Origin: Letharia columbiana
Taxonomy: Eukaryota; Ascomycota; Lecanoromycetes; Lecanorales; Parmeliaceae
Reading direction: 5' to 3'
Assembly: GCF_014066305.1 (NCBI RefSeq)
Contig: NW_023501085.1
Coordinates: forward strand, 207,501 to 271,500
DNA: 64,000 bases
Positions 1 through 64,000 of this stretch are shown piece by piece. Within the stretch, counting starts at the first letter, position 1; the number at the start of each line of letters is the position of its first letter. The notes under the pieces were generated by a model that saw only the letters and a list, made by a program, of their open reading frames with translations, had not been told where the DNA came from and ran no database searches. A program made the translations under genes and the position numbers.

Positions 1-3000
1 CTTCTAAAAACTTCTCTTAAGAAATCTCTATCGAGACTCTTAATAATAATTCTTTATTAGACTTTTTATTATTAATATTATCTTATTCGCTAAGTTTATA
101 TAGTATTATAGTTAAAGAGATAATATTTTCTTTTATATTATCTAATAGTATAATAGTAAAATATATAATATTCTTAATATCTTTATTAAGATTATTATCT
201 TTAAGAATTATATAATATTAATAATAAATATAATCGTTATCCTTATTTTTAAATAGATCTTCTACTCGTCGAGTAAGATTATTAGATTTAATACTTTATT
301 TCCCTAAGCGATAAATAATATAAAAATTAAATTTAAAGAGAAACTTCGTCTATCTTACTTAATAAAAGTTAAATTATTTAAAAAATATAAAATATTATAA
401 AATCTTATAATCTAAAATAATTTTAATAGAATCCTCGATAGAAGTATTAGTTAACTTAAAATATTATTTCTTAAAGATCTATATTATAGCTATAAGTTCT
501 TTATTATAGATATTATAATTATATTCTATAGAAGATATTTTTTTAAAGAGAAATACTATAGATCTAAGTATTTTATCTTTATTTTCTTATAATAAAATAG
601 TAATAATTATAAAATTAGACGCGTTTATTTCTAGCTAAGTCTTTTTATTTAAATTAAAATAAATAAGTATAGAGATAGTAGTAAAAGCTTTCTTAAGTAT
701 TTCGAAAGCGAGTTATTTAAGATACTCTTAAGTCTATAAATAGATAAAATCTTTCTTCTATTAAGTATAAGTAAGATTCGTTAAAAATACGACGATTTTA
801 GAGTACTTTATAATAAACTTTTAATAGAAATTAGCGAATTCTAGAAATACTTATATATCTTTAATATATCTAGATTTCTTTTATTAAGTAATAGCCTTAA
901 TTTTTTTTATATTTATTTCTACTTCTTTCGTAGTAATAATTAATTCTAGATATTTAACTCTAATAATATAGAAATTATATTTATTAATATTAAGATAGAG
1001 ACTAGCTTATTAAAGTTTCTCTAATATCTTTTCTACGTATTAAATATATTTATCTTTAATATTACTATAGATAAGAATATCGTCTAAATAGATAATATAA
1101 AATATATTTAGATATTCGCGTAAGATATTATTAATAAATATTTAAAAAGTAATAAGGATATTATATAATTTGAAAGATATTATTATATATTCGAATAGAC
1201 TATATTAAGTAAGAAATACGATTTTTTTCTTATAATTCTTTTTTACTCTAATCTCGTTAAAAGTAACTATAATATCGAATTTATTATATATCTTCGCCGC
1301 GTATAGTTTAGCGAGAATCTTTTTAATTAATAAGAGAGTATTTTGATTAAAAATAGTAAGTGCGTTTAAAGCTTTATAGTTTATATATAGTCTAAGTCCT
1401 CTATCGAGTTTCTTTATAATTAGAATAAATATTATATAGAGAGAAGTACTTAATTTAATATAATCTTTTTCTAATATTTTATCGATATATTTCTTTATAA
1501 TTAATATCTAATCTCTAAAAAGTCTATAAGCCCTCTTTAATTGTAAAATAGCTTCTTTTTTAAGATATATTTTATAGTCGATAAAGTGATAAATAAAAAG
1601 TTTATTAGCTTTAATGAAATTCTAAATATCTAGCTATTTATAATATACTATAGAAACTTATTTCTATAGCTATTCTATAATCGAAGACTTCTTTCTTAGC
1701 TTATAAAAGAATTTTTTATAATCTTCTATTATAATAGCGACGACGTTAATAGTAAACTTCGCTTTCTTATTAATAAATTTAGAAAGTTATTTAAAGTTTT
1801 AAGATTATATAGTAATAACTTAATTCTCTAATTTTTTAATTATCTTAATAAAGATATAGATAAAAATCTTTACTATATTCTTTTTTTTAAATATAATCTT
1901 TACTATATAATTTAAGTTCTTTTTTAAAAATTTATTATTACTCTAGATAATAATAAGTTTATTATATAATAAATAGTTAAATATATAATAATCTAAATTA
2001 AGTATAATAATTTTAAATCTAAAAAATATATAAGAATTATACTATTCTAGTTATAATATTTCTAGAATAATATTAAATTATTTTAATAAGATAATTAAGT
2101 ATTAAAGTTCTTCTATATAATCTTCTAAAATAAGTTTTATTAAGACTATATATATAATATTAAAAATAAAATCAAATTTATTATTAATTAATTATAATCT
2201 ATAGAGTTATATTAATACTACTTTAAATAGCTTATTTATTTTAATAAAAGATATATCTATAAAGCTTAATATTAAAGCTTTAATATTCGAAAGATAATTA
2301 ATTTTAATCTATTCTATTAATATAATAGTTTTCTTATAAAAGTTTAATTAACGTTTATTTTATAAAGAGGCTTTAATAATAATAATATACGCGAATAGAG
2401 AGATAAAAGCGAGTATTCTTTTTATTTCTAACTCTTTAATTCTTATATATAAAGCTTCTAAATCTCTAGCGATAACTTAACTAAAGATATTTAATTTTTC
2501 GATTCTTATAATAATTCGATAGAGATATTTTTTTTAATATTAACGGCTTTTAGAATTATATTAACTTATTCTTTTATTAATAAATCTATATTCTTATATA
2601 GAATACTATTATCGCTAAAATAATATCTAATCTTTAGATATTTAAAATATCTATCTTCTTTTCGAATTCTATCTATTAATAATTTAAAATACTTATATTT
2701 TTATATATTAAAATTTTCGATAGTAGTATTATTATTTCTTTTAGTAGAGAAAGTATTACGTTAATTATTCGAGAGAATAAAGTTCTTATTAATTTTATTA
2801 GTCTCTTTCTTACTCTTTAAGTCTAATATATTATTAATAATCTAAAGATTTATATTTAGTATTTATAAAAAAATAACTAATTCTTAAAAAGTATTAAAAG
2901 GTTATTCTAAAATTCGATATCTTAGATATATAAAGATTAGTTATTTTAGATTAAATATCTTATAAATATTAATAAATCTTAAGAGAGTGATAGTTATAGA

Positions 3001-3607
3001 GAATCGTACGTAGAAGTTCTTAAACGATTTCTTCTTATCTATTACTCTTATATTAAATTTAGAATTAAATATCTTAATATTCGATTTAATAATCTTATTA
3101 TACGTTTCGAATATATTATCTAATTTATTAATTATTTCTTAAATAATTTAATATAAGTCTAAGATATCTTTATTTATTTTTATTTTAATAATATTATAAA
3201 TAGTAAACTTATAATAATCTTATATATAATCGATTTTCTTAAGTTTAATAAGAAAGATTATAGCGCTTTATCTAAATTTCGCTTTAAGATATTAATATTA
3301 GTTATCTCACTTAATTTAATTATTAATATTATAAAAATTCGAGATATCGAAGTATTATTTATTTAATTCTATATTCTCTACGTAATTCGTAATAGAGATA
3401 TAGTATAAGTTTCGATAAATACTATTAATAGAAATACTCGACTAATAAGATATAGATATAATCTCTATATCTTTTTATTAAAGTTTTTTAAATTAGCTAA
3501 TATATAAGATTATTACTTTTTTAACTATTACTCTTTACACTTTAAGTCTTACTTAAGTTTCTTATTTTCTTTAATAAATTCTATAATATTAATACGATAT
3601 CTATTAT
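1..3607 (-). mobile_element. Outer Ty3/Gypsy retrotransposon, RIP-degraded, cut by window start
   Basis: Read on the minus strand, this is the gag-to-RNase H part of a Ty3/Gypsy element. Integrase and the 3' LTR would lie left of the window. At 3608 it is interrupted by a second, complete Gypsy element, and its 5' part probably resumes at 10755. There is no intact reading frame. Domains are recognisable only by following the original frame through RIP stop codons, and the gag part (about 2.6-3.6 kb) is assigned mainly by position. Confidence 0.8.
300..1650 (-). pseudogene. Gypsy pol remnant: reverse transcriptase and RNase H
   Basis: On the minus strand the reverse transcriptase fingers are visible at about 1370-1430, with KKLDRGLRLYINYKALN matching the Gypsy pattern K-x2-D-G-x-LR-x-CVDYRALN. 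The palm follows at about 1240-1310 (KFDIIVTFNEIRV). The catalytic YLDD is intact at about 1078-1092, in the context IYLDDILIYS. RNase H follows to the left at about 430-630: EINASNF corresponds to the DAS catalytic motif and YNYNIYNKELIAI to the second motif. A trailing connection segment lies near 300-420. Stop codons interrupt every domain, so the protein is dead. The family call is firm; the exact lineage is not. Confidence 0.85.
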
Positions 3608-3612
3608 ATAAA
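3608..3612. repeat. Target-site duplication ATAAA (partner at 10750-10754)
   Basis: Five identical bases directly flank the two LTR ends, the duplication size typical of Ty3/Gypsy integrase. The match fixes the element ends to the base, although ATAAA is a common word in such AT-rich DNA. Confidence 0.75.
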
Positions 3613-3887
3613 TGTGAGAGCGTAGTTTACTAGCGATTAGCTAGCGAACATAGACTATAAAAGACGTAATATCGTTATAGAATTTAATAGTATATTTAAT
3701 AGTAGAACTAATCTCTAAGAAATATTAAAACTTCGAGATATACGAAGTAGATCTATATTCGCCAAGCCCCTAGATATATAGAATATATTATTAAAACTAA
3801 ACTCTAAAAGAGACTCTAACGTAATATATGCGATATCGACGTCTTAACGTAAGTAGCGCTAAGGTCTATAACGCATTAGATCTAATA
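3613..3887 (-). repeat. 3' LTR of the nested Gypsy element
   Basis: The sequence from TGTGAGAGCGTAG to TCTAATA aligns base for base with 10474-10749, and most differences are G/A or C/T as RIP predicts. In element orientation it ends in CA, the canonical LTR end. Confidence 0.9.
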
Positions 3888-5149
3888 ATTATCTTTTCTT
3901 TTAAGCTCTAATTCTTAGACGTCTAAGTAAAGATAGAATATTTATTAAAAAACCTTTAAACTCTAATAGAGAAATAAGAGAAAAGAGTTAATCTATTAAG
4001 GTTATAATATTATTTTAATAACGCGATAAAATTAACTCTTACGCGTCGTAGACGCGTTATTAATATATTATATAATAATATTAATACTATTTTCGAGAAT
4101 AATATTACTTCTATAATATTAATTAATAATAATCTATAATAAGTCGACGCGCTTAGTATTGGCGTTTCTATAGCGCTAGTTAATAGCCCTTATAGCGAAT
4201 AATATTAGATTTAAAAACTTATAATAAACTCTCGAAAACTTAGTAGATAAAAGAAGAGAGAAGAGTTTCTCTATAAATAACGTTATTTTTATAGTATATT
4301 ACGTTTATAGCGAAGTAACGTAATAATAATCTTTATTATAGAGATTCGAAGGGAGTAATTAATAAAGTAATATATTCGCGATAACGCTCTTAATTATTAA
4401 TTAATAATAATAGTAGAAATAATAATAATAGCTAGGCGACGCGACTCTATAGATAATAGCAAAATATTATCGCGTCGCTACTATCTATATTACTAGATAC
4501 TACTTACTAGTAATAGCGCTATAATAAAGAATATAAAAATTCTTTTCGAATTATTTATTTTTATTCTTCGTAACTTTTAACGCCTCTCTTATAAGTGCTT
4601 ACTCTAATGCTATAACGTCGATATTAATACTAATATAAGTATAGTATATCTTATTATATTAGCAATCTACTTCTCTTTATTATAAGTATCTTATTATTAT
4701 TAATTATATCGATATATAGACTAATAATTTTATAGTATTCTTTTTTAATAATAATAATAACTTTAATAATAAGTGTATAGTCGCTTTATAGACGCGACTA
4801 CTAACTCTTAACTATTTCTATTATTATCGCTTTATATACGTATCTACTAATAAGTTCTAGTATTTAATTTATTATATAGAACTTACTTTTATTAAGATAA
4901 TAATTTATATATTTAAAATAAGTCTCTCTTCTATAATAACTATAAGATTAAAAGACGTAATATTAGTCGCTATATTAAAATCCCTCTATACCTTTAAACG
5001 TAGATAAAAAAATTAATATAACGCTATTATCGCGCTAAATAATCTTAGAAACTATCTTATCGATAAGCTAAGCTTAATAAAAAGATTACTTAATAGCGTA
5101 AATTATAAGAATATATAATAGTAATAACTTCGATTATCTCTATTATAAT

Positions 5150-5430
5150 TATAGATCTTTAAGACTAACTTATAATAATATATAAGCGTATAGAGAAATT
5201 AGAGGGAATAAACGAGTTATTAAAGAAGAAGCTCGAGAGCCTTTATTAGTATATAACGAACGTCGATAGATATTAATATAAAGACTATACTTTAATTATC
5301 TCCTTATTAGAGAACTAGATTAATAAACTCGACTTAAGATCTAATACTAAGATAGTAGAGAATACTTAAATAACGATCTTTTTTTAATAATAGCGCTAAT
5401 ATAAGATTCTTAGATAGTTCTTTAATAGCT
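5150..5430 (+). pseudogene. Coding-like stretch on the strand opposite to the Gypsy genes
   Basis: Between integrase and the 3' LTR of the nested element there are about 1.7 kb not explained by gag-pol. One plus-strand frame here reads like charged, leucine-rich protein with helical character (for example KLEGINELLKKKLESLY, then IISLLENQINKLDLRSN), with only RIP-type stops. It could be an additional antisense ORF, which some retrotransposons carry, or a captured fragment. No known domain was recognised. Confidence 0.3.
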
Positions 5431-6299
5431 ATCTTAGATAAAAATATATCTATATTAATAGTATATATCTTAATATAATAAATTCTCTCTATAGTAGAGT
5501 TTAGTAGATAACTAAATAATATAATTATTTTATTAACTTATATCTTAATAGTAGTAAGTATAGAGGAGTATATACGTAGTATAAATATTATCTAAAAATA
5601 TATCTAATTTAATTAATAATTATATCTTATTTTATCGCCTTTACTTACTCGTCGTTAATTTATATAATTAATCGAGCTCTTTAATAATAAGAGACTTATT
5701 ATTTATTATTTAATACTTTTATTTATTACTTATTTATTTATAAGCTTAAATTAGCTCGCTAGTATTAATAAGTTTATTATCTAATAGTTATTAATTATAC
5801 TCTTCGCCTTAACTAGTCTATTTAATTTTATATTAAATATCTTTCTTATACTTAATCTTATTAATAATTTCTTTAACTTTTTAAAGCTTATTATTATTAA
5901 TAAAATCGAAGACTTATATAAAGACTTTCGCTACGTTATTATAATCGCGAAAATAATAAGACTTAAGTAACGATATATAAAAGATATTATAAATTTTATA
6001 TATCGAGGATAGAAGTAAGCGATATATCTACGCCTCTATCTTATCTATAATTCGAAATAATTCTACGAATTTATAAGATAACTTCTTATTTAGATATTTT
6101 TACTTTAGATTCTTAGTCGCTAGTATTACTAAATCGCTTATCTTATAGCTTTAGAGCTAATACGTTTTATTATAATACTTAGACTAAATTATAACCGCGC
6201 TATAAAGACGCTTTATTATCTTATTTCTTAATGCTTATAACTTCTTTATCTTATTATTTATAGCGAGTATCTCCCCCTCGATAAAGTTATTCTTAATCT

Positions 6300-8900
6300 C
6301 TTAACGAATTTTAGAATAATATTCATATATTAGAAAGAATAATATCGTTTTAATAAAGGAATATTAATTATTTATATAAGCGAACTCTATTATTAGTAGT
6401 TATTTTATCTAAATATTTTACTTATTATTAGCGAATACGTATAAGAAGTATTTTAGCATCTAATTTTATCGCTTAGTCTATTCGTCGATTTATAAATAAA
6501 AGACGATACTTAAGCGCTATTTAATTTTAAAATAGAAGTAAATAGCGAATTAGAAGCTATTAATAAATATAGAGCCTCTATTATTAATAATATCGTTTAA
6601 TATATTATAGCGATATACTATTTCGAAATAAAATACTTTTATTAGCTAAGCGACATCGATTATAGTAGATATAGAAATATATCTTATTATTTTTATAAAT
6701 CGATTTACTATAACTAGAATAGTATTATAGATAATATTCTTATACTTACTCGCTAGTAAGTCGATAATAAAATCTATAGAAATTTTCTTTTATAGCTTAA
6801 TAGCGATAGAAAGCGAGCTTAACTCGTTATATAAACGATGTCGCGAAGCTTTAATTCGCTAATAAACGTTATATATCTTAATATAGTTAATAACTTATTT
6901 TAGACTTTCGTTTTAATAATATTTACGAGTAAGTAGCTTATACGTCTTCGCAGCGCCAAAGTATTTTAATAACGAATTATTATAATATTTACTAATAAGC
7001 TCTTTTCTTAAAATTTTATCTCTAGAAATATAAAGGTAATTATTATATCTTAATAGTTTTTTAAAGTCTAAGATTTATACTTAATTACGTACGCGACGCT
7101 TAACTACTAGCTTATTAATATTAGTTCGAAAAGAGCTTATCTAATTATTATAAACTTATAGATCTTAAATTAATATTTTTATTAGCCTTTAAAATACGTT
7201 ATAAGTAATCTCTTATATAATCTTAGACTTTCAGCTTTCTTTTAGAAATAATTATCTAGACGTTAATAATACGAAATACGAGCGCTATCGCTACTATAAC
7301 CTTCTTATCTCTTTATAACTACTTATCGCTAGTCTAAAATACGAGTTTATTCTATAATATCGATAAAAGTTTAATATTTAACGGCGAAGTTTTTTTATAA
7401 TTAGAACGTTGCGATAGCGGGTTAATAGAATTTAATTTATCTATTTAATAAAAAATCTTAAAGTTATAAATAGCTAACTTTAGCGTCTAACGAGCTTACC
7501 TAGAGTTTAATTTCTTCTATTTTATAAAGTCTTTAAAGTTATTATAATTCGTTAGAATCTTAATATAAAACGTACTACCTTCTAGATAGTAATATTATTA
7601 CTTTATAAACACTACGATAATAAATAGCTTTTAATTATAGATCTTATAGTTTTACTCTATAGAAATTATTTTCCTAGATTAGAATATTATTAATTATTAA
7701 TAGTTATTTTTATTTAGTTATAAAAGTATAATTTCTATATTAAAGTTAGAAGCGTCGATTTTAAAATATAGCTTTAAATTTAGATTATAGTAATGTAGAA
7801 ATAGCGTAGTTATAAAAGTGCTTCGAAGCTATTAAAACGCTAGCTCAGCGCTATCTATTTACTCTAGCGATCTAAATTTCTTACTATTTTTACTTTCTTT
7901 AAGTAAGTTAGTAAATAGCGTTATTATACTAAAATAGCTATAGATAAATCATTAATAGAAATTAATAAAGTCTAAAAAGACTTATATATTTTAATAACTT
8001 TTTAATTTTAGCTACTTCTTAATAGTAGCGACATATTTCTAGTCTATTACGATATCTTCGATAAATATAATAAACTCTAGAAACTTAACTCATTTAATAT
8101 AGAATTAATACTTTTTTAAATTAATATATAGTTGAAACTAATATAAACGCTTAAATACTTACTTAATATATCGTTAATACTCCGCTAAATTAGCACTATA
8201 AATTAGAATATTATTTAAATATATTACATATATTATATTTACTAGATTTATAAAAACTCTATTAATATATACTTAAAAAGTTATTAATATATTAACGAGT
8301 TTAAAAGATATAACTAAATATTCGAAGTAGCCGTAATAACTGCGGAACGCTATTTTCCACTTATCATCTTCTTTAATTCGAATTTAATAATAGATATTCT
8401 TAAGATCTAGCTTTATAAAGACTTTAATCTTATATAAGTGATCTAGAATCTTAGTAATTAGAAGTAGCGAATATCGATTTTTTATAATTATTATATTTAA
8501 ACCTCGATAATTAACGTAAAGATAAAGTCCCTTATTCTTTTTAGAAATAAAAAGAATTAATACTTCGACTAAGAAAGTTAAATAGTAAATTTAATTTTTC
8601 TAAAGAAAGTTCTTTAGATAGCGCCGTAGCTCCGCTAACTTCGTTTAAGATAAATTATATAAGAAACTATATAATAACTTCTTATCGCTCTTAATCTTAA
8701 TAATATAATCTCTCTACTTAAGCGTAAATAAGATCTCTACTTTTTTATTAAAAAAAATATTATTAAACTCTAATAACTTCTAAGAAAGCTTTAAGCTACA
8801 CTCGTTTTTTCGGTTCGCTTCGCGCTATCGCGATATATACGATTATAAATATATTTAGCTTCTATTTAATAATTTAAATAAATTTAGCTAGTTCTTTAAT
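6300..8900 (-). pseudogene. Gypsy pol remnant: RT, RNase H and integrase
   Basis: On the minus strand, reverse transcriptase is seen near 8470-8530 (LYLYVNYRGLN, the CVDYRxLN motif). The catalytic YLDD near 8200-8215 has become YLNN, both changes explicable by G-to-A. RNase H follows near 7640-7760 (KIDASNF, then E-x-NYKIYN-x-KL). The integrase core is near 6640-6840 (ISIDFIIDLLASKYKN, then ILVIVNRFIKI), matching the D-F-IVDLP and VDRFTK motifs. Many stops are present, so the gene is inactive. Confidence 0.85.
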
Positions 8901-9349
8901 CTATAGTTTATTAGTATTAATTTTAAATTATTATTACTTTATCGCTAAGTTTAATAATACTTATAATTAACTTAACTTAGATATATTTAATACGATATTA
9001 AAACCTTTTTAGTTAATAATATAGAAGAGTATATTATACTTTTTACTTTAACTTTAACTATCTACTAATTAATAATTTAGCTAATACGCGTTATAGTAAT
9101 ATATACTTTAATTACTTAGCGCTTTCGATTACGATAAAATAGCGTTATAAGATTTTAAGTCTTATTAAACTATAAACTTTTATAAAATTAAATTAATATA
9201 CGCTTTAGTATTAAGTAAAGTAACGAGTTACCTCTATTTACTTTAAAGCTTTATCTACCCCTTTATAAAAATAGAAGAAATTATCTCTATTAATTATCAT
9301 TTTTACCTCGCTTCTAAGACGATTATAAGATTAGATCTTTTTTTATTAA

Positions 9350-10300
9350 TACTACGCCGATATAGACTATAGATAATTTATCGAGATCTAAATACTTAGA
9401 TATCTAATAATCCTATTTATTATAATAAAAATAACTATTCTTCTTATAGTTAGAGTTAAAGAATTCGACTTTATACTTTATATTATCGTCTTAAATACGC
9501 GCTATATAAGCGTCGCCGTTTAGAGTTAATTTAGACTTCGAAATTTAATTCTTTAAAAACTTATCCTTAGCGAATCCTCTTAAAGACTTCGAATAAAAAC
9601 CGTCGCCGAAGCGTATATATTCTAAAATCTTTTTCTATATAATAGCCTAAGTAAGAATTTCTTTTTATTATTTTAATATACTATTAATACTTAGAATTTT
9701 ATTCTTAAACTCTAATCTAAACTTAGCTAAGAAGAAATTAACTTAATATTTCTTAGAAAATAAGATTATATAAGCCTCTAGCTTCTTTAGATAAATCTTA
9801 AAAATAGATATCTTCTAATCGAAGCGTTATTTAATCTTCTCTCACTTTTCGTAGATAAGAAGATAGCGGTTTATTAGATTCGCTATTAAATTAAATAAAA
9901 ACTACTTAAAGAATTCGAAAGTTATATTTCTTAGACTATAGATTTAATAGTATTTATATTATTAGATATTAAGATTATCTTTTAAGAATTATATATAATA
10001 GATAATTCTTAATTAATTAATAGTAAAATACTTAGAACTTATAAGAAACTTAATTTCGACTTCGCAGAATTAGCGTAGATACTCTTTCTTACTAATACTC
10101 TTATAAGAATATATTCTTTTAGAGCGAAGTATTTTTATTTTAATTAATATATTCGCTAGAGACGCGATAGTAATTAATATAAATAAGCTCTCGCTAATTA
10201 TAGACGATAAGCTAGCATTATAAAGCTCGCGATTACGAGTCTTTAATATAATTAATTCTTATTCTTATTTTAAGCGACAATTTTCGACCTTAGTAATTAT
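9350..10300 (-). pseudogene. Gypsy gag remnant
   Basis: In element orientation this lies just inside the 5' LTR and reads like Gag capsid sequence with many RIP stops: EVEIKFLI-x-SKYF, then N-x-LSSFYLI in a typical capsid layout, then a region rich in K, L and E. The gag call rests mostly on position upstream of pol and on the general pattern, not on a zinc knuckle, which I could not find. Confidence 0.55.
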
Positions 10301-10473
10301 AAGACGTTCTTTTATAATAAGATCTTTTACTAATAAGAAATTCTCGAACTTATTATCGACGCTATAGCGGCTCTTAATATTATCTTTATTTTTTATTATA
10401 TAATCTAGAGATAAATCTAATATCGTAATAATAATAATAAGTCTTTTTCTTTAAAAGATAGAGAGATTAAAAC

Positions 10474-10749
10474 TATAAAGGCGTAGTTTACTAGCGATTA
10501 ACTAGTAAATATAGACTATAAAAGACGTAATATTATTATAAAGTTTAATAGTATATTTAATAGTAGAACTAATCTCTAAAGAATATTAAAACTCTAAGAT
10601 ATATAAAGTAGACCTATATTCGTTAAGCCCCTAGATATATAGATTATATTATTAAAATTAAATTCTAAAAAGAAACTCTAATGTAATATATACGATGTCG
10701 ACGCCTTAGCGTAAGTAGCGCTAAGGCCTATAACGCATCAGGCCTAATA
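10474..10749 (-). repeat. 5' LTR of the nested Gypsy element
   Basis: Direct-repeat partner of 3613-3887. The outer TGTGAGAG of the other copy has become TATAAAGG here, consistent mainly with G-to-A changes. The same motif near the opposite end (GTAAGTAGCGCTAAGG) is unchanged in both copies. Confidence 0.9.
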
Positions 10750-10754
10750 ATAAA

Positions 10755-11628
10755 CCTCGAAGTCTATTATTAATTTCTCGCTTATAAAATAATTAGCTAT
10801 TGCTATTACTTAGCTAGATAATAATTATTAATATCTTTATCTTAATATAAGCGATATTCTAATTAAATTATTTATTTTATTATTAAAGTACTTTAATATT
10901 ATAATTAATAATTCGAAAGCTCTCTATTAAAGTCTTTAATTTATTATATTAAATATTAGAAGTATTAATAGCGCTTTCTATAAAATTCTATAAATTAATA
11001 ATAAATATAAAGATTATAATAAACTTTTCTTTAATAATATTTATAAATTATACTTCGATATAATTTAAATTAAATTCGATAGTATATCTTCTAGAGATAG
11101 AATGTTTTCTTTTATATTATATAAATAATATAGTAATATTTAAAATCTTTTTATCGAAGTTCTCGAGTTCTTCTAGATAATAATATATCTATAACTTATC
11201 TATAACGATTTAACTTTATATATTATCTAAATTTAGAATTAATAAGTTTACTAATATTAAGCTAGTAAGAGTATAAAGAAAATTTAGTCTAAAGTTTATT
11301 TCTTTTAATATATTAAAGATATTTATTTTCTTTAGATTCTTATTTAATCTAACTAGATTAGCCTTTATATAAATAAAAGACTTTCTTTTAAATAATCTTT
11401 TAAGTAGTAAGCTTCTTTAGCTATAACTATTAATTTCTTAATAATATATTTTTTTTTAATTATATATTTAGTATAACTAGTAAATAAGTCGCTATCGCTT
11501 TAAAAGAAAGATAGATAATATTATATTAAAGACTTAATAATATATATAATAACTTTATATTATAGTATAAAGAGAATACTATCTATATAGGATTATTATA
11601 AGTATATAGACTTTATAGTAAGATAGAA
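10755..11628 (-). mobile_element. Probable continuation of the outer Gypsy element
   Basis: This RIP-saturated sequence lies right of the nested insertion. Minus-strand reading gives lysine- and leucine-rich stretches but no diagnostic motif. Because the nested element has a perfect target duplication, this DNA must have been contiguous with 1-3607 before insertion. It is therefore best read as the 5' part (gag leader or LTR) of the outer element. The outer LTR cannot be confirmed because its partner lies outside the window. Confidence 0.55.
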
Positions 11629-13030
11629 AGGCCGAAAGGCCTTGGCACGCTAAGTTCAATTGGGCCATAACACAAGTAAGGTCGTAAGGTCATTGGAACC
11701 GTGACAATGGAACACCAATCGCCGGTCTCCTCGATCTATACCATCAACGAGGTCCGCTGGACCTAAGCTATGCTCCAGCCTCCCTTTCAGAATATTCCAA
11801 CCGGTAAGCATCGTATTGTCGTCGAACCAGTCAGAGTGTTTCATGGTTTTCATGCCCTTCCTTATCTCAAACTGCGTGAACCCGAGCATTACCACTACCG
11901 TCGTCAAGGTGGTGAGGTGTGCACTCTCTGTAAACACTTGTTCAATCTAAAGAGGTGATGAGTAATAGGAGCGAACGGGTGGAAAGTCCCGTACTCGACG
12001 GTGATGAGACATTCACGCTTGAGATCGGCAAGTGCCAGAACTGCCAGAAGATGGGCAGTAATGCAGCGTACTCCCAGGCCCGAAGGAAACGTGGAGATGG
12101 AAGTTCTGAAAACGCTTCAATTCTCGTGGAAAGAAAGAGTCTCGAGCACCATAATCGGAAAGGCTTAATCACCTTGATTCGACAGACTCCTTCGCGATAC
12201 AAGCGCTCTGTAGCTTCGTGAGCTGTCTTGATGTATGTAGGTTGGTAAGATCGCCAGCTCTGAAGAAATAGGCACAGGCGTCGTCGCGAGTCTCAGGTGG
12301 GAGAAAGAGAGTAAGGGGCTTGTGATGAGAGCCTTGGTCTGTTGGTTGTCACGGTGCCAGAAGCATGAGTTCCAGTTGAAGCCATGATGCTGAGCTTTAT
12401 CTCGTTATTGTTGCAGAGTGCAATGCTCGGAAACTTTCAGGTCTTTGGATATGGAGAGCAGTCCACAGACGTTACTCCCTGAAAGTCTCGAGCACTGCAA
12501 AATTTATGCGAAGTGTTGAGCTTCGAGCCTACTTTATTGTAACACATGTGCACGTCCGAGACCTGGTAAGCTCTAGCGCGGGAAGAGGATGCGTTAAAGG
12601 AACAGGAAGCTCAATGCCAATGGTCTTAAGAGCGTCCATCTAATCTAGCGGGGGAGAAGAAAAGTGTTAGAGAAAGACACGGAGTCGAAAGCTCGCGGCG
12701 TCGTATACCTCGTTTGATCTAGTGCTTACAACACAAGTGTCGAAAGTGGACAAGATGTCCAACACTTCTGCTGTCAGTCTGAGGGCGCTTTGTCGCTGTT
12801 GAATTCCGTGTTTTCCTTTCACCCTATAATGCTCTCCTCGCGCTCAGTCGTCCGCCTTTGATACGTCCTCATCAAACACAAAATCAAATCGATATTTTCA
12901 ACACAGTCAGTTTTGAACATCGCCAGTCTTGAATTCCGTGTTTCCTTTCATCTCATCTCTCTCTCTCTCTCTGCTGCATTATGTTGTACAGGTGTCAGAT
13001 GATCTCTGACTCAGCGAGCGCCTGGGGGAA
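11629..13030. other. Balanced-composition DNA without a supportable gene
   Basis: There are short open frames on both strands (11656-12221) but none with recognisable domains, clear splice sites or coding pattern. A phrase TTGAATTCCGTGTTT followed by CCTTTCA occurs twice (about 12798 and 12927), and a CT microsatellite lies at about 12955-12973. Diverged relatives of the 13-kb repeat may begin near 12660. Confidence 0.5.
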
Positions 13031-13182
13031 ATATTGTGTTAAAACGATATTCAACGCTCATGATCAAGAAACCTCTACTGAGTCTAGCGTAGCGCTTAGG
13101 GGGAGATTTTGTGTTAAAACGAGATTCAACGCTCATGCTCACGAAACCCCTATTGAGTTTAGCGTAGCGCTTGTGGGGAAAG

Positions 13183-13411
13183 AAATAAAAAGCACCGCAA
13201 CACCATTGTACCAGCGCCATTAGGAATCGAACCTAATACGAACTAAATACCTCCAACCACACGACCACAACCAACAGGTGTCCGCCCCCGGACTATGACT
13301 AACGGGGAACATTTCGCTTCACAAATCAATGCGTCGCACGGGTTTCGAACCTAAGCCCTCGCCAACACCGCTCGACGGAACTTTAAAACCTGTGGCTAAT
13401 GGCGCTGCCAG
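13183..13411 (-). repeat. tRNA-derived SINE-like repeat, longest copy
   Basis: On the minus strand there are two RNA polymerase III B-box matches, GGTTCGAAACC (about 13345) and GGTTCGATTCC (about 13215). Each has an A-box-like stretch upstream (TGGTCGTGTGG for the second). The piece is bracketed by complementary words CAGCGCCATTAG and CTAATGGCGCTGG, and on the minus strand it ends in TTTTTATTTC, a T-rich tail or terminator. The order resembles a SINE with two tRNA-related heads. No complete tRNA cloverleaf could be drawn, so it is not called a tRNA gene. Confidence 0.55.
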
Positions 13412-13490
13412 AAATAAAAAGCACCGCAACACCATTGTACCAGCGCCATTAGGAATCGAACCTAATACGAACTAAATACCTCCAACCACA
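13412..13490 (-). repeat. SINE-like repeat, partial copy 2
   Basis: This is a near-identical repeat of 13183-13260: AATAAAAAGCACCGCAACACC, then the B-box region and CCTCCAACCACA, where similarity stops at the hairpin-bearing repeat. Confidence 0.7.
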
Positions 13491-13503
13491 GGGAAGTTGT
13501 GTG

Positions 13504-13584
13504 TCACGCGGGTGACAGAAGTCGTTGCACACTAGCCCCAAATGGAGATTAGGGCTAGTGTGCAACGACTTCTGTCACCCGCGT
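13504..13584. repeat. Perfect 34-bp-arm hairpin, small MITE-like insert
   Basis: CACGCGGGTGACAGAAGTCG and the next 14 bases are followed by a 13-base spacer and then by their exact reverse complement. It interrupts a copy of the 13-kb direct repeat after GTTGTGTGT. Perfect arms amid otherwise diverged repeats suggest recent insertion or arm conversion. It could be a miniature transposon or an extruded-palindrome product. Confidence 0.8.
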
Positions 13585-13975
13585 GTGTGTTAAACGAGAT
13601 TCAACGCCCATGATCACGAAACCCCTGTTAAGCCTAGCGTGTAAAGAAGAGAAGTTTTGTGTTAAAACGAGATTCAACGCTCATGCTCACGAAACCCCTA
13701 TTGAGTTTAGCGTAGCGCTTGTGGGAAAGTTAGTTGTGTGTTAAACGAGATTCAACGCTCATGCTCACGAAACCCCTGTTGAGCCTAGCGTGTAAAGAAA
13801 AGTGTCAAGAAAAGCATAAAACCTAAGAAATCGCGGCGTGGCGCAACACCCCAAACAGACTCAAACGTTCGAGAACAGACGAGATGGAAGCAAAACACGA
13901 GTTTCAAAGCTCACGAGGTCGGATTGCTTCATTCGGTCTAGCGGTCTTTTGAAAAGTGTTGAAACTCATAAAAGA

Positions 13976-14050
13976 AAATAAAAAGCACCGCAACACCATC
14001 GTACCAGCGCCATTAGGAATCGAACCTAATACGAACTAAACATCTCCGCC
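13976..14050 (-). repeat. SINE-like repeat, partial copy 3
   Basis: The third copy of the same segment, with small changes (CATCGTACC for CATTGTACC; AAACATCTCCGCC at the far end). It ends where a GC-rich, repeat-free segment begins. Confidence 0.65.
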
Positions 14051-15286
14051 AAACAATTAATAAGGACGTCTAAGAATCCCCGTTCCGTCGCCAACACACA
14101 TCCTAGCCCCGCCGCGGGCCGGCGGTTTCGAGATGCGTGGTTCACTCGCTGCCCGCGGGCTACGGCAGCGCGCCCGTCATGACACTGCCGAGGCGGACAC
14201 AGGCGCGTTTTTTTTTTCACAGTCAGTGTTATCGTTGAGCGCTTTTCCGCCGGCGCGGCCGCGTGCGCACGAGTCTCTGCCGATAGAAGGGTCGGTGCCG
14301 CAGGAGACGGTGATGGCTGGGTTGCCGCCTGTCGCGATCGGTGCAGGATTTGGGTGGGGGGAGTGGTTGGAAAGAGGTTTAACACCCTTTTCTCGTCAAA
14401 GGCGGAACGAAACGACGCAGTTCATGAATGATGTGTCAGGACTACCAGTACCGGACCGGAAACTACACACTGTCTAGCTGTTGCACCCACATTAAGACGA
14501 ATGAGCGAAATTCCCTACACAGCCCCAACGAATCCATCATCAATCACCATCGTATTTCGCAGATGCGCATACCTAGTGATGTGCAAATCGCAATATCTGA
14601 CGGCAGAACGCTGATGTTCGAAATAGATTATCCGCAAAAGCAGTCAGACGCCAAGATGCGGTTGGTCTCGTTTGTGCCACGGGATTTGGTCAACATCGCT
14701 CATCTCGGGCTGTTGCCGTTGAGCCTCTGGTCAGCCTATCGCTATCATTCACCTCTTCGTCAAACCTGAAACGCTTTGATCCCCCCTTTTGGGGTTTCTT
14801 AACAAGATGACAGTGGCAGAAGTAGTAGCAATGCCCGAATGTGTGCAAAATTCGAAGCATCTATTGAGTACAGTACGATTCGGCCTGATATGTTTCCAAC
14901 AGCCAGCAAGTGACAAACCATGGAAGTGTCTCCCCTGATTAAACACCCTCGAAACCCCCATTTCACTATCTGGGCAGAGTCATCCTTGCCGCTCGACTGA
15001 GCTCCTGGCCATCATCGCAGGAACCCTGGCACTGAAGCGTAGACATCGAGAGAGGGAGGAGCCTAGTGTATGACGGTGTCAGCCTTCGGTGCCAGAACTC
15101 CAAATTTGCGACATCGTAAAGAAAAGAACCTCGATGTCTGGCCGACTAAGCTGTAAATTCACCGCTACGAGTGATTGTTCGCAGCAGGCCGAAGACGGGG
15201 GGAGATTGAAATAATTTGGGAATTCATACACATCTGGTTGAGTTGTTCAACTCACTCGGATCGCAGCACGCTGCTGCTTCACCAAT
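14051..15286. other. No supportable gene; GC-rich patch at 14.1-14.4 kb
   Basis: A GC-rich patch at 14100-14360 gives overlapping open frames on both strands (up to 119 codons) with low-complexity alanine, arginine and proline. This is expected by chance from composition. The rest shows no domain, repeat or clear intron. Confidence 0.4.
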
Positions 15287-15858
15287 CTAGCCACACAGTG
15301 TTGAATCCGCCCAGAGGGGATTCCCATTCGGGTAACCGTTTGCTCCTGGGTCGCACACCAGAGCCGTGTTCCACTGGCCCGTCCAGTAGACAGCTGGGGT
15401 CGGTCCAGGCTTCGCGGTGTCGGTGGTCTTCCCCCAGCTCGTCGAGTAGCCAAGTTCCACAACAGTGGTGACTGGAACAAAGGTCGGTCCGCAAGTGATC
15501 TGTTCGTTTCCACACAAGTCTCGGTTAGCTCTGTTTGTATGATGCAGTTGTTTTTGGGCGAGAGGGGATCCAGGACAGGTCCCGTGCACTTTCAGCTCAG
15601 GCGTGGGAGCAGAGACGAATAGGGATGCGGGTGAACCTACGACTGTCGACATGTCTACTTGGCAACTTGGGGTAGGAGGGGCTTTCGGCCCATTGATATT
15701 ACCCGCTTTGCTTTTCAAGTAGCAGGTTGATGTGATTAACGCCCCGCTGGACTCTGCTGGGTGGCATTCTGAGCTGGAGCTGAGGTCGGTGCCGGACTGC
15801 TGACTGCCGTGTTAAAACCGAGGGAGAGGGTTGCGAGGAAAAGCGCAGTGGCATGCAT
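15287..15858 (-). CDS. Candidate small cysteine-rich secreted protein
   Basis: The proposed model has exon 1 at 15858-15819, an intron at 15818-15769 (GTTTTA...CTCAG, 50 nt) and exon 2 at 15768-15287, giving 173 aa. The start MHATALFLATLSL is short, hydrophobic and signal-peptide-like. The mature part would have eight cysteines (ECHP, STCYL, SCQVD, GTCPG, LCGNEQITCG, VCDPG and a C-terminal LCG). That is an even number, as in disulfide-bonded secreted proteins of plant-associated fungi. The intron closes the frame exactly, but its donor is weak. Without it the signal peptide reads into a stop after 40 codons, and the 143-codon downstream frame is orphaned. The alternative is a frameshifted pseudogene. 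No family was recognised, so an effector role is inference only. Confidence 0.45.
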
Positions 15859-17699
15859 GATTGTTGAGATGGATGCGGAGCAATCACTTGAAATGATTGG
15901 GCTCAGAGTGTTTCTCGTAAGCAACAGACTCTGAAAGGACAGCAGCACTATGAAGGACCCGTTCGAGATCTTTGTATTATTGGAGCAATCTATCACAACA
16001 ATGTGGTCGCACGATCACGCTCAAATATATTAGCTTACCGCGTTGTAGCTTTGAACCCAAGTTTCTGGTTGATCAGAATTGACTGTCGGTCGCGATTCTT
16101 GTGAAACGCCCGACTCCACTTTCAACTCGTCTTTGCTCGGGTCGTTTTGCCAAGACTGGGCCATGCATCGGAACTCTACCCAGGATTCTCCTGCAAGTGA
16201 ACACTGGAACAGCGGGCTTTCATGCCAAAAGTGACTACCTTGGCTAAGATTGGAGTCCTCTTGGGCACCGCCTAGTGGCTTCGTCCGATCGACAGGACAT
16301 CTGTCCAGCCGTGATTCATCCAAGAAACTGGTCTACCGGCAAACCCTCAATCGGCCAGAAAGTCTCTTCTTGATTTCTTCGTCTTCGAAGATGCCGTCCA
16401 GTCTCTTATGGACGTAACGAAGCCGTGAGTCGAGACGTTTCTTTGCAAAACGGGGCGCTCTCACAGCCTCGGCTGCATTTGATGGTAAATCTTGTTATAT
16501 ATGACGATGTTAATACTGTGAGCGCGCTACTACTTAGATGTCAGACGTGCTTTGGCCAAGCGTGGATGCTGGCTCTGGGATACGCGTTCAGTCCATCTGC
16601 TTGGGCTGGCTGTGCAGGTAAGTTTCTGATGTAGGTGTCGCATGGCCGCGACTAGTAAGTGCTCTGTGGGAAGCACTGTTGTTATCCGTGAAAGCGCCAG
16701 GACCTGCGACCAAAATACTTTGCCGTGCGACGACTAGCAAAGACCTACAAAGAGCTCGAATTCCAGGTAAAGAGTATAGATGTCACAGTCCAGTTAATTG
16801 TATCAATCTCAGGAATGATCTTTGATGTACCTGTAAAAGTGTGGAGGTAATAATGATGTAGCAAATTCTCCACTTCGGAGCAGCCAACTTGAGCTTGGTC
16901 AGATAAAGTGCAGAAGTACCAGCAGCCAAAATTCTGCTTAGTAATACCATCGCGAGTTTTGATTGGGTTTCATGAACAGCTTTCTTTCTAGCCGTTACGC
17001 AGATTAATGAGCCTGCTGTGGCGTTCATTCGAGCCACCAGCCACCAGGGGAGCCACAGCGGCACTCGGGTTCCAACTGCACCTCTGCTGCCAAAATGACT
17101 GCCGTGTCTTCATCATGATCTCGTGTCCTTTCGTTGGAGATGGTTGACCACCTCAGGGTCAGTTCGCGCAGATGAATCTCGCCCCAATGCTTCAACAAGC
17201 CATTATGCTGTCTTTGCCTGGTTTGTCCAACTGCTATGGCGAATGGATTACCTCAAGGTACTGAGATCTGTCTACCTACGACACCACACCTATCGTTGCT
17301 CACCATCAAAAGCTGTATGAGTAGACAAGCTGTGGTCAGAGGCCGATAATATATCAAGAACAAACCACACTAGGAAAGAAGGAGGCGAAGGCGCAGGTGA
17401 GAGAACCTCATGGTACGACGTGGGCAACTAAAAGGATTGACGCTGACATAGATTTAGGCTTCAATTGCATAGCTAGCCACTAAAATGTCTATCTCTCCAG
17501 CACAACAACCCATCGAAAATCAGGAAGCTCGAGTGCATCGACTACAGAGGCGGTAATGACAGTGGCATTGTTCCAGTGCCCAGCGCCAAGCCAGTCATCA
17601 ATCTTCTTGTTCCGTCCCAATTCGTATCCATCCAACTCTCATAACGTGTTTTTGCCTAATCAAATTCACCCTGTCTCAAGCCATTCACGCAACCACTCT
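15859..17699. other. No supportable gene
   Basis: The longest open frame is minus-strand 16323-16030 (97 codons, two cysteines, no clear start context or domain). It may be a decayed coding piece related to its neighbourhood, but there is no evidence beyond openness. No repeats or RNA genes were seen. Confidence 0.4.
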
Positions 17700-17967
17700 T
17701 CATTTGGTATGGCCATCCACCCTCCTCTCCATTTCTTCAAGAAAGTTCATGGTCTTGGCGAATTTCCGCGAGGTCTTTTCTCCCACCACGGCTTGCTCAT
17801 GTGTCTCTGCTTTATTGAGCCAGGCGTTTAGCTGATACGTCTTTGGGCGAGTAAGGTGTGGAAGGGCATGGGTCGTCTGGCGGGAACTTTCAGTGCCGTT
17901 CCTGGAGGCGAAGGAGACTGTCAGCGAGAGTGCTTGAGCCAAAAACAACAGTGGCAACTAACGGCAT
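17700..17967 (-). CDS. Family S small protein, copy S1
   Basis: Unknown function. Exon 1 is the five nucleotides ATGCC (17967-17963). The intron is 17962-17903 (60 nt, donor GTTAGT, branch CTGAC, acceptor CCAG). Exon 2 is 17901-17700 plus the joining G at 17901, giving 68 aa. The protein begins MPNGTESS, is hydrophilic, and carries the family core W-L-N-K-A-ETHEQAVVGEKTSR. A charged helix with FLEEMERRVDG follows. No signal peptide or membrane segment is present. It is the only S copy left of the foldback element and has no zinc-finger gene beside it. The exon-1 choice is supported by the same five-nucleotide exon, phase-2 intron and MP start in other copies. Confidence 0.75.
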
Positions 17968-20488
17968 TCTCAGTTGCTTCACAGTATGGGTCTGATAACC
18001 AGTAGCGGTGTGCGGAGACGACAGGCTCCAGGCTGAGCTCTGACGTAGCTGATGGGGTCGGGAGGCGGGTGGTGCGAGGCGGCGGAGGTATTCCTCAATA
18101 CTATACAAGAGCTTCCTCTGAGTGAGTGAATGGACTTGGATCGATTTTGATGGTTGGAAAGTGGGTATGGCTTGGTGCGAAGGAGTTCCGTTCCACCCCA
18201 CCTTCGGGTACTCGGAAATTTGGTATCTCAAATTTTGCACTCAACGGTCTTCGTTTGGTTTGGGTACAATCAAGGTAGTGTTACATCAGGAATGTTGAGC
18301 GTTTGAGAGGTGGTATGATTCTAAGGGCATAATCAAGTGAGTGGGCATGAAGTTAACATAGGCTAGCAACACATTTGGACTCCGCTCGGCTACAGCTCTA
18401 TGACATGCATTATGCGTATGTCCAGTCTCCCAATCATCTCCTCGCCTGCTTCATAGCCTTCGATCCAACATACCCACAAACATCCAGAAATTCAGATGAG
18501 TGATTACGCCCACTAGACTGCGGTTGCGCTTTCTCCTAGATGTGCCAAATCGATGAGCTTCTAGCCAATTACATCCGCTCCTTCGGCTAGCCTATTGTCT
18601 CGAGATTAATGAACCTGCAGCTCATCATTTCTACTACGTTATGACGGCTGATCTTGCGACAAGCACTGTGTGCGATGTCAGACCACGAGCCTGGGAACGC
18701 CCGTCCAGACCGGGCTTAGCGTGGGGAACCTGTGCGCAGCTAAAAGAAAGCGAAAGCCGCCCTCGCCGAACTCCTTCAACTTCTTTTCCTAGATAAACTA
18801 CCACTTCGTCTTATGTTTGGCTTTCATAGAGCAACAGACCGTTGTTCTTGGTAGATGGTTGAGGTCCTAACGCGCGTGCATGAGCACGATCTCAAGATTG
18901 CGCAGCAAGCGATTCGGTGATTCGGCTCCTCCTATCTCCGACTCCGATTAACCTGCTGGACTTTCTTCTTTGAGCACACAATACTCCCAATTCTCCCTCC
19001 CGCCCCACTGTCCAGTCTTGGCAAATGCACGAATACGGATTGGTGCAAAGATGAGGCGCAGTTGTTGATGTGGCTAGAAACCTCCCCGTTGCCCCTCTCT
19101 TACAATGACGCACCCGGAGGTTGTTTGGGCCGAACCACAGTGTTGGGTTTCTAGCTGCAGGAAAACGACTCTATTGAGTATGTTGGTCGTCGAACAGTGC
19201 AATTGGACTCTTAAGCATGGCCCACCGTTCAAAGTCCAACTGCACAGTGTGACGCCCGCTGAAATGTTTGCAGTGAGGGGCTTTTTTGCGCGCAACCAAC
19301 CGCGACGGTCCAGCACTCTTAGTTTATGCAGGTCCGGGGCGAAGGATCGTCGTGCATAGGGCGTCCACCTCTGAGCCAAGGCCGGACTCTTAACACCACA
19401 CCTTAAAAATTACTAGCAGCTCGGGCCAACGGTCACCTTGCGCGAGGTACCAACACTAACACTAACGCTGATTGATCAGAGGTGCAGAATTTTGAACCAG
19501 AGAACAAAAAGGGGTCCATGGATGATGCATCCAACCTGGAAACATATCCTCTCTCTGGCTATGACTGGCCCATGGAGTCCGACGGTGACGGAGCCATTTT
19601 GATTAAAATGCTTCTGGTCCAGCCGCTTGGCCATCATTGACCAGCCTCGCACGCATAGATCTTTTGCTTTGAGACTTGATTTCTGTTTCATCCACTCCTT
19701 GACATCGCTGTCCAGACTTTTTTTAATTTCTCAGTCAAAATCAGAGATATCACTCACACCCTCAAACTGCATCCCATCGTTCAACCTAATCGAGTGGTCA
19801 CCTAATTCTTGCTGCTCTCGAAGCGACCGACTCCCAGCCAACGAACCACAATCTTCCATTATTCGATTATCTTGGCCTTGCGAAGCCATGCTGGATCGCG
19901 TAGAGAGAGATTCAAAGCACCTGACGGCTAGACAAGCTTACCGATTGGTCTTAGTGCGCTGGTTTTTGCCCTAACCAGATGGGTGGGCGCGAATCCCTTT
20001 ATCAGGCAACCAGGCAACCAGATCTAAAACTCATCCATATGCCCCACAAATTTTCCCATTCGGTATCTAATAGGACCACTCCAAGAAGGTTGGCCTGGAT
20101 TCTAGGTGTGGCCGCTTCCACGCCCTGGTGTGGTGCAAAAGGCAGGGACTCCTTGCCAACATCACAACCCTTTGCTGATAAGTTGGTATGATCTGACAGT
20201 GAGTGAGTCTGTGGGAAGATCCTCGATGTCGCAATTTTCTCATTTACGCACGTCTATAAATTGGTGACTGCACTTTAGAAGGTGAACGATTTACTCGAAA
20301 ATTCTGCAAAAAAGCACGCCTTACGTTCTATGCCGAGCAACAGTTATACCAAGGTTGCCAGGACGTGTAACAACTAAGTGTCACCAATCCGGGTGATGGG
20401 TTCGATGGTGTTTTGCATCACGAAAGAGCCAAAGCGACCAATGAAACATCTTGTTGAGACGTCTGTGCGCTGACACGCATTTTAAGCT
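17968..20488. other. No supportable gene between S1 and the foldback element
   Basis: Open frames of up to 116 codons exist on both strands without domains or consistent introns. A short imperfect inverted repeat (GTGCAATTGGACT against AGTCCAACTGCAC) lies at about 19195-19250. Composition is balanced up to the first base of the foldback terminal repeat. Confidence 0.4.
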
Positions 20489-20855
20489 TAACGTCTATAA
20501 TCGGATAACGAGAATATAGCCTTCAACGGGGTCTGGTAACCGTCCAGGCGCGGCTGGATAATGACCTACGCTAAGCCCGACCTTAAGCCCTACCCCCTAT
20601 TATTAAATATCGAAATTCGATATTTTCGCTTTATAAATAGAAGAATATTATAATAATATCTCTTATAGAGCCTTCGTAGGACTCTTATAGAGAGCTTATT
20701 ATTAAGTCTCGAAGTTAGATATCTTTATTTAAATCTAAATATAAACTCCTATAGAGATACTATTAATAATTTATAAAAATATAAAATATCGCGAATTTTT
20801 TAAGAATATTTATTATAGCGAAAAATTCGAGTTTTAAGAATAGTTATTATTATTA

Positions 20856-21423
20856 CATCTATAAATCTAAAAAGTTTCTATAAAATTTAAAATTACTAAT
20901 CGCGCGTATATCGCGAAAATTATAAAATTCGTCGAATTAGTAACTCTAATTAGAATCTATCTAAATTTCGCCGATTTAATAACTATCTTAATCTTTTTTA
21001 TTAGTTCTATTAATTTAGTAGTAATATATATAAAAAAAGAAAAGTTCTAATAATTAACGTTATGATAATAAGATTTTATAATAACGAGTATTAACGCTAA
21101 CTTAAATTTAACTACGAAATTAAACGATTTAATAAAATTAGTCGCGTAGATAATATTCTAATATAACTTAAGTTAATAAATAGAATATATAATTATAATA
21201 TATATATAGATTAATATATATAGTATATTATAATAATTTACGTAATATTTTTAAAGTTATTAAAATTTTTTAAAGTTATAGAATTAACGAAAAGAATTAG
21301 AGTAGTTATTAAATTAATAGAAAGAATTAAATATAGATAAAGTCTACTTAATAAATTAAATTATACTTATAATACGAACTCGACGAAAATCGTATAGAAA
21401 TTTACTTTTTAGATTTATAGATA
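20856..21423. mobile_element. 568-bp MITE-like insert in the left foldback arm
   Basis: The right arm lacks this segment (TTATTATTACTAAAAGAATAA is continuous there), which defines the insertion. Its ends are inverted repeats: CATCTATAAATCTAAAAAGT at the left and the complement of TATCTATAAATCTAAAAAGT at the right. A TA duplication lies at 20854-20855 and 21424-21425. TA duplication plus short terminal repeats and no visible ORF fits a Tc1/mariner-type non-autonomous element. It is RIP-saturated like its host. Confidence 0.75.
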
Positions 21424-21900
21424 TAAGAGAATAATTATTAATTTATATTAAATATATTCTCTATATATATAAATTTAATTAATAAATTTAATAAATTTAA
21501 ATTTAAAGTAATTTAATAATTATTTTAAATAATTATTTCTTAGTAAAAATTTAAGTAACTTAAAATTTTCGATTTTTTTTATTCGAAATTATCGTAGCTA
21601 TAATTTCGATAATTTCAATTAATAATTTCGATTAATAATTTTAAATAATAATTTTAAACGATAATTTCGAACGATAATTTCGAATAATAATTTTAAATAA
21701 TAATTTCGAATAATAATTTCGAACGATAATTTCGAGATAAAAAAAATTTAAATTCTCTAGAAGTAAATATTAATAGTTATTCTATATATTAGTATATATA
21801 TAAAATAAGAATTCTTTTTCTTATTAATATACTTACTTATTTTTATTTATTTATTATTTTCTTTTATTTTAATATATATAAAGATATTATAAAATTAAAT

Positions 21901-22123
21901 TTTATAATAATAAAACTATAAGTTAGTAAGTTTATTATAAGACTATAGCGTTAATAGCTATTTAATTAGCTATTTATATTAATATTCTTATTAATATCTC
22001 TATTAATATCTTAATAAGAAGTTAAGAATAGATATTTAATACGAGCTATATAGTTATCTATTTTATATCTATTAATAACTCTTTATTCGATTTTATCTCT
22101 TTTAGAGTCATATTATTTTTCTT
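21901..22123 (+). repeat. Split direct repeat A1
   Basis: Shares AAGTTAGTAAGTTTATTATA through TTTATTCGATTTTATCTC with A2 at 26219-26442. Similarity ends at TATTATTTTTCT. Confidence 0.85.
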
Positions 22124-22199
22124 CTTCTTTTCGTAGTTAAGTTTATATATATTAGTCTTTAACTATTATAAGTATACTTTATACTCTTATATACTTTAT

Positions 22200-23230
22200 A
22201 ATAACTTCCGCTACTACTATTAGATTTAAAAAAGCGACTATACGAGTTATATCCGTCTTTAAAATTACTAAAAAAATCTCTAACGCCGCTAATAAGGTCT
22301 CTAAGGCCCTTAAAGCTAAAAAGACTATTAAGACTAAAATATCTCCTCTTTACGACGAGATTATTATACTCGAAACGCTATCAAAAACTATTACTTTAAA
22401 TAAGATTAATAAAATACTCTCGCCTATTAAGAGGTTTAAAGTAGATCTTATAAAATTAATAGTCTAGCTATTTAAGATCTAAGAGAAGCGAAATTATCGT
22501 TATTATTATAAGAGTCGAGTTTATAAGTTATATCGCTATTATTACCGTTATAGTTATAGTTATTATTATCGTTACTTAAATATATCGAATTTAAACTCGT
22601 TTAACTCTAAGTCGAATTAAGAGAAAAGAAGAGAAATTCTATTTCGTTACTTAAAAGATAAGAAGTCCTTTCTTAATATTACTAAAAGGTTTCGAAGTAT
22701 AAATATTAAGTACTTTAAGTAAATCTTTTTCGAGATCTTTAAGACTAAAAACTTCGCTAAACTAGCTTATATATATATTATCTTAACTAAAGAGAATAAG
22801 AACGTTAATAGCTATAATTATATAATATACTACTTTCTTATATACTTAATAGTTATTAGTCGCTTTATTTATATAAACGTAAAAAAAGATTTAAATAAGA
22901 TTCTTTATACGTATACTATTCGTCTACTATAATTACCTCTTATCTATAAATTTAATTTTATTCTTACTTATTATCTCGTTTTTATTATTATATATATTTA
23001 GAATAGCTAAGATAATTTTAAAATCTAAGAAAGCGAATAATTAGAGCTATAAAAATCTTCTTATATTTAGAGAAACTTATATAAGTAATAGTAAGTTAAA
23101 TATCGATACGTCTAGCCTTAATAAGCCCGTTATAACTAAAGAATCTAGAATTTATAAAAGTTTTAATAGAGGTAACTATTTTCGCGAGCGCTGCTCTTAC
23201 TTATATATCTATTTAATCTATTAATAAAAT
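22200..23230 (+). pseudogene. Gag-like remnant of the tyrosine-recombinase retroelement
   Basis: The first part (about 22210-22480) reads as lysine-rich protein (KITKKISNAANKVSKALKA, then TKISPLYDEIIILETL). Near 23150-23226 a degraded zinc-knuckle-like motif follows: RIYKSFNRGNYFRERCSYLYIY, where several tyrosines stand at positions that are cysteine or histidine in a C-x3-FN-x-G-x-C-x4-C-x3-H-x-C pattern. C-to-Y changes are what RIP produces from TGC/TGT codons. Many stops are present and no function remains. Confidence 0.55.
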
Positions 23231-23839
23231 TACTTATTAGATAAGTATTTTAAAATCTATAACTTAGCGATAAGTATTTTTAATTAATTACTATTAAATA
23301 ATCGTATTATTATATTAAAATAACTTTTAGAGTATTTATAGATATTATAGTCGCTATAATATATATCTAAGAGATTCTTATACGTACTATATAATCTATT
23401 AAACTCGAATTTACTCTATTAAGAATTATTAATAGTTAATAATTAGTTTAAATAATTAAACAATTACTCGAATCTAATATTTACTAAGATTATTTCGACT
23501 ATTTTTTAGAAGAGCGCTAAGATAGATTTTTAAGACTTTATTCTAGCTTATCGTAATTAAAATTATTTATTAATACGTTAAGTATCTTAAATACTATTAG
23601 CGAACCTTTAAAAATAGCTTTAGTAATATCGTCTAATCGAGGTTAACTCTTAAAACGAGCTCTATTACATCTATTTACTACTCGAATTAATATTAAAATA
23701 TAATAAAGATTAAAGACGAATTTATAACCTCTTATTTCTATACGATTACTTAGTTAATAATAGTATTTAAACGAAGTAAGACGTATTAAAATATATTATA
23801 TACGATAATATAGTAGTAATATTATTATAGAAAGATCTA

Positions 23840-24950
23840 AAAGCTTAATTCGTTAAAAGAGATCTTAAAGACGCTTTTAGATATATATTTATCGCTATAT
23901 TAAATTAATAACTACTTAGTTTCAACTACGATAAATACTATTAAAAAGAATAATATCTATTATTCGAACTACGTATATTATTATTTCTATTTAATCTCTT
24001 CGTAAAGGCCTTTACTTAAATCTTAATCGTTATTCTTCTATAAAAAGTAGTACTTTACTATTTAAACGATTTCTTTATAATTCTTTTATTAAGTAATAAC
24101 GTAGCTATATATACGTAGTAGTTTAACTAGCTATATAGCGAATTAAACCTTCGAATTAATTATATAAAGAATATAATAGATTTTATAGTCGAGTTTCTAG
24201 AAATCGAATTCGATAGTATTTATATATAGGCGAGACTTCTCTTAGATAAGCTAGTTAAAGTAAGAACTACGGTTAAAAATCTTCTAAAAAGAGTAATTAT
24301 CTTATATTAGAAGCTCGAGTTAGTAATTAACTTTCTCTTTTTCGCTATTAAAGTTATAATTTTAAAAAGAGTATTCTTAAGATAACTTTTTAATATTCTT
24401 CGAAGGTCTACGATAATTATATAGATTATAGACGATATAAGAGTAGACTTACTATAATAGAATATCTTTTTAAAATATTAAAATAGCGTCGCCTTAATAT
24501 ATTACATCGATAGTCGAGTTATATAGTATATATAAATCGATATATCTAGAAAATTCGATATAGAAGATTATATTCTTAACTATCTCGACTATATCTAATT
24601 AATTTAACTTAAAGACGTTTTTAATATTAAAATAGCTATATATTACCGTTTTAAAGATATATAATTTAAAGAAATAAAGGTTATTTATTACGCGATAAAA
24701 CTATAACTATATTAATTACGAGAATCTCGCTTAATTCTCTACTATAATAACGACGTATATATTAATAAATTATATAAATTCTTTATATATAAGTTAGTTA
24801 TAGCCTTATTACGCGATATAGCTATACTAATAATTACTTATAATATTATAATAATATTTATTTAAATATCTACGAAGACTAACTAGCTAGCTAATAATCT
24901 ATTATATTTTCGATATTAAAAAATCGCTAATATATATCTATAACTGAAAG
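23840..24950 (+). pseudogene. Reverse transcriptase/RNase H remnant (DIRS type)
   Basis: One frame from 23870 reads DAFRYIFIAILN, then LLSFNYDKYYL, ELRILLFLFNLFVKAF, and the catalytic site YYLND at 24056-24070 (YLDD with D-to-N by G-to-A). Downstream, LELVINFLFFAIKVIILKRVF and LRQLF match the DIRS-type pattern ELQSLIG-x-LNFA-x-KVV-x2-GR-x-FLRRL. RNase H-like sequence follows. RIP stops are scattered throughout. Confidence 0.75.
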
Positions 24951-25189
24951 GTCTTATATCTCCGCTAAAATAGGGCGAGATCTATTAGAATATTAATATA
25001 ATTAGATCGTATTATCTCGAGAGATCGTATAACTTCTCTAATAGAGACTTACTATTAAAATTAGAAAGACATATATAACTCTAATAAGATTCTATACGAT
25101 TTATTACGTACTTATAAAAATCTAACCTCTCTTTCTAGTAATTATAAATGCTCTTATAAGCTGGATTATTAACCTAAGTACTCGCCGCG

Positions 25190-25960
25190 TTAAATCGAAG
25201 TCTATAAAGATATATTTTATCGATTTTAGATTAGCTTATATAGATATAAAATTTAATAATCTCTTAATATTTTATTACTCTTAGTTATAACGTATTATTA
25301 TAGATAGTTAATATCTTTATAGCGAAGCTAATATAAAAAAAAGACGTTTAATTATTAAGAATCTATTACTTTAAATCCTTTCTTATTTCGATAAATTAAT
25401 TTATACCGAGACGACTCTATATATCTTCTTTTATCTCGTCTTCGCGATATTTCTACGCGTAGATAAGTTTATTTATAATAAGCGAGATCTTTTATAAAAG
25501 AACTTCGACGAATAGTTTTTTATATATTACTCGATAAGGCTATTCGATAATTACTTAAAACTTATACTTTTAGCGTTTAAAATAAATCTATTTCGCTATA
25601 GAATTATACTTACGATAGTTATATTAAGCGATAACGTATACGTAGTTAAAGTCTTACGTTATCTCTTTAGATAAGAGACTTTATCTAATATATCGCTATT
25701 CTAGCTAAAAAGCTTCTTTTTTACTAAAAACGTTATTATTAATAATCTTCGCGAGATACTAATATTACTTAATATTAAGAATTATTATTTAAACTATTTC
25801 TTTTATAGAGAGACTATAATATTAATATATAACGCCGATCTTAGTAATAACGAGATCTAATTATTAGATCGTTAAAAGTTAAATTTCTATCGTCTATATA
25901 TTATTATTTATCTAGTTTATATACTTAGAGTATTACTACGATACTAGTATCTTTTAGCTT
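25190..25960 (+). pseudogene. Tyrosine recombinase remnant
   Basis: In one frame: ETTLYIFFYLVFAIFLRVDKF, with the first catalytic arginine codon at 25456-25458, then YNKRDLL, RLFDNYLKLIL, VLRYLF and NVIINNLREILILL. The final block aligns with EIQLLGRWKS-x2-YRLYI, where the nucleophilic tyrosine codon is kept at 25888-25890. The histidine of the H-x2-R box appears as tyrosine (CAT to TAT). This layout is that of DIRS/Crypton-type recombinases. The gene is inactive. Confidence 0.75.
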
Positions 25961-26051
25961 ATCTACGCTAATACTATTAATTTCTATTACTTACTATAAT
26001 AGATATCGTTAAAAGTTCTTCTTAAAACCTTCACTCTCTTAGACGACGTCT

Positions 26052-26217
26052 TAGATTTAAGAGTTTTTCTAGCGCTGAAAAGTCTTTTTCGAGTTATCTA
26101 CTTAGTCTAGATATCTAAAAAGCTCTTAGCTATCTTAATATTAGATATATTTAATTATATATCTATATATCTACTTATATATATATTATTTCTATATAAT
26201 CTTATTATTTACGAGTA
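26052..26217 (+). repeat. Split direct repeat B1
   Basis: AAGAGTTTTTCTAGCGCT through CTTATTATTTACGAG is repeated at 26494-26660. It directly abuts A2. Confidence 0.85.
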
Positions 26218-26218
26218 T

Positions 26219-26442
26219 AAATTATAATAGTAAAATTATAAGTTAGTAGATTTATTATAAGACTATAGCGTTAATAGCTATTTAATTAGTCGTTTATATT
26301 AATATTCTTATTAATATCTCTATTAATACCTCGATAAGAGATTAAGAATAGATATTTAATACGAGCTATATAGTTATCTATTTTATATCTATTAACGACT
26401 CTTTATTCGATTTCGTCTCTTTTAAAGCTATATTATTTTTCT
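26219..26442 (+). repeat. Split direct repeat A2
   Basis: Second copy of A1, beginning right after B1. About 50 bp of single-copy sequence separate it from B2. Confidence 0.85.
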
Positions 26443-26493
26443 CTCACTTATCTATATTTATATATAGTCTTATTTTACTTTAAAGTATATCGC

Positions 26494-26660
26494 TTAAATA
26501 TAAGAGTTTTTCTAGCGCTAAGAAGTCTTTTTTAGACTATCTACTTAGTTTAGATATTTAAAAAGCTCTTAGCTATTCTAGTATTAAATATATCTAATTA
26601 TATATCTATATATTTACTTATATATACGTTATTTCTATATAATCTTACTATTTACGAGCA
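26494..26660 (+). repeat. Split direct repeat B2
   Basis: Second copy of B1. It ends with TTTACGAG at the element's right border, where foldback-arm sequence resumes. Confidence 0.85.
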
Positions 26661-26879
26661 CTAATACTTTTTTATTTTTATTTTATATTTTAAAGCTTTT
26701 TTTCTTTATTATATAAAATACTATAATCTATTATATAAAATATTCTATTTTTTAAAAATATCTATAATTTATAGATATTATAAATATTATTTTTTTAAAT
26801 AAATTTAATAACTTAGTAATTTATTATATTTTTATTATATATAATATTTTTATAATAAATTTATAAATAATTCGAAAAA

Positions 26880-27560
26880 TTCGAGATTTTTCTATAAAAA
26901 CTCGAAATTTTCGAAATTTATAAATATTTTAAAATCTTTATTATAACTTTATAATTATCTTAAACTTTTCGAAATAATTCTATTAATAATTTAAATTTTT
27001 TAAAAATATTAAGACTTTAAGAGATAATTCGAAATTTTCGCGATAATTCTATAGTTAACTTAAAATAATTTAAAAAATACTATTATTAATTTAAAATTTC
27101 GAAAATTTCGAGACTTTAATAGATAATTCGAAAATTTCGCGATAATTCTATTATCTATAATTAACTTAGAATAATTTTAAAAATACTATTATTAATTAAA
27201 AAAAATCGAAAATTTTAAAACTTTAAAAGATAATTCGAAATTTTCGCGATAATTCTATAATTAACTTAAAATATTTTCAAAAACATTATTATTAATTTAA
27301 AAATTTCGAAAATTTTAAGACTTTAAAAGATAATTCGAAATTTTCGCGATAATTCTATAATTAACTTAAAATAATTTTAAAAATTTTGAAAATTTCGAGA
27401 CTCTAAAAGATAATTCGAAATTTTCGCGATAAATCTATTATTATTAACTCGAAATTTTCGAGACTTTAAAAGATAATTCGAAATTTTCGCGATAATTCTA
27501 TAATTAACTTAAAATAATCTTAAAAATACTTCGAAATTTTCGAGATCTTTATAAAGTATT
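26880..27560 (+). repeat. Tandem ~60-105 bp repeats in the left foldback arm
   Basis: At least six units centred on GATAATTCGAAATTTTCGCG, then ATAATTCTATAATTAACTTA, at irregular spacing. The mirror array lies in the right arm at 28200-28990. Confidence 0.85.
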
Positions 27561-27735
27561 ATTAAATATTTAATATTTAATATTTATAAGTTATTTAAAT
27601 CTTATATAAAAATTTCGTAATTATAATATAAACGCGAATATTATTCTATTTCGAAGTGGCTAACTCAGCGAATATTCTCTATTTCGCGTCTAAATAATTA
27701 TCAACTTACGGGAATAATTAGACTTCGAGAATCTT

Positions 27736-28077
27736 AATATACTAACATTAGCGTATAGAGATAATTGATTAAATTTAATAGGGCTATTACTAGTATTCTT
27801 TATAATAAAGCTATTACTAGTTATCTTTCTTCGTTATTTTAATTTATAAACTATATATAATATAGTAAAATAATAATATATTTATCTATATAGTAGTTTT
27901 TAAATAGACTTATATAGTAGTTAATTAAGTTAATTAAGCTTCTTAAAGAATAAATCGCTTTATATAGAGAACGTCGCCCGAATATAACTATATTTAAACT
28001 TTATTATTTTATAGAAAGACTCTTACTAATAAATCTATGCTATATACGATTAGACTACTAAATTTTATATATACTTA
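27736..28077. other. Loop of the foldback element
   Basis: About 340 bp of AT-rich sequence between the two arms, without self-complementarity, open frame or motif that I recognise. Confidence 0.6.
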
Positions 28078-30057
28078 CTAAGATTCTCGAAGTCTAGTTA
28101 TTCCCGTAAGTTAATAATCGTCTAGACGCGAGATAAGAAATATTCGCTAAGTTAGTTACTTCGAAGTAGAATAATATTTATACTTATATTATAATTACGA
28201 AATTTTCGCGTAAAATTTAAATAACTTATAAATATTAAATATTAAATATTTAATAATAATAATTTATAAAGATCTCGAAAATTTCGAAGTATTTTTAAGA
28301 TTATTTTAAGTTAATTATAGAACTATCGCGAAAATTTCGAATTATCTTTTAAAGTCTCGAAAATTTCGAGTTAATAATAATAGAATTATCGCGAAAATTT
28401 TAAATTATCTTTTAGAGTCTCGAAATTTTCGAAATTTTTAATTTAATAATAGTATTTTTAAAATTATTTTAAATTAATTATAGAATTATCGCGAAAATTT
28501 CGAATTATCTTTTAGAGTCTCGAAAATTTCGAGTTAATAATAATAGAATTATTACGAAAATTTCGAATTATCTTTTAAAGTCTCGAAATTTTCGAAATTT
28601 TTAATTTAATAATAGTATTTTTTAAAATTATTTTAAATTTATTATAGAATTATCGCGAAAATTTCGAATTATCTCTTAGAGTCTCGAAAATTTCGAATTA
28701 ATAATAATAGAATTATCGCGAAAATTTCGAATTATCTTTTAGAGTCTCGAAATTTTCGAAATTTTTAAATTAATAATAGTAGTTTTTAAATTATTTTAAA
28801 TTTATTATAGAATTATCGCGAAAATTTCGAATTATCTCTTAGAGTCTTAAAATTTTCGAAAATTTTAAATTAATAATAGAATTATTACGAGAATTTCGAA
28901 TTAATAATAATAGAATTATTTCGAAAATTTTAAGATAATTATAGAGTTATAACGAAGACTTTAAAATATTTATAAATCTCGAAAATTTCGAGTTTTTATA
29001 GAAGAATCTCGAATTTTTCGAATTATTTATAAATTTATTATAAAAAAAATTATATATAATAAAAATATAATAAATTACTAAGTTACTAAATTTATTTAAA
29101 AAAATAACGTTTATAATATTTATAAATTATAGATATTTTTAAAAATAGAATATTTTATATAATAGATTATAGTATTTTATATAATAAAGAAAAAAGCTTT
29201 AAAATATAAAATAAAAATAAAATAGTAGATTTAATTTTATAATATCTTTATATATACTAAAATAAAAGAAAATAATAAATAAATAAAAATAAGTAAGTAT
29301 ATTAATAAAGAAAAGAATTCTTATTTTATATATATATTAATATATAGAATAGTTATTAATTAATACTTCTAGAGAATTTAAAAAAAAATTTATCTCGAAA
29401 TTATCGTTTAAAATTATCATTCGAAATTATCGTTCGAAATTATCGTTTAAAATTATCATTTAAAATTATCGTTTAAAATTATCGTTTAAAATTATTATTC
29501 GAAATTATCGAAATTATATAGCTATAATAATTTCGAATAAAAAATCGAAAATTTTAAGTCGCTTAAATTTTTATTAAGAGTAATCGTTTAAAATAATTAC
29601 TAGATTACTTTAAATTTAAGTTTATTATATTTATTAGCTAAATTTATATATATAAAGAATATATTTAATATAAATTAATAATTATTCTTTTAGTAATAAT
29701 AATTATTCTTAAAACTCGAATTTTTCGTTATAATAAATATTCTCGAAAAATTTATAGCGCTTTACGTTTTTATAAATTATTAATAATATCTTTATAAAAG
29801 TTTATATTTAGATTTAAATAAAGATATTTAACTTTAAAACTCGATAATAAGCTCTCTATAATAGCTCTATAAAGGTTTTACGAAGAATACTATTATAATA
29901 TTCTTCTATTTATAAAGCGAAAATATTGAATTTCGATATTTAATAATAGGGGGTAGGGCTTAAGGTCGGGCTTAGCGTAGGTCACCATCCAGCCGCGCCT
30001 GGACGGTTACCAGACCCCGTTAAAGGCCACATTCTCGTTATCCGATCATGGACGTTA
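28078..30057 (-). repeat. Right arm of the foldback element (uninterrupted)
   Basis: Reverse complement of the left arm over about 1.98 kb, with mainly transition differences. It ends at GACGTTA (30051-30057), directly followed by GC-balanced sequence. Confidence 0.85.
28200..28990 (-). repeat. Mirror tandem repeats in the right foldback arm
   Basis: Complementary units (CGCGAAAATTTCGAATTATC) in opposite order to 26880-27560. The two arms differ slightly in unit number, suggesting array change after duplication or independently of the other arm. Confidence 0.85.
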
Positions 30058-30989
30058 CCGAACATGTGCAAGGATCGCCGCATTGATTAGCAAATACATA
30101 TTCTTTCATACCAAATATATTCTGCTAATGTGTCCCAGATAGGGAATTTTGCTCCGTAATCTAGAACTAATAAACTCCCTTACGGGCGTTAAGTAACAAT
30201 AGTCCTACAGTCATGCACGCCCAACACCAACGATGGATCCGAGACACATAAGCTAAATTCTCCCCAAGATTTCGAAACAGCTACCAGGCTCAGTACACCA
30301 ACCTTTTACCGGATTGAGATCTTCCACCGCTATGTTTAACGGAGATGTCTATATGCACTATTAGTCGCCCAAATTTTGGAATGATGTCGCCGATGTTGTC
30401 GGTAATATCTGGCACAGTCTGTCAGACGCCTGAGCTTGTATCTATAAGTTGCTTTACATTCCCCTCCTTTGAGCATCAATCTCTCTCTGTCATTGACTCT
30501 TCGCAAGCCTAGTGGGATCTCGATTGTTCATGAGTGGAGAAACCGCCCTTTCCCCTCAGATACCGCCGCCCCTTGTGCGCCGTTCCTTAGCGCCCTAAGT
30601 TCCTGCCAACCGCTCATGTGTGACCTCTAAATACAGTGGTAATACTCTCGGAGTTTCGCTGTCGGGCTCGAAGCGCTGCTTCAACGAGCCACCTGTGAGT
30701 CCGAATCCTGCATGAGGTGAGCAATCTGTTTCACATCTTGCCCTCAACTCTGGTGTCACGGTTCTATCCCTCCCACAACACTATGCGACCCAATTAGGCC
30801 TAGCGTGGCTTGACCCCACGAGATGAACAGCTCCACCCCGTAAATAGATCTCTTCATAGCTGATGTTCTATTCTCCTTACGAGTACACTGTTTCAACAAC
30901 TGTTTAGGCCGAATTCGTTCCAGTCTCTGACATCTGACAGTACAGAATCTGTAGGCAGACAACCCCTCGGCCACCACAGCTGCCAGTCA
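30058..30989. other. No supportable gene upstream of Z1
   Basis: Balanced composition. Plus-strand sequence in the Z1 frame is open back to a TGA near 30851 but has no ATG, so it may be 5' UTR or hold an extra exon. No promoter motif can be assigned. Confidence 0.4.
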
Positions 30990-32108
30990 ATGGATTTCAG
31001 TTATGCAGATGGGCCGCGAAGCTCCGAACCAGGCGAAAACAATTACGAATATACGATTGATACTCCTGATGACGAGTGGTGGGGCTCTATGCTTAGTATA
31101 GGTCACTCTGATGCTACCGGACACCAAGAGTTACCAGAGCCTACAACAGCGTCACTCGGTTCCACGTCTCAATCATCCCAGAGCAGAGGCTATTTTTCCT
31201 CTTTGCAACCCTCAAGCAGTCCTTATTTCGCTGGAGCTCAGTCTAGCTATCCAGCCATCCAGCTCCCAGCTAATTCTCTGGCCACGTTCGACGCTCCATT
31301 CACACTTCACCCAGGTGGGACGAGCGAGATGTTTGTAACCTCTACACTCGGTGACGCATCTTCTTCAAATTCATTTGAAGCGGTTGGTACGGCATCAGCT
31401 GGCCACGAATCAGGGTTGGACAATACCGCGCCATCAGATGAATTCTGCGATGTCAGCCGTGGCCTAGACCAACAGTCATTGGCTCTATCAGGGGCAGTCA
31501 ACACCACCAGATACGAAGCGCATCATAAAGACCTCCGGTCCAATTTTGACAGCACCTTACAAAGTCACAAAAATCAAGAGGCAAGTGACGCGCTTGCTGA
31601 CAGCCACGCCGGATACGTAACTAAAGATAATCCGGCCACACCTTACTCTTACTTCTTTGAGGAGGGTGGGCGTGAACAAAGACAGAACGGCATTCAAATG
31701 GATGAGTATGAGGCGGTGGTGGAGTCAGGCATATATCCAGCTCCGCGGCACGGTAATGAACCCGGGGCTCGTTTAGCCAGCGACCGAACCTGTCCCGGCA
31801 GGTTGTCGCCAGGGGACTCATCGCGAGCCTTCCTGCTTACCACGTCTTCGACCTCAGCCACTCAAACCCATCCCACTAACGACAGCTGGAAGTGTGATGA
31901 TTGTGGTAGGGTGCTCGCAACGAAAGGCACCAAGAACCGCAACAGGAATAAGAGGCGTCACCATTGCCCTGGTACTGGCCCGAAAAATCCCTGCCCAATA
32001 TGCCCTAAGTCGTTCAATCGCAGTGATACTCGACTGCTACATTTGAGGAAATGGCACCCGGAAATCCATATGGAACCGCCACGGCCACGGAAAAGAAAGG
32101 ACCTATGA
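30990..32108 (+). CDS. Family Z C2H2 zinc-finger protein, copy Z1
   Basis: One uninterrupted frame of 372 aa starting MDFSYADGPRSS. Residues 1-290 are low-complexity Ser/Thr/Pro/Gln/acidic sequence without a fold, as in many fungal transcription regulators. The C-terminus has an irregular zinc module at about 301-327 (CDDC, then a K/N/R-rich loop ending HHC). A canonical finger C-x2-C-x12-H-x4-H follows at about 335-356 (CPICPKSFNRSD...LRKWH), with a basic tail PRPRKRKDL. The likely role is nuclear DNA binding; targets are unknown. It is the most diverged of the four Z copies and the only one modelled without an intron. A doubtful S-like trace lies about 580 bp downstream. Confidence 0.75.
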   Translation: MDFSYADGPRSSEPGENNYEYTIDTPDDEWWGSMLSIGHSDATGHQELPEPTTASLGSTSQSSQSRGYFSSLQPSSSPYFAGAQSSYPAIQLPANSLATFDAPFTLHPGGTSEMFVTSTLGDASSSNSFEAVGTASAGHESGLDNTAPSDEFCDVSRGLDQQSLALSGAVNTTRYEAHHKDLRSNFDSTLQSHKNQEASDALADSHAGYVTKDNPATPYSYFFEEGGREQRQNGIQMDEYEAVVESGIYPAPRHGNEPGARLASDRTCPGRLSPGDSSRAFLLTTSSTSATQTHPTNDSWKCDDCGRVLATKGTKNRNRNKRRHHCPGTGPKNPCPICPKSFNRSDTRLLHLRKWHPEIHMEPPRPRKRKDL

Positions 32109-33553
32109 CAGGAGAAGGGGAATTCATACTGAACGCTGCCTCTGTCTGTCACGGAATCCATTTTGAAGCATTTGGGAGGCATCACTGTCTTTTCCTGTTC
32201 ATGGAAAAGAGGAGGTCAGGCGCATGACCAATGAGTGTGTTTGACGGTACCTGAAGAACCGTCTTACATGCTCACGCCTGCATTTCATCAATCTTGACAA
32301 CCGCATCCGAGAGTAATCTTCTTCAGTGATTGCGATAGAATGACCTCCAACCATCTGTACCTTATGTTAATGCACCTTTTCCTTGTGTATGGGAACCATT
32401 AGACGAGAAGGAAACGTGGATAGAACGAAGGACATGTGAATTGTGGGAATAACGATACGTTTAGAATTGGCTGTGCGAAAATCCTCGTTGAGCTTTCAAA
32501 TGAAGAAACCCTTGAAAGCCGGACACAGTGTGGTTTGGAGTCTGCGAGCCGATGGGATTGAGGGAAAACGCGCCCACGAAATAGCGTCATCTGGTGGGGT
32601 GTTAAAGCGACTCGAGTTACTAATATATACAACGAGATCAGCGTCCCTCGTCTCTGATCGTACGGCTATCAGACACCTCGTGATAAGTGCTCACGAACAA
32701 GGGGAAAGGGAGACATCGCCACTATCACGCTCATCCAAAGCTCTTATGTAGAACTCATGGATCGTGCCGCCTCGTTTTTGAAACTTCCCTGAGGAGTGCT
32801 GTGTTTGCGGTTTTCGCTCCAATCTTCGCCCCCGCTTCGTCTGTTGCAGTCTCGCCTGCACGTTCTCAATGCCTTTCTCATCATGAGAAGAGTCTTGCAC
32901 ATCGGCCAACAGATAAGTCCTGGTTGCCAGCGACTGGGACATCTCATTCGACTCGGTCAGAGAATGTGCCGAGAATACATGCTCAGTATAGGAACGAAAC
33001 GCCCACAACCCCCTCACAGTGCCGAACTGGTCCTGTGACACAAAGGGCTGTAGTCGGCGGACTTGCCTCTTGATGATAGGTTTTGATAGAGGAAGGAAGT
33101 AATACTTCAGTCAGACATGCCAGCCGTGTTCTTCTGAAGAAAATTCGAAAACAGAATCAGGCTCTTGTGCACCGTGGATGCTACAAGGACGCGCATCTCG
33201 ATTGCAATTCGTAAAAGCGGGCTGACAGCCAAATCGCGGCAGTAGGAATAGAGTCGGAGAGGATCTAAAGGGCGATGGGGAGCGAATATGAACCGAGAAG
33301 AAGCAGTGGAAACATGGAGTTGTCCAACCACTCTGTCCCATATCGTGGCGAGGCATGAGGATTTTGGTGATGACTAAGCGGCTCAGTGCCAAAAATCGCT
33401 AGGGTATGGGATACCCCAGAGCACGGAGACAGCGGAGTGGCACAAAATTTCCCATTTTCAATTTATATGGAAACATGATTTTCTCACAGACCAGGCGAGG
33501 GCTGACGAGGATTGAACGCGCACTGAATGCAAGTCACAAGCGGCCACAGGATG
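32109..33553. other. Region downstream of Z1, doubtful S-like trace only
   Basis: At 32687-32730, plus strand, the reading SAHEQGERETSPLSR resembles the S core HEQ-x3-GEKTSR with a gap, in a short open frame at the position expected for a downstream S gene. There is no tryptophan upstream and no five-nucleotide exon. This may be chance. Nothing else is supportable here. Confidence 0.2.
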
Positions 33554-34150
33554 CTACGTTAATACAGCTGGGATGGAAAAGGGGAGAGCGAGCGGAAAAA
33601 GCATGAACGGGTATGGGTGGTTGGGGTTTTTCAAGAGCAAAACCACGTATCGGTCTATGAAATTGCCTCTACCATCCCTCTGCTTTGAATCCTTCTCCAT
33701 CCCTTCTCCCCCAATGCTCTGCCCGTGACTCCTCTGCCCCCTTCCACCATGCTGCCATCTTCCACACCCCTCCCATTCATTCATCCATTCATCCATTCCT
33801 TCCCACCCTCGACAACCTCCCCATGAAACCCCACGAAGCTCCCCACCCCCCGCCAGCGAGCGACCGACCCTCCCCCGGTCAGGCGTCCACGGCTCCTCCC
33901 CTCTCAACTGGCCTTTCCACGCCTCGATCCTTCCCTGTCCCGTCGCGGCTCGGCTTTGCATCTGTGCTGGTTTCGAGCCGGGACCGGGACCACGGCCGGC
34001 GTTGGGATCGGGGGCCGAGGTCGGAAGCGCAGCTTGAGGTTGCGCTCGTTCTTGGTTTTTGGGTGCGGGTTGGAATCGTGGGGGCTGTGGGATGGGGGGT
34101 TGGTCGGGTGAGGTGGACGGGATGGGGGAGTGGAGGGGGACGGACGACAT
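33554..34150 (-). CDS. Possible proline-rich protein, uncertain
   Basis: A 198-codon minus-strand frame with an ATG start preceded by AACC. Residues 1-75 are proline- and glutamine-rich (SSVPLHSPIPSTSPDQPPIP), then glycine- and tryptophan-rich with a WMNEW repeat. The latter comes from a CATT/CATC microsatellite (33771-33800), which weakens the coding case. The opposite strand is open over much of the same span. No domain was found. If real, an intron may lie before the microsatellite. Confidence 0.3.
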   Translation of the reverse strand: MSSVPLHSPIPSTSPDQPPIPQPPRFQPAPKNQERAQPQAALPTSAPDPNAGRGPGPGSKPAQMQSRAATGQGRIEAWKGQLRGEEPWTPDRGRVGRSLAGGGELRGVSWGGCRGWEGMDEWMNEWEGCGRWQHGGRGQRSHGQSIGGEGMEKDSKQRDGRGNFIDRYVVLLLKNPNHPYPFMLFPLALPFSIPAVLT

Positions 34151-34215
34151 GGTTGGGTTTTGATTGAAGGGAGGGTTGTCTGGTGGGTTTGTTTGGTGGT
34201 GGTTGGTTGGAGTTT
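34075..34215 (+). other. G-rich tract with quadruplex potential
   Basis: The plus strand carries at least six runs of three to six G (GGGGGCTGTGGGATGGGGGG, then GGTCGGGTGAGG, GACGGGATGGGGGAG, GGAGGGGGACGG). A GGTT/GGTG-rich stretch follows. It overlaps the start of the uncertain proline-rich frame on the other strand. Confidence 0.5.
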
Positions 34216-34309
34216 CGGTACTGGGGTTGGAAGATGGATAGTATGATGAAGCTTGCTTGATAGCTGTCTCTCTGTCTTGGTTTGGGAAAGAGAGAAAGAG
34301 TGTAGCGTG

Positions 34310-35540
34310 TTAGTTCCTTCTATGATGGTCTTCTACATCCTTATGAATTCATCATTGTTTTTTATGTAGTTAGCCATAGATAGAGTGTTTGTTTCCATCA
34401 GTACATAATAGCTGTGGCCCCATACTGAATCTACATGTCGGTAACTCAAAACGCTACCACTAATACTTATTGGCCTAGTACATTGGTATATAAGGTGTCT
34501 TTTATAATAGGTCCTTTTTTTAGACTTTATAGACATATTAAGATACCATATCTAGTGATAAGTCTTATTATACAAGTAACTGCATACCGGGTATTAAACA
34601 CTGTAGTGTACTTTAATACTAGTAACAGATTAGAGGCCATATCTTGAAGGAAGTCCGCCCCGATATCGCCGCGATAGTTACGGTTCTATGTTACTTAATC
34701 GTTCGCTTATTATAACGATTTGATTGATAGAACTAATTTTATAATTTCTATAACTTCTACTCAGCAGAGAAAACACCTAGAAACACCAAATACTACCAAG
34801 CTTACATTATATTAACACATAACACACACCCAAAATGGACTTAAGGATAAGAAACCTGTTTTATCTTCAGCCGAACCGTCTGATATTATGACTCTATATC
34901 AACTAAAGGACATACTTCTAAAGGAGTTGACCAATAGATACCGATGGAGAATCGAATATTTGTCCGTTGGGAATACAGACTCATGAAACAAATGGGGTCC
35001 TCTCCGCTCTTTGTGAGAATTTCGACTATTCGCTAGGGGACTTTGAGGCCCTTTTTAGGATCGCAATATGGCTTACGACTGCCTCGAACAATGGGTCTAT
35101 GTTAGAAGGACGAGGGGTTTCATGGCCGAATCATTGGCGAATGTGGTCCAGAAGAAACCCATGGCCACTGACGACGAGAATCGTCCTCCACCAAAGCATC
35201 ACAATATTCCCTCCTCGGCCATTCGGCAGCAGCCTTTCAGCCTTTCGCCGGGAACACTGTTCCTCCCCGCACCGCCTTTCGCAGCCTTATCGCCGGAGAA
35301 CACTGTTCCTTCCCCCGCAACCGCCTTATCAACCAGAGAATACTGCTCCTCTCCCTCCGCGCCACCTTTCACCATTGTCGAGATCCACTCCAGTCCACCC
35401 TCCCCCAACCCCAGCGACGGCCCTCCACGTCAGCCTCCACAGCTAATCAGCCATTCCAACAGCCTGAGGTACCACTCGCTCCTTCCCCCATTTAAACTGC
35501 GGCCCAGATTACCGGTCCCCACCTACTACCTGCCCTATTA
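34310..35540 (+). mobile_element. Possible retroelement remnant with proline-rich frame
   Basis: An AT-rich segment (34310-34700) with mild CA/TG depletion leads into a leader-like tract and broken plus-strand frames (34840-35541). The latter contain a proline- and serine-rich part with degenerate internal repeats (GTLFLPAPPFAALSPENTV, then NTVPSPATALSTREYCSS). Order and composition resemble an LTR leader followed by a gag-like ORF, but no diagnostic domain was found and no second LTR was seen. Low confidence. Confidence 0.25.
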
Positions 35541-35541
35541 A

Positions 35542-38500
35542 GTATTTAAGCTTCGAGATTAGGACAGGTCGTTGTGGGTTGGTGGCTGTTGTGGGTTTTT
35601 GAGGCACTCGAGGGTTTAGGGCCTGTTGGCCTCTCTGCGGTTCTACGTCGCGTACTTATCGTCTTGCCTCTTTCTGTCAGACCGCTCATTTAGTTACTTC
35701 AATCTCGCCTTTCCCCCGTTGTTTTTTTTTTTTTGTTTTTTTTTTTTCTTTTTTTTGTTACGGAGAAGCGGAGGCTTGGTAAGGATGGTGTTGGGTTTGC
35801 GGTTTTCTTGATGTAGCTGTCTGGTTTGATTTGGTTTTTTTCTTTTGTCTAGAAATCTTTGTGTTCCCCCGAGGGGGGTTGTGCTTGTTGGGGATTTAGT
35901 TTTTTGTGGTTTTTTTTTTTTGTTAAACACACCATCTTTTCGGTGTCTTGGTTTAGGTTGTTTTTTGGTTTTGCTTTTTTTCCATATTTTTTCTTTTGAG
36001 AAAGAGTTCTTTTGAGAGGGGTGGTGGCTCTTTTTAAAGACCGTGGAGTCCGTCACACTGGAGTCCGCAGCCCTGAGGGTCCATTGTTTGCGAGGTCCGG
36101 CGCTTTGGGGTCCATTATTTGGGGGGGTTGGTCATCTAAGGGGTCCTTTGCTTGGGGGTCCTTTTTTTCAGGTCCTCACTCGCAAGATCTTCACTGGCTG
36201 ATCGTCAGGTTGCGCAAGACTTCTACATTGTTGAGCACAGATAGGTCGTTTCTCCCTGACAAAACTTTTCCCTTTGCCAAGCAGCTCTTCTACGAAATCG
36301 AAATTGTAGTTTCTTCGTAAAGGCCTAAAAGACAGGCAGAAGGTTTCATACTCGTGTTCGAGGATGCACATTCCAGAGCCTAACAAAGCCCACCCGAGCA
36401 CTTACGCACGAAGGCCGTTTAACGTAATTTGATGGGATGAAGCAGTATCAATTCGTGAGACGTGATGTTCTAGATGGCCAGACTGCTGAATGATTTTATG
36501 GAGTCTCACGGTTTAAGGTTGGTAGCCCATTCCTTAGTCGAACGGCTAGACTAACATGGTTAGATGCTCGACATGATGTCGAACAGCTTACCGTAAATGG
36601 AATAATCGGGCTGTCCTTGTTGTTTTTGGGTTTTTTAAAGGGATCCCTGGCCCCGACTAGGATTTTTTTATGGTGCCTCGCTTATATGGAGCCGTGTGTT
36701 GGGCCGCGGCTTTGTTTATGGGTTTTTTGACCCTTTAGCTAAATACCGGCCCCGGGCGCAAGATTTGGCCCATTGTAACTTGGTAAATGGAATAATCAAG
36801 CCTAATGTAAGAGGTCGAACTCCGACATGACAGGGAAGCACAACTCGGGGCTGATGAAAGGACACACCTACCAGTAGATCGAGATCCTTTTCCTTTCCCT
36901 TCATACCTGCAGATGTCTACGTCTTCACTTCTAAGGTTTTCAAAGATCTGATGGATCTGAACCACATTGTTGTTGAAAGCTTCGGCCAAAAAGACGCAGC
37001 GCAAGCCGGCAAGGCAGAGTCCCTGATCTGGGGGGCTAGCTCAGGCCGAAGGGAAGTGGGTTGTGAGACCTTGGACACTGATGAGGGGGCGAGAACAACC
37101 TCATCTAGGAGGTTACACGGCTAGCGATTCAATCTGTTCCAGCTCCTTGGTTTCAAAGCGCGTTCTTTGACAAGAACATGTGTTGCATAGTGCAAAGACT
37201 GGCACCATTAGGGTATGTCCATAACGGACTTGTTCACAAAAACTGTTTAGCCGGCTTTAAGGATCATCCAATTTCCATGCCACTGGCCCAATGAAAGCGC
37301 TCGGAAAGTAGCGTTTTTAACTGAGCGATGTCCCCGCGTTTGATATCTTCCTGTATCTGATTTCAAGCGGTGATTGGAATTAGACTTTGCCCATCCAACG
37401 GACATCGCTTGACAGTTAAAACAACATGTAGGCAAAGTGGGATGAAACCTCAAACGGTTAAGGTAAGACATTGAACAAATGTTGACTGACTAAACGTTGT
37501 CGGCTAGTATTCTTAGTGAACTGCCGGTACAAGGTAGGTGACGCTGGTCGTCGCTCTTGCCGCCCAATCAGAAAGATCGATCCTCTGCGGGCGGCCAAAT
37601 GGTCAAGCGAAAGCCACCAGATGATGAGTGCGTATTTCTAGACTAACCTTTACCGGTTTTCTCTCGCAGACTGTAGACGCCAAAAAGGTGATCGATCGGC
37701 TGTAAATGGCCCGTGCTCTCGCACGTGTCATTGTGCGTTCCCCAGAGTGCCAATGCGCAAGCGGCTATCGATTAGTGTATTCTGCACGCTTAGATAGGAG
37801 CTTAACTTTAGAAAAGTGGTCCAAGCTTTCTCATTGCTCCCTGAATTGCTCAAAACATTACGGGGTGCCTTAGCTTGTTGACCCTCAGTCAAGCCGGTGC
37901 TGCATACTGACGTGACCCCCAATATCTCTGCCTGGAAGCTAGATCTGCCATCGCCCATGTTCTACAGGGATCGCAAATATCTCCATGAATCCTAGGTGGG
38001 GGTTGGCTCTTGTCAAGCCCAGGAAGCTATCGGGGAACAACATTCCGGCGGCAGTCCCTCAGTGAATGAGGGTGGTTTGGTATCCGAGATCTTCTCGTGT
38101 CTCATGATCCGCACAGGATTAAAGGGTGCCATCCTTGAACTCGACATGTACCTGGTAAGCTTGCATTGTAAAATGTACTACCGCTGGACATTCACTGGGT
38201 AAGATCTTCGTCGTTGACATTTGCCGGATGTCATCCCGCTGTATCTGCAATGTCCAGATCCTGGCCAGTCGGAATAACTGATGCATGGTGTGGAGAGAGT
38301 GTGGGCACTTACCAGGAAGGACGTCATGCGATTTGGTTAAGGTTTGGGAGAAAGTCAGATTGACAATGCTAGCACGAGCTGAAACGCTAGATCGTAGCAG
38401 GTCGAAGAAGGCGTTGATGCAACTGCTGCCTTCCTATAAAAGCCATGTAGTCCAAGCACTCAGACATCAAGGCTGACGAGCCCTTGCAAGTCCTCGATGA

Positions 38501-38626
38501 TCCAACGACTTTGAACTTTCAAACAACGCCGTAGCAAAGACACGGCAGCCTCAGCCCGTACTCAGTCAGCAAACATCGTCGTTTCGTCTCAGCCGCTGGC
38601 TATTGTTGTTGGCTAACCGGAAGACC
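35542..38626. other. No supportable gene; T-runs and GTCC-rich patch
   Basis: Long T-runs interrupted by G at 35727-35757 and scattered to 36000 give lysine-rich frames on the minus strand that are not genes. At 36035-36180 the word GTCC recurs about eight times in G/T-rich sequence. A consensus-looking intron near 37632-37673 joins no convincing exons. No family Z gene is seen upstream of S2. Confidence 0.4.
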
Positions 38627-38898
38627 ATGACGTGCGAGTCCTGTATAGTTTTCTAAGGATTACGCTCACTGACCGATACTCTTTTTCGTCCAGGACTCCT
38701 CCTAAATCCGAAGAGAAATCCAACCGCCCCAACTCACCGAGACCGCAACTCGAAAGTTGGAGGGAGGATCTGCAGAGCCATGAACAGGTCGCCATCGGAC
38801 AAGAGAGGGAAAGATCGGAGGCGAAGATGAAGGCGTTTCTCGATGACATTGAAAAGAAGATAGACGGACCAAAGGATATGAGAGGGCAGGAGACGTGA
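38627..38898 (+). CDS. Family S small protein, copy S2
   Basis: Unknown function. Exon 1 is ATGAC (38627-38631), the intron is 38632-38693 (62 nt, donor GTGCGA, branch CTGAC, acceptor CCAG) and exon 2 is 38694-38898, giving 69 aa. The protein begins MTTPPKSEEKS. The core is W-R-E-D-L-QSHEQVAIGQERE, so the usual ETHEQ is QSHEQ and the KTSR box is lost. The C-terminal helix FLDDIEKKIDG is conserved. The exon-intron design is identical to S1, S3, S4 and S5 although the donor and the second codon differ. It is a hydrophilic protein with no signal peptide. Confidence 0.7.
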
Positions 38899-41654
38899 GC
38901 AGTAACAATAGAAGGATAAACGGCGTTGAGAAACGTAGTCCTCTCAGATGGATAACAAAGGAATTGCTACGACAATGGGTTGCACGGATGCAGGAAAGAT
39001 TCATGCGTAGGACATGAGCAATGATTTGTGTTTGATGACTGTGTATGCTGGACGAGTCTACAGACAACATCGCACGTGGTGTAATGGGACACCTCGGGCT
39101 TATCTAGTGCTTCTGGGCATCAGGTAACGGCAGTGTCAGCGCAACCATAGTTGTAATATGGTAACAGAACATAAATAACAAGGCTGGAAAGTTATCACAT
39201 CAGACTGAACCCTGCGTCCAATGCCTTATCTGTGCTTACGGGAAAAATCAATCATCCGTTGGCAGGTCAGGATGATAGTCCGTAAAGTTGACTGCGCGAT
39301 TGGAGAAAGCTAGGTCGGGCCTGCTGCACGAACGGACGGTCTTTGTGCGGCTGAGTATGAGAAAGAGGGTAGTGAAGTTCTTTACATGGTACCAAGAGAT
39401 CTCGTGATGGAATGTCGTTGGTGAAGATCGCCCGGCAACGCCACCCAGTTCCGGCCCCCATACTTCTAGCGCGCCGCGGCGGCGGCATCAACCTTCATAC
39501 AACGTTGTCATCTTGCACCGCAGTCTGCCCATTATATCTTGTAGCTCAAGTCTCCTACTCCTCTGTACCAATATGACCCAGCTCTTGATTTTTGACAGCT
39601 ACGTGTCTAGAGGCTCTTTGTGTCTCTCGATGCATTGTGGGATGTTATTGAGCTACGATCGCTCGGTATCGGCGTCGCGGAACCTCTTCCATGCTTCCAA
39701 CCATGCAGGCCACTGCTTCTAACCTCAAATCGGCTTCGAGTCTCTCCATCAAAAGAAGGTGTTGCTCATCCAGTCCAAGCCGGTGATGGATGCAGATGAC
39801 TTGCGGTTGTATCCACATGGCTGTGTCCCGAATGTCTTAGGCATGCAGACGCGGTCTTTCGACGTTTGAATAGCTGTTGAGCATTTTGTATAACGTGTGT
39901 GCTCGTCCCGAACAGCAGTGTCGCTCTATACTCTCGGAAAAATCAGCATAGACCGCAGATGAACATGTGCAGGGGTTTGAGCATTGTTAACAGTATCATT
40001 CTGACAAGAACCAGGACTTCATGTATCCCTTCAGCGCTTCAATTTTCAATTGGGGTAGTAGTTCCCGCATTTCTTTTGAAGCACAGCTTTGCCGTACATT
40101 TCGATCGGGCTGGTAATCAAGACCGTACATGCCTCCTGTAAGACGGTGTCAGCATGTCTGGTGAAGATGAGAAGAAAGGCATTATGATCTACACGACAAT
40201 GTCTTGCGCCTAATCCGCATAGAATTCTGCAGAGTCGGGCGGAATGGCGCATACGCGCGCGTTCTATCACTCCTCAATAGTGGATTCATCTGACAGCATG
40301 ATGTTACTGAAACGAAATGGCTACCAATCTGATTACATTCAAGAGAGCATAGCCCTTTGAAGCTGATCTATTGCCAGACACAAACCATGGAAACCGAGAT
40401 TTAGGTAAATTTCTAACCTGCCTATGATCCGAGTTGCTGCAGCTAGCCTTGTCCAACCCAATGAATTTCGAAGGAAGGTTGATGTACCAACCCGAATACC
40501 AAAAAGTATAGAAGGTAAATGTCCTCCGGTTGTCACGAACAATTCGAAATTACGTCCTGATCACTACAGTGGAAAAGACCTAGATAGCAGGGCAAAGAGT
40601 CGTTGCTCACTGCTGAACCCGTAATCATTTCTCCTTCCCGTGCAGTCGCAAACTTGCGTTACTGTCTTACTGCAGGATGCCCGCAGATTCTTGCCTCTCT
40701 TGCCAAACGAAAGCTTACTTGGTTTTGTGCTTTGCTGACGATATCGCAATCTTTTGCCTATATGTTAGAAGGCAAACTTAATTCGTTCTACTGCCAAGTG
40801 AGAGGAGGACACCAAAGCTGCTCTTCTGGCTGCGGTCGCACCACGCGCCGACAAATGAAGGAGGCTGTGAATGCTACGCTTGGCATCGGAGTCAAAAGTG
40901 TTGACTCACACTGTTTTCAATCTCTTCGGAGCTAGTGTGCCCTTTGTATGCGAATCTGCATCCGCACATGCATGGGTGGGAACTATGCTTCTTTGTGACA
41001 TTTTGACACCACCTATGTCTGCCTGACTCGTATCCCAGCGTACCGGATGCCAGCATCATGTCAAGCCTTGGAAATAGGCCAGTCCTTGTCGCTGTATGGC
41101 TACCACACTTCACGCTTCACTGTTGCTGAGCCAGAAGCTAATGACAAAAATAGAATAATCAGATTATTTACTTCTTGAACCAGGCACCTGCTCTTGCTGC
41201 GGAGCCACTCGACCAATCAAACCCCTCCCATACCCACTTTACCCATCTGAAGGTCATGTTACTTCACCATTGTACATCTGCGGTGGCCAGGATCCAATTT
41301 GTTTCTGTTTGGTGCTACAAAGCTTGGAGCCAACTGCAAATGCTCTAAGCTGAATATTCTACGCCTTTTGAAAAACAAATGGGCTGCGTTATCGGCTCAA
41401 AGGGGTTATGCGCCTATTGCACTGCCGGTCTCTGGGCATTCTCTGCACGGTGTATGCCAGCTGACCTCAAGTCTTCCAGTACCTGGCTCCAAGGTCCTTA
41501 TCTCTCAAAACACTTCGAGCAGACTAATGACTAATGCTCATCAGCCTTTAGTTCGGCGTCCAGTACTTGTCACTTCGACTACGACTCAGAACAAGATTCC
41601 ACCTAGGTCTCACAAGCAACCATAACGACATTGTCCAGCACCTCGACCTCGATC
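38899..41654. other. No supportable gene between S2 and Z2
   Basis: Open frames of up to 122 codons on both strands lack domains and agree with no intron pattern. The longest (minus 39070-38702) mostly mirrors S2 on the other strand. No repeats were noticed. Confidence 0.4.
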
Positions 41655-43288
41655 ATGACGTCCTCGTCCGCGATGCGTGGAAGTTACTACCACGCATCAG
41701 CGTATACAACGACCTGCATGTAGGCTCTTGAAAGGTTCTTGTGTGACGGCCACTGCTAATACTGTAACAGCGAACTGCCTCAGTACTACTCAGGCAACCA
41801 TCTATCTATTCACCATCCTAACTCATCGCATCGAGACTCATCATACCCTCTATCGGCTGCGGTTTTTTCACCTTCGCTCTCTGAGAGCAGCTACACTGGT
41901 CATCCGGTCACGAAGGGATATGAGATCGAATACAATACCGATGTACAAAGCAAGTCATGTTGTTCCTCGGAGGCTCAGAGTCGTCGAGGTGGGGATGGTA
42001 TGCCATACAATGACTCCACTATCAAGGGCGGGACACAGAATAACTACACCGCTGAGATTAGGCAGAACCTCGCTATGCCAGGGTACAACAGTCCCGCAAA
42101 TGTGCCCGGCCATTTCCGTCCTCTCTCTGCGAAATTTGCTACCCCATGGTACACTCCGTATCTTGACGCGTCTTTCGAAGAGTGCCAACCGACGGACTTT
42201 TCCTCGAACGGTTACTCAAGTATTGGAAGTCAGTTTGAGCTTGATGACAGCCAAATTCTTGAGGGGAATTTTTTCATGGACCCCATGTTCTCTCAGAATC
42301 TATCAAGCGAAGACCACTACTGCCCAAATAGCATCGCAGCTAGCCAGACAGTTTTCGAAAACCACCTTCTACCTCTCATCCCGAGCCTGCCTATCAACAG
42401 ACCTGTGCCTCCTGTAGACTTGATTGCAAGAACTCACATGAGCGGTCCATGCCGCGATGTCTCCATACCTATCATACACCCGGGTCGGGCCGTCCTGCCG
42501 TTTGAATCAACCACACGGCTAGACCCTGCGACGAAATACTCTTCAGCAGGCCTTACTACCCCTTGGACCATCTCACCAAGTGTCGCATTCGCGGAGACAA
42601 CTCACCTCCATCAGCCATCGGCTTTCAATAATCCATGCTACAACGCCTCACTAAGAGCCGCGGGCTCTCACACGCCGCCACATATTTTCGCCGCATCAAT
42701 AGGCTATCCTTGGAATGTTAAATCTGCAGATTCCATCGCCATGACAGAAGCGTCCGCTGATCCTGACTTCGAATTACGTTGTCTTGGCCAAGTGTCCTTC
42801 TCCCAGCCTCGCGTTCAGGGAAGTTCTCAAGACCAATCGGCCACAAGTAATCACCTACCAGGCGCGCGGCAAATCTCTGGACGCCACGCCCTCCAAGAAA
42901 CGCTGTGCAAACCGTTCGGTGTCAGTCACCAGGCCCGAGTTGGAACACAGCCTTTCGAAGTGTTCATATGAGGGATGCTCCACAATCAGAAAAGGAAAGT
43001 ACCACGCATCGAACATGCGAAACCATGTGCGTGATACGCATGAGCAGCCCCACACGGCCCGTATGTGAAATCTGCGGAAAAAAAGATTTGAAAAAAACTG
43101 AATCCCTGAGGAGACACGTGAAAAAAATTGCACCCCGAATTTTATTTCCCAGTAGGCGTAAAGAAAGTGTGGAGGACGGGGTTGGACGGAACGCCGTATT
43201 CTACATATCAGCAGGTCCACGACTATATCAAAATGAGGAAAATGGAGAAAGCTTGAATTGTGTATGCTCTACGCAAGGACGACGATGA
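41655..43288 (+). pseudogene. Family Z C2H2 zinc-finger gene, copy Z2, probably frameshifted
   Basis: Exon 1 is 41655-41719 (MTSSSAMRGS...). The intron is 41720-41770 (GTAGGC, branch CTAAT, ACAG), and exon 2 runs from 41771 in frame through the long Ser/Pro-rich body. A change of frame before the fingers is closed by a possible 70-nt phase-0 intron at 42792-42861. Finger 1 is CSYEGCSTIRKGKYHASNMR, then N-H-x4-H (C-x4-C-x15-H-x4-H). It is followed by a stop at 43068. Finger 2 (CEICGKKDLKKTESLRRH) is in the next frame, one base out, and lacks its last histidine. It is thus either a decaying gene or one ending after finger 1. The body is about 400 residues. S6 lies about 1.06 kb downstream on the same strand. 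Confidence 0.65.
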
Positions 43289-44347
43289 TTGACGAAAGTT
43301 TGCGTTTAGGATTTACGTTCTAACGACAGCGAGGAGTTGGCGGTGAATTTCATGATAGTGACACCCCCTTTGCATAGATTTAGAAGACGAATTTCCGAGA
43401 AATAAACATTTCCGTTTTCTCGGCCTAAATGCAGAAAGGTGTGCACATTCGACCCCAGCAACGGCTTCCCTCCCCCCTTCCCCCCAGCGGTGGCGAATCT
43501 GTAATCAGAAACCTTCCCCGTCCGGCACATTCTCTTCCGGAGAACCCAAATTTCGCCCAACATGAGGCGAAGAGTGCTCCAAAAACCTAGCACCGTTGCA
43601 AAAGTCGGGTGAAGTAGCATAATGACCGCGAATTTGAAGAAGCAGAGGCTGTGCATGAATACGACATGCAGGGTAGATGGTAGCCAAGGTGCCATTGTCC
43701 TGAGGCAATGCAACGCTTCCAAGGATCAGTTGAGCCAAACTAATAGGAATTGAAGCCGAATGGGTTTGGAAGTGAAATGATTCGCGGATGGATTTGGGTC
43801 CGTGTTGGCGTCCTGCTACGATGGCTGAGGGGGAGTCGGATGACATGAGGATGCTTTCGCTGATTGGGCCAGGCAGCTGGATGAGCTTGTCGTGGGGAAG
43901 ACTTTTGTTAACGATCAAGCTCCACTCGACCAATGGTATGGGGGAAGGAGCCAGCAAAGGGGGGGCCCGCATGGCCGAAGGATTCTCGCTGGTGTTGGGC
44001 TCGGAGGGTTTCTGCATCTGTGGGATTTGGGAACCCATACGCCAGGATCTGTGGGAGTGCTCGTGACTCGGAAGGTGGGCTGGTCGCAAGGAGGAGGACT
44101 GCTCGGATTTTCCATATAAGTTCTTGTTCCTCTGTCACTTTCACATTCTCTCAGTCCCTCATCAAAGACCATTTGGAGTTCAAGGAGTCACTTCATCAGT
44201 GCCTTTGATCATTGCAATCTGTCGTTACACAAACACGAGTCACACCAACACAAGACACATCACCTACCTTGAAGCACCCAAGTCTCTACTCGCCTCTCGT
44301 AGGTACCTGCCGCTTCACATCACACGTGCAACCACAACGTAACCAAC
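43289..44347. other. Spacer between Z2 and S6
   Basis: A 194-codon minus-strand frame (44089-43505) has no ATG near its start, no domain and overlapping open frames on the other strand. I do not call it. The last 200 bp are C/A-rich, like a fungal 5' leader for S6. Confidence 0.35.
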
Positions 44348-44668
44348 ATGTCGTCGAGCCAGCAATCCTATCGCGTTTCCAAGCAGCCTTTGGCGACCAA
44401 TGTCCGGGAAAATCCGAAACGTCATCTCAAGTTGGATCTAAAGACGCTCCAAGCCCTTGAGAGAAGTCAGAAATCGAGGTCGTCCACTGATTACTATGTC
44501 TCGAATCCAGAGAGCTACGAAAGGCTCGCTGCGACAGGAAGCTCTGGTCGTACGCCGCAACAGGCGGAGATGGAGGCGAAGCATTACCAGCGTGGTGTGA
44601 ATGAAGCCGACAAGAAGCTCGGATCGAGAAATGGAGGAGGGAGAGAGGAGTCTAAACGGAAGGCTTAG
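44348..44668 (+). CDS. Divergent family S protein, copy S6 (intronless)
   Basis: A single frame of 106 aa starting MSSSQQSYRVSK, preceded by an A/C-rich leader ending ACCAAC, a good fungal start context. Residues about 56-77 (DYYVSNPESYERLAATGSSGR) align with S5 (DDWYRTPQTHEQLAVNGSSAR): aromatic pair, P, E/Q-S/T-x-E, LA, GSS, R. The invariant His becomes Tyr. The C-terminus is a charged helix ending KRKA, but without FLEE. It is longer than the other copies (68-75 aa), has no five-nucleotide exon, and lies downstream of Z2 on the same strand. The coding call is good; family membership is likely but inferred from one alignment. Confidence 0.65.
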   Translation: MSSSQQSYRVSKQPLATNVRENPKRHLKLDLKTLQALERSQKSRSSTDYYVSNPESYERLAATGSSGRTPQQAEMEAKHYQRGVNEADKKLGSRNGGGREESKRKA

Positions 44669-47070
44669 AGTCCGAATGGAGGATCAGATGAGAGTAGCGA
44701 ATTCATGAGCGCAACGACTTTCTTTTACTTGTTTTTGTCTTTGAACGCGAAAGGAAAGATGTCGAAATGAGGATCAGATTGAAAGCATGAAATGATGACT
44801 GGGACGGACTTATGGATGCACTGCTTATTGTTTGCGAGGGTGGAGATCAGGCGCGTTTATCTTTGCAAAAATCCGATCGTTTTCAATACAGACAGTCCTC
44901 TTGAGAATCAAAAGCTCGTATAGCTACAAAATCAAGAATGCATCACGCCCGGTACCCACAGCAATGATCAAGTTTTAGAACAGCGTGAAACGAAACGCTC
45001 CGTGCACGTAATCAAATCGTCGTTTCGCAAGCAACGACCACCCACTTATCATTATGAGGTCTCCAGCCTAATTGGCACGAGTATCAAAAAGACCCGACGT
45101 TACCGGGAACGGCCTCGCTCCCGTGAGCGTTAGCGATTTCCCAGCAACGATACTTAGGGCGTCGGGGCAAGGCAGCTCCCGCCATCGGCACCAGGATTGA
45201 TCCCTGGTAATTGTCAATTTTCGACCCGGGAGCTCCCGTGGTGGAGTGGCATTTAGCACCGCCCTGGTCATGGCCCAACACCCGCACCAGTAGCGGCGAC
45301 ATCCTCAACTTTCCCCGCATAACTTCCCAGGTAGATGATCCACAGAACGAACATCGTGCAGCAAACTCAAGTCAACGGCGGATCGCTACGACCGCGATGC
45401 ACGCTTCAAGAGGCCAGGACGGTTGGTTAGACCGGCGTCGTCGTCCGCCATTTCGGGTTCGCGAAAACCTTCATCCATGGACTTGCATCACCTGGTGATC
45501 AGTGTTATCGTCCGCGAGGAACCGTAGCAGATACGAGCAAGCAGAGACGCCAGCGCAATCCGGCCGAATTCTTAAAATAGACGCACATGCATGGACAAGA
45601 CACGAGGAGGAGTCGCATGAGCGAATCGCTTGCCTGCGCAAATCTCGCTGCCGGGAGTCCTTACCGAGGCTAATCGGATTTTACGCCGCGGCAGGGCAGA
45701 AGAAAACTGGCTCCTACAACCTTTTTGCGAAAGCACCGTGACGTTGGAAACTCGTTAGCAGAAGGAATGATATCGCAATCCGTATACGCTTACCCCAGTC
45801 CAAAACTAGCGTCCTTCAGCTTTCAAACAAACATCATCCTTTTCCCCGCGTCGTGCTACGGCTACTGCTTCTGCCCATTACTCCGAGGTACGAGACATTA
45901 GCGTCTGTACCACGAACCATAAACGCAGTAAGGTCCTGCGCCGCCGCACCCTTTTGCCATTTTCGGGACTGGCATCTAAGCGAACCGAGAAGGAATGGTC
46001 AACAAATTCGCGATTCGTAGCAACGGTTTTCGCCAAGGATGACCGAACCGAGCAGCTGCTCCGGCATCGTGGGACTTTACTTTTTGGAGTACCGGTAGGG
46101 TCATCGCTCGCTGCCAGGCGCCAATCAAACGCCGCTGATATCGAAGCATCTAACACCCTCCATGCACGAACTTTGCTGCACGACATACCAATGCACGAAC
46201 AAGGCTGCTACCGTGCAACGCTATCTCTTGATCTAATCAAAAGTCCAACACACTTCCAACACGACTGCAACTGGCACGGCTATCGTTCCATCCTCCATTC
46301 CTATGTCGATGCCCGTCCGCCCCCCGTACACCCCCATGGACGCACCACATCCATCATGCACTCATCATGCACCCAGTCGTGACGCTAAAGCCGAAGCGAG
46401 CATCAATGGCGGCCCCTGAGATCCCACACATCATCTGCCGCAGATTGCGGCCGGCACGGGATGGCAGAAAGGGTAAGCTTGCAGGACAGATTAGCTTTTA
46501 AGGCAAAAGACCTGCACGGAAACTGTCTGATGATTGGTGGAGGTTACCTCGTTTTGCTAGTAAGGACAGTTTATTGGATTCTGCGCCAACGGTCATGCAT
46601 CGGGCAACACGGCTCAGGATTGAAGGACACGGGTCCCTCAGAAACGAGACACACGGATCTCTCAGGATCGAAGGAATACGGATTCCCCAAAGCTGAGGAA
46701 CACGGATTCAGCATGGTTTCTGTGACACCCCCATGGAAACTGCGAGGTGGGCCAAGACGTGATTGGAGCTGTAGGATGTTAGAGGGGAGACGTCATGGAG
46801 CATGCACCAGCATTGTTTATTTGTGTCAGCCTTTGTGGTATATCTCAAACCCGCCCCAACTGATTCGACCTCTGAAGATGACTCCAGTGTTCTCACTGCC
46901 ATCAACGAAGCGATCAACGTTGGCCTGAGTCGAATCCCGAATACAACTACTGACTCTCAGTACCTCGTCGCTGCCATCTGTTGCCTCCGCGTTGACAGTC
47001 CACCACAGGACTATTACTAGGCCATTAGCCTCGTACAGCTCATCACAGCCACTTAAAAAAAAAACTCGCA
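44669..47070. other. No supportable gene between S6 and S3
   Basis: Open frames of up to 155 codons (for example plus 45954-46382 and 46461-46928) have no domain, start context or intron. A phrase ACACGGATT with CTCAGGATCGAAGG recurs loosely at 46620-46710. I see no Z gene here. Confidence 0.4.
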
Positions 47071-47335
47071 ATGCCGTTCGTCATCGCAACATTTCTTTCT
47101 ACCGAAATAGACTGACGAATGATATTTGGCCAGGAATAGCACAGAGCATCCTCAACAACCCTCCTATACCGCTGCACGCTCCGCAAAGCCCGAGAAACCC
47201 CAGCTGCAGTCCTGGCTCAATAAGACAGAGACGCATGAGCAACTGATGGTTGGACAAAAGACATCTCGATCCTTCGTGACGACGATGCGATTCCTCGAGG
47301 AGATGGAGACGAAGATCGACAGGGAGTTCAGATGA
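47071..47335 (+). CDS. Family S small protein, copy S3
   Basis: Unknown function. Exon 1 is ATGCC (47071-47075), the intron is 47076-47133 (58 nt, donor GTTCGT, branch CTGAC, acceptor CCAG) and exon 2 is 47134-47335, giving 68 aa. It begins MPNSTEHPQQPS, nearly the same as S1 (MPNGTESS). The core is W-L-N-K-T-ETHEQLMVGQKTSR and the end is FLEEMETKIDREFR. S1, S3 and S4 form the closest trio. The A-run and C/A-rich sequence just before the ATG suit a 5' leader. No neighbouring Z gene was found. Confidence 0.8.
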
Positions 47336-50300
47336 GAGAACATCCAGGAAACCGCGGCAATGAGAAAGAGGAAATACGGCGCTGGATGCGGAACGGAGAT
47401 GGCGGGATAGAAAAGGGGAAGGGAACGCGGAGTGGGTGTCAACTGTGGTTTAAATAATAAAACGGAGTCAAGGAACGCTTTTGGGAAGAATTCTTACCCA
47501 GCTGTGGTAAATAATGGATAGCGCATGGCCCATGGATGGCTTAATATTGATATGACGCCAGCGGTGACAACAACTTTAGACACACAGTTCCAAATTGATG
47601 TCAGACCATGTGTGCAGATCACCTCATACACAGCATCTGATGGACTCGGCCACAGCACAGCAAGATTTGGCCTGACTCCAGCTGAGGAGGTATGAAAGCT
47701 GATGCTGCGAGAAGACCGAATCGACCGCGCGTGGCAAGGAGTCCATATCAGAGGGTGTTAATCCAGCCCGAAGTAAATCACACCCATCCCCGGGACTATC
47801 CGGATAGCGCACCCCGAGGGCGCGGCAGACGCGTCGTCGGTAAAAAAAACCAAAAATCCAGCCCTACAGCGCCAGCCAGCGGAAAAGCTTGGCGGGAGTC
47901 GGCGTTTAGATTTCCCGTTCCCGGTGACGGAGAATTCGGGCAACTGATTGCGCACGATGATGACAGTCTGAGAGCTGTAAGTAAGGTACATCCTTTTTGG
48001 GAAAGGCCCAGTTAGCGACGAGTGGGGGTTGCCTGATTCTGCAGAGCCTTTTCAGAATGGCCGATTTTGGGCATACCAACCAATCGGCCACCTCGATTGA
48101 TTATTCGCACGCTCATTTGATCGTTCTTGCGAGACTGTTCGCGTCGGAAAAGCCTCCACTCCAGACTTCCGAATCTGGACTCGGTCTGATACGAATCAAA
48201 GACTTGATTGGCTCTTTGAAAGATCATGCATGCTGCATGCAAGTGCCGTCTCGCTTGATAACCCCACGAAAACTACACGCACAAATGGGTTCTGAAAGGA
48301 TGATTGGCTGGATCATAAGGCCCAGAAGCGACTAGACAGCGGCTCACAATGCAGCTCAGCCCTAGGAAGAGTCCCTCTATGTAAGATAGAAGATCTGGAG
48401 TTTCGATACATGAAAGCGCTGAAAACAGAAGGCGTGGGCGGGTGGTAAAAGGTTCGAAACCTCGTCTTGTAACGAGAGGAACAAGAATAGGGAGCAAGAA
48501 ACAGGAGGAATACCACCTATCTCAAGCTCTTCCAACATGGCAATCTGGGCTATATTGCCATATGTATGCTGTGCCTCCTCTCACTAGCCATCAGTCATGC
48601 TGTGGCGAACAAAGACACTAGTCCTGTATAAACCTATTTCGCGGAGCATGCGTGTCATGGAAGCCGGATAAGAGGCAGCACGATGGCTTCCGATAGCTCT
48701 CGCGACCCCATTCCTAATCGGGAGATACCCGGAAAAGGAGCAACGATGACCTGAATTGGCAAAACGCATCAACTGGGAACTGCTGTTATCTGCTGAAGAG
48801 AAGGCATTTCAGTGATGCACAAGAGACGCTGTTGCGAATCTAGCTTCCTCTTTTACTGACAGTAGCTTGTGTAGAGCCCTCTCCACATGCCTCAATGAGG
48901 GCGTCGATAAGCTACGGCACGAGCCCGACATGACGTATCAACCTACAGTGTGCGGGTGGTCAGCCTGTGCATGCTTGAATAATTGATATGTCCGCCCTAG
49001 CCACGATAATGATCTAGCGAAATATCGATCGGACCAGGTGATCAGGCCTTTTCGAAGATGCGGGCCCATAGGAGGAGTTGGCGCATCGCAAGATTAGTGG
49101 ATGATCGAAGTGTCCAATCAAACCTGCAGCGAATAGAACTTTTCTAGGTAAAAAGGGTGTATGATGAGACGGTGAAGATCGTGAACCAATAATCCAATTA
49201 ACAAATTTCACCTATTCTCCCAGGAATCTTCACCAATCACACTAGCCGAAGTTCCAAATCTAGCGACATCAGTCTCTTTGAAATCGGCTGCAAGGGCCCA
49301 CCGTATGTCACGCAAGATGCGAAGTCTGTCTCCATGAGGCGTGTTCATTGGCCAGAGGGGGTCAGGTCATTTGCGCTGAACATGTGAGATGCGTCATGCT
49401 GCATCCATGCGGCCTAGCATCGGCTATTGTAAATGTGGTGTGTTGTGAAGTCATGAAAGGTTGATAAAGTGCTATCTCGGGCCGCTTCCGGCGCGGATGT
49501 CCTCTCTACTAGAAGGATGTTTTGTACTGGGCTACAGATCGGGCTATGGACATGTGGAGGAGCATACTGCCTTGGCCGGAGACATGTCCCAGGAAATCAG
49601 CTGGTGCAACAAGCAATGCAGCTGTTGCAGTAGTGCCACACGGCATGATGCAAGTCTGACCAGTCTGACGCGGCCAGAAGAGGGACCTGCATATGGTATC
49701 GTGTGGTGGTCCCTTTCTGCCCTTGTGCTTTGGTGGGGCACATCCAGATCGCCGGGACGGAAAGAAGGTTCTGGAGGCCGAAAGGCTGTCCGATGTGCGC
49801 GGAATGCAGTTGCTTGCACACAATCACATTCAGTACTAGAATGCAGGAGGGGCCGCATAACACTGTCAGGTAAGGTCAGTGTTCGATTACTGCGATTTCC
49901 GTTTGATTATACTACTTCTCAATATAAAATACCATGCCAACAAGGTTCGATACACTTTCGAACGATTCCTGGTAAAGGTAGTTGCTTGTTCGGTTTTCAG
50001 ACTCGAGTATTATTATGGACACATCGATTGCGCTATCCATCACTGAATCATTGTCTGCGACACCTCTGAATCATTTGGTTTTCAACTCCTCAATACCTAG
50101 AAAGATTAACGTCGTGTTCTATTCCAACCATCTATGTCTAGTAAGTTGAATCATTTTTGTGTTGAGTGGACTTAAGCACAGCCTTGAAGATCGGGCTCAC
50201 TCCGGGATGTTCGGGGGCGCCTCCGCTAGGTCAGTCTTGGCGGGCATTGCGGCCTCTCATATCCTCTGAACTTTTTGATAGCGCGTAGACCGTATGGAAA

Positions 50301-50753
50301 TTTCTTGGCGTTTACGGTCCAAAGGGATGCAAGCCGTAAGCCACCGTAACATATCTTGTAATTTCCGGTACAATTGGAAAGCAGCTTCGACATAATAGTA
50401 CAGGATGACTATAATCATAGATATCGTAGTCAGCGTCAAATTCATGGTTGGTGGTTGGTCGCTGCTCAAATTCTTGGCTGTACTCTCGGCTGTAATGCGT
50501 CGTCGTAGCGGCTGGTGCGAATCCCATTCCTGGGAAATTGCGAACCTACTCAAACGCTCACACTATCATCATTGTCCCACCACTGCTTCCACTGCGAACG
50601 AAAATACAATTGAATTCTGAGACAACCCATTTACCGCAAGCTTCAGCAATCCTTTCAGTGCCGCTCGTTACCTTCTCTGAGCGCTCGAAGAGCCCCGTTG
50701 AGCCCGTCAGCCCCGCAACTTATCGCAAGGCCGTCTTGCAAAACGAGACGAAC
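47336..50753. other. No supportable gene between S3 and S4
   Basis: Several open frames, the longest plus 49461-50069 (202 codons), cysteine-containing but with overlapping open minus-strand frames and no domain. I do not call any of them. No repeats or zinc-finger sequence were seen. Confidence 0.4.
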
Positions 50754-51043
50754 ATGCCGTTTGTCCCCACAAAATCCCATCTAGTCCTACATCTTGACTG
50801 ACTGCTCATGTTCTTCATAGGGAAAGCAACGAACCTCCTCGGCAGACGACCAAAGCCTCTCCGGCCAATACGGAGCCTAAGGGGTCCCAGCTAGATGAGT
50901 GGTATAAGACGCAAGAGACACACGAGCAGCTGGTAGTAGGAGAAAAGACGTCGCGAACTTTTGCCAAGACTCTGGGCTTTCTGGAAGAGATCGAGGAGAA
51001 GGTGGATGGTGATGACAGAGGAGAAGAGAACACAAGAGGCTGA
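50754..51043 (+). CDS. Family S small protein, copy S4
   Basis: Unknown function. Exon 1 is ATGCC (50754-50758), the intron is 50759-50820 (62 nt, donor GTTTGT, branch CTGAC, acceptor ATAG) and exon 2 is 50821-51043, giving 75 aa. It begins MPESNEPPRQTT. The core is W-Y-K-T-Q-ETHEQLVVGEKTSR, followed by a helix FLEEIEEKVDG and an acidic tail GEENTRG. It is the last plus-strand copy: S and Z genes to the right are all on the minus strand. The longer open frame ending at 50801 in this region is the leader plus read-through into the intron, not the product. Confidence 0.8.
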
Positions 51044-51721
51044 ACAAGAAGGAGAAAGTGTGAGAGGGACAGATGTGTAACGAGCAATGAGCATAAGTCT
51101 TGAAGGGATGTCGAATGGAAGGCTTGGCGCTCAGCGCTAGTCTTTTTATCGTGTGAGAAGGGCACTGTCGTCATCAACTCGGATATCAGTGCAGGATGAC
51201 ACATTTTAAAGTGATGGTGTTTTGCGATAGGCAGTGGCGAGTCGGTGGCCCGTATGACAGTGGTGGTGGTACTCCTCCAAAGTTGAGCTGCCACTACGCC
51301 CAACTCGCACCGCGATTGTCTTTTTTCCTCTGCCCTCTTCATCCAGACATCTTTGAGATGGGTGTTCCGGAGCTTGCTCGTCTCTGACAAATGACCTCGC
51401 TCTCCTTTCGTTGCTGCTCCTATTCGGTTTTGACAATGTTGAAACGCAGCGTCTGAGCTCTCTCCTACGTCACAGCATCCCCATCTTAGCTGCGCAATGT
51501 CAATATCAAGACCACAAGTTGTCTTGTTGAAAGATTGGGATGTGATATCAGTGTTACCGAAGTGCCGCAACATCAATTTAGTTCGCGAAGACCGGTGTTA
51601 TTGTCGCGAGGTTGACTTTGTTGTCGTTTGGATGGCGGAGGAAGCTTAAAGTTGTTCCGAAGCGACAGCAATTTTTTTACGAAAATCCAATGAACGCTTA
51701 CTCAGGCCGAAAGTTTTTAAT
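51044..51721. other. Spacer between S4 and a MITE-like element
   Basis: The minus strand of S4 and its downstream DNA carries a 253-codon open frame (51576-50815). It is mainly the antisense of S4 and has no ATG or domain support, so it is not called. Nothing else was noticed. Confidence 0.45.
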
Positions 51722-51949
51722 ATTGGGACACTTAGCCTACTCTAAGTAAGGTCGCTCAAGACCACCACTTTCACAGTTTGACAACGATGGGACGTTGAAG
51801 GGACTAATTTCGGCTTATAGGAGCTATTAAGAAGATACCAGGAGAAGAGTTTCTGTACCAGAAATATTATTATAGAGGGTTTGTTCGAGAAGTTATTTAG
51901 AATGAGAGAAGGGCGCGCTTCTCCCGAAGTCTAGGCTAAGTGTCCCAAT
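51722..51949. mobile_element. 228-bp MITE-like element
   Basis: The terminal inverted repeats are ATTGGGACACTTAGCCT at the left and its complement AGGCTAAGTGTCCCAAT at the right, 17 of 17 matching. The interior has no long open frame. TTAA occurs two bases outside the left end and overlaps the right tip, but no clean target duplication could be fixed. It is not RIP-mutated, being too short for RIP. Confidence 0.75.
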
Positions 51950-52504
51950 TAAAACGTCGTCGCCTGAGTCCTCCCATACCGTCACCACCGTGCTCGCAGC
52001 CTCGCGCAATCGCACAATCGGCTAATCTACGGCAAATCCCAGCAAGTTCAAGACAGCGTATATTTCACTGTGTTCAGTCAAACGCATCAATAGACAGACA
52101 GACAGATCCTAATCATCCCGTGCACGACAATTCAGCACCTCTGTCTTCTATGACACTGCTAGAATAGTCATTGCGCAAATCATTGCAATCTCCTTCCAGA
52201 CAATGCACTCTGAAAACAGGCCCCTAGGAGTCCATCAATGACAATCCCTGTAGCCTTTCCTGTTGTGGGCGGACATTCGATGATATCAATGAAAGTGCCA
52301 AACACCCAATTCTTCCGGCTTCAACTCGGTCATAACATCCGTTAAAGTTGTATGATTCTTACACTTCTTCTTTTTTTTAAATACCTTCAGGCCGAGAGCC
52401 CCCATCTATTTCCTTTCTCGCCCATCCCAAACCCATCACCCAAGCGCCCTTCCAAATCACCTCCTCCACCACCTCTCATCCGCACTACCCCACTCCCGCT
52501 CCCG
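51950..52504. other. No supportable gene
   Basis: A short plus-strand open frame (51940-52167) starts inside the MITE end and has no domain. The rest is C-rich leader-like sequence downstream of the S relic on the other strand. Confidence 0.4.
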
Positions 52505-52751
52505 TTACCACTCTGATCTAAAGTACGCCCGGAAAGTTATTCCCTGGACCGCCAGCTGCTCAAATGTCTCCGGCTGTCGATACCACTGCTCCACTGCAGA
52601 GTGCCTCCCCAAGGTCACTTCGTGAAAGTACATCGGCCACTAGGCGATAGGGCTATTGCTGGTTGGGATCGTAGAGGTATCTAGAGAAGATAGTGATAAT
52701 AAGCAGGGGTAAGTGTTGGGAAAGAGGGGAGGTGGGAAAGACATGCGGCAT
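52505..52751 (-). pseudogene. Family S relic S7, downstream of Z3
   Basis: The former exon 1, ATGCC (52751-52747), is followed by GCATGT where the donor should be, and by a CTCTAG acceptor at 52681 (66 nt, family size). The spliced frame meets a stop after nine codons. In another frame the core survives: AVEQWYRQPETFEQLAVQG, ending in TGG-TAA at 52505. It is therefore an S gene broken by a donor change and a frameshift. It lies 695 bp downstream of Z3 on the same strand. Confidence 0.65.
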
Positions 52752-53445
52752 TTCGGGTAATTCTTGCATTGGTGTTGTGCTCAGACGACAGAGGGATGGA
52801 TTGAGGGTGGAGGATATAAGATACCTGGCAAAAATTGGTAGAGGATGCTGATGAACGATGTTCACGGGTCTTTGTAGACGTTGAAGTAGAAGAATAGTCG
52901 AATAAGACTGCAAACATTGTTGTTTTTTATGTCGCAGTCCTCCCTGAGACGTTCCTCTCAACAGTCCTCACGACGGGTCCAGGGCAATTCCCCTAAAGAG
53001 GTATTCAGAGCCAGTCCTTCAGTGGGTCATGGGGAAGTCCTCCTGACAGAGATCTTCAAGGCAAGCCTATGATCCCTAGAGTCAGCGTGCTGTATAGATG
53101 GCAGAAACGATGAAGTATTTTGCACAGCGAAGTGAAAGGATTCATTGTATGATTTGTGATCAGAGTCTATCAACATCACTTGCTAGAGATTGTCGACTGT
53201 TGGGTGTCATGCTATGTGAAAACAAGTGCTGGAACGCTGCTGATGCTCTGACCGCGCCGAGGCCGCCACCGTAAGATCTCTCATGTGCAACACCGAACCA
53301 AGTCCCAAAGGACAGGTTGCAATGAGAATGATAAAAAAATCCGTAAGTCCTAATCTTCTTTCCGCGTGACAGACGAGGCACTCGGCGGGTTCGTGTGACA
53401 AGTCGCTCGCGACATGGTTTTTGAAGCCGCGGTTCTGGAGCCCGT
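52752..53445. other. Spacer between Z3 and S7
   Basis: Only short open frames, partly the antisense or alternative frame of the Z3 end. Nothing else seen. Confidence 0.4.
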
Positions 53446-54846
53446 TTACTTCGTCCGTACCTTGAGCGATGCGGCCAGCGGCTGACCTGAGTGTTGACGT
53501 AAGATATGCCTTATCAAATTGTCTGGACGACCTGATTGGATGACCAAGTGGCATTCTGGACATGTGGGTTTTGTTTTGTTACCATGGCGATTACGCTTGT
53601 GTCGTCGTAGCGAGTCCTTTTTCGAGCCCCCGTGGAATTTTGCTCCACACCCTCTAAACGTGCACGTTGCGACGCCAGCAGTTGATGTATCAGCAGAGAC
53701 TGATGGGGAAGGAGCTGGGGCGGGAGGGTTGATGGTAAAAGTAGGTGGCAAGGTCGTGGTTGGAAGGGGTGGATTGTCCAACAGGATTCTAGGTGCCATG
53801 TTTGGTGAAGATTTTAGGTCGCTGCCGGGCGGGAGGAAAGAGTACTCGACTCCTGGGGTTCGTTGAACCGAGGTATCTGCAAGGTACATTGTACCATTGA
53901 TCACGATCATGACTCCTGATTGGCCACTGGATGGAAGTCGAAAAATTTGTGGTACTGGACCTCCAGTTGTTGACAGCGGTGAAAATGAAGAAGCTGCCAT
54001 TCCTGTTCCTCCATCAGCGCCAGACGCCGCGTTCAAAAACAGAGCACATTCGTCAGACTGAGACTCGGTACCGAAAGGTGTTGCGGCGTCGGCATTGGCG
54101 AAGACTTCTTGTAGGTTTTGTGGTAGTAGGCGTGTTACCGTGGAGTTAATGCCACTTCCACGGCGCATGCCCATCGTTGGCTCCTCTTGAGCCCAGATAC
54201 CGGTTCGTGGATCATTGTAGCTTTGCATAGATGCAGCATTGTCATCAGGCGTTGGCCGCAAATCGTAATCTTCTACACAAGGTGTTGAAGTATCGATCCC
54301 CCCTGCGCTCTCGGAGTACTGGCTGTAAGTGGTAGCGGAGGACTTGTGGGGAGTCCAGATGGGAGGCTGTAGATTGGTAGAGCTTCCTTCAGACCAATGA
54401 CCTGGTTGCCTCCAAGATGAGGAGGACTCGGCGGCGTTGGAAGTCTGGGAAGCAGTATGAATGGTCTGCGCTCGATCTGTGCTCTTGTCAGAAAGCTTGA
54501 ATTTGGAGAAAAAGAGTGGGTGGACACTCACAAATGCGATTATTGGTAAATCCAGGGCTCAACGTAGAACTGATCGTCTCAGGTACACATTGTGACGAAT
54601 TAGCATCCATGCCGATGGTGTTGGTTCTTCCAGAGGTGCTATCAGAGATGTCGCTGTTGGACAAGCCTTCATTGCCACTGAGGTTGAGACTTTCCAATGA
54701 TTCACCGAAGTCTTCTGTCTCCCAGTGTCCGTTGAAATTAGGTCCGTGATTGGGGAAAGTTCACGAGGATAGGCCTCTGGACCTGGAGGCAACAGGGGAG
54801 CATTGTGTACTGGAGATAAATGGGTGCTGCGTTCGTTGAACGTCAT
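53446..54846 (-). CDS. Family Z C2H2 zinc-finger protein, copy Z3
   Basis: Three exons: 54846-54765, 54714-54532 and 54476-53446, with introns of 50 nt (GTGAAC...ACAG) and 55 nt (GTGAGT, branch CTGAC, ACAG). The frame closes exactly to 431 aa starting MTFNERSTHLSP. The body is Ser/Thr/Pro-rich. Two C-terminal fingers follow: C-x4-C-x15-H-x4-H (CTFRGCGAKFHGGSKKDSLR...) and C-x2-C-x14-H-x4-H (CPECHLVIQSGRPDNLIRH...). All zinc ligands are intact, so this is a good candidate for a functional DNA-binding regulator. The first intron donor is weaker, and an additional 5' exon (ATGAGTCC near 54985) is possible. S7 lies downstream. Confidence 0.75.
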
Positions 54847-55758
54847 GGCTAAGGGTTCGTCGTCATCATAGAGCAAGCTATGGTTCAAAATTCAGTGTCG
54901 CTCTCGAGTTGTGAGATTTGGCTAAGTACTCAGACTGTAGATCAGCCAAATGATTTTTTTCCAACTAGGACTCATTGTGACAGATAGCAATGAACTGTAA
55001 TGCAACATGTTGTTAAAGGATGGACCTAGACGGACAGTTGTACTGTATTGAGGTACTGGGAAGACTTAAAAGCGGTTTCGAGCAGGCTTGCAAGCACCGA
55101 GTAGCTGTGGGAGATGAGCGGAAGTAGACTAGGAGTGGCAGCTGTCGGCTTGCTCAATTGACTGACAAGTGAAAGCGACAATCCCTTTGGCGAATCCGTG
55201 TCTTGGTGTGTGACTGAACAGAATTCAGGTTCAAGATGGAATGCCTGGAGTCGTTCCGTTGTGACGCTAGGTGCTGGTTGGCTGCCTTGTTTTACGGTGG
55301 GCAAAGGTTGGAACGACGGTATTCTATCCTAGCAGGGAGGACTGAATGTCGACGAAGTGATTGGCTGAAGCTCACTAGCCTCTGCTACTCTCAAGTGAGA
55401 CAGTTAAGAGCAGTGATAGTATGGGCAGTCTCGTAGTCCGATGGCAATGGGATTCTGGAATCGCAAAAGATTAGACAAAAGTCTTGTAAGCCTCGGTCGT
55501 TACATTCGTTCACGGTAGAGGGCTAATGTGAGGGAGCCCACGAGACCTGCTTCACAGAGGGTATGTCTGCTACAGGATCGGTCAGTCCGATTCGAGCGTA
55601 GACATGAAAAGAGAGTGTAGAAGTATGGACGTACAGATCTGCCTCCATGCAACTGGCGCACGTCAGGGCGATGCAGGTCCTTGCCCCAGCGTGGAGCATC
55701 AGTCCAGTGGCCTCAGGGTTAGGCCTCTTCCTCATGTCAGGTTCATGCTAGGCGCATT
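54847..55758. other. Upstream region of Z3, no supportable gene
   Basis: A 92-codon minus-strand frame (55304-55026) has no domain. Mixed composition; any Z3 promoter must lie here, but no motif can be named. Confidence 0.4.
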
Positions 55759-56294
55759 TCAGGGTTGAACAATATCGTGGTGCCCAAGGGTCCTCGGCAT
55801 CGGTCCCGAGCGAAGCGAGGCTACCAATCGAAAGGCGATACGATTGACAAGAAGGTCATGTGAACGAGCGGATGACAGGCCCGACAGCCGACGAGCGCAA
55901 GCATATGGACCAAGGAACGTATTGAGGCAGACGGTGAAGCCAAGGAGAACCGTTGCAAAGAATTCCATACTAGCAGTGGCGCCGGAAATTGAAAAGCCAT
56001 TATTTGAGTCAAAATCGTAGGATCTTACCAAATCGCGTGGAGAAGGTTCGGCAATGTGGGCAGATGTCCATCGAAGGACAGAAAGCGTCTTTGGGGACTG
56101 AAGAGTTCTAGTATCACAGTCTGATTGATGCTACCATCAAAATGCACAGATGATGAAGAGAGAAATATCTTCCAGGAAATTGAGGGGCCATCACCCCTAT
56201 TGTAACCCCAGCATCGGAGCAGTTTGAGGCAGCTGCCCACCTTCCTGCAGCCAAAAGCGCTTTCAACAAGGCTAGGTGCCGCACAGATAATCAA
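55759..56294 (-). CDS. Possible spliced membrane protein fragment
   Basis: Two minus-strand frames are joined by a consensus-like intron (GTAAGATCC...CACTGCTAG, 56029 to about 55975). They read LLHAI-C-MEFFATVLLGFTVCLN across the junction. The second exon has one hydrophobic stretch long enough to cross a membrane, followed by an arginine-rich segment. No ATG was found at the 5' end, so it is incomplete or a relic. No family was recognised. Confidence 0.3.
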
Positions 56295-56570
56295 TTGGCT
56301 ACCCAGAACTTCAGCCTGCCTTCATGCACTCATCGCTTCCCATCTTGGTGATGGAGTGATGAGGGGTTGCAGTCGTCGCCCCTCACGATTGCGACAAACG
56401 TGTTTCCGCATTAGCGCTGCAGCGAACCGCCCATACTCGTCTTCCTGCTCTGCGGGGCTTACAAAGAGGCGGGGAGCTGCCCGCGGCTGCTTCAAGAACA
56501 TTCTGCGCCCCAAACAATAGGTAGAGCGTTCTTCAAGAGCCCTGATTTTCAATGCCAATGTTGGTTCAAG

Positions 56571-56670
56571 AAGCAACTTTTTTTGTGCCGGTACCGAGAA
56601 TGACAATCCGCACAACCAGCTGCTCCAACGTCTCAGCTTCATGATACGCCACTGCAGCCACGATCCTTAC
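56571..56670 (-). pseudogene. Family S relic S8
   Basis: On the minus strand one frame reads AVAYHEAETLEQLVVRIVI and then a stop at about 56571. It aligns with S7 (AVEQWYRQPETFEQLAVQ) and S4 (ETHEQLVVG). The tryptophan is lost, there is no start exon, and an upstream stop lies close by. A decayed core fragment. Confidence 0.45.
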
Positions 56671-57119
56671 CCTCAACACCTTTCCATCGCAAGATCAACC
56701 TCCTTTCGGAGAACAAGACGACCTCAACATCGATCTGATCTCTTTTTCCTCATAACGTTGCCTTACCGCCTGAGATAACGGCTGGAGCGACTTCGGCACC
56801 ACCCTTTACCGCCTGACTTTTCAAAAAAGGAAAGACTTGATCCAAGAAATACTACACGTGAAGACGCACTGAAGGCTGCTTCAGGGGAGACACAACGTGC
56901 GGCGGAAAAACAAAGAGCAAGGGTGATCTACGTACATCTGTCGGTACGAATCGACAGCAGTTGTCCATCGGAAATGACTGCCGCTCTACAGGTTGATTCC
57001 CTGATGGTAGCGAGCCTCTGAGCCTGCTTGAAGTGATGGGACGCGTGCAAATGCTGTATACCAGACCCGGCCAGATGGTCCCGGCAAGAGTGCTCACCGA
57101 ATCATACCTATATCGCATG

Positions 57120-57351
57120 GGGCGTCATTTGTGGGAGGTGAAAAGGGTAGGGCTACGCTAAGACCGCGCCAACGCCCGGCTTCTCAGGTTGCAACCAATT
57201 TTTTTGTGTCTGCGTCACCAATCATATCCTATATCCCAAGGAGCACCATTCAATATACTCGTTGGGCTTGTCGGCGTCATTTGTGGAGAGGTGAAAAGCC
57301 TTGACCGCCAACCCATAGGGCTACGCTAAGACCGCGCCAACGACGCCGGCG
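57120..57351. repeat. Two direct copies of an ~60 bp repeat
   Basis: GGCGTCATTTGTGG through GGGCTACGCTAAGACCGCGCC occurs at about 57121-57172 and 57273-57345, the second with 20 extra bases. Both are followed by similar GGTTGCAA/GCTTGCAA and ATATCC/ATATCTCAAGG phrases. CTACGCTAAG is also found in the foldback terminal repeat (GACCTACGCTAAGCCCGACC), hinting at a shared transposon family. Confidence 0.65.
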
Positions 57352-57639
57352 TCTCTCCTTGATACTTAGGCTTGCAACTCCCTTCGATTTGTTCTTCGCG
57401 GAGACTAGCCTAGTCTCTATATCTCAAGGCTCTTGAAGTGCAAAAGGCACGTCAACAAGATCAAGACTCCCTACGATCAGCCTTTGACCACTACTGTGAG
57501 CGCGAAAGAAATGAGAAGTAATTTACTATCTTGCATACTCGAAGTGGCGTACATTTTGACATCCGACTGCTCAGATTCGGCATTCTTCGCATGTGTCATA
57601 CGGCATCGTCACAAATCCAATGCCCTAAAATGCAGAGCG

Positions 57640-57760
57640 AAACCGTTAGGTCGGTCCCATACTCATAGGGCCTCGCTGGCCTCATCGTTCCCCATCCAAG
57701 CGCCACCTGCTCGTGTGTCTCCGCCGTGTTCCCACACTACCAACAAGTCAATGGATGATC
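57640..57760 (-). pseudogene. Family S relic S9
   Basis: The minus strand reads TAETHEQVALG in one frame, matching the core W-x4-ETHEQ-x3-G. A tryptophan and an in-frame TAG lie a few codons upstream (LTCW-stop-CGN). No exon 1 was found. Clear motif, dead frame. Confidence 0.4.
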
Positions 57761-58955
57761 TTTTACGACCGATTTCCAGAGCAGAGCGCGATATAATAAA
57801 ACGCCGTCTGGGTCTCTCAGCCGCTGTTGAAATGTTCTTGCGCCTTTTCCCTCCTATTGTCAGCAACTCAGTTTATCGGTGACCGGAGAATGCTACATCC
57901 AGATACAGCAGGGGTTCTTGTGTGGAGTGACAATGACTAAAAACTACAAGTTCTTCTGTGCTTCTTTGCTACCCTCACAAGAAGTCTTGTCGTATCGGTC
58001 CATCCACATCTCGACCTTGGCCCGAGCTTCCATGCCGTCAACCAATCCTGCGATTGCACGGGGTCCCACATAATCCACGGTAGCACCAAGCGTCCCAAGC
58101 TCCTTAGAATTCATCATCCCGGGTAGCGCAGAAACACGACCCTTCATCGCGGCAGGTCCCTGCATTAGGCGCGAAACCCTTCGTCAAGCCTTTCATGCAG
58201 CCTTGAGCTTTTCGAACCCACGTCATTCCGCCCACTAGTGAAGTCCTTTCGAGGACCCCAGACCCCTTGTCATGCCCCGAATAGCGCAACCGGGCCTCCC
58301 AAATTTGCCGAACTCCGAAAGCCGGCCAACCATATCACGAGGCTGGAGGCAGACAGACCAAAAGACACGGAATTCAGAGCCTCGACAAAGAAATCGGCAG
58401 CATGGAGCTGATACCCTAGAGGTTTCAAGGATGGTAGCCAGAAGGATTCAGCGTGCTTATCCAACCCTCCCACTTTATATTTAAGCCTGCAGGACATCCA
58501 CGCGACAGCCACGTGCACCGTTTGCCACCCCCTCTTCCGCCCTTTCCCCCGTGAATGGTCCGTGCAAGAGGCCAAGGTTGATTTTGGCTTCTGTGGACCG
58601 TGACGTGGAACCCGGTTTTCGCTAGGAGCGAGGGGCGAGTGACGCGCAGTTCTCTGTATCTGTTTCTGATTGGGTGGCATGGATTGATGATCCTTATTGG
58701 CAAGCCAGGCCGGCACCAAACAACAGATGCAGAGCCCATAGCAATCAACGGAGTCTCGAACGACGCATTGAAGTTAACATCATCAAACTGAGCGGGCAGA
58801 TTCCAAGTCAGATCAAGCAAACGTGCATTGACAGGGTAATCCTCTATCTGCGCAAACCGCCTCCCAGCCGTGAGGCTTTATCGTCTATCTCCCAATCATC
58901 ATTCATCCCAACCCTTGCAATCCCTCCCACGACGCCCCCATGCCCATACCCACCA
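57761..58955. other. No supportable gene
   Basis: Open frames of up to 149 codons on both strands without domains. The minus frame 58719-58270 reads partly as low-complexity basic sequence. Confidence 0.4.
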
Positions 58956-59241
58956 TCACCTCCTCCTCCTCTCCTCCGCCCTGCGCCACTCCATCTCCCG
59001 CTCCCGTTCCCACGTGCGATCCGACCTTGCCGAGCTCCCATTCACCGCCAACTGCTCATGCGTCTGCGGTGTCCTGTACCAATCATCTAGCGCTGAATGC
59101 TTTTGCCCTCCATAGCGCGCGAGGGTATCGGCGGATAGCTTGGGTAGCTTCTCGGGTTCTTTGCCCAGCCACCTGTTTTGGGGTAATGTACGTTAGCTGA
59201 ATCCATGAAAGAGGAAACGGGATAAGAGAGACGAACGGCAT
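58956..59241 (-). CDS. Family S small protein, copy S5
   Basis: Unknown function. Exon 1 is ATGCC (59241-59237), the intron is 59236-59173 (64 nt, donor GTTCGT, branch CTAAC, acceptor ACAG) and exon 2 is 59172-58956, giving 73 aa. It begins MPWLGKEPEKLPKLSADT. The core is D-W-Y-R-T-P-QTHEQLAVNGSSAR, followed by a highly basic and acidic helix (WEREREMEWRRAEERRRR) in place of FLEE. It diverges from S1, S3 and S4 but keeps the exon design. It lies 643 bp downstream of Z4 on the same strand. Both-strand openness in the C/T-rich 3' part means the last ~20 codons are less certain. Confidence 0.75.
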
Positions 59242-59883
59242 GATTGCTTTGTTCTTTTATCAAATTGGTGCGGTGGCGGTGTGTGGCAGAGTAGACCCTG
59301 GCAAAGGGAGATGTGATGTGCTGGTGGTGTCGCTAGTCCTTGGGGCAAGAGATAGGTCCGTTGGTAGTGATAGCTGAGGACCGAATCAGAGCGAAAATGT
59401 TGAGGTGGACTACTCTAGATCGAATGATGGTCCGTAGTGATGAACGGACTTCCTCGGCTGGCAGTCCAGCAGCTTTATAGCCACTGCTCCAGTCCTCCGA
59501 GTCCTCCGAGTCCTGTCAGTCCTCCCAGTCCTCTGCCTGAGTCAACGAGTCCAGTCATCCTGGTAATCGGCCGGTTTTGTGAGGATTGAAAGGAGCAACT
59601 TGCGAGGTGATTATACTACTATCGTCATGTTAGAAGAGGGGGAGTGCGCAGAGCTATCGGTCGGTAATTGCTTGCACCATGATGATAGAACTAATGCGTA
59701 CATTGCTGATGTGTAACGATGTAGCATCGAACATCTATTACAATATAGCAGTCAGGGGTATCACCGCTCAAATCTCAAAGACATGAATCATGCCCCAATC
59801 AATCCGTAGACATCATACCATATAAAACAGACAGGGTGTAGTGTGGTCTCTTCTGCATATTCCAATATACGAACATCAGCTCA
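59242..59883. other. Spacer between Z4 and S5
   Basis: No open frame of note. At 59485-59545 a phrase CAGTCCTCC/GAGTCCTCC/CGAGTCC recurs about five times in tandem-like order. It must contain the Z4 3' end and the S5 promoter, but no motif can be named. Confidence 0.5.
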
Positions 59884-61404
59884 CTAGGACTCAAAATCAC
59901 TATCAGCTTTTCGCTTCCTTTTCGTTGATGTAGCAGGCAAAGGGTAGTCTGGGTGCGTAGCTCTGATGTGCTTTTTCAGATTGTCCTTGCGACCAGGAGC
60001 AAAGGAAACGGTGCATCCACGCACGAGACACTCGAGCCGTGGCTTCCCGTCATGATTGTCACGCATGTGCCGCTGTAGGCTGTTCTTCTGTGCTACGGGT
60101 GTGCCTGTAAAAATTCGATAGGGACATATTGAACAGCAGGTGACGCCGTCGTCCGCATCAGACAGGTAGGATGGCGAGGGTGAAACGGAAGGTGAAAGCT
60201 CGGTTGGAGTGACGCAAAGCGGTGTGGCTGGGGTGGAGGTTGGATCATCTCCGCCATAGATATTGTCGAGTTGATGGTACTCGGCTATCCCCCTAAAGGA
60301 CGACGGTGGTGTAGGATACATTGGGGTTTGTATGCTATTCTGGAACGTTGAGTGGGGTAGGGTGCTGCCGGACGGGCTTTGCCAATGCTGTGATCCTGGT
60401 GGCGTTTTGGTTGGTATCTGGAGCGTAGAGGGGTTTCTTGGAAGCGGACGCCTTTTAACACCAAAGCTTTCGTCGGTGTTAGACACAGCAGCAACATTAG
60501 CTGTGGTTGAATCAGCATCAGCATGGAAGGCGTTCACACTTTCCACTGCGAGCGTTCCAAGCTGGGGTTCAATGCAACCGAGCACCGTGTCCGGAGGTTG
60601 TCGATCTTGCGTAGCAATCTCGTAGTTGTTTGGAATGTTCCACTTTACATCTGGAAGTTGGCTGTTGCTTCCACTTGAAGCTACGGACATGTGTAGACTC
60701 TGGCCAAGGTTCCACTTTGCGTCGAATGGAGTTGCGGTCGACAATGTATTGCCGTACAATTGAGGTACGCCGGACTTTTTCCCACCTCCCATACTTTCAT
60801 TGTCGACACTCGAAACGACGACACGAGGTAGTGGAATGCTCATACAGTTCGTCGACATTCCAAGATCAGTCGGGCTTCCTAGCTCAAATTGTGCACCAAT
60901 CTCCTTGAAGGGCTTTGTGGGTCTTTTAATTCCTTGTTGATACGGTGTGGATCTGGTGGTTGACTCCAGAGAGGCGTGAGAGACATTCATTGAACCATCG
61001 CCCTGATCGGTCTGGTAGTCCATTGGGCCGGGTGACAAGGCACCGTACCCTGGCACAGTGTTATAATCATAACGCTCCATCTCTTCAATGTCGTAGTCCC
61101 AGCTTTCGACAGCACACAGACCCATGCCGACGTATCCATGGTTCGCAGATGACACGCCAGGCTCACTACCATCGTTGAAAGCTTTCAACCCACGAAATTC
61201 GAGTGTCTCGTTGTACTCGGATTGCCACACTTCGGCGGGTTCGGCTATCTTTGACCGCGGTGATAGAGAAGGCTCGGGCTTTGAACTATGTGGGGTATGT
61301 TCCTGTGACTCGTTCTCATCTTCTGGGTTGTGCGAAATTTCTGGTAACCTGTCGTACGAGCATCAGTCCAGCGCATTAATCTCGGCTCTCAAGGCGCCTT
61401 ACAT
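59884..61404 (-). CDS. Family Z C2H2 zinc-finger protein, copy Z4
   Basis: The main exon is 61348-59884. Upstream is a strong intron at 61402-61349 (54 nt, GTAAGG, branch CTGAT, ACAG). The only in-frame ATG before the body is formed across it (AT at 61404-61403 joined to G), which would give 488 aa beginning MLPEISHN. The exon frame is also open about 60 codons further upstream without ATG, so a longer 5' end is possible. Two C-terminal fingers: C-x2-C-x18-H-x4-H (CSICPYRIFTGTPVAQK...) and C-x4-C-x14-H-x4-H (CLVRGCTVSFAPGRKDNLKK...), followed by a basic nuclear-localisation-like KRKRK. All ligands are intact. The body is Ser/Thr/Pro-rich. Confidence 0.75.
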
Positions 61405-64000
61405 CGTTTCTAAATGATTTTTGATGATTTCAAGGGACTCTTTGTCCTTGGTGACTGACAGATATGAGGTTGAACGCAATGTCGATGATCGAGCGAGGGC
61501 TGGGCCGCACCAGACAACCCCAACAAGGACAAGGACCGTTACGTTGATTGAAGCGATGACGGAATTGGCAACCAGCGACGCTTAGATGCGAAGCAGTGCT
61601 CGAAGCACGCTGCGAGCGACTAATTATGTTGATCGTGAGATCTGATGTAGAAACTGATGCGTGAAGGCGCCGACCAGATGCAACGGAACGTTGAGATATT
61701 GATGTACGAAGTTGATCGTAGTAGGTAAAGAATGGGTCTCAGGGCAGTTGACGGCTTTCCTATGCGAAGACGTGGGATAGTTCGAGGTGGTGTCTGCATT
61801 CGCAGAGCGTCGAGGATCGTTGGCAGGTGGAGGGGCTTGCGGGAGGACTTTGGCATGTGGATAGGCTGCCAGCCAATCCCAGGTCACGTTCGTGGGCTGT
61901 GTATGGTCAGCAGCCAATGAGCACTGCTTTCAGTTTGACTTTCGCCATTGTGTTGACCGTATAAGACTTTGGTCGGCTCACCAAGTTGTTCAGTTCGTGT
62001 CGGGTGCGATGTGGAAGGGGGGTGGATCAAAGGCAGAATAAACTGCACATTTAGCGCTATTCCGGATCTTTGATGAGAGCTGCTTGCCACAACGGCTCTG
62101 CAGATCGCTCAGGGCAAGCTGCCCTGGCTTGCGGTTCTGCCATTGCAAAAAGTCGAACTAGCAGGCGGAAATTGCCAAGCGGTTACACCGCGTGGATGGC
62201 CCTCATCATCATTGTGGAGTGTACACATGAGCTTTTGCAACACTTCCTGCCTTGCGGAGTGTTCTCCGAACTAAACGAGATTGGGATGGATGCCTGACAA
62301 CCGGTAGCTCCAGCATCGCCTTTCGTTCAATTGACCAATGAGATGTATTCAGGGAAGCTTGACTGATGCGAACGAGGTTTGTTAGCGATGCTTCTATGAT
62401 TAAGGGGAGACCATCAACGGGAATGGTCCAGCGTGGGCAGACAAGAAAACTCACATAGATCGCTGCTTCAGCGAGGCAATTTAGGCAATGCTGTAGAGTT
62501 CATTTCGCAGCGAAGGTTAACCAGGAAAGGAGCATAAAGCGAAGCCAATGTGAGGTATGGTTCCGTGAGATGAGAGCTAGAAAAATTGCCACCCTCAGGG
62601 GCTGTCAAGGAAACAAAACTTCTTAAGAAAGCCTGGAGAAACGCCGTAAGGCCACCATCTCAACCCCGCTGGGGCGTCATGACGGATGTAAATCACGCAG
62701 TTGGTATGGGGCAGGTCGACACGGGCTCGTGAGCCTTTGCGCGGTGCGCCAAAGCGTTCAGCCAATGAAAGTTCCCAATCTCTCCACAAAGGGATAGTCT
62801 TCTGCCAGATAATGCGTCGATCAGCCGAATTTGGAAGCTGCGCAACGAATATTTCATTAGCGCATGCAGGCAGCCTTATGCTTGTGGATTGATGTTGCCA
62901 CATATCCGATATCAATAGCAAGGAGCGCGAATTTTCCTGCTTGCAGACACCTCTTGAAACCAGCTAACGCTCACGAGAAGGGAGTACAGAACAACAATGA
63001 TCTCCAAGGATCCATCGACAAAAAGACTTCCAGACAACGAAGATAAACTCAACGAGTTCCTTGACTAGATGATTGGACACAATACCTAGGATTCCCAAAG
63101 GCCGGATGCGTTCGGATGCTCCTTCCTCTCCTTGTGCTTTTTCCAGTGCTAAAACAGCAAATGCAACGTCGGCAGCGGTCGATGTCACATCGGATACTTG
63201 AGAAGATAAGATCAGAATAAAGCTAGTAGCGCTGGACTCGGACTTGGACCCCGAGCCTGTTTGTATGAGAGAGCAGACACGTGGCGAAGGAGGAACAGCT
63301 ATCAAATGTGACTCATCCATATCCACCAACCCACGGCATCAAGAAGACTGAGAACAGCTTTATACTCGATAGCATGCTTTGCACGAAGTTCAAGATGCGT
63401 GGCTTTGTGTGAAGAGAGAAGAACGATCAGGAATGGACAGTATGGACTGGCTGTGTGATTCGCATAACGCGTGACACTGGTGGAGAAGCAAATAGCAGGA
63501 GTTGGGAGTACCGAATGGAGGATCCATACCCATCCAACGAAGTGAAGAATTCTGACATTGATGGACGCGTGGCACTCGTACATGGGCAAGTGTTCAAGGG
63601 ATTCATACCAACCTCATAGGGCTGAGGGCTGCCAAGACCACGATGGTGCCGCGCGCCGTCGGCGACGTCTCCTCATCGCTCGCCGCCCTTATGTCTCATG
63701 TACCCGTCATGCGCCTCATCGAGCGTGTCTATCCACCAGACTCGGGAGAAGCAGGAGCAGTCCTGGAGACGCGGCAGTCGATGTTGTTCATCCATGGATC
63801 TCGATGGCTTCTCTTGGAGATGAACCACATTCTGTCCGAATCAGCTGCATGGTCAATCTGCCTCGCAACGAGCAGCTTAGGTACTGATCCCGCCTGCTCG
63901 TAGACCAGAAGCCAAGATTTTCGCGGCCTCCGAACATCCCAAGCCCGAAGACTGATAAAGCGGCCATCGCCAGGAGAATCATCATGCGCGGCCACAAATA
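61405..64000. other. Right end of the window, no supportable complete gene
   Basis: The minus-strand frame open at 61405-61586 (IASINVTVLVLVGVVWCG) may be a 5' part of Z4. A 97-codon minus frame (61917-61624) and one at 63329-62964 lack starts or domains. At the extreme edge the minus strand reads MMILLAMAALSVFGLGMFGG (63984-63925), which looks like a signal peptide or membrane anchor. Its gene context is cut by the window end, so it is not called. Confidence 0.35.

What the first reader, a model, noticed from the sequence alone, without database searches (positions are those of the whole stretch)
17700..59241. Undescribed small-protein family S with a five-nucleotide first coding exon
Five copies (S1 17.7, S2 38.6, S3 47.1, S4 50.8, S5 59.0 kb) can each be modelled with a first exon of only ATGCC or ATGAC and a phase-2 intron of 58-64 nt with a CTRAC branch. 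Each second exon encodes the core W-x4-[EQ][TS]HEQ-x3-[GN] and a charged C-terminal helix. A divergent intronless copy (S6) and three relics (S7-S9) are in the same 42 kb. Repetition of the same intron phase, size and position in diverged copies on both strands argues that the tiny exon is real. I recognise no known domain.
Basis: partly seen in the sequence, partly recalled or inferred. Interest (0 to 1): 0.9.

Follow-up and report, generated by a model that had tools for sequence, protein, structure and literature searches.

The report
Small spliced genes beside zinc-finger genes
A lichen fungus carries an undescribed family of small-protein genes whose coding sequence is split by an intron only five bases after its start, and some of them sit just behind zinc-finger genes in a repeated arrangement; the genes look real but what they do is not known.

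Summary
The window is from Letharia columbiana, a lichen fungus. S1-S5 have the stated models: 5-nt first coding part, phase-2 intron of 58-64 nt, 68-75 aa. An unbiased model search gave only 5-nt first coding exons in all five and in S10, S12 and a C5 copy outside the window; the control gave 1 of 194 other ORFs. dN/dS is below 1 in 22 of 23 unsaturated pairs. Named homologues come only from Letharia, Imshaugia and Alectoria. No Pfam or NCBIfam match reached a cut-off. S7 and S8 are relics; S9 was not confirmed and S6 is doubtful.

The C49 copy was found through its zinc-finger gene. Seven other copies show no such neighbour. I infer an old two-gene module with S as helical partner of the zinc-finger protein; this is untested. 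The tiny coding exon is real, but start-proximal introns are a known kind.

The parts
17963..17967 (-). S1 exon 1, coding part ATGCC
   Evidence: only spliced model found
17902..17962 (-). S1 intron, 61 nt, GTTAGT...CTGAC...CAG, phase 2
17700..17901 (-). S1 exon 2, core WLNKAETHEQ (protein 68 aa; contained in public record HO173_009599)
38627..38631 (+). S2 exon 1, coding part ATGAC
38632..38693 (+). S2 intron, 62 nt, GTGCGA...CTGAC...CAG, phase 2
38694..38898 (+). S2 exon 2, core WREDLQSHEQ (protein 69 aa)
47071..47075 (+). S3 exon 1, coding part ATGCC
47076..47133 (+). S3 intron, 58 nt, GTTCGT...CTGAC...CAG, phase 2 (a second acceptor 6 nt further is possible)
47134..47335 (+). S3 exon 2, core WLNKTETHEQ (protein 68 aa)
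50754..50758 (+). S4 exon 1, coding part ATGCC
50759..50820 (+). S4 intron, 62 nt, GTTTGT...CTGAC...TAG, phase 2
50821..51043 (+). S4 exon 2, core WYKTQETHEQ (protein 75 aa; public record HO173_009605 holds it with another N-terminus)
59237..59241 (-). S5 exon 1, coding part ATGCC
59173..59236 (-). S5 intron, 64 nt, GTTCGT...CTAAC...CAG, phase 2
58956..59172 (-). S5 exon 2, core WYRTPQTHEQ (protein 73 aa)
44348..44668 (+). S6, intronless ORF of 106 aa, doubtful distant member
   Evidence: independent profile E=0.81; similar proteins P0011, P0018, P0025
52508..52751 (-). S7 relic: ATGCC followed by GCATGT at 52751, core with broken frame
   Evidence: (E=1.3e-4)
57599..57736 (-). S8 relic, short core fragment
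   Evidence: E=0.02; E=0.0024
59884..61362 (-). [not shown]
53446..54558 (-). [not shown]
41760..43041 (+). [not shown]
30864..32108 (+). [not shown]

Best explanation
S is a genuine family of small (about 70 aa), probably intracellular helical proteins, seen here only in lichen fungi and unnamed metagenome records. Each typical gene's coding sequence is interrupted five nucleotides after the start by a short phase-2 intron inherited from the family's ancestor. The family arose as the downstream member of a two-gene unit, C2H2 zinc-finger gene then S gene on the same strand 0.64-0.94 kb apart. Some units duplicated as pairs, and the contig C50 locus then expanded, with S genes multiplying beyond their zinc-finger partners. 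Most likely mechanism (inferred): S binds the neighbouring zinc-finger protein through its conserved W-x4-[EQ][TS]HEQ-x3-G helix and adjusts its activity as a small co-regulator. Shown: gene models, conservation, selection, repeated linkage. Inferred: pair duplication, physical partnership and regulation.
Confidence: 0.4

Rival explanations
1. S genes are real, but their place behind zinc-finger genes is a by-product of segmental duplication in an unstable gene neighbourhood. S acts alone, for example as a small stress or developmental protein.
For: Seven C50 copies (S1-S4, S10-S12) have no zinc-finger gene close upstream; S copies outnumber zinc-finger neighbours; the locus is broken up by AT-rich blocks.
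Against: The pairing recurs at two unlinked loci, C5 and C49, with the same order, strand and similar spacing.
Confidence: 0.35
2. S and its neighbour form an antagonistic or self-recognition pair (allorecognition or selfish type) that diversifies by duplication and decay.
For: Diverged clustered copies plus relics, restricted occurrence and a paired layout.
Against: No HET, NLR or toxin-like domain was matched in the proteins scanned; dN/dS shows constraint rather than diversification; the S4 second exon is identical in L. columbiana and L. lupina.
Confidence: 0.1
3. The intron is a regulatory switch: its donor is weak on purpose, and retention yields a truncated or N-terminally extended product.
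For: The donor is GTTNGT (6), GTCCGT (1) or GTGCGA (1) in the 8 copies, never GTANGT. Retention gives out-of-frame peptides of 4-25 residues in S1-S4 and S10, of 52 and 80 residues in S5 and C5, and an extended in-frame protein in S12.
Against: No expression data. The genome's own donor usage was not measured. Some relatives suggest GTATG donors (P0049, P0051, P0053, read from protein letters only).
Confidence: 0.12
4. The ORFs are chance open frames or pseudogene debris.
For: Small size, no known domain, two relics.
Against: Homologues in several lichen fungi, shared splice sites, dN/dS below 1 in 22 of 23 pairs.
Confidence: 0.03

Closest known systems
Unnamed hypothetical proteins HO173_009605, HO173_009599 (Letharia columbiana), HO133_003794, 003796, 003797 (L. 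lupina), IMSHALPRED_011139, 011141 (Imshaugia aleurites), ALECFALPRED_006080 (Alectoria fallacina)
   Same: These are the same family; HO173_009605 and HO173_009599 contain S4 and S1, and L. lupina 003794, 003796, 003797 correspond to S5, S4, S3, the order seen in the window.
   Different: No name, domain or function is given; some automated models extend the N-terminus upstream. None of the six locus tags searched occurs in the paper library (HO133_003794 and IMSHALPRED_011141 were not searched).
Start-codon introns of short proteins (Nielsen and Wernersson 2006, PMC1626468)
   Same: Intron at the very start of the coding sequence, in short proteins; the class includes fungi (abstract and passages).
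   Different: That class is phase 0 between codons 1 and 2; here it is phase 2 after 5 nt.
C2H2 zinc-finger proteins with a C-terminal finger pair (the neighbours)
   Same: Genomic companions of S5, S7, C5 and C49.
   Different: S has no fingers, and the S profile found no such gene among the open frames scanned.
Functional microexon of Trichoderma virens Xlr2 (PMC11121469)
   Same: Very short fungal exon (start of abstract in the search listing only).
   Different: That one is included or left out of an mRNA by condition; the S exon 1 holds the start codon and must hold 5' UTR.

Membership tests
Start-codon intron class (PMC1626468) | Intron between codons 1 and 2, phase 0 | tested here: not met
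   Intron lies after nucleotide 5, phase 2, in S1-S5; resembles the class, is not a member
Start-codon intron class (PMC1626468) | Short protein without signal peptide | tested here: inconclusive
   68-75 aa; polar N-terminus by eye, no signal-peptide program was run
Any Pfam-A or NCBIfam family | Score above curated cut-off | tested here: not met
   S2-S6, the C5 copy and five relatives: no match above cut-off (Pfam; NCBIfam on S2, S4-S6 and two relatives); S1 not scanned
[not shown]
   [not shown]
[not shown]
   [not shown]
Transposable or repeat element | Similarity extending into flanks between copies | tested here: not met
   blastn of 2-kb segments of 8 copies: 5 of 28 pairs match, all within exon 2
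Family S | W-x4-[EQ][TS]HEQ-x3-[GN] core | tested here: met
   S1-S5; S6 has YYVSNPESYERL and does not fit
Family S | 5-nt first coding exon | tested here: met
   8 of 10 intact copies on C50 and C5; not S6 or S11; SC49 also lacks it

The most novel reading that the evidence does not exclude
Lichen-forming fungi carry an undescribed two-gene regulatory unit: a C2H2 DNA-binding protein plus a dedicated small helical partner from the next gene, switched by a conserved weak intron five nucleotides into the partner's coding sequence. The units were duplicated as pairs and expanded in Parmeliaceae.
Probability: 0.2. Interest if true: 0.65.

Novelty: new variant of a known kind. Interest (0 to 1): 0.45.

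Why it matters
It gives a firm gene model for a family that automated annotation handles inconsistently, and a testable hypothesis (zinc finger plus small partner) for a group of fungi with few functionally understood lineage-specific genes (general knowledge). The repeated non-consensus donor five nucleotides after the start is a natural system for asking whether start-proximal introns regulate expression.

Tried and rejected
Known domain: no Pfam or NCBIfam match above cut-off for the S proteins scanned (S1 not scanned); PDB sequence search gave nothing and one chance-level hit, E=5.2. Viral collection: 16 pattern stretches, no relative. Mobile-repeat origin: rejected, flanks do not align. 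Structure comparison was not run because both models are low in confidence. Transcript evidence: I had none to examine. The second protein search scored 7992 candidates, probably swamped by low-complexity words, and returned 10 proteins; the third used trimmed rows. One search, a first control, wrongly included the S loci and is replaced. One search used a wrongly joined contig for its three C50 entries, which are discarded; redone. My note miscounts the dN/dS pairs; the right count is 36 pairs, 13 saturated, 22 of the other 23 below 1. Upstream-extended starts in public models (P0002, P0003): no in-frame ATG before the first upstream stop at any of 8 copies, though a further upstream intron was not excluded.

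Full report
What was checked. The window lies in contig C50 (427,474 bp) of a 52.2 Mb genome in 161 contigs. A protein containing S4 with 100% identity is a Letharia columbiana record on a contig of the same length (HO173_009605), so the host is L. columbiana, a lichen-forming fungus. The S genes lie in stretches of about 50% GC separated by AT-rich blocks (17-26% GC).

Gene models. To avoid fitting to that claim, I enumerated for each copy every ATG within 420 nt upstream, every GTNNG[TCA] donor and every YAG acceptor with an intron of 45-130 nt and a CTRAY branch, keeping open frames only. All models found in S1-S5, S10, S12 and the C5 copy have a first coding exon of exactly 5 nt; S3 and S10 have a second possible acceptor each. 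S6 and S11 gave none. For S12 the one listed model has a 111-nt intron; I think a 60-nt intron with a CTTAC branch, which the scan's branch pattern excludes, is likelier, and it uses the same ATGCC. Outside the S loci, 194 ORFs of at least 60 codons without an early ATG gave any spliced model in 12 and a 5-nt one in 1; 4000 random anchors gave 294 and 1. The copies are homologous, so this shows that the structure is shared, not that it arose eight times. The start context has a purine at -3 in 7 of 8 (S10 has C).

Other species. The three protein searches returned 67 distinct proteins. Those with names come from Letharia, Imshaugia and Alectoria; the rest carry no name. The searches need shared short words, and the second went badly, so absence from other fungi is not proven. 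Of 9 NCBI-named records one (P0025) is S6-type; of the other 8, five begin MP directly on the exon-2 sequence, two contain that junction internally and one does not use it (read by eye). These are gene predictions, and I do not know whether transcripts supported them. Several metagenome proteins read through the intron and keep M-P-x-V (P0022, P0023, P0034, P0040, P0041, P0046) or M-T-F-V (P0035), which is compatible with ATGCC or ATGAC followed by GTNNGT; protein letters cannot prove the third base.

Selection. Among 36 pairs of nine second exons, 13 have saturated dS, 22 of the remaining 23 have dN/dS below 1, and one (S5-C5) is 1.25. The two pairs with dS below 1 give 0.39 (S1-S4) and 0.37 (S11-S12). 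Nearly all other dS values are 1 or more, so these are rough.

Extent of the family. A search of the own genome with S4 found nine matches: S1-S5, three beyond the window on C50 and one on C5. S10 starts ATGCT, S12 ATGCC and C5 ATGCC. A profile that held none of them supports relics S7 and S8 but not the 45.5 kb stretch, and S6 only weakly.

Structure and function. The models of S4 and S2 (44 and 33 sequences in the alignments) have mean pLDDT 64 and 65 and pTM 0.30 and 0.31: a loose N-terminus, a short helix at the W, and a longer C-terminal helix. This suits a binding peptide more than an enzyme, but it is weak evidence. The partner hypothesis rests on linkage.

Comparison with what is known. 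Introns directly after the start codon are described across eukaryotes including fungi and occur in short proteins (PMC1626468, abstract and passages). The S intron is like these but phase 2 after 5 nt. The exon itself must be longer because of 5' UTR, so it is not a spliceosomal microexon. None of six locus tags of the family occurs in the held paper library, and keyword searches (listings only, 8 of 142 and 8 of 50 papers listed) showed no paper on such a pair in the rows listed.

Verdict. The genes and the tiny first coding exon are real with high confidence (my estimate about 0.9). The zinc-finger to S unit as an old module is likely (about 0.65, slightly lowered after rechecking). The partner function is a hypothesis (about 0.35).

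Noticed in passing
window introns of S1-S5; L011 (S10, S12); L015 (C5): All eight S introns have a base other than A at donor position 3 (six GTT, one GTC, one GTG). Whether this differs from the genome's usual donors was not measured.
   Followed up: partly
window 1-12000 and 20000-30000; C50 about 283.5-293.5 kb: Large AT-rich blocks split the gene neighbourhood, as expected of repeat-induced mutation of transposons (recalled, not tested).
   Followed up: no
L013-L014 (C50:294120-296779 and 301819-303174), L029 (C15), L015 (C5): Large C2H2 proteins with a conserved middle region and a C-terminal finger pair, related between C5, C15 and C50; no Pfam match for the middle region at C5.
   Followed up: partly
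L032 (C49) upstream of 3539, minus strand: Tandem repeat of a GGACTGCC(GA)-like unit just upstream of the C49 S copy, near a TATA-like sequence (by eye).
   Followed up: no
[not shown]
   Followed up: no
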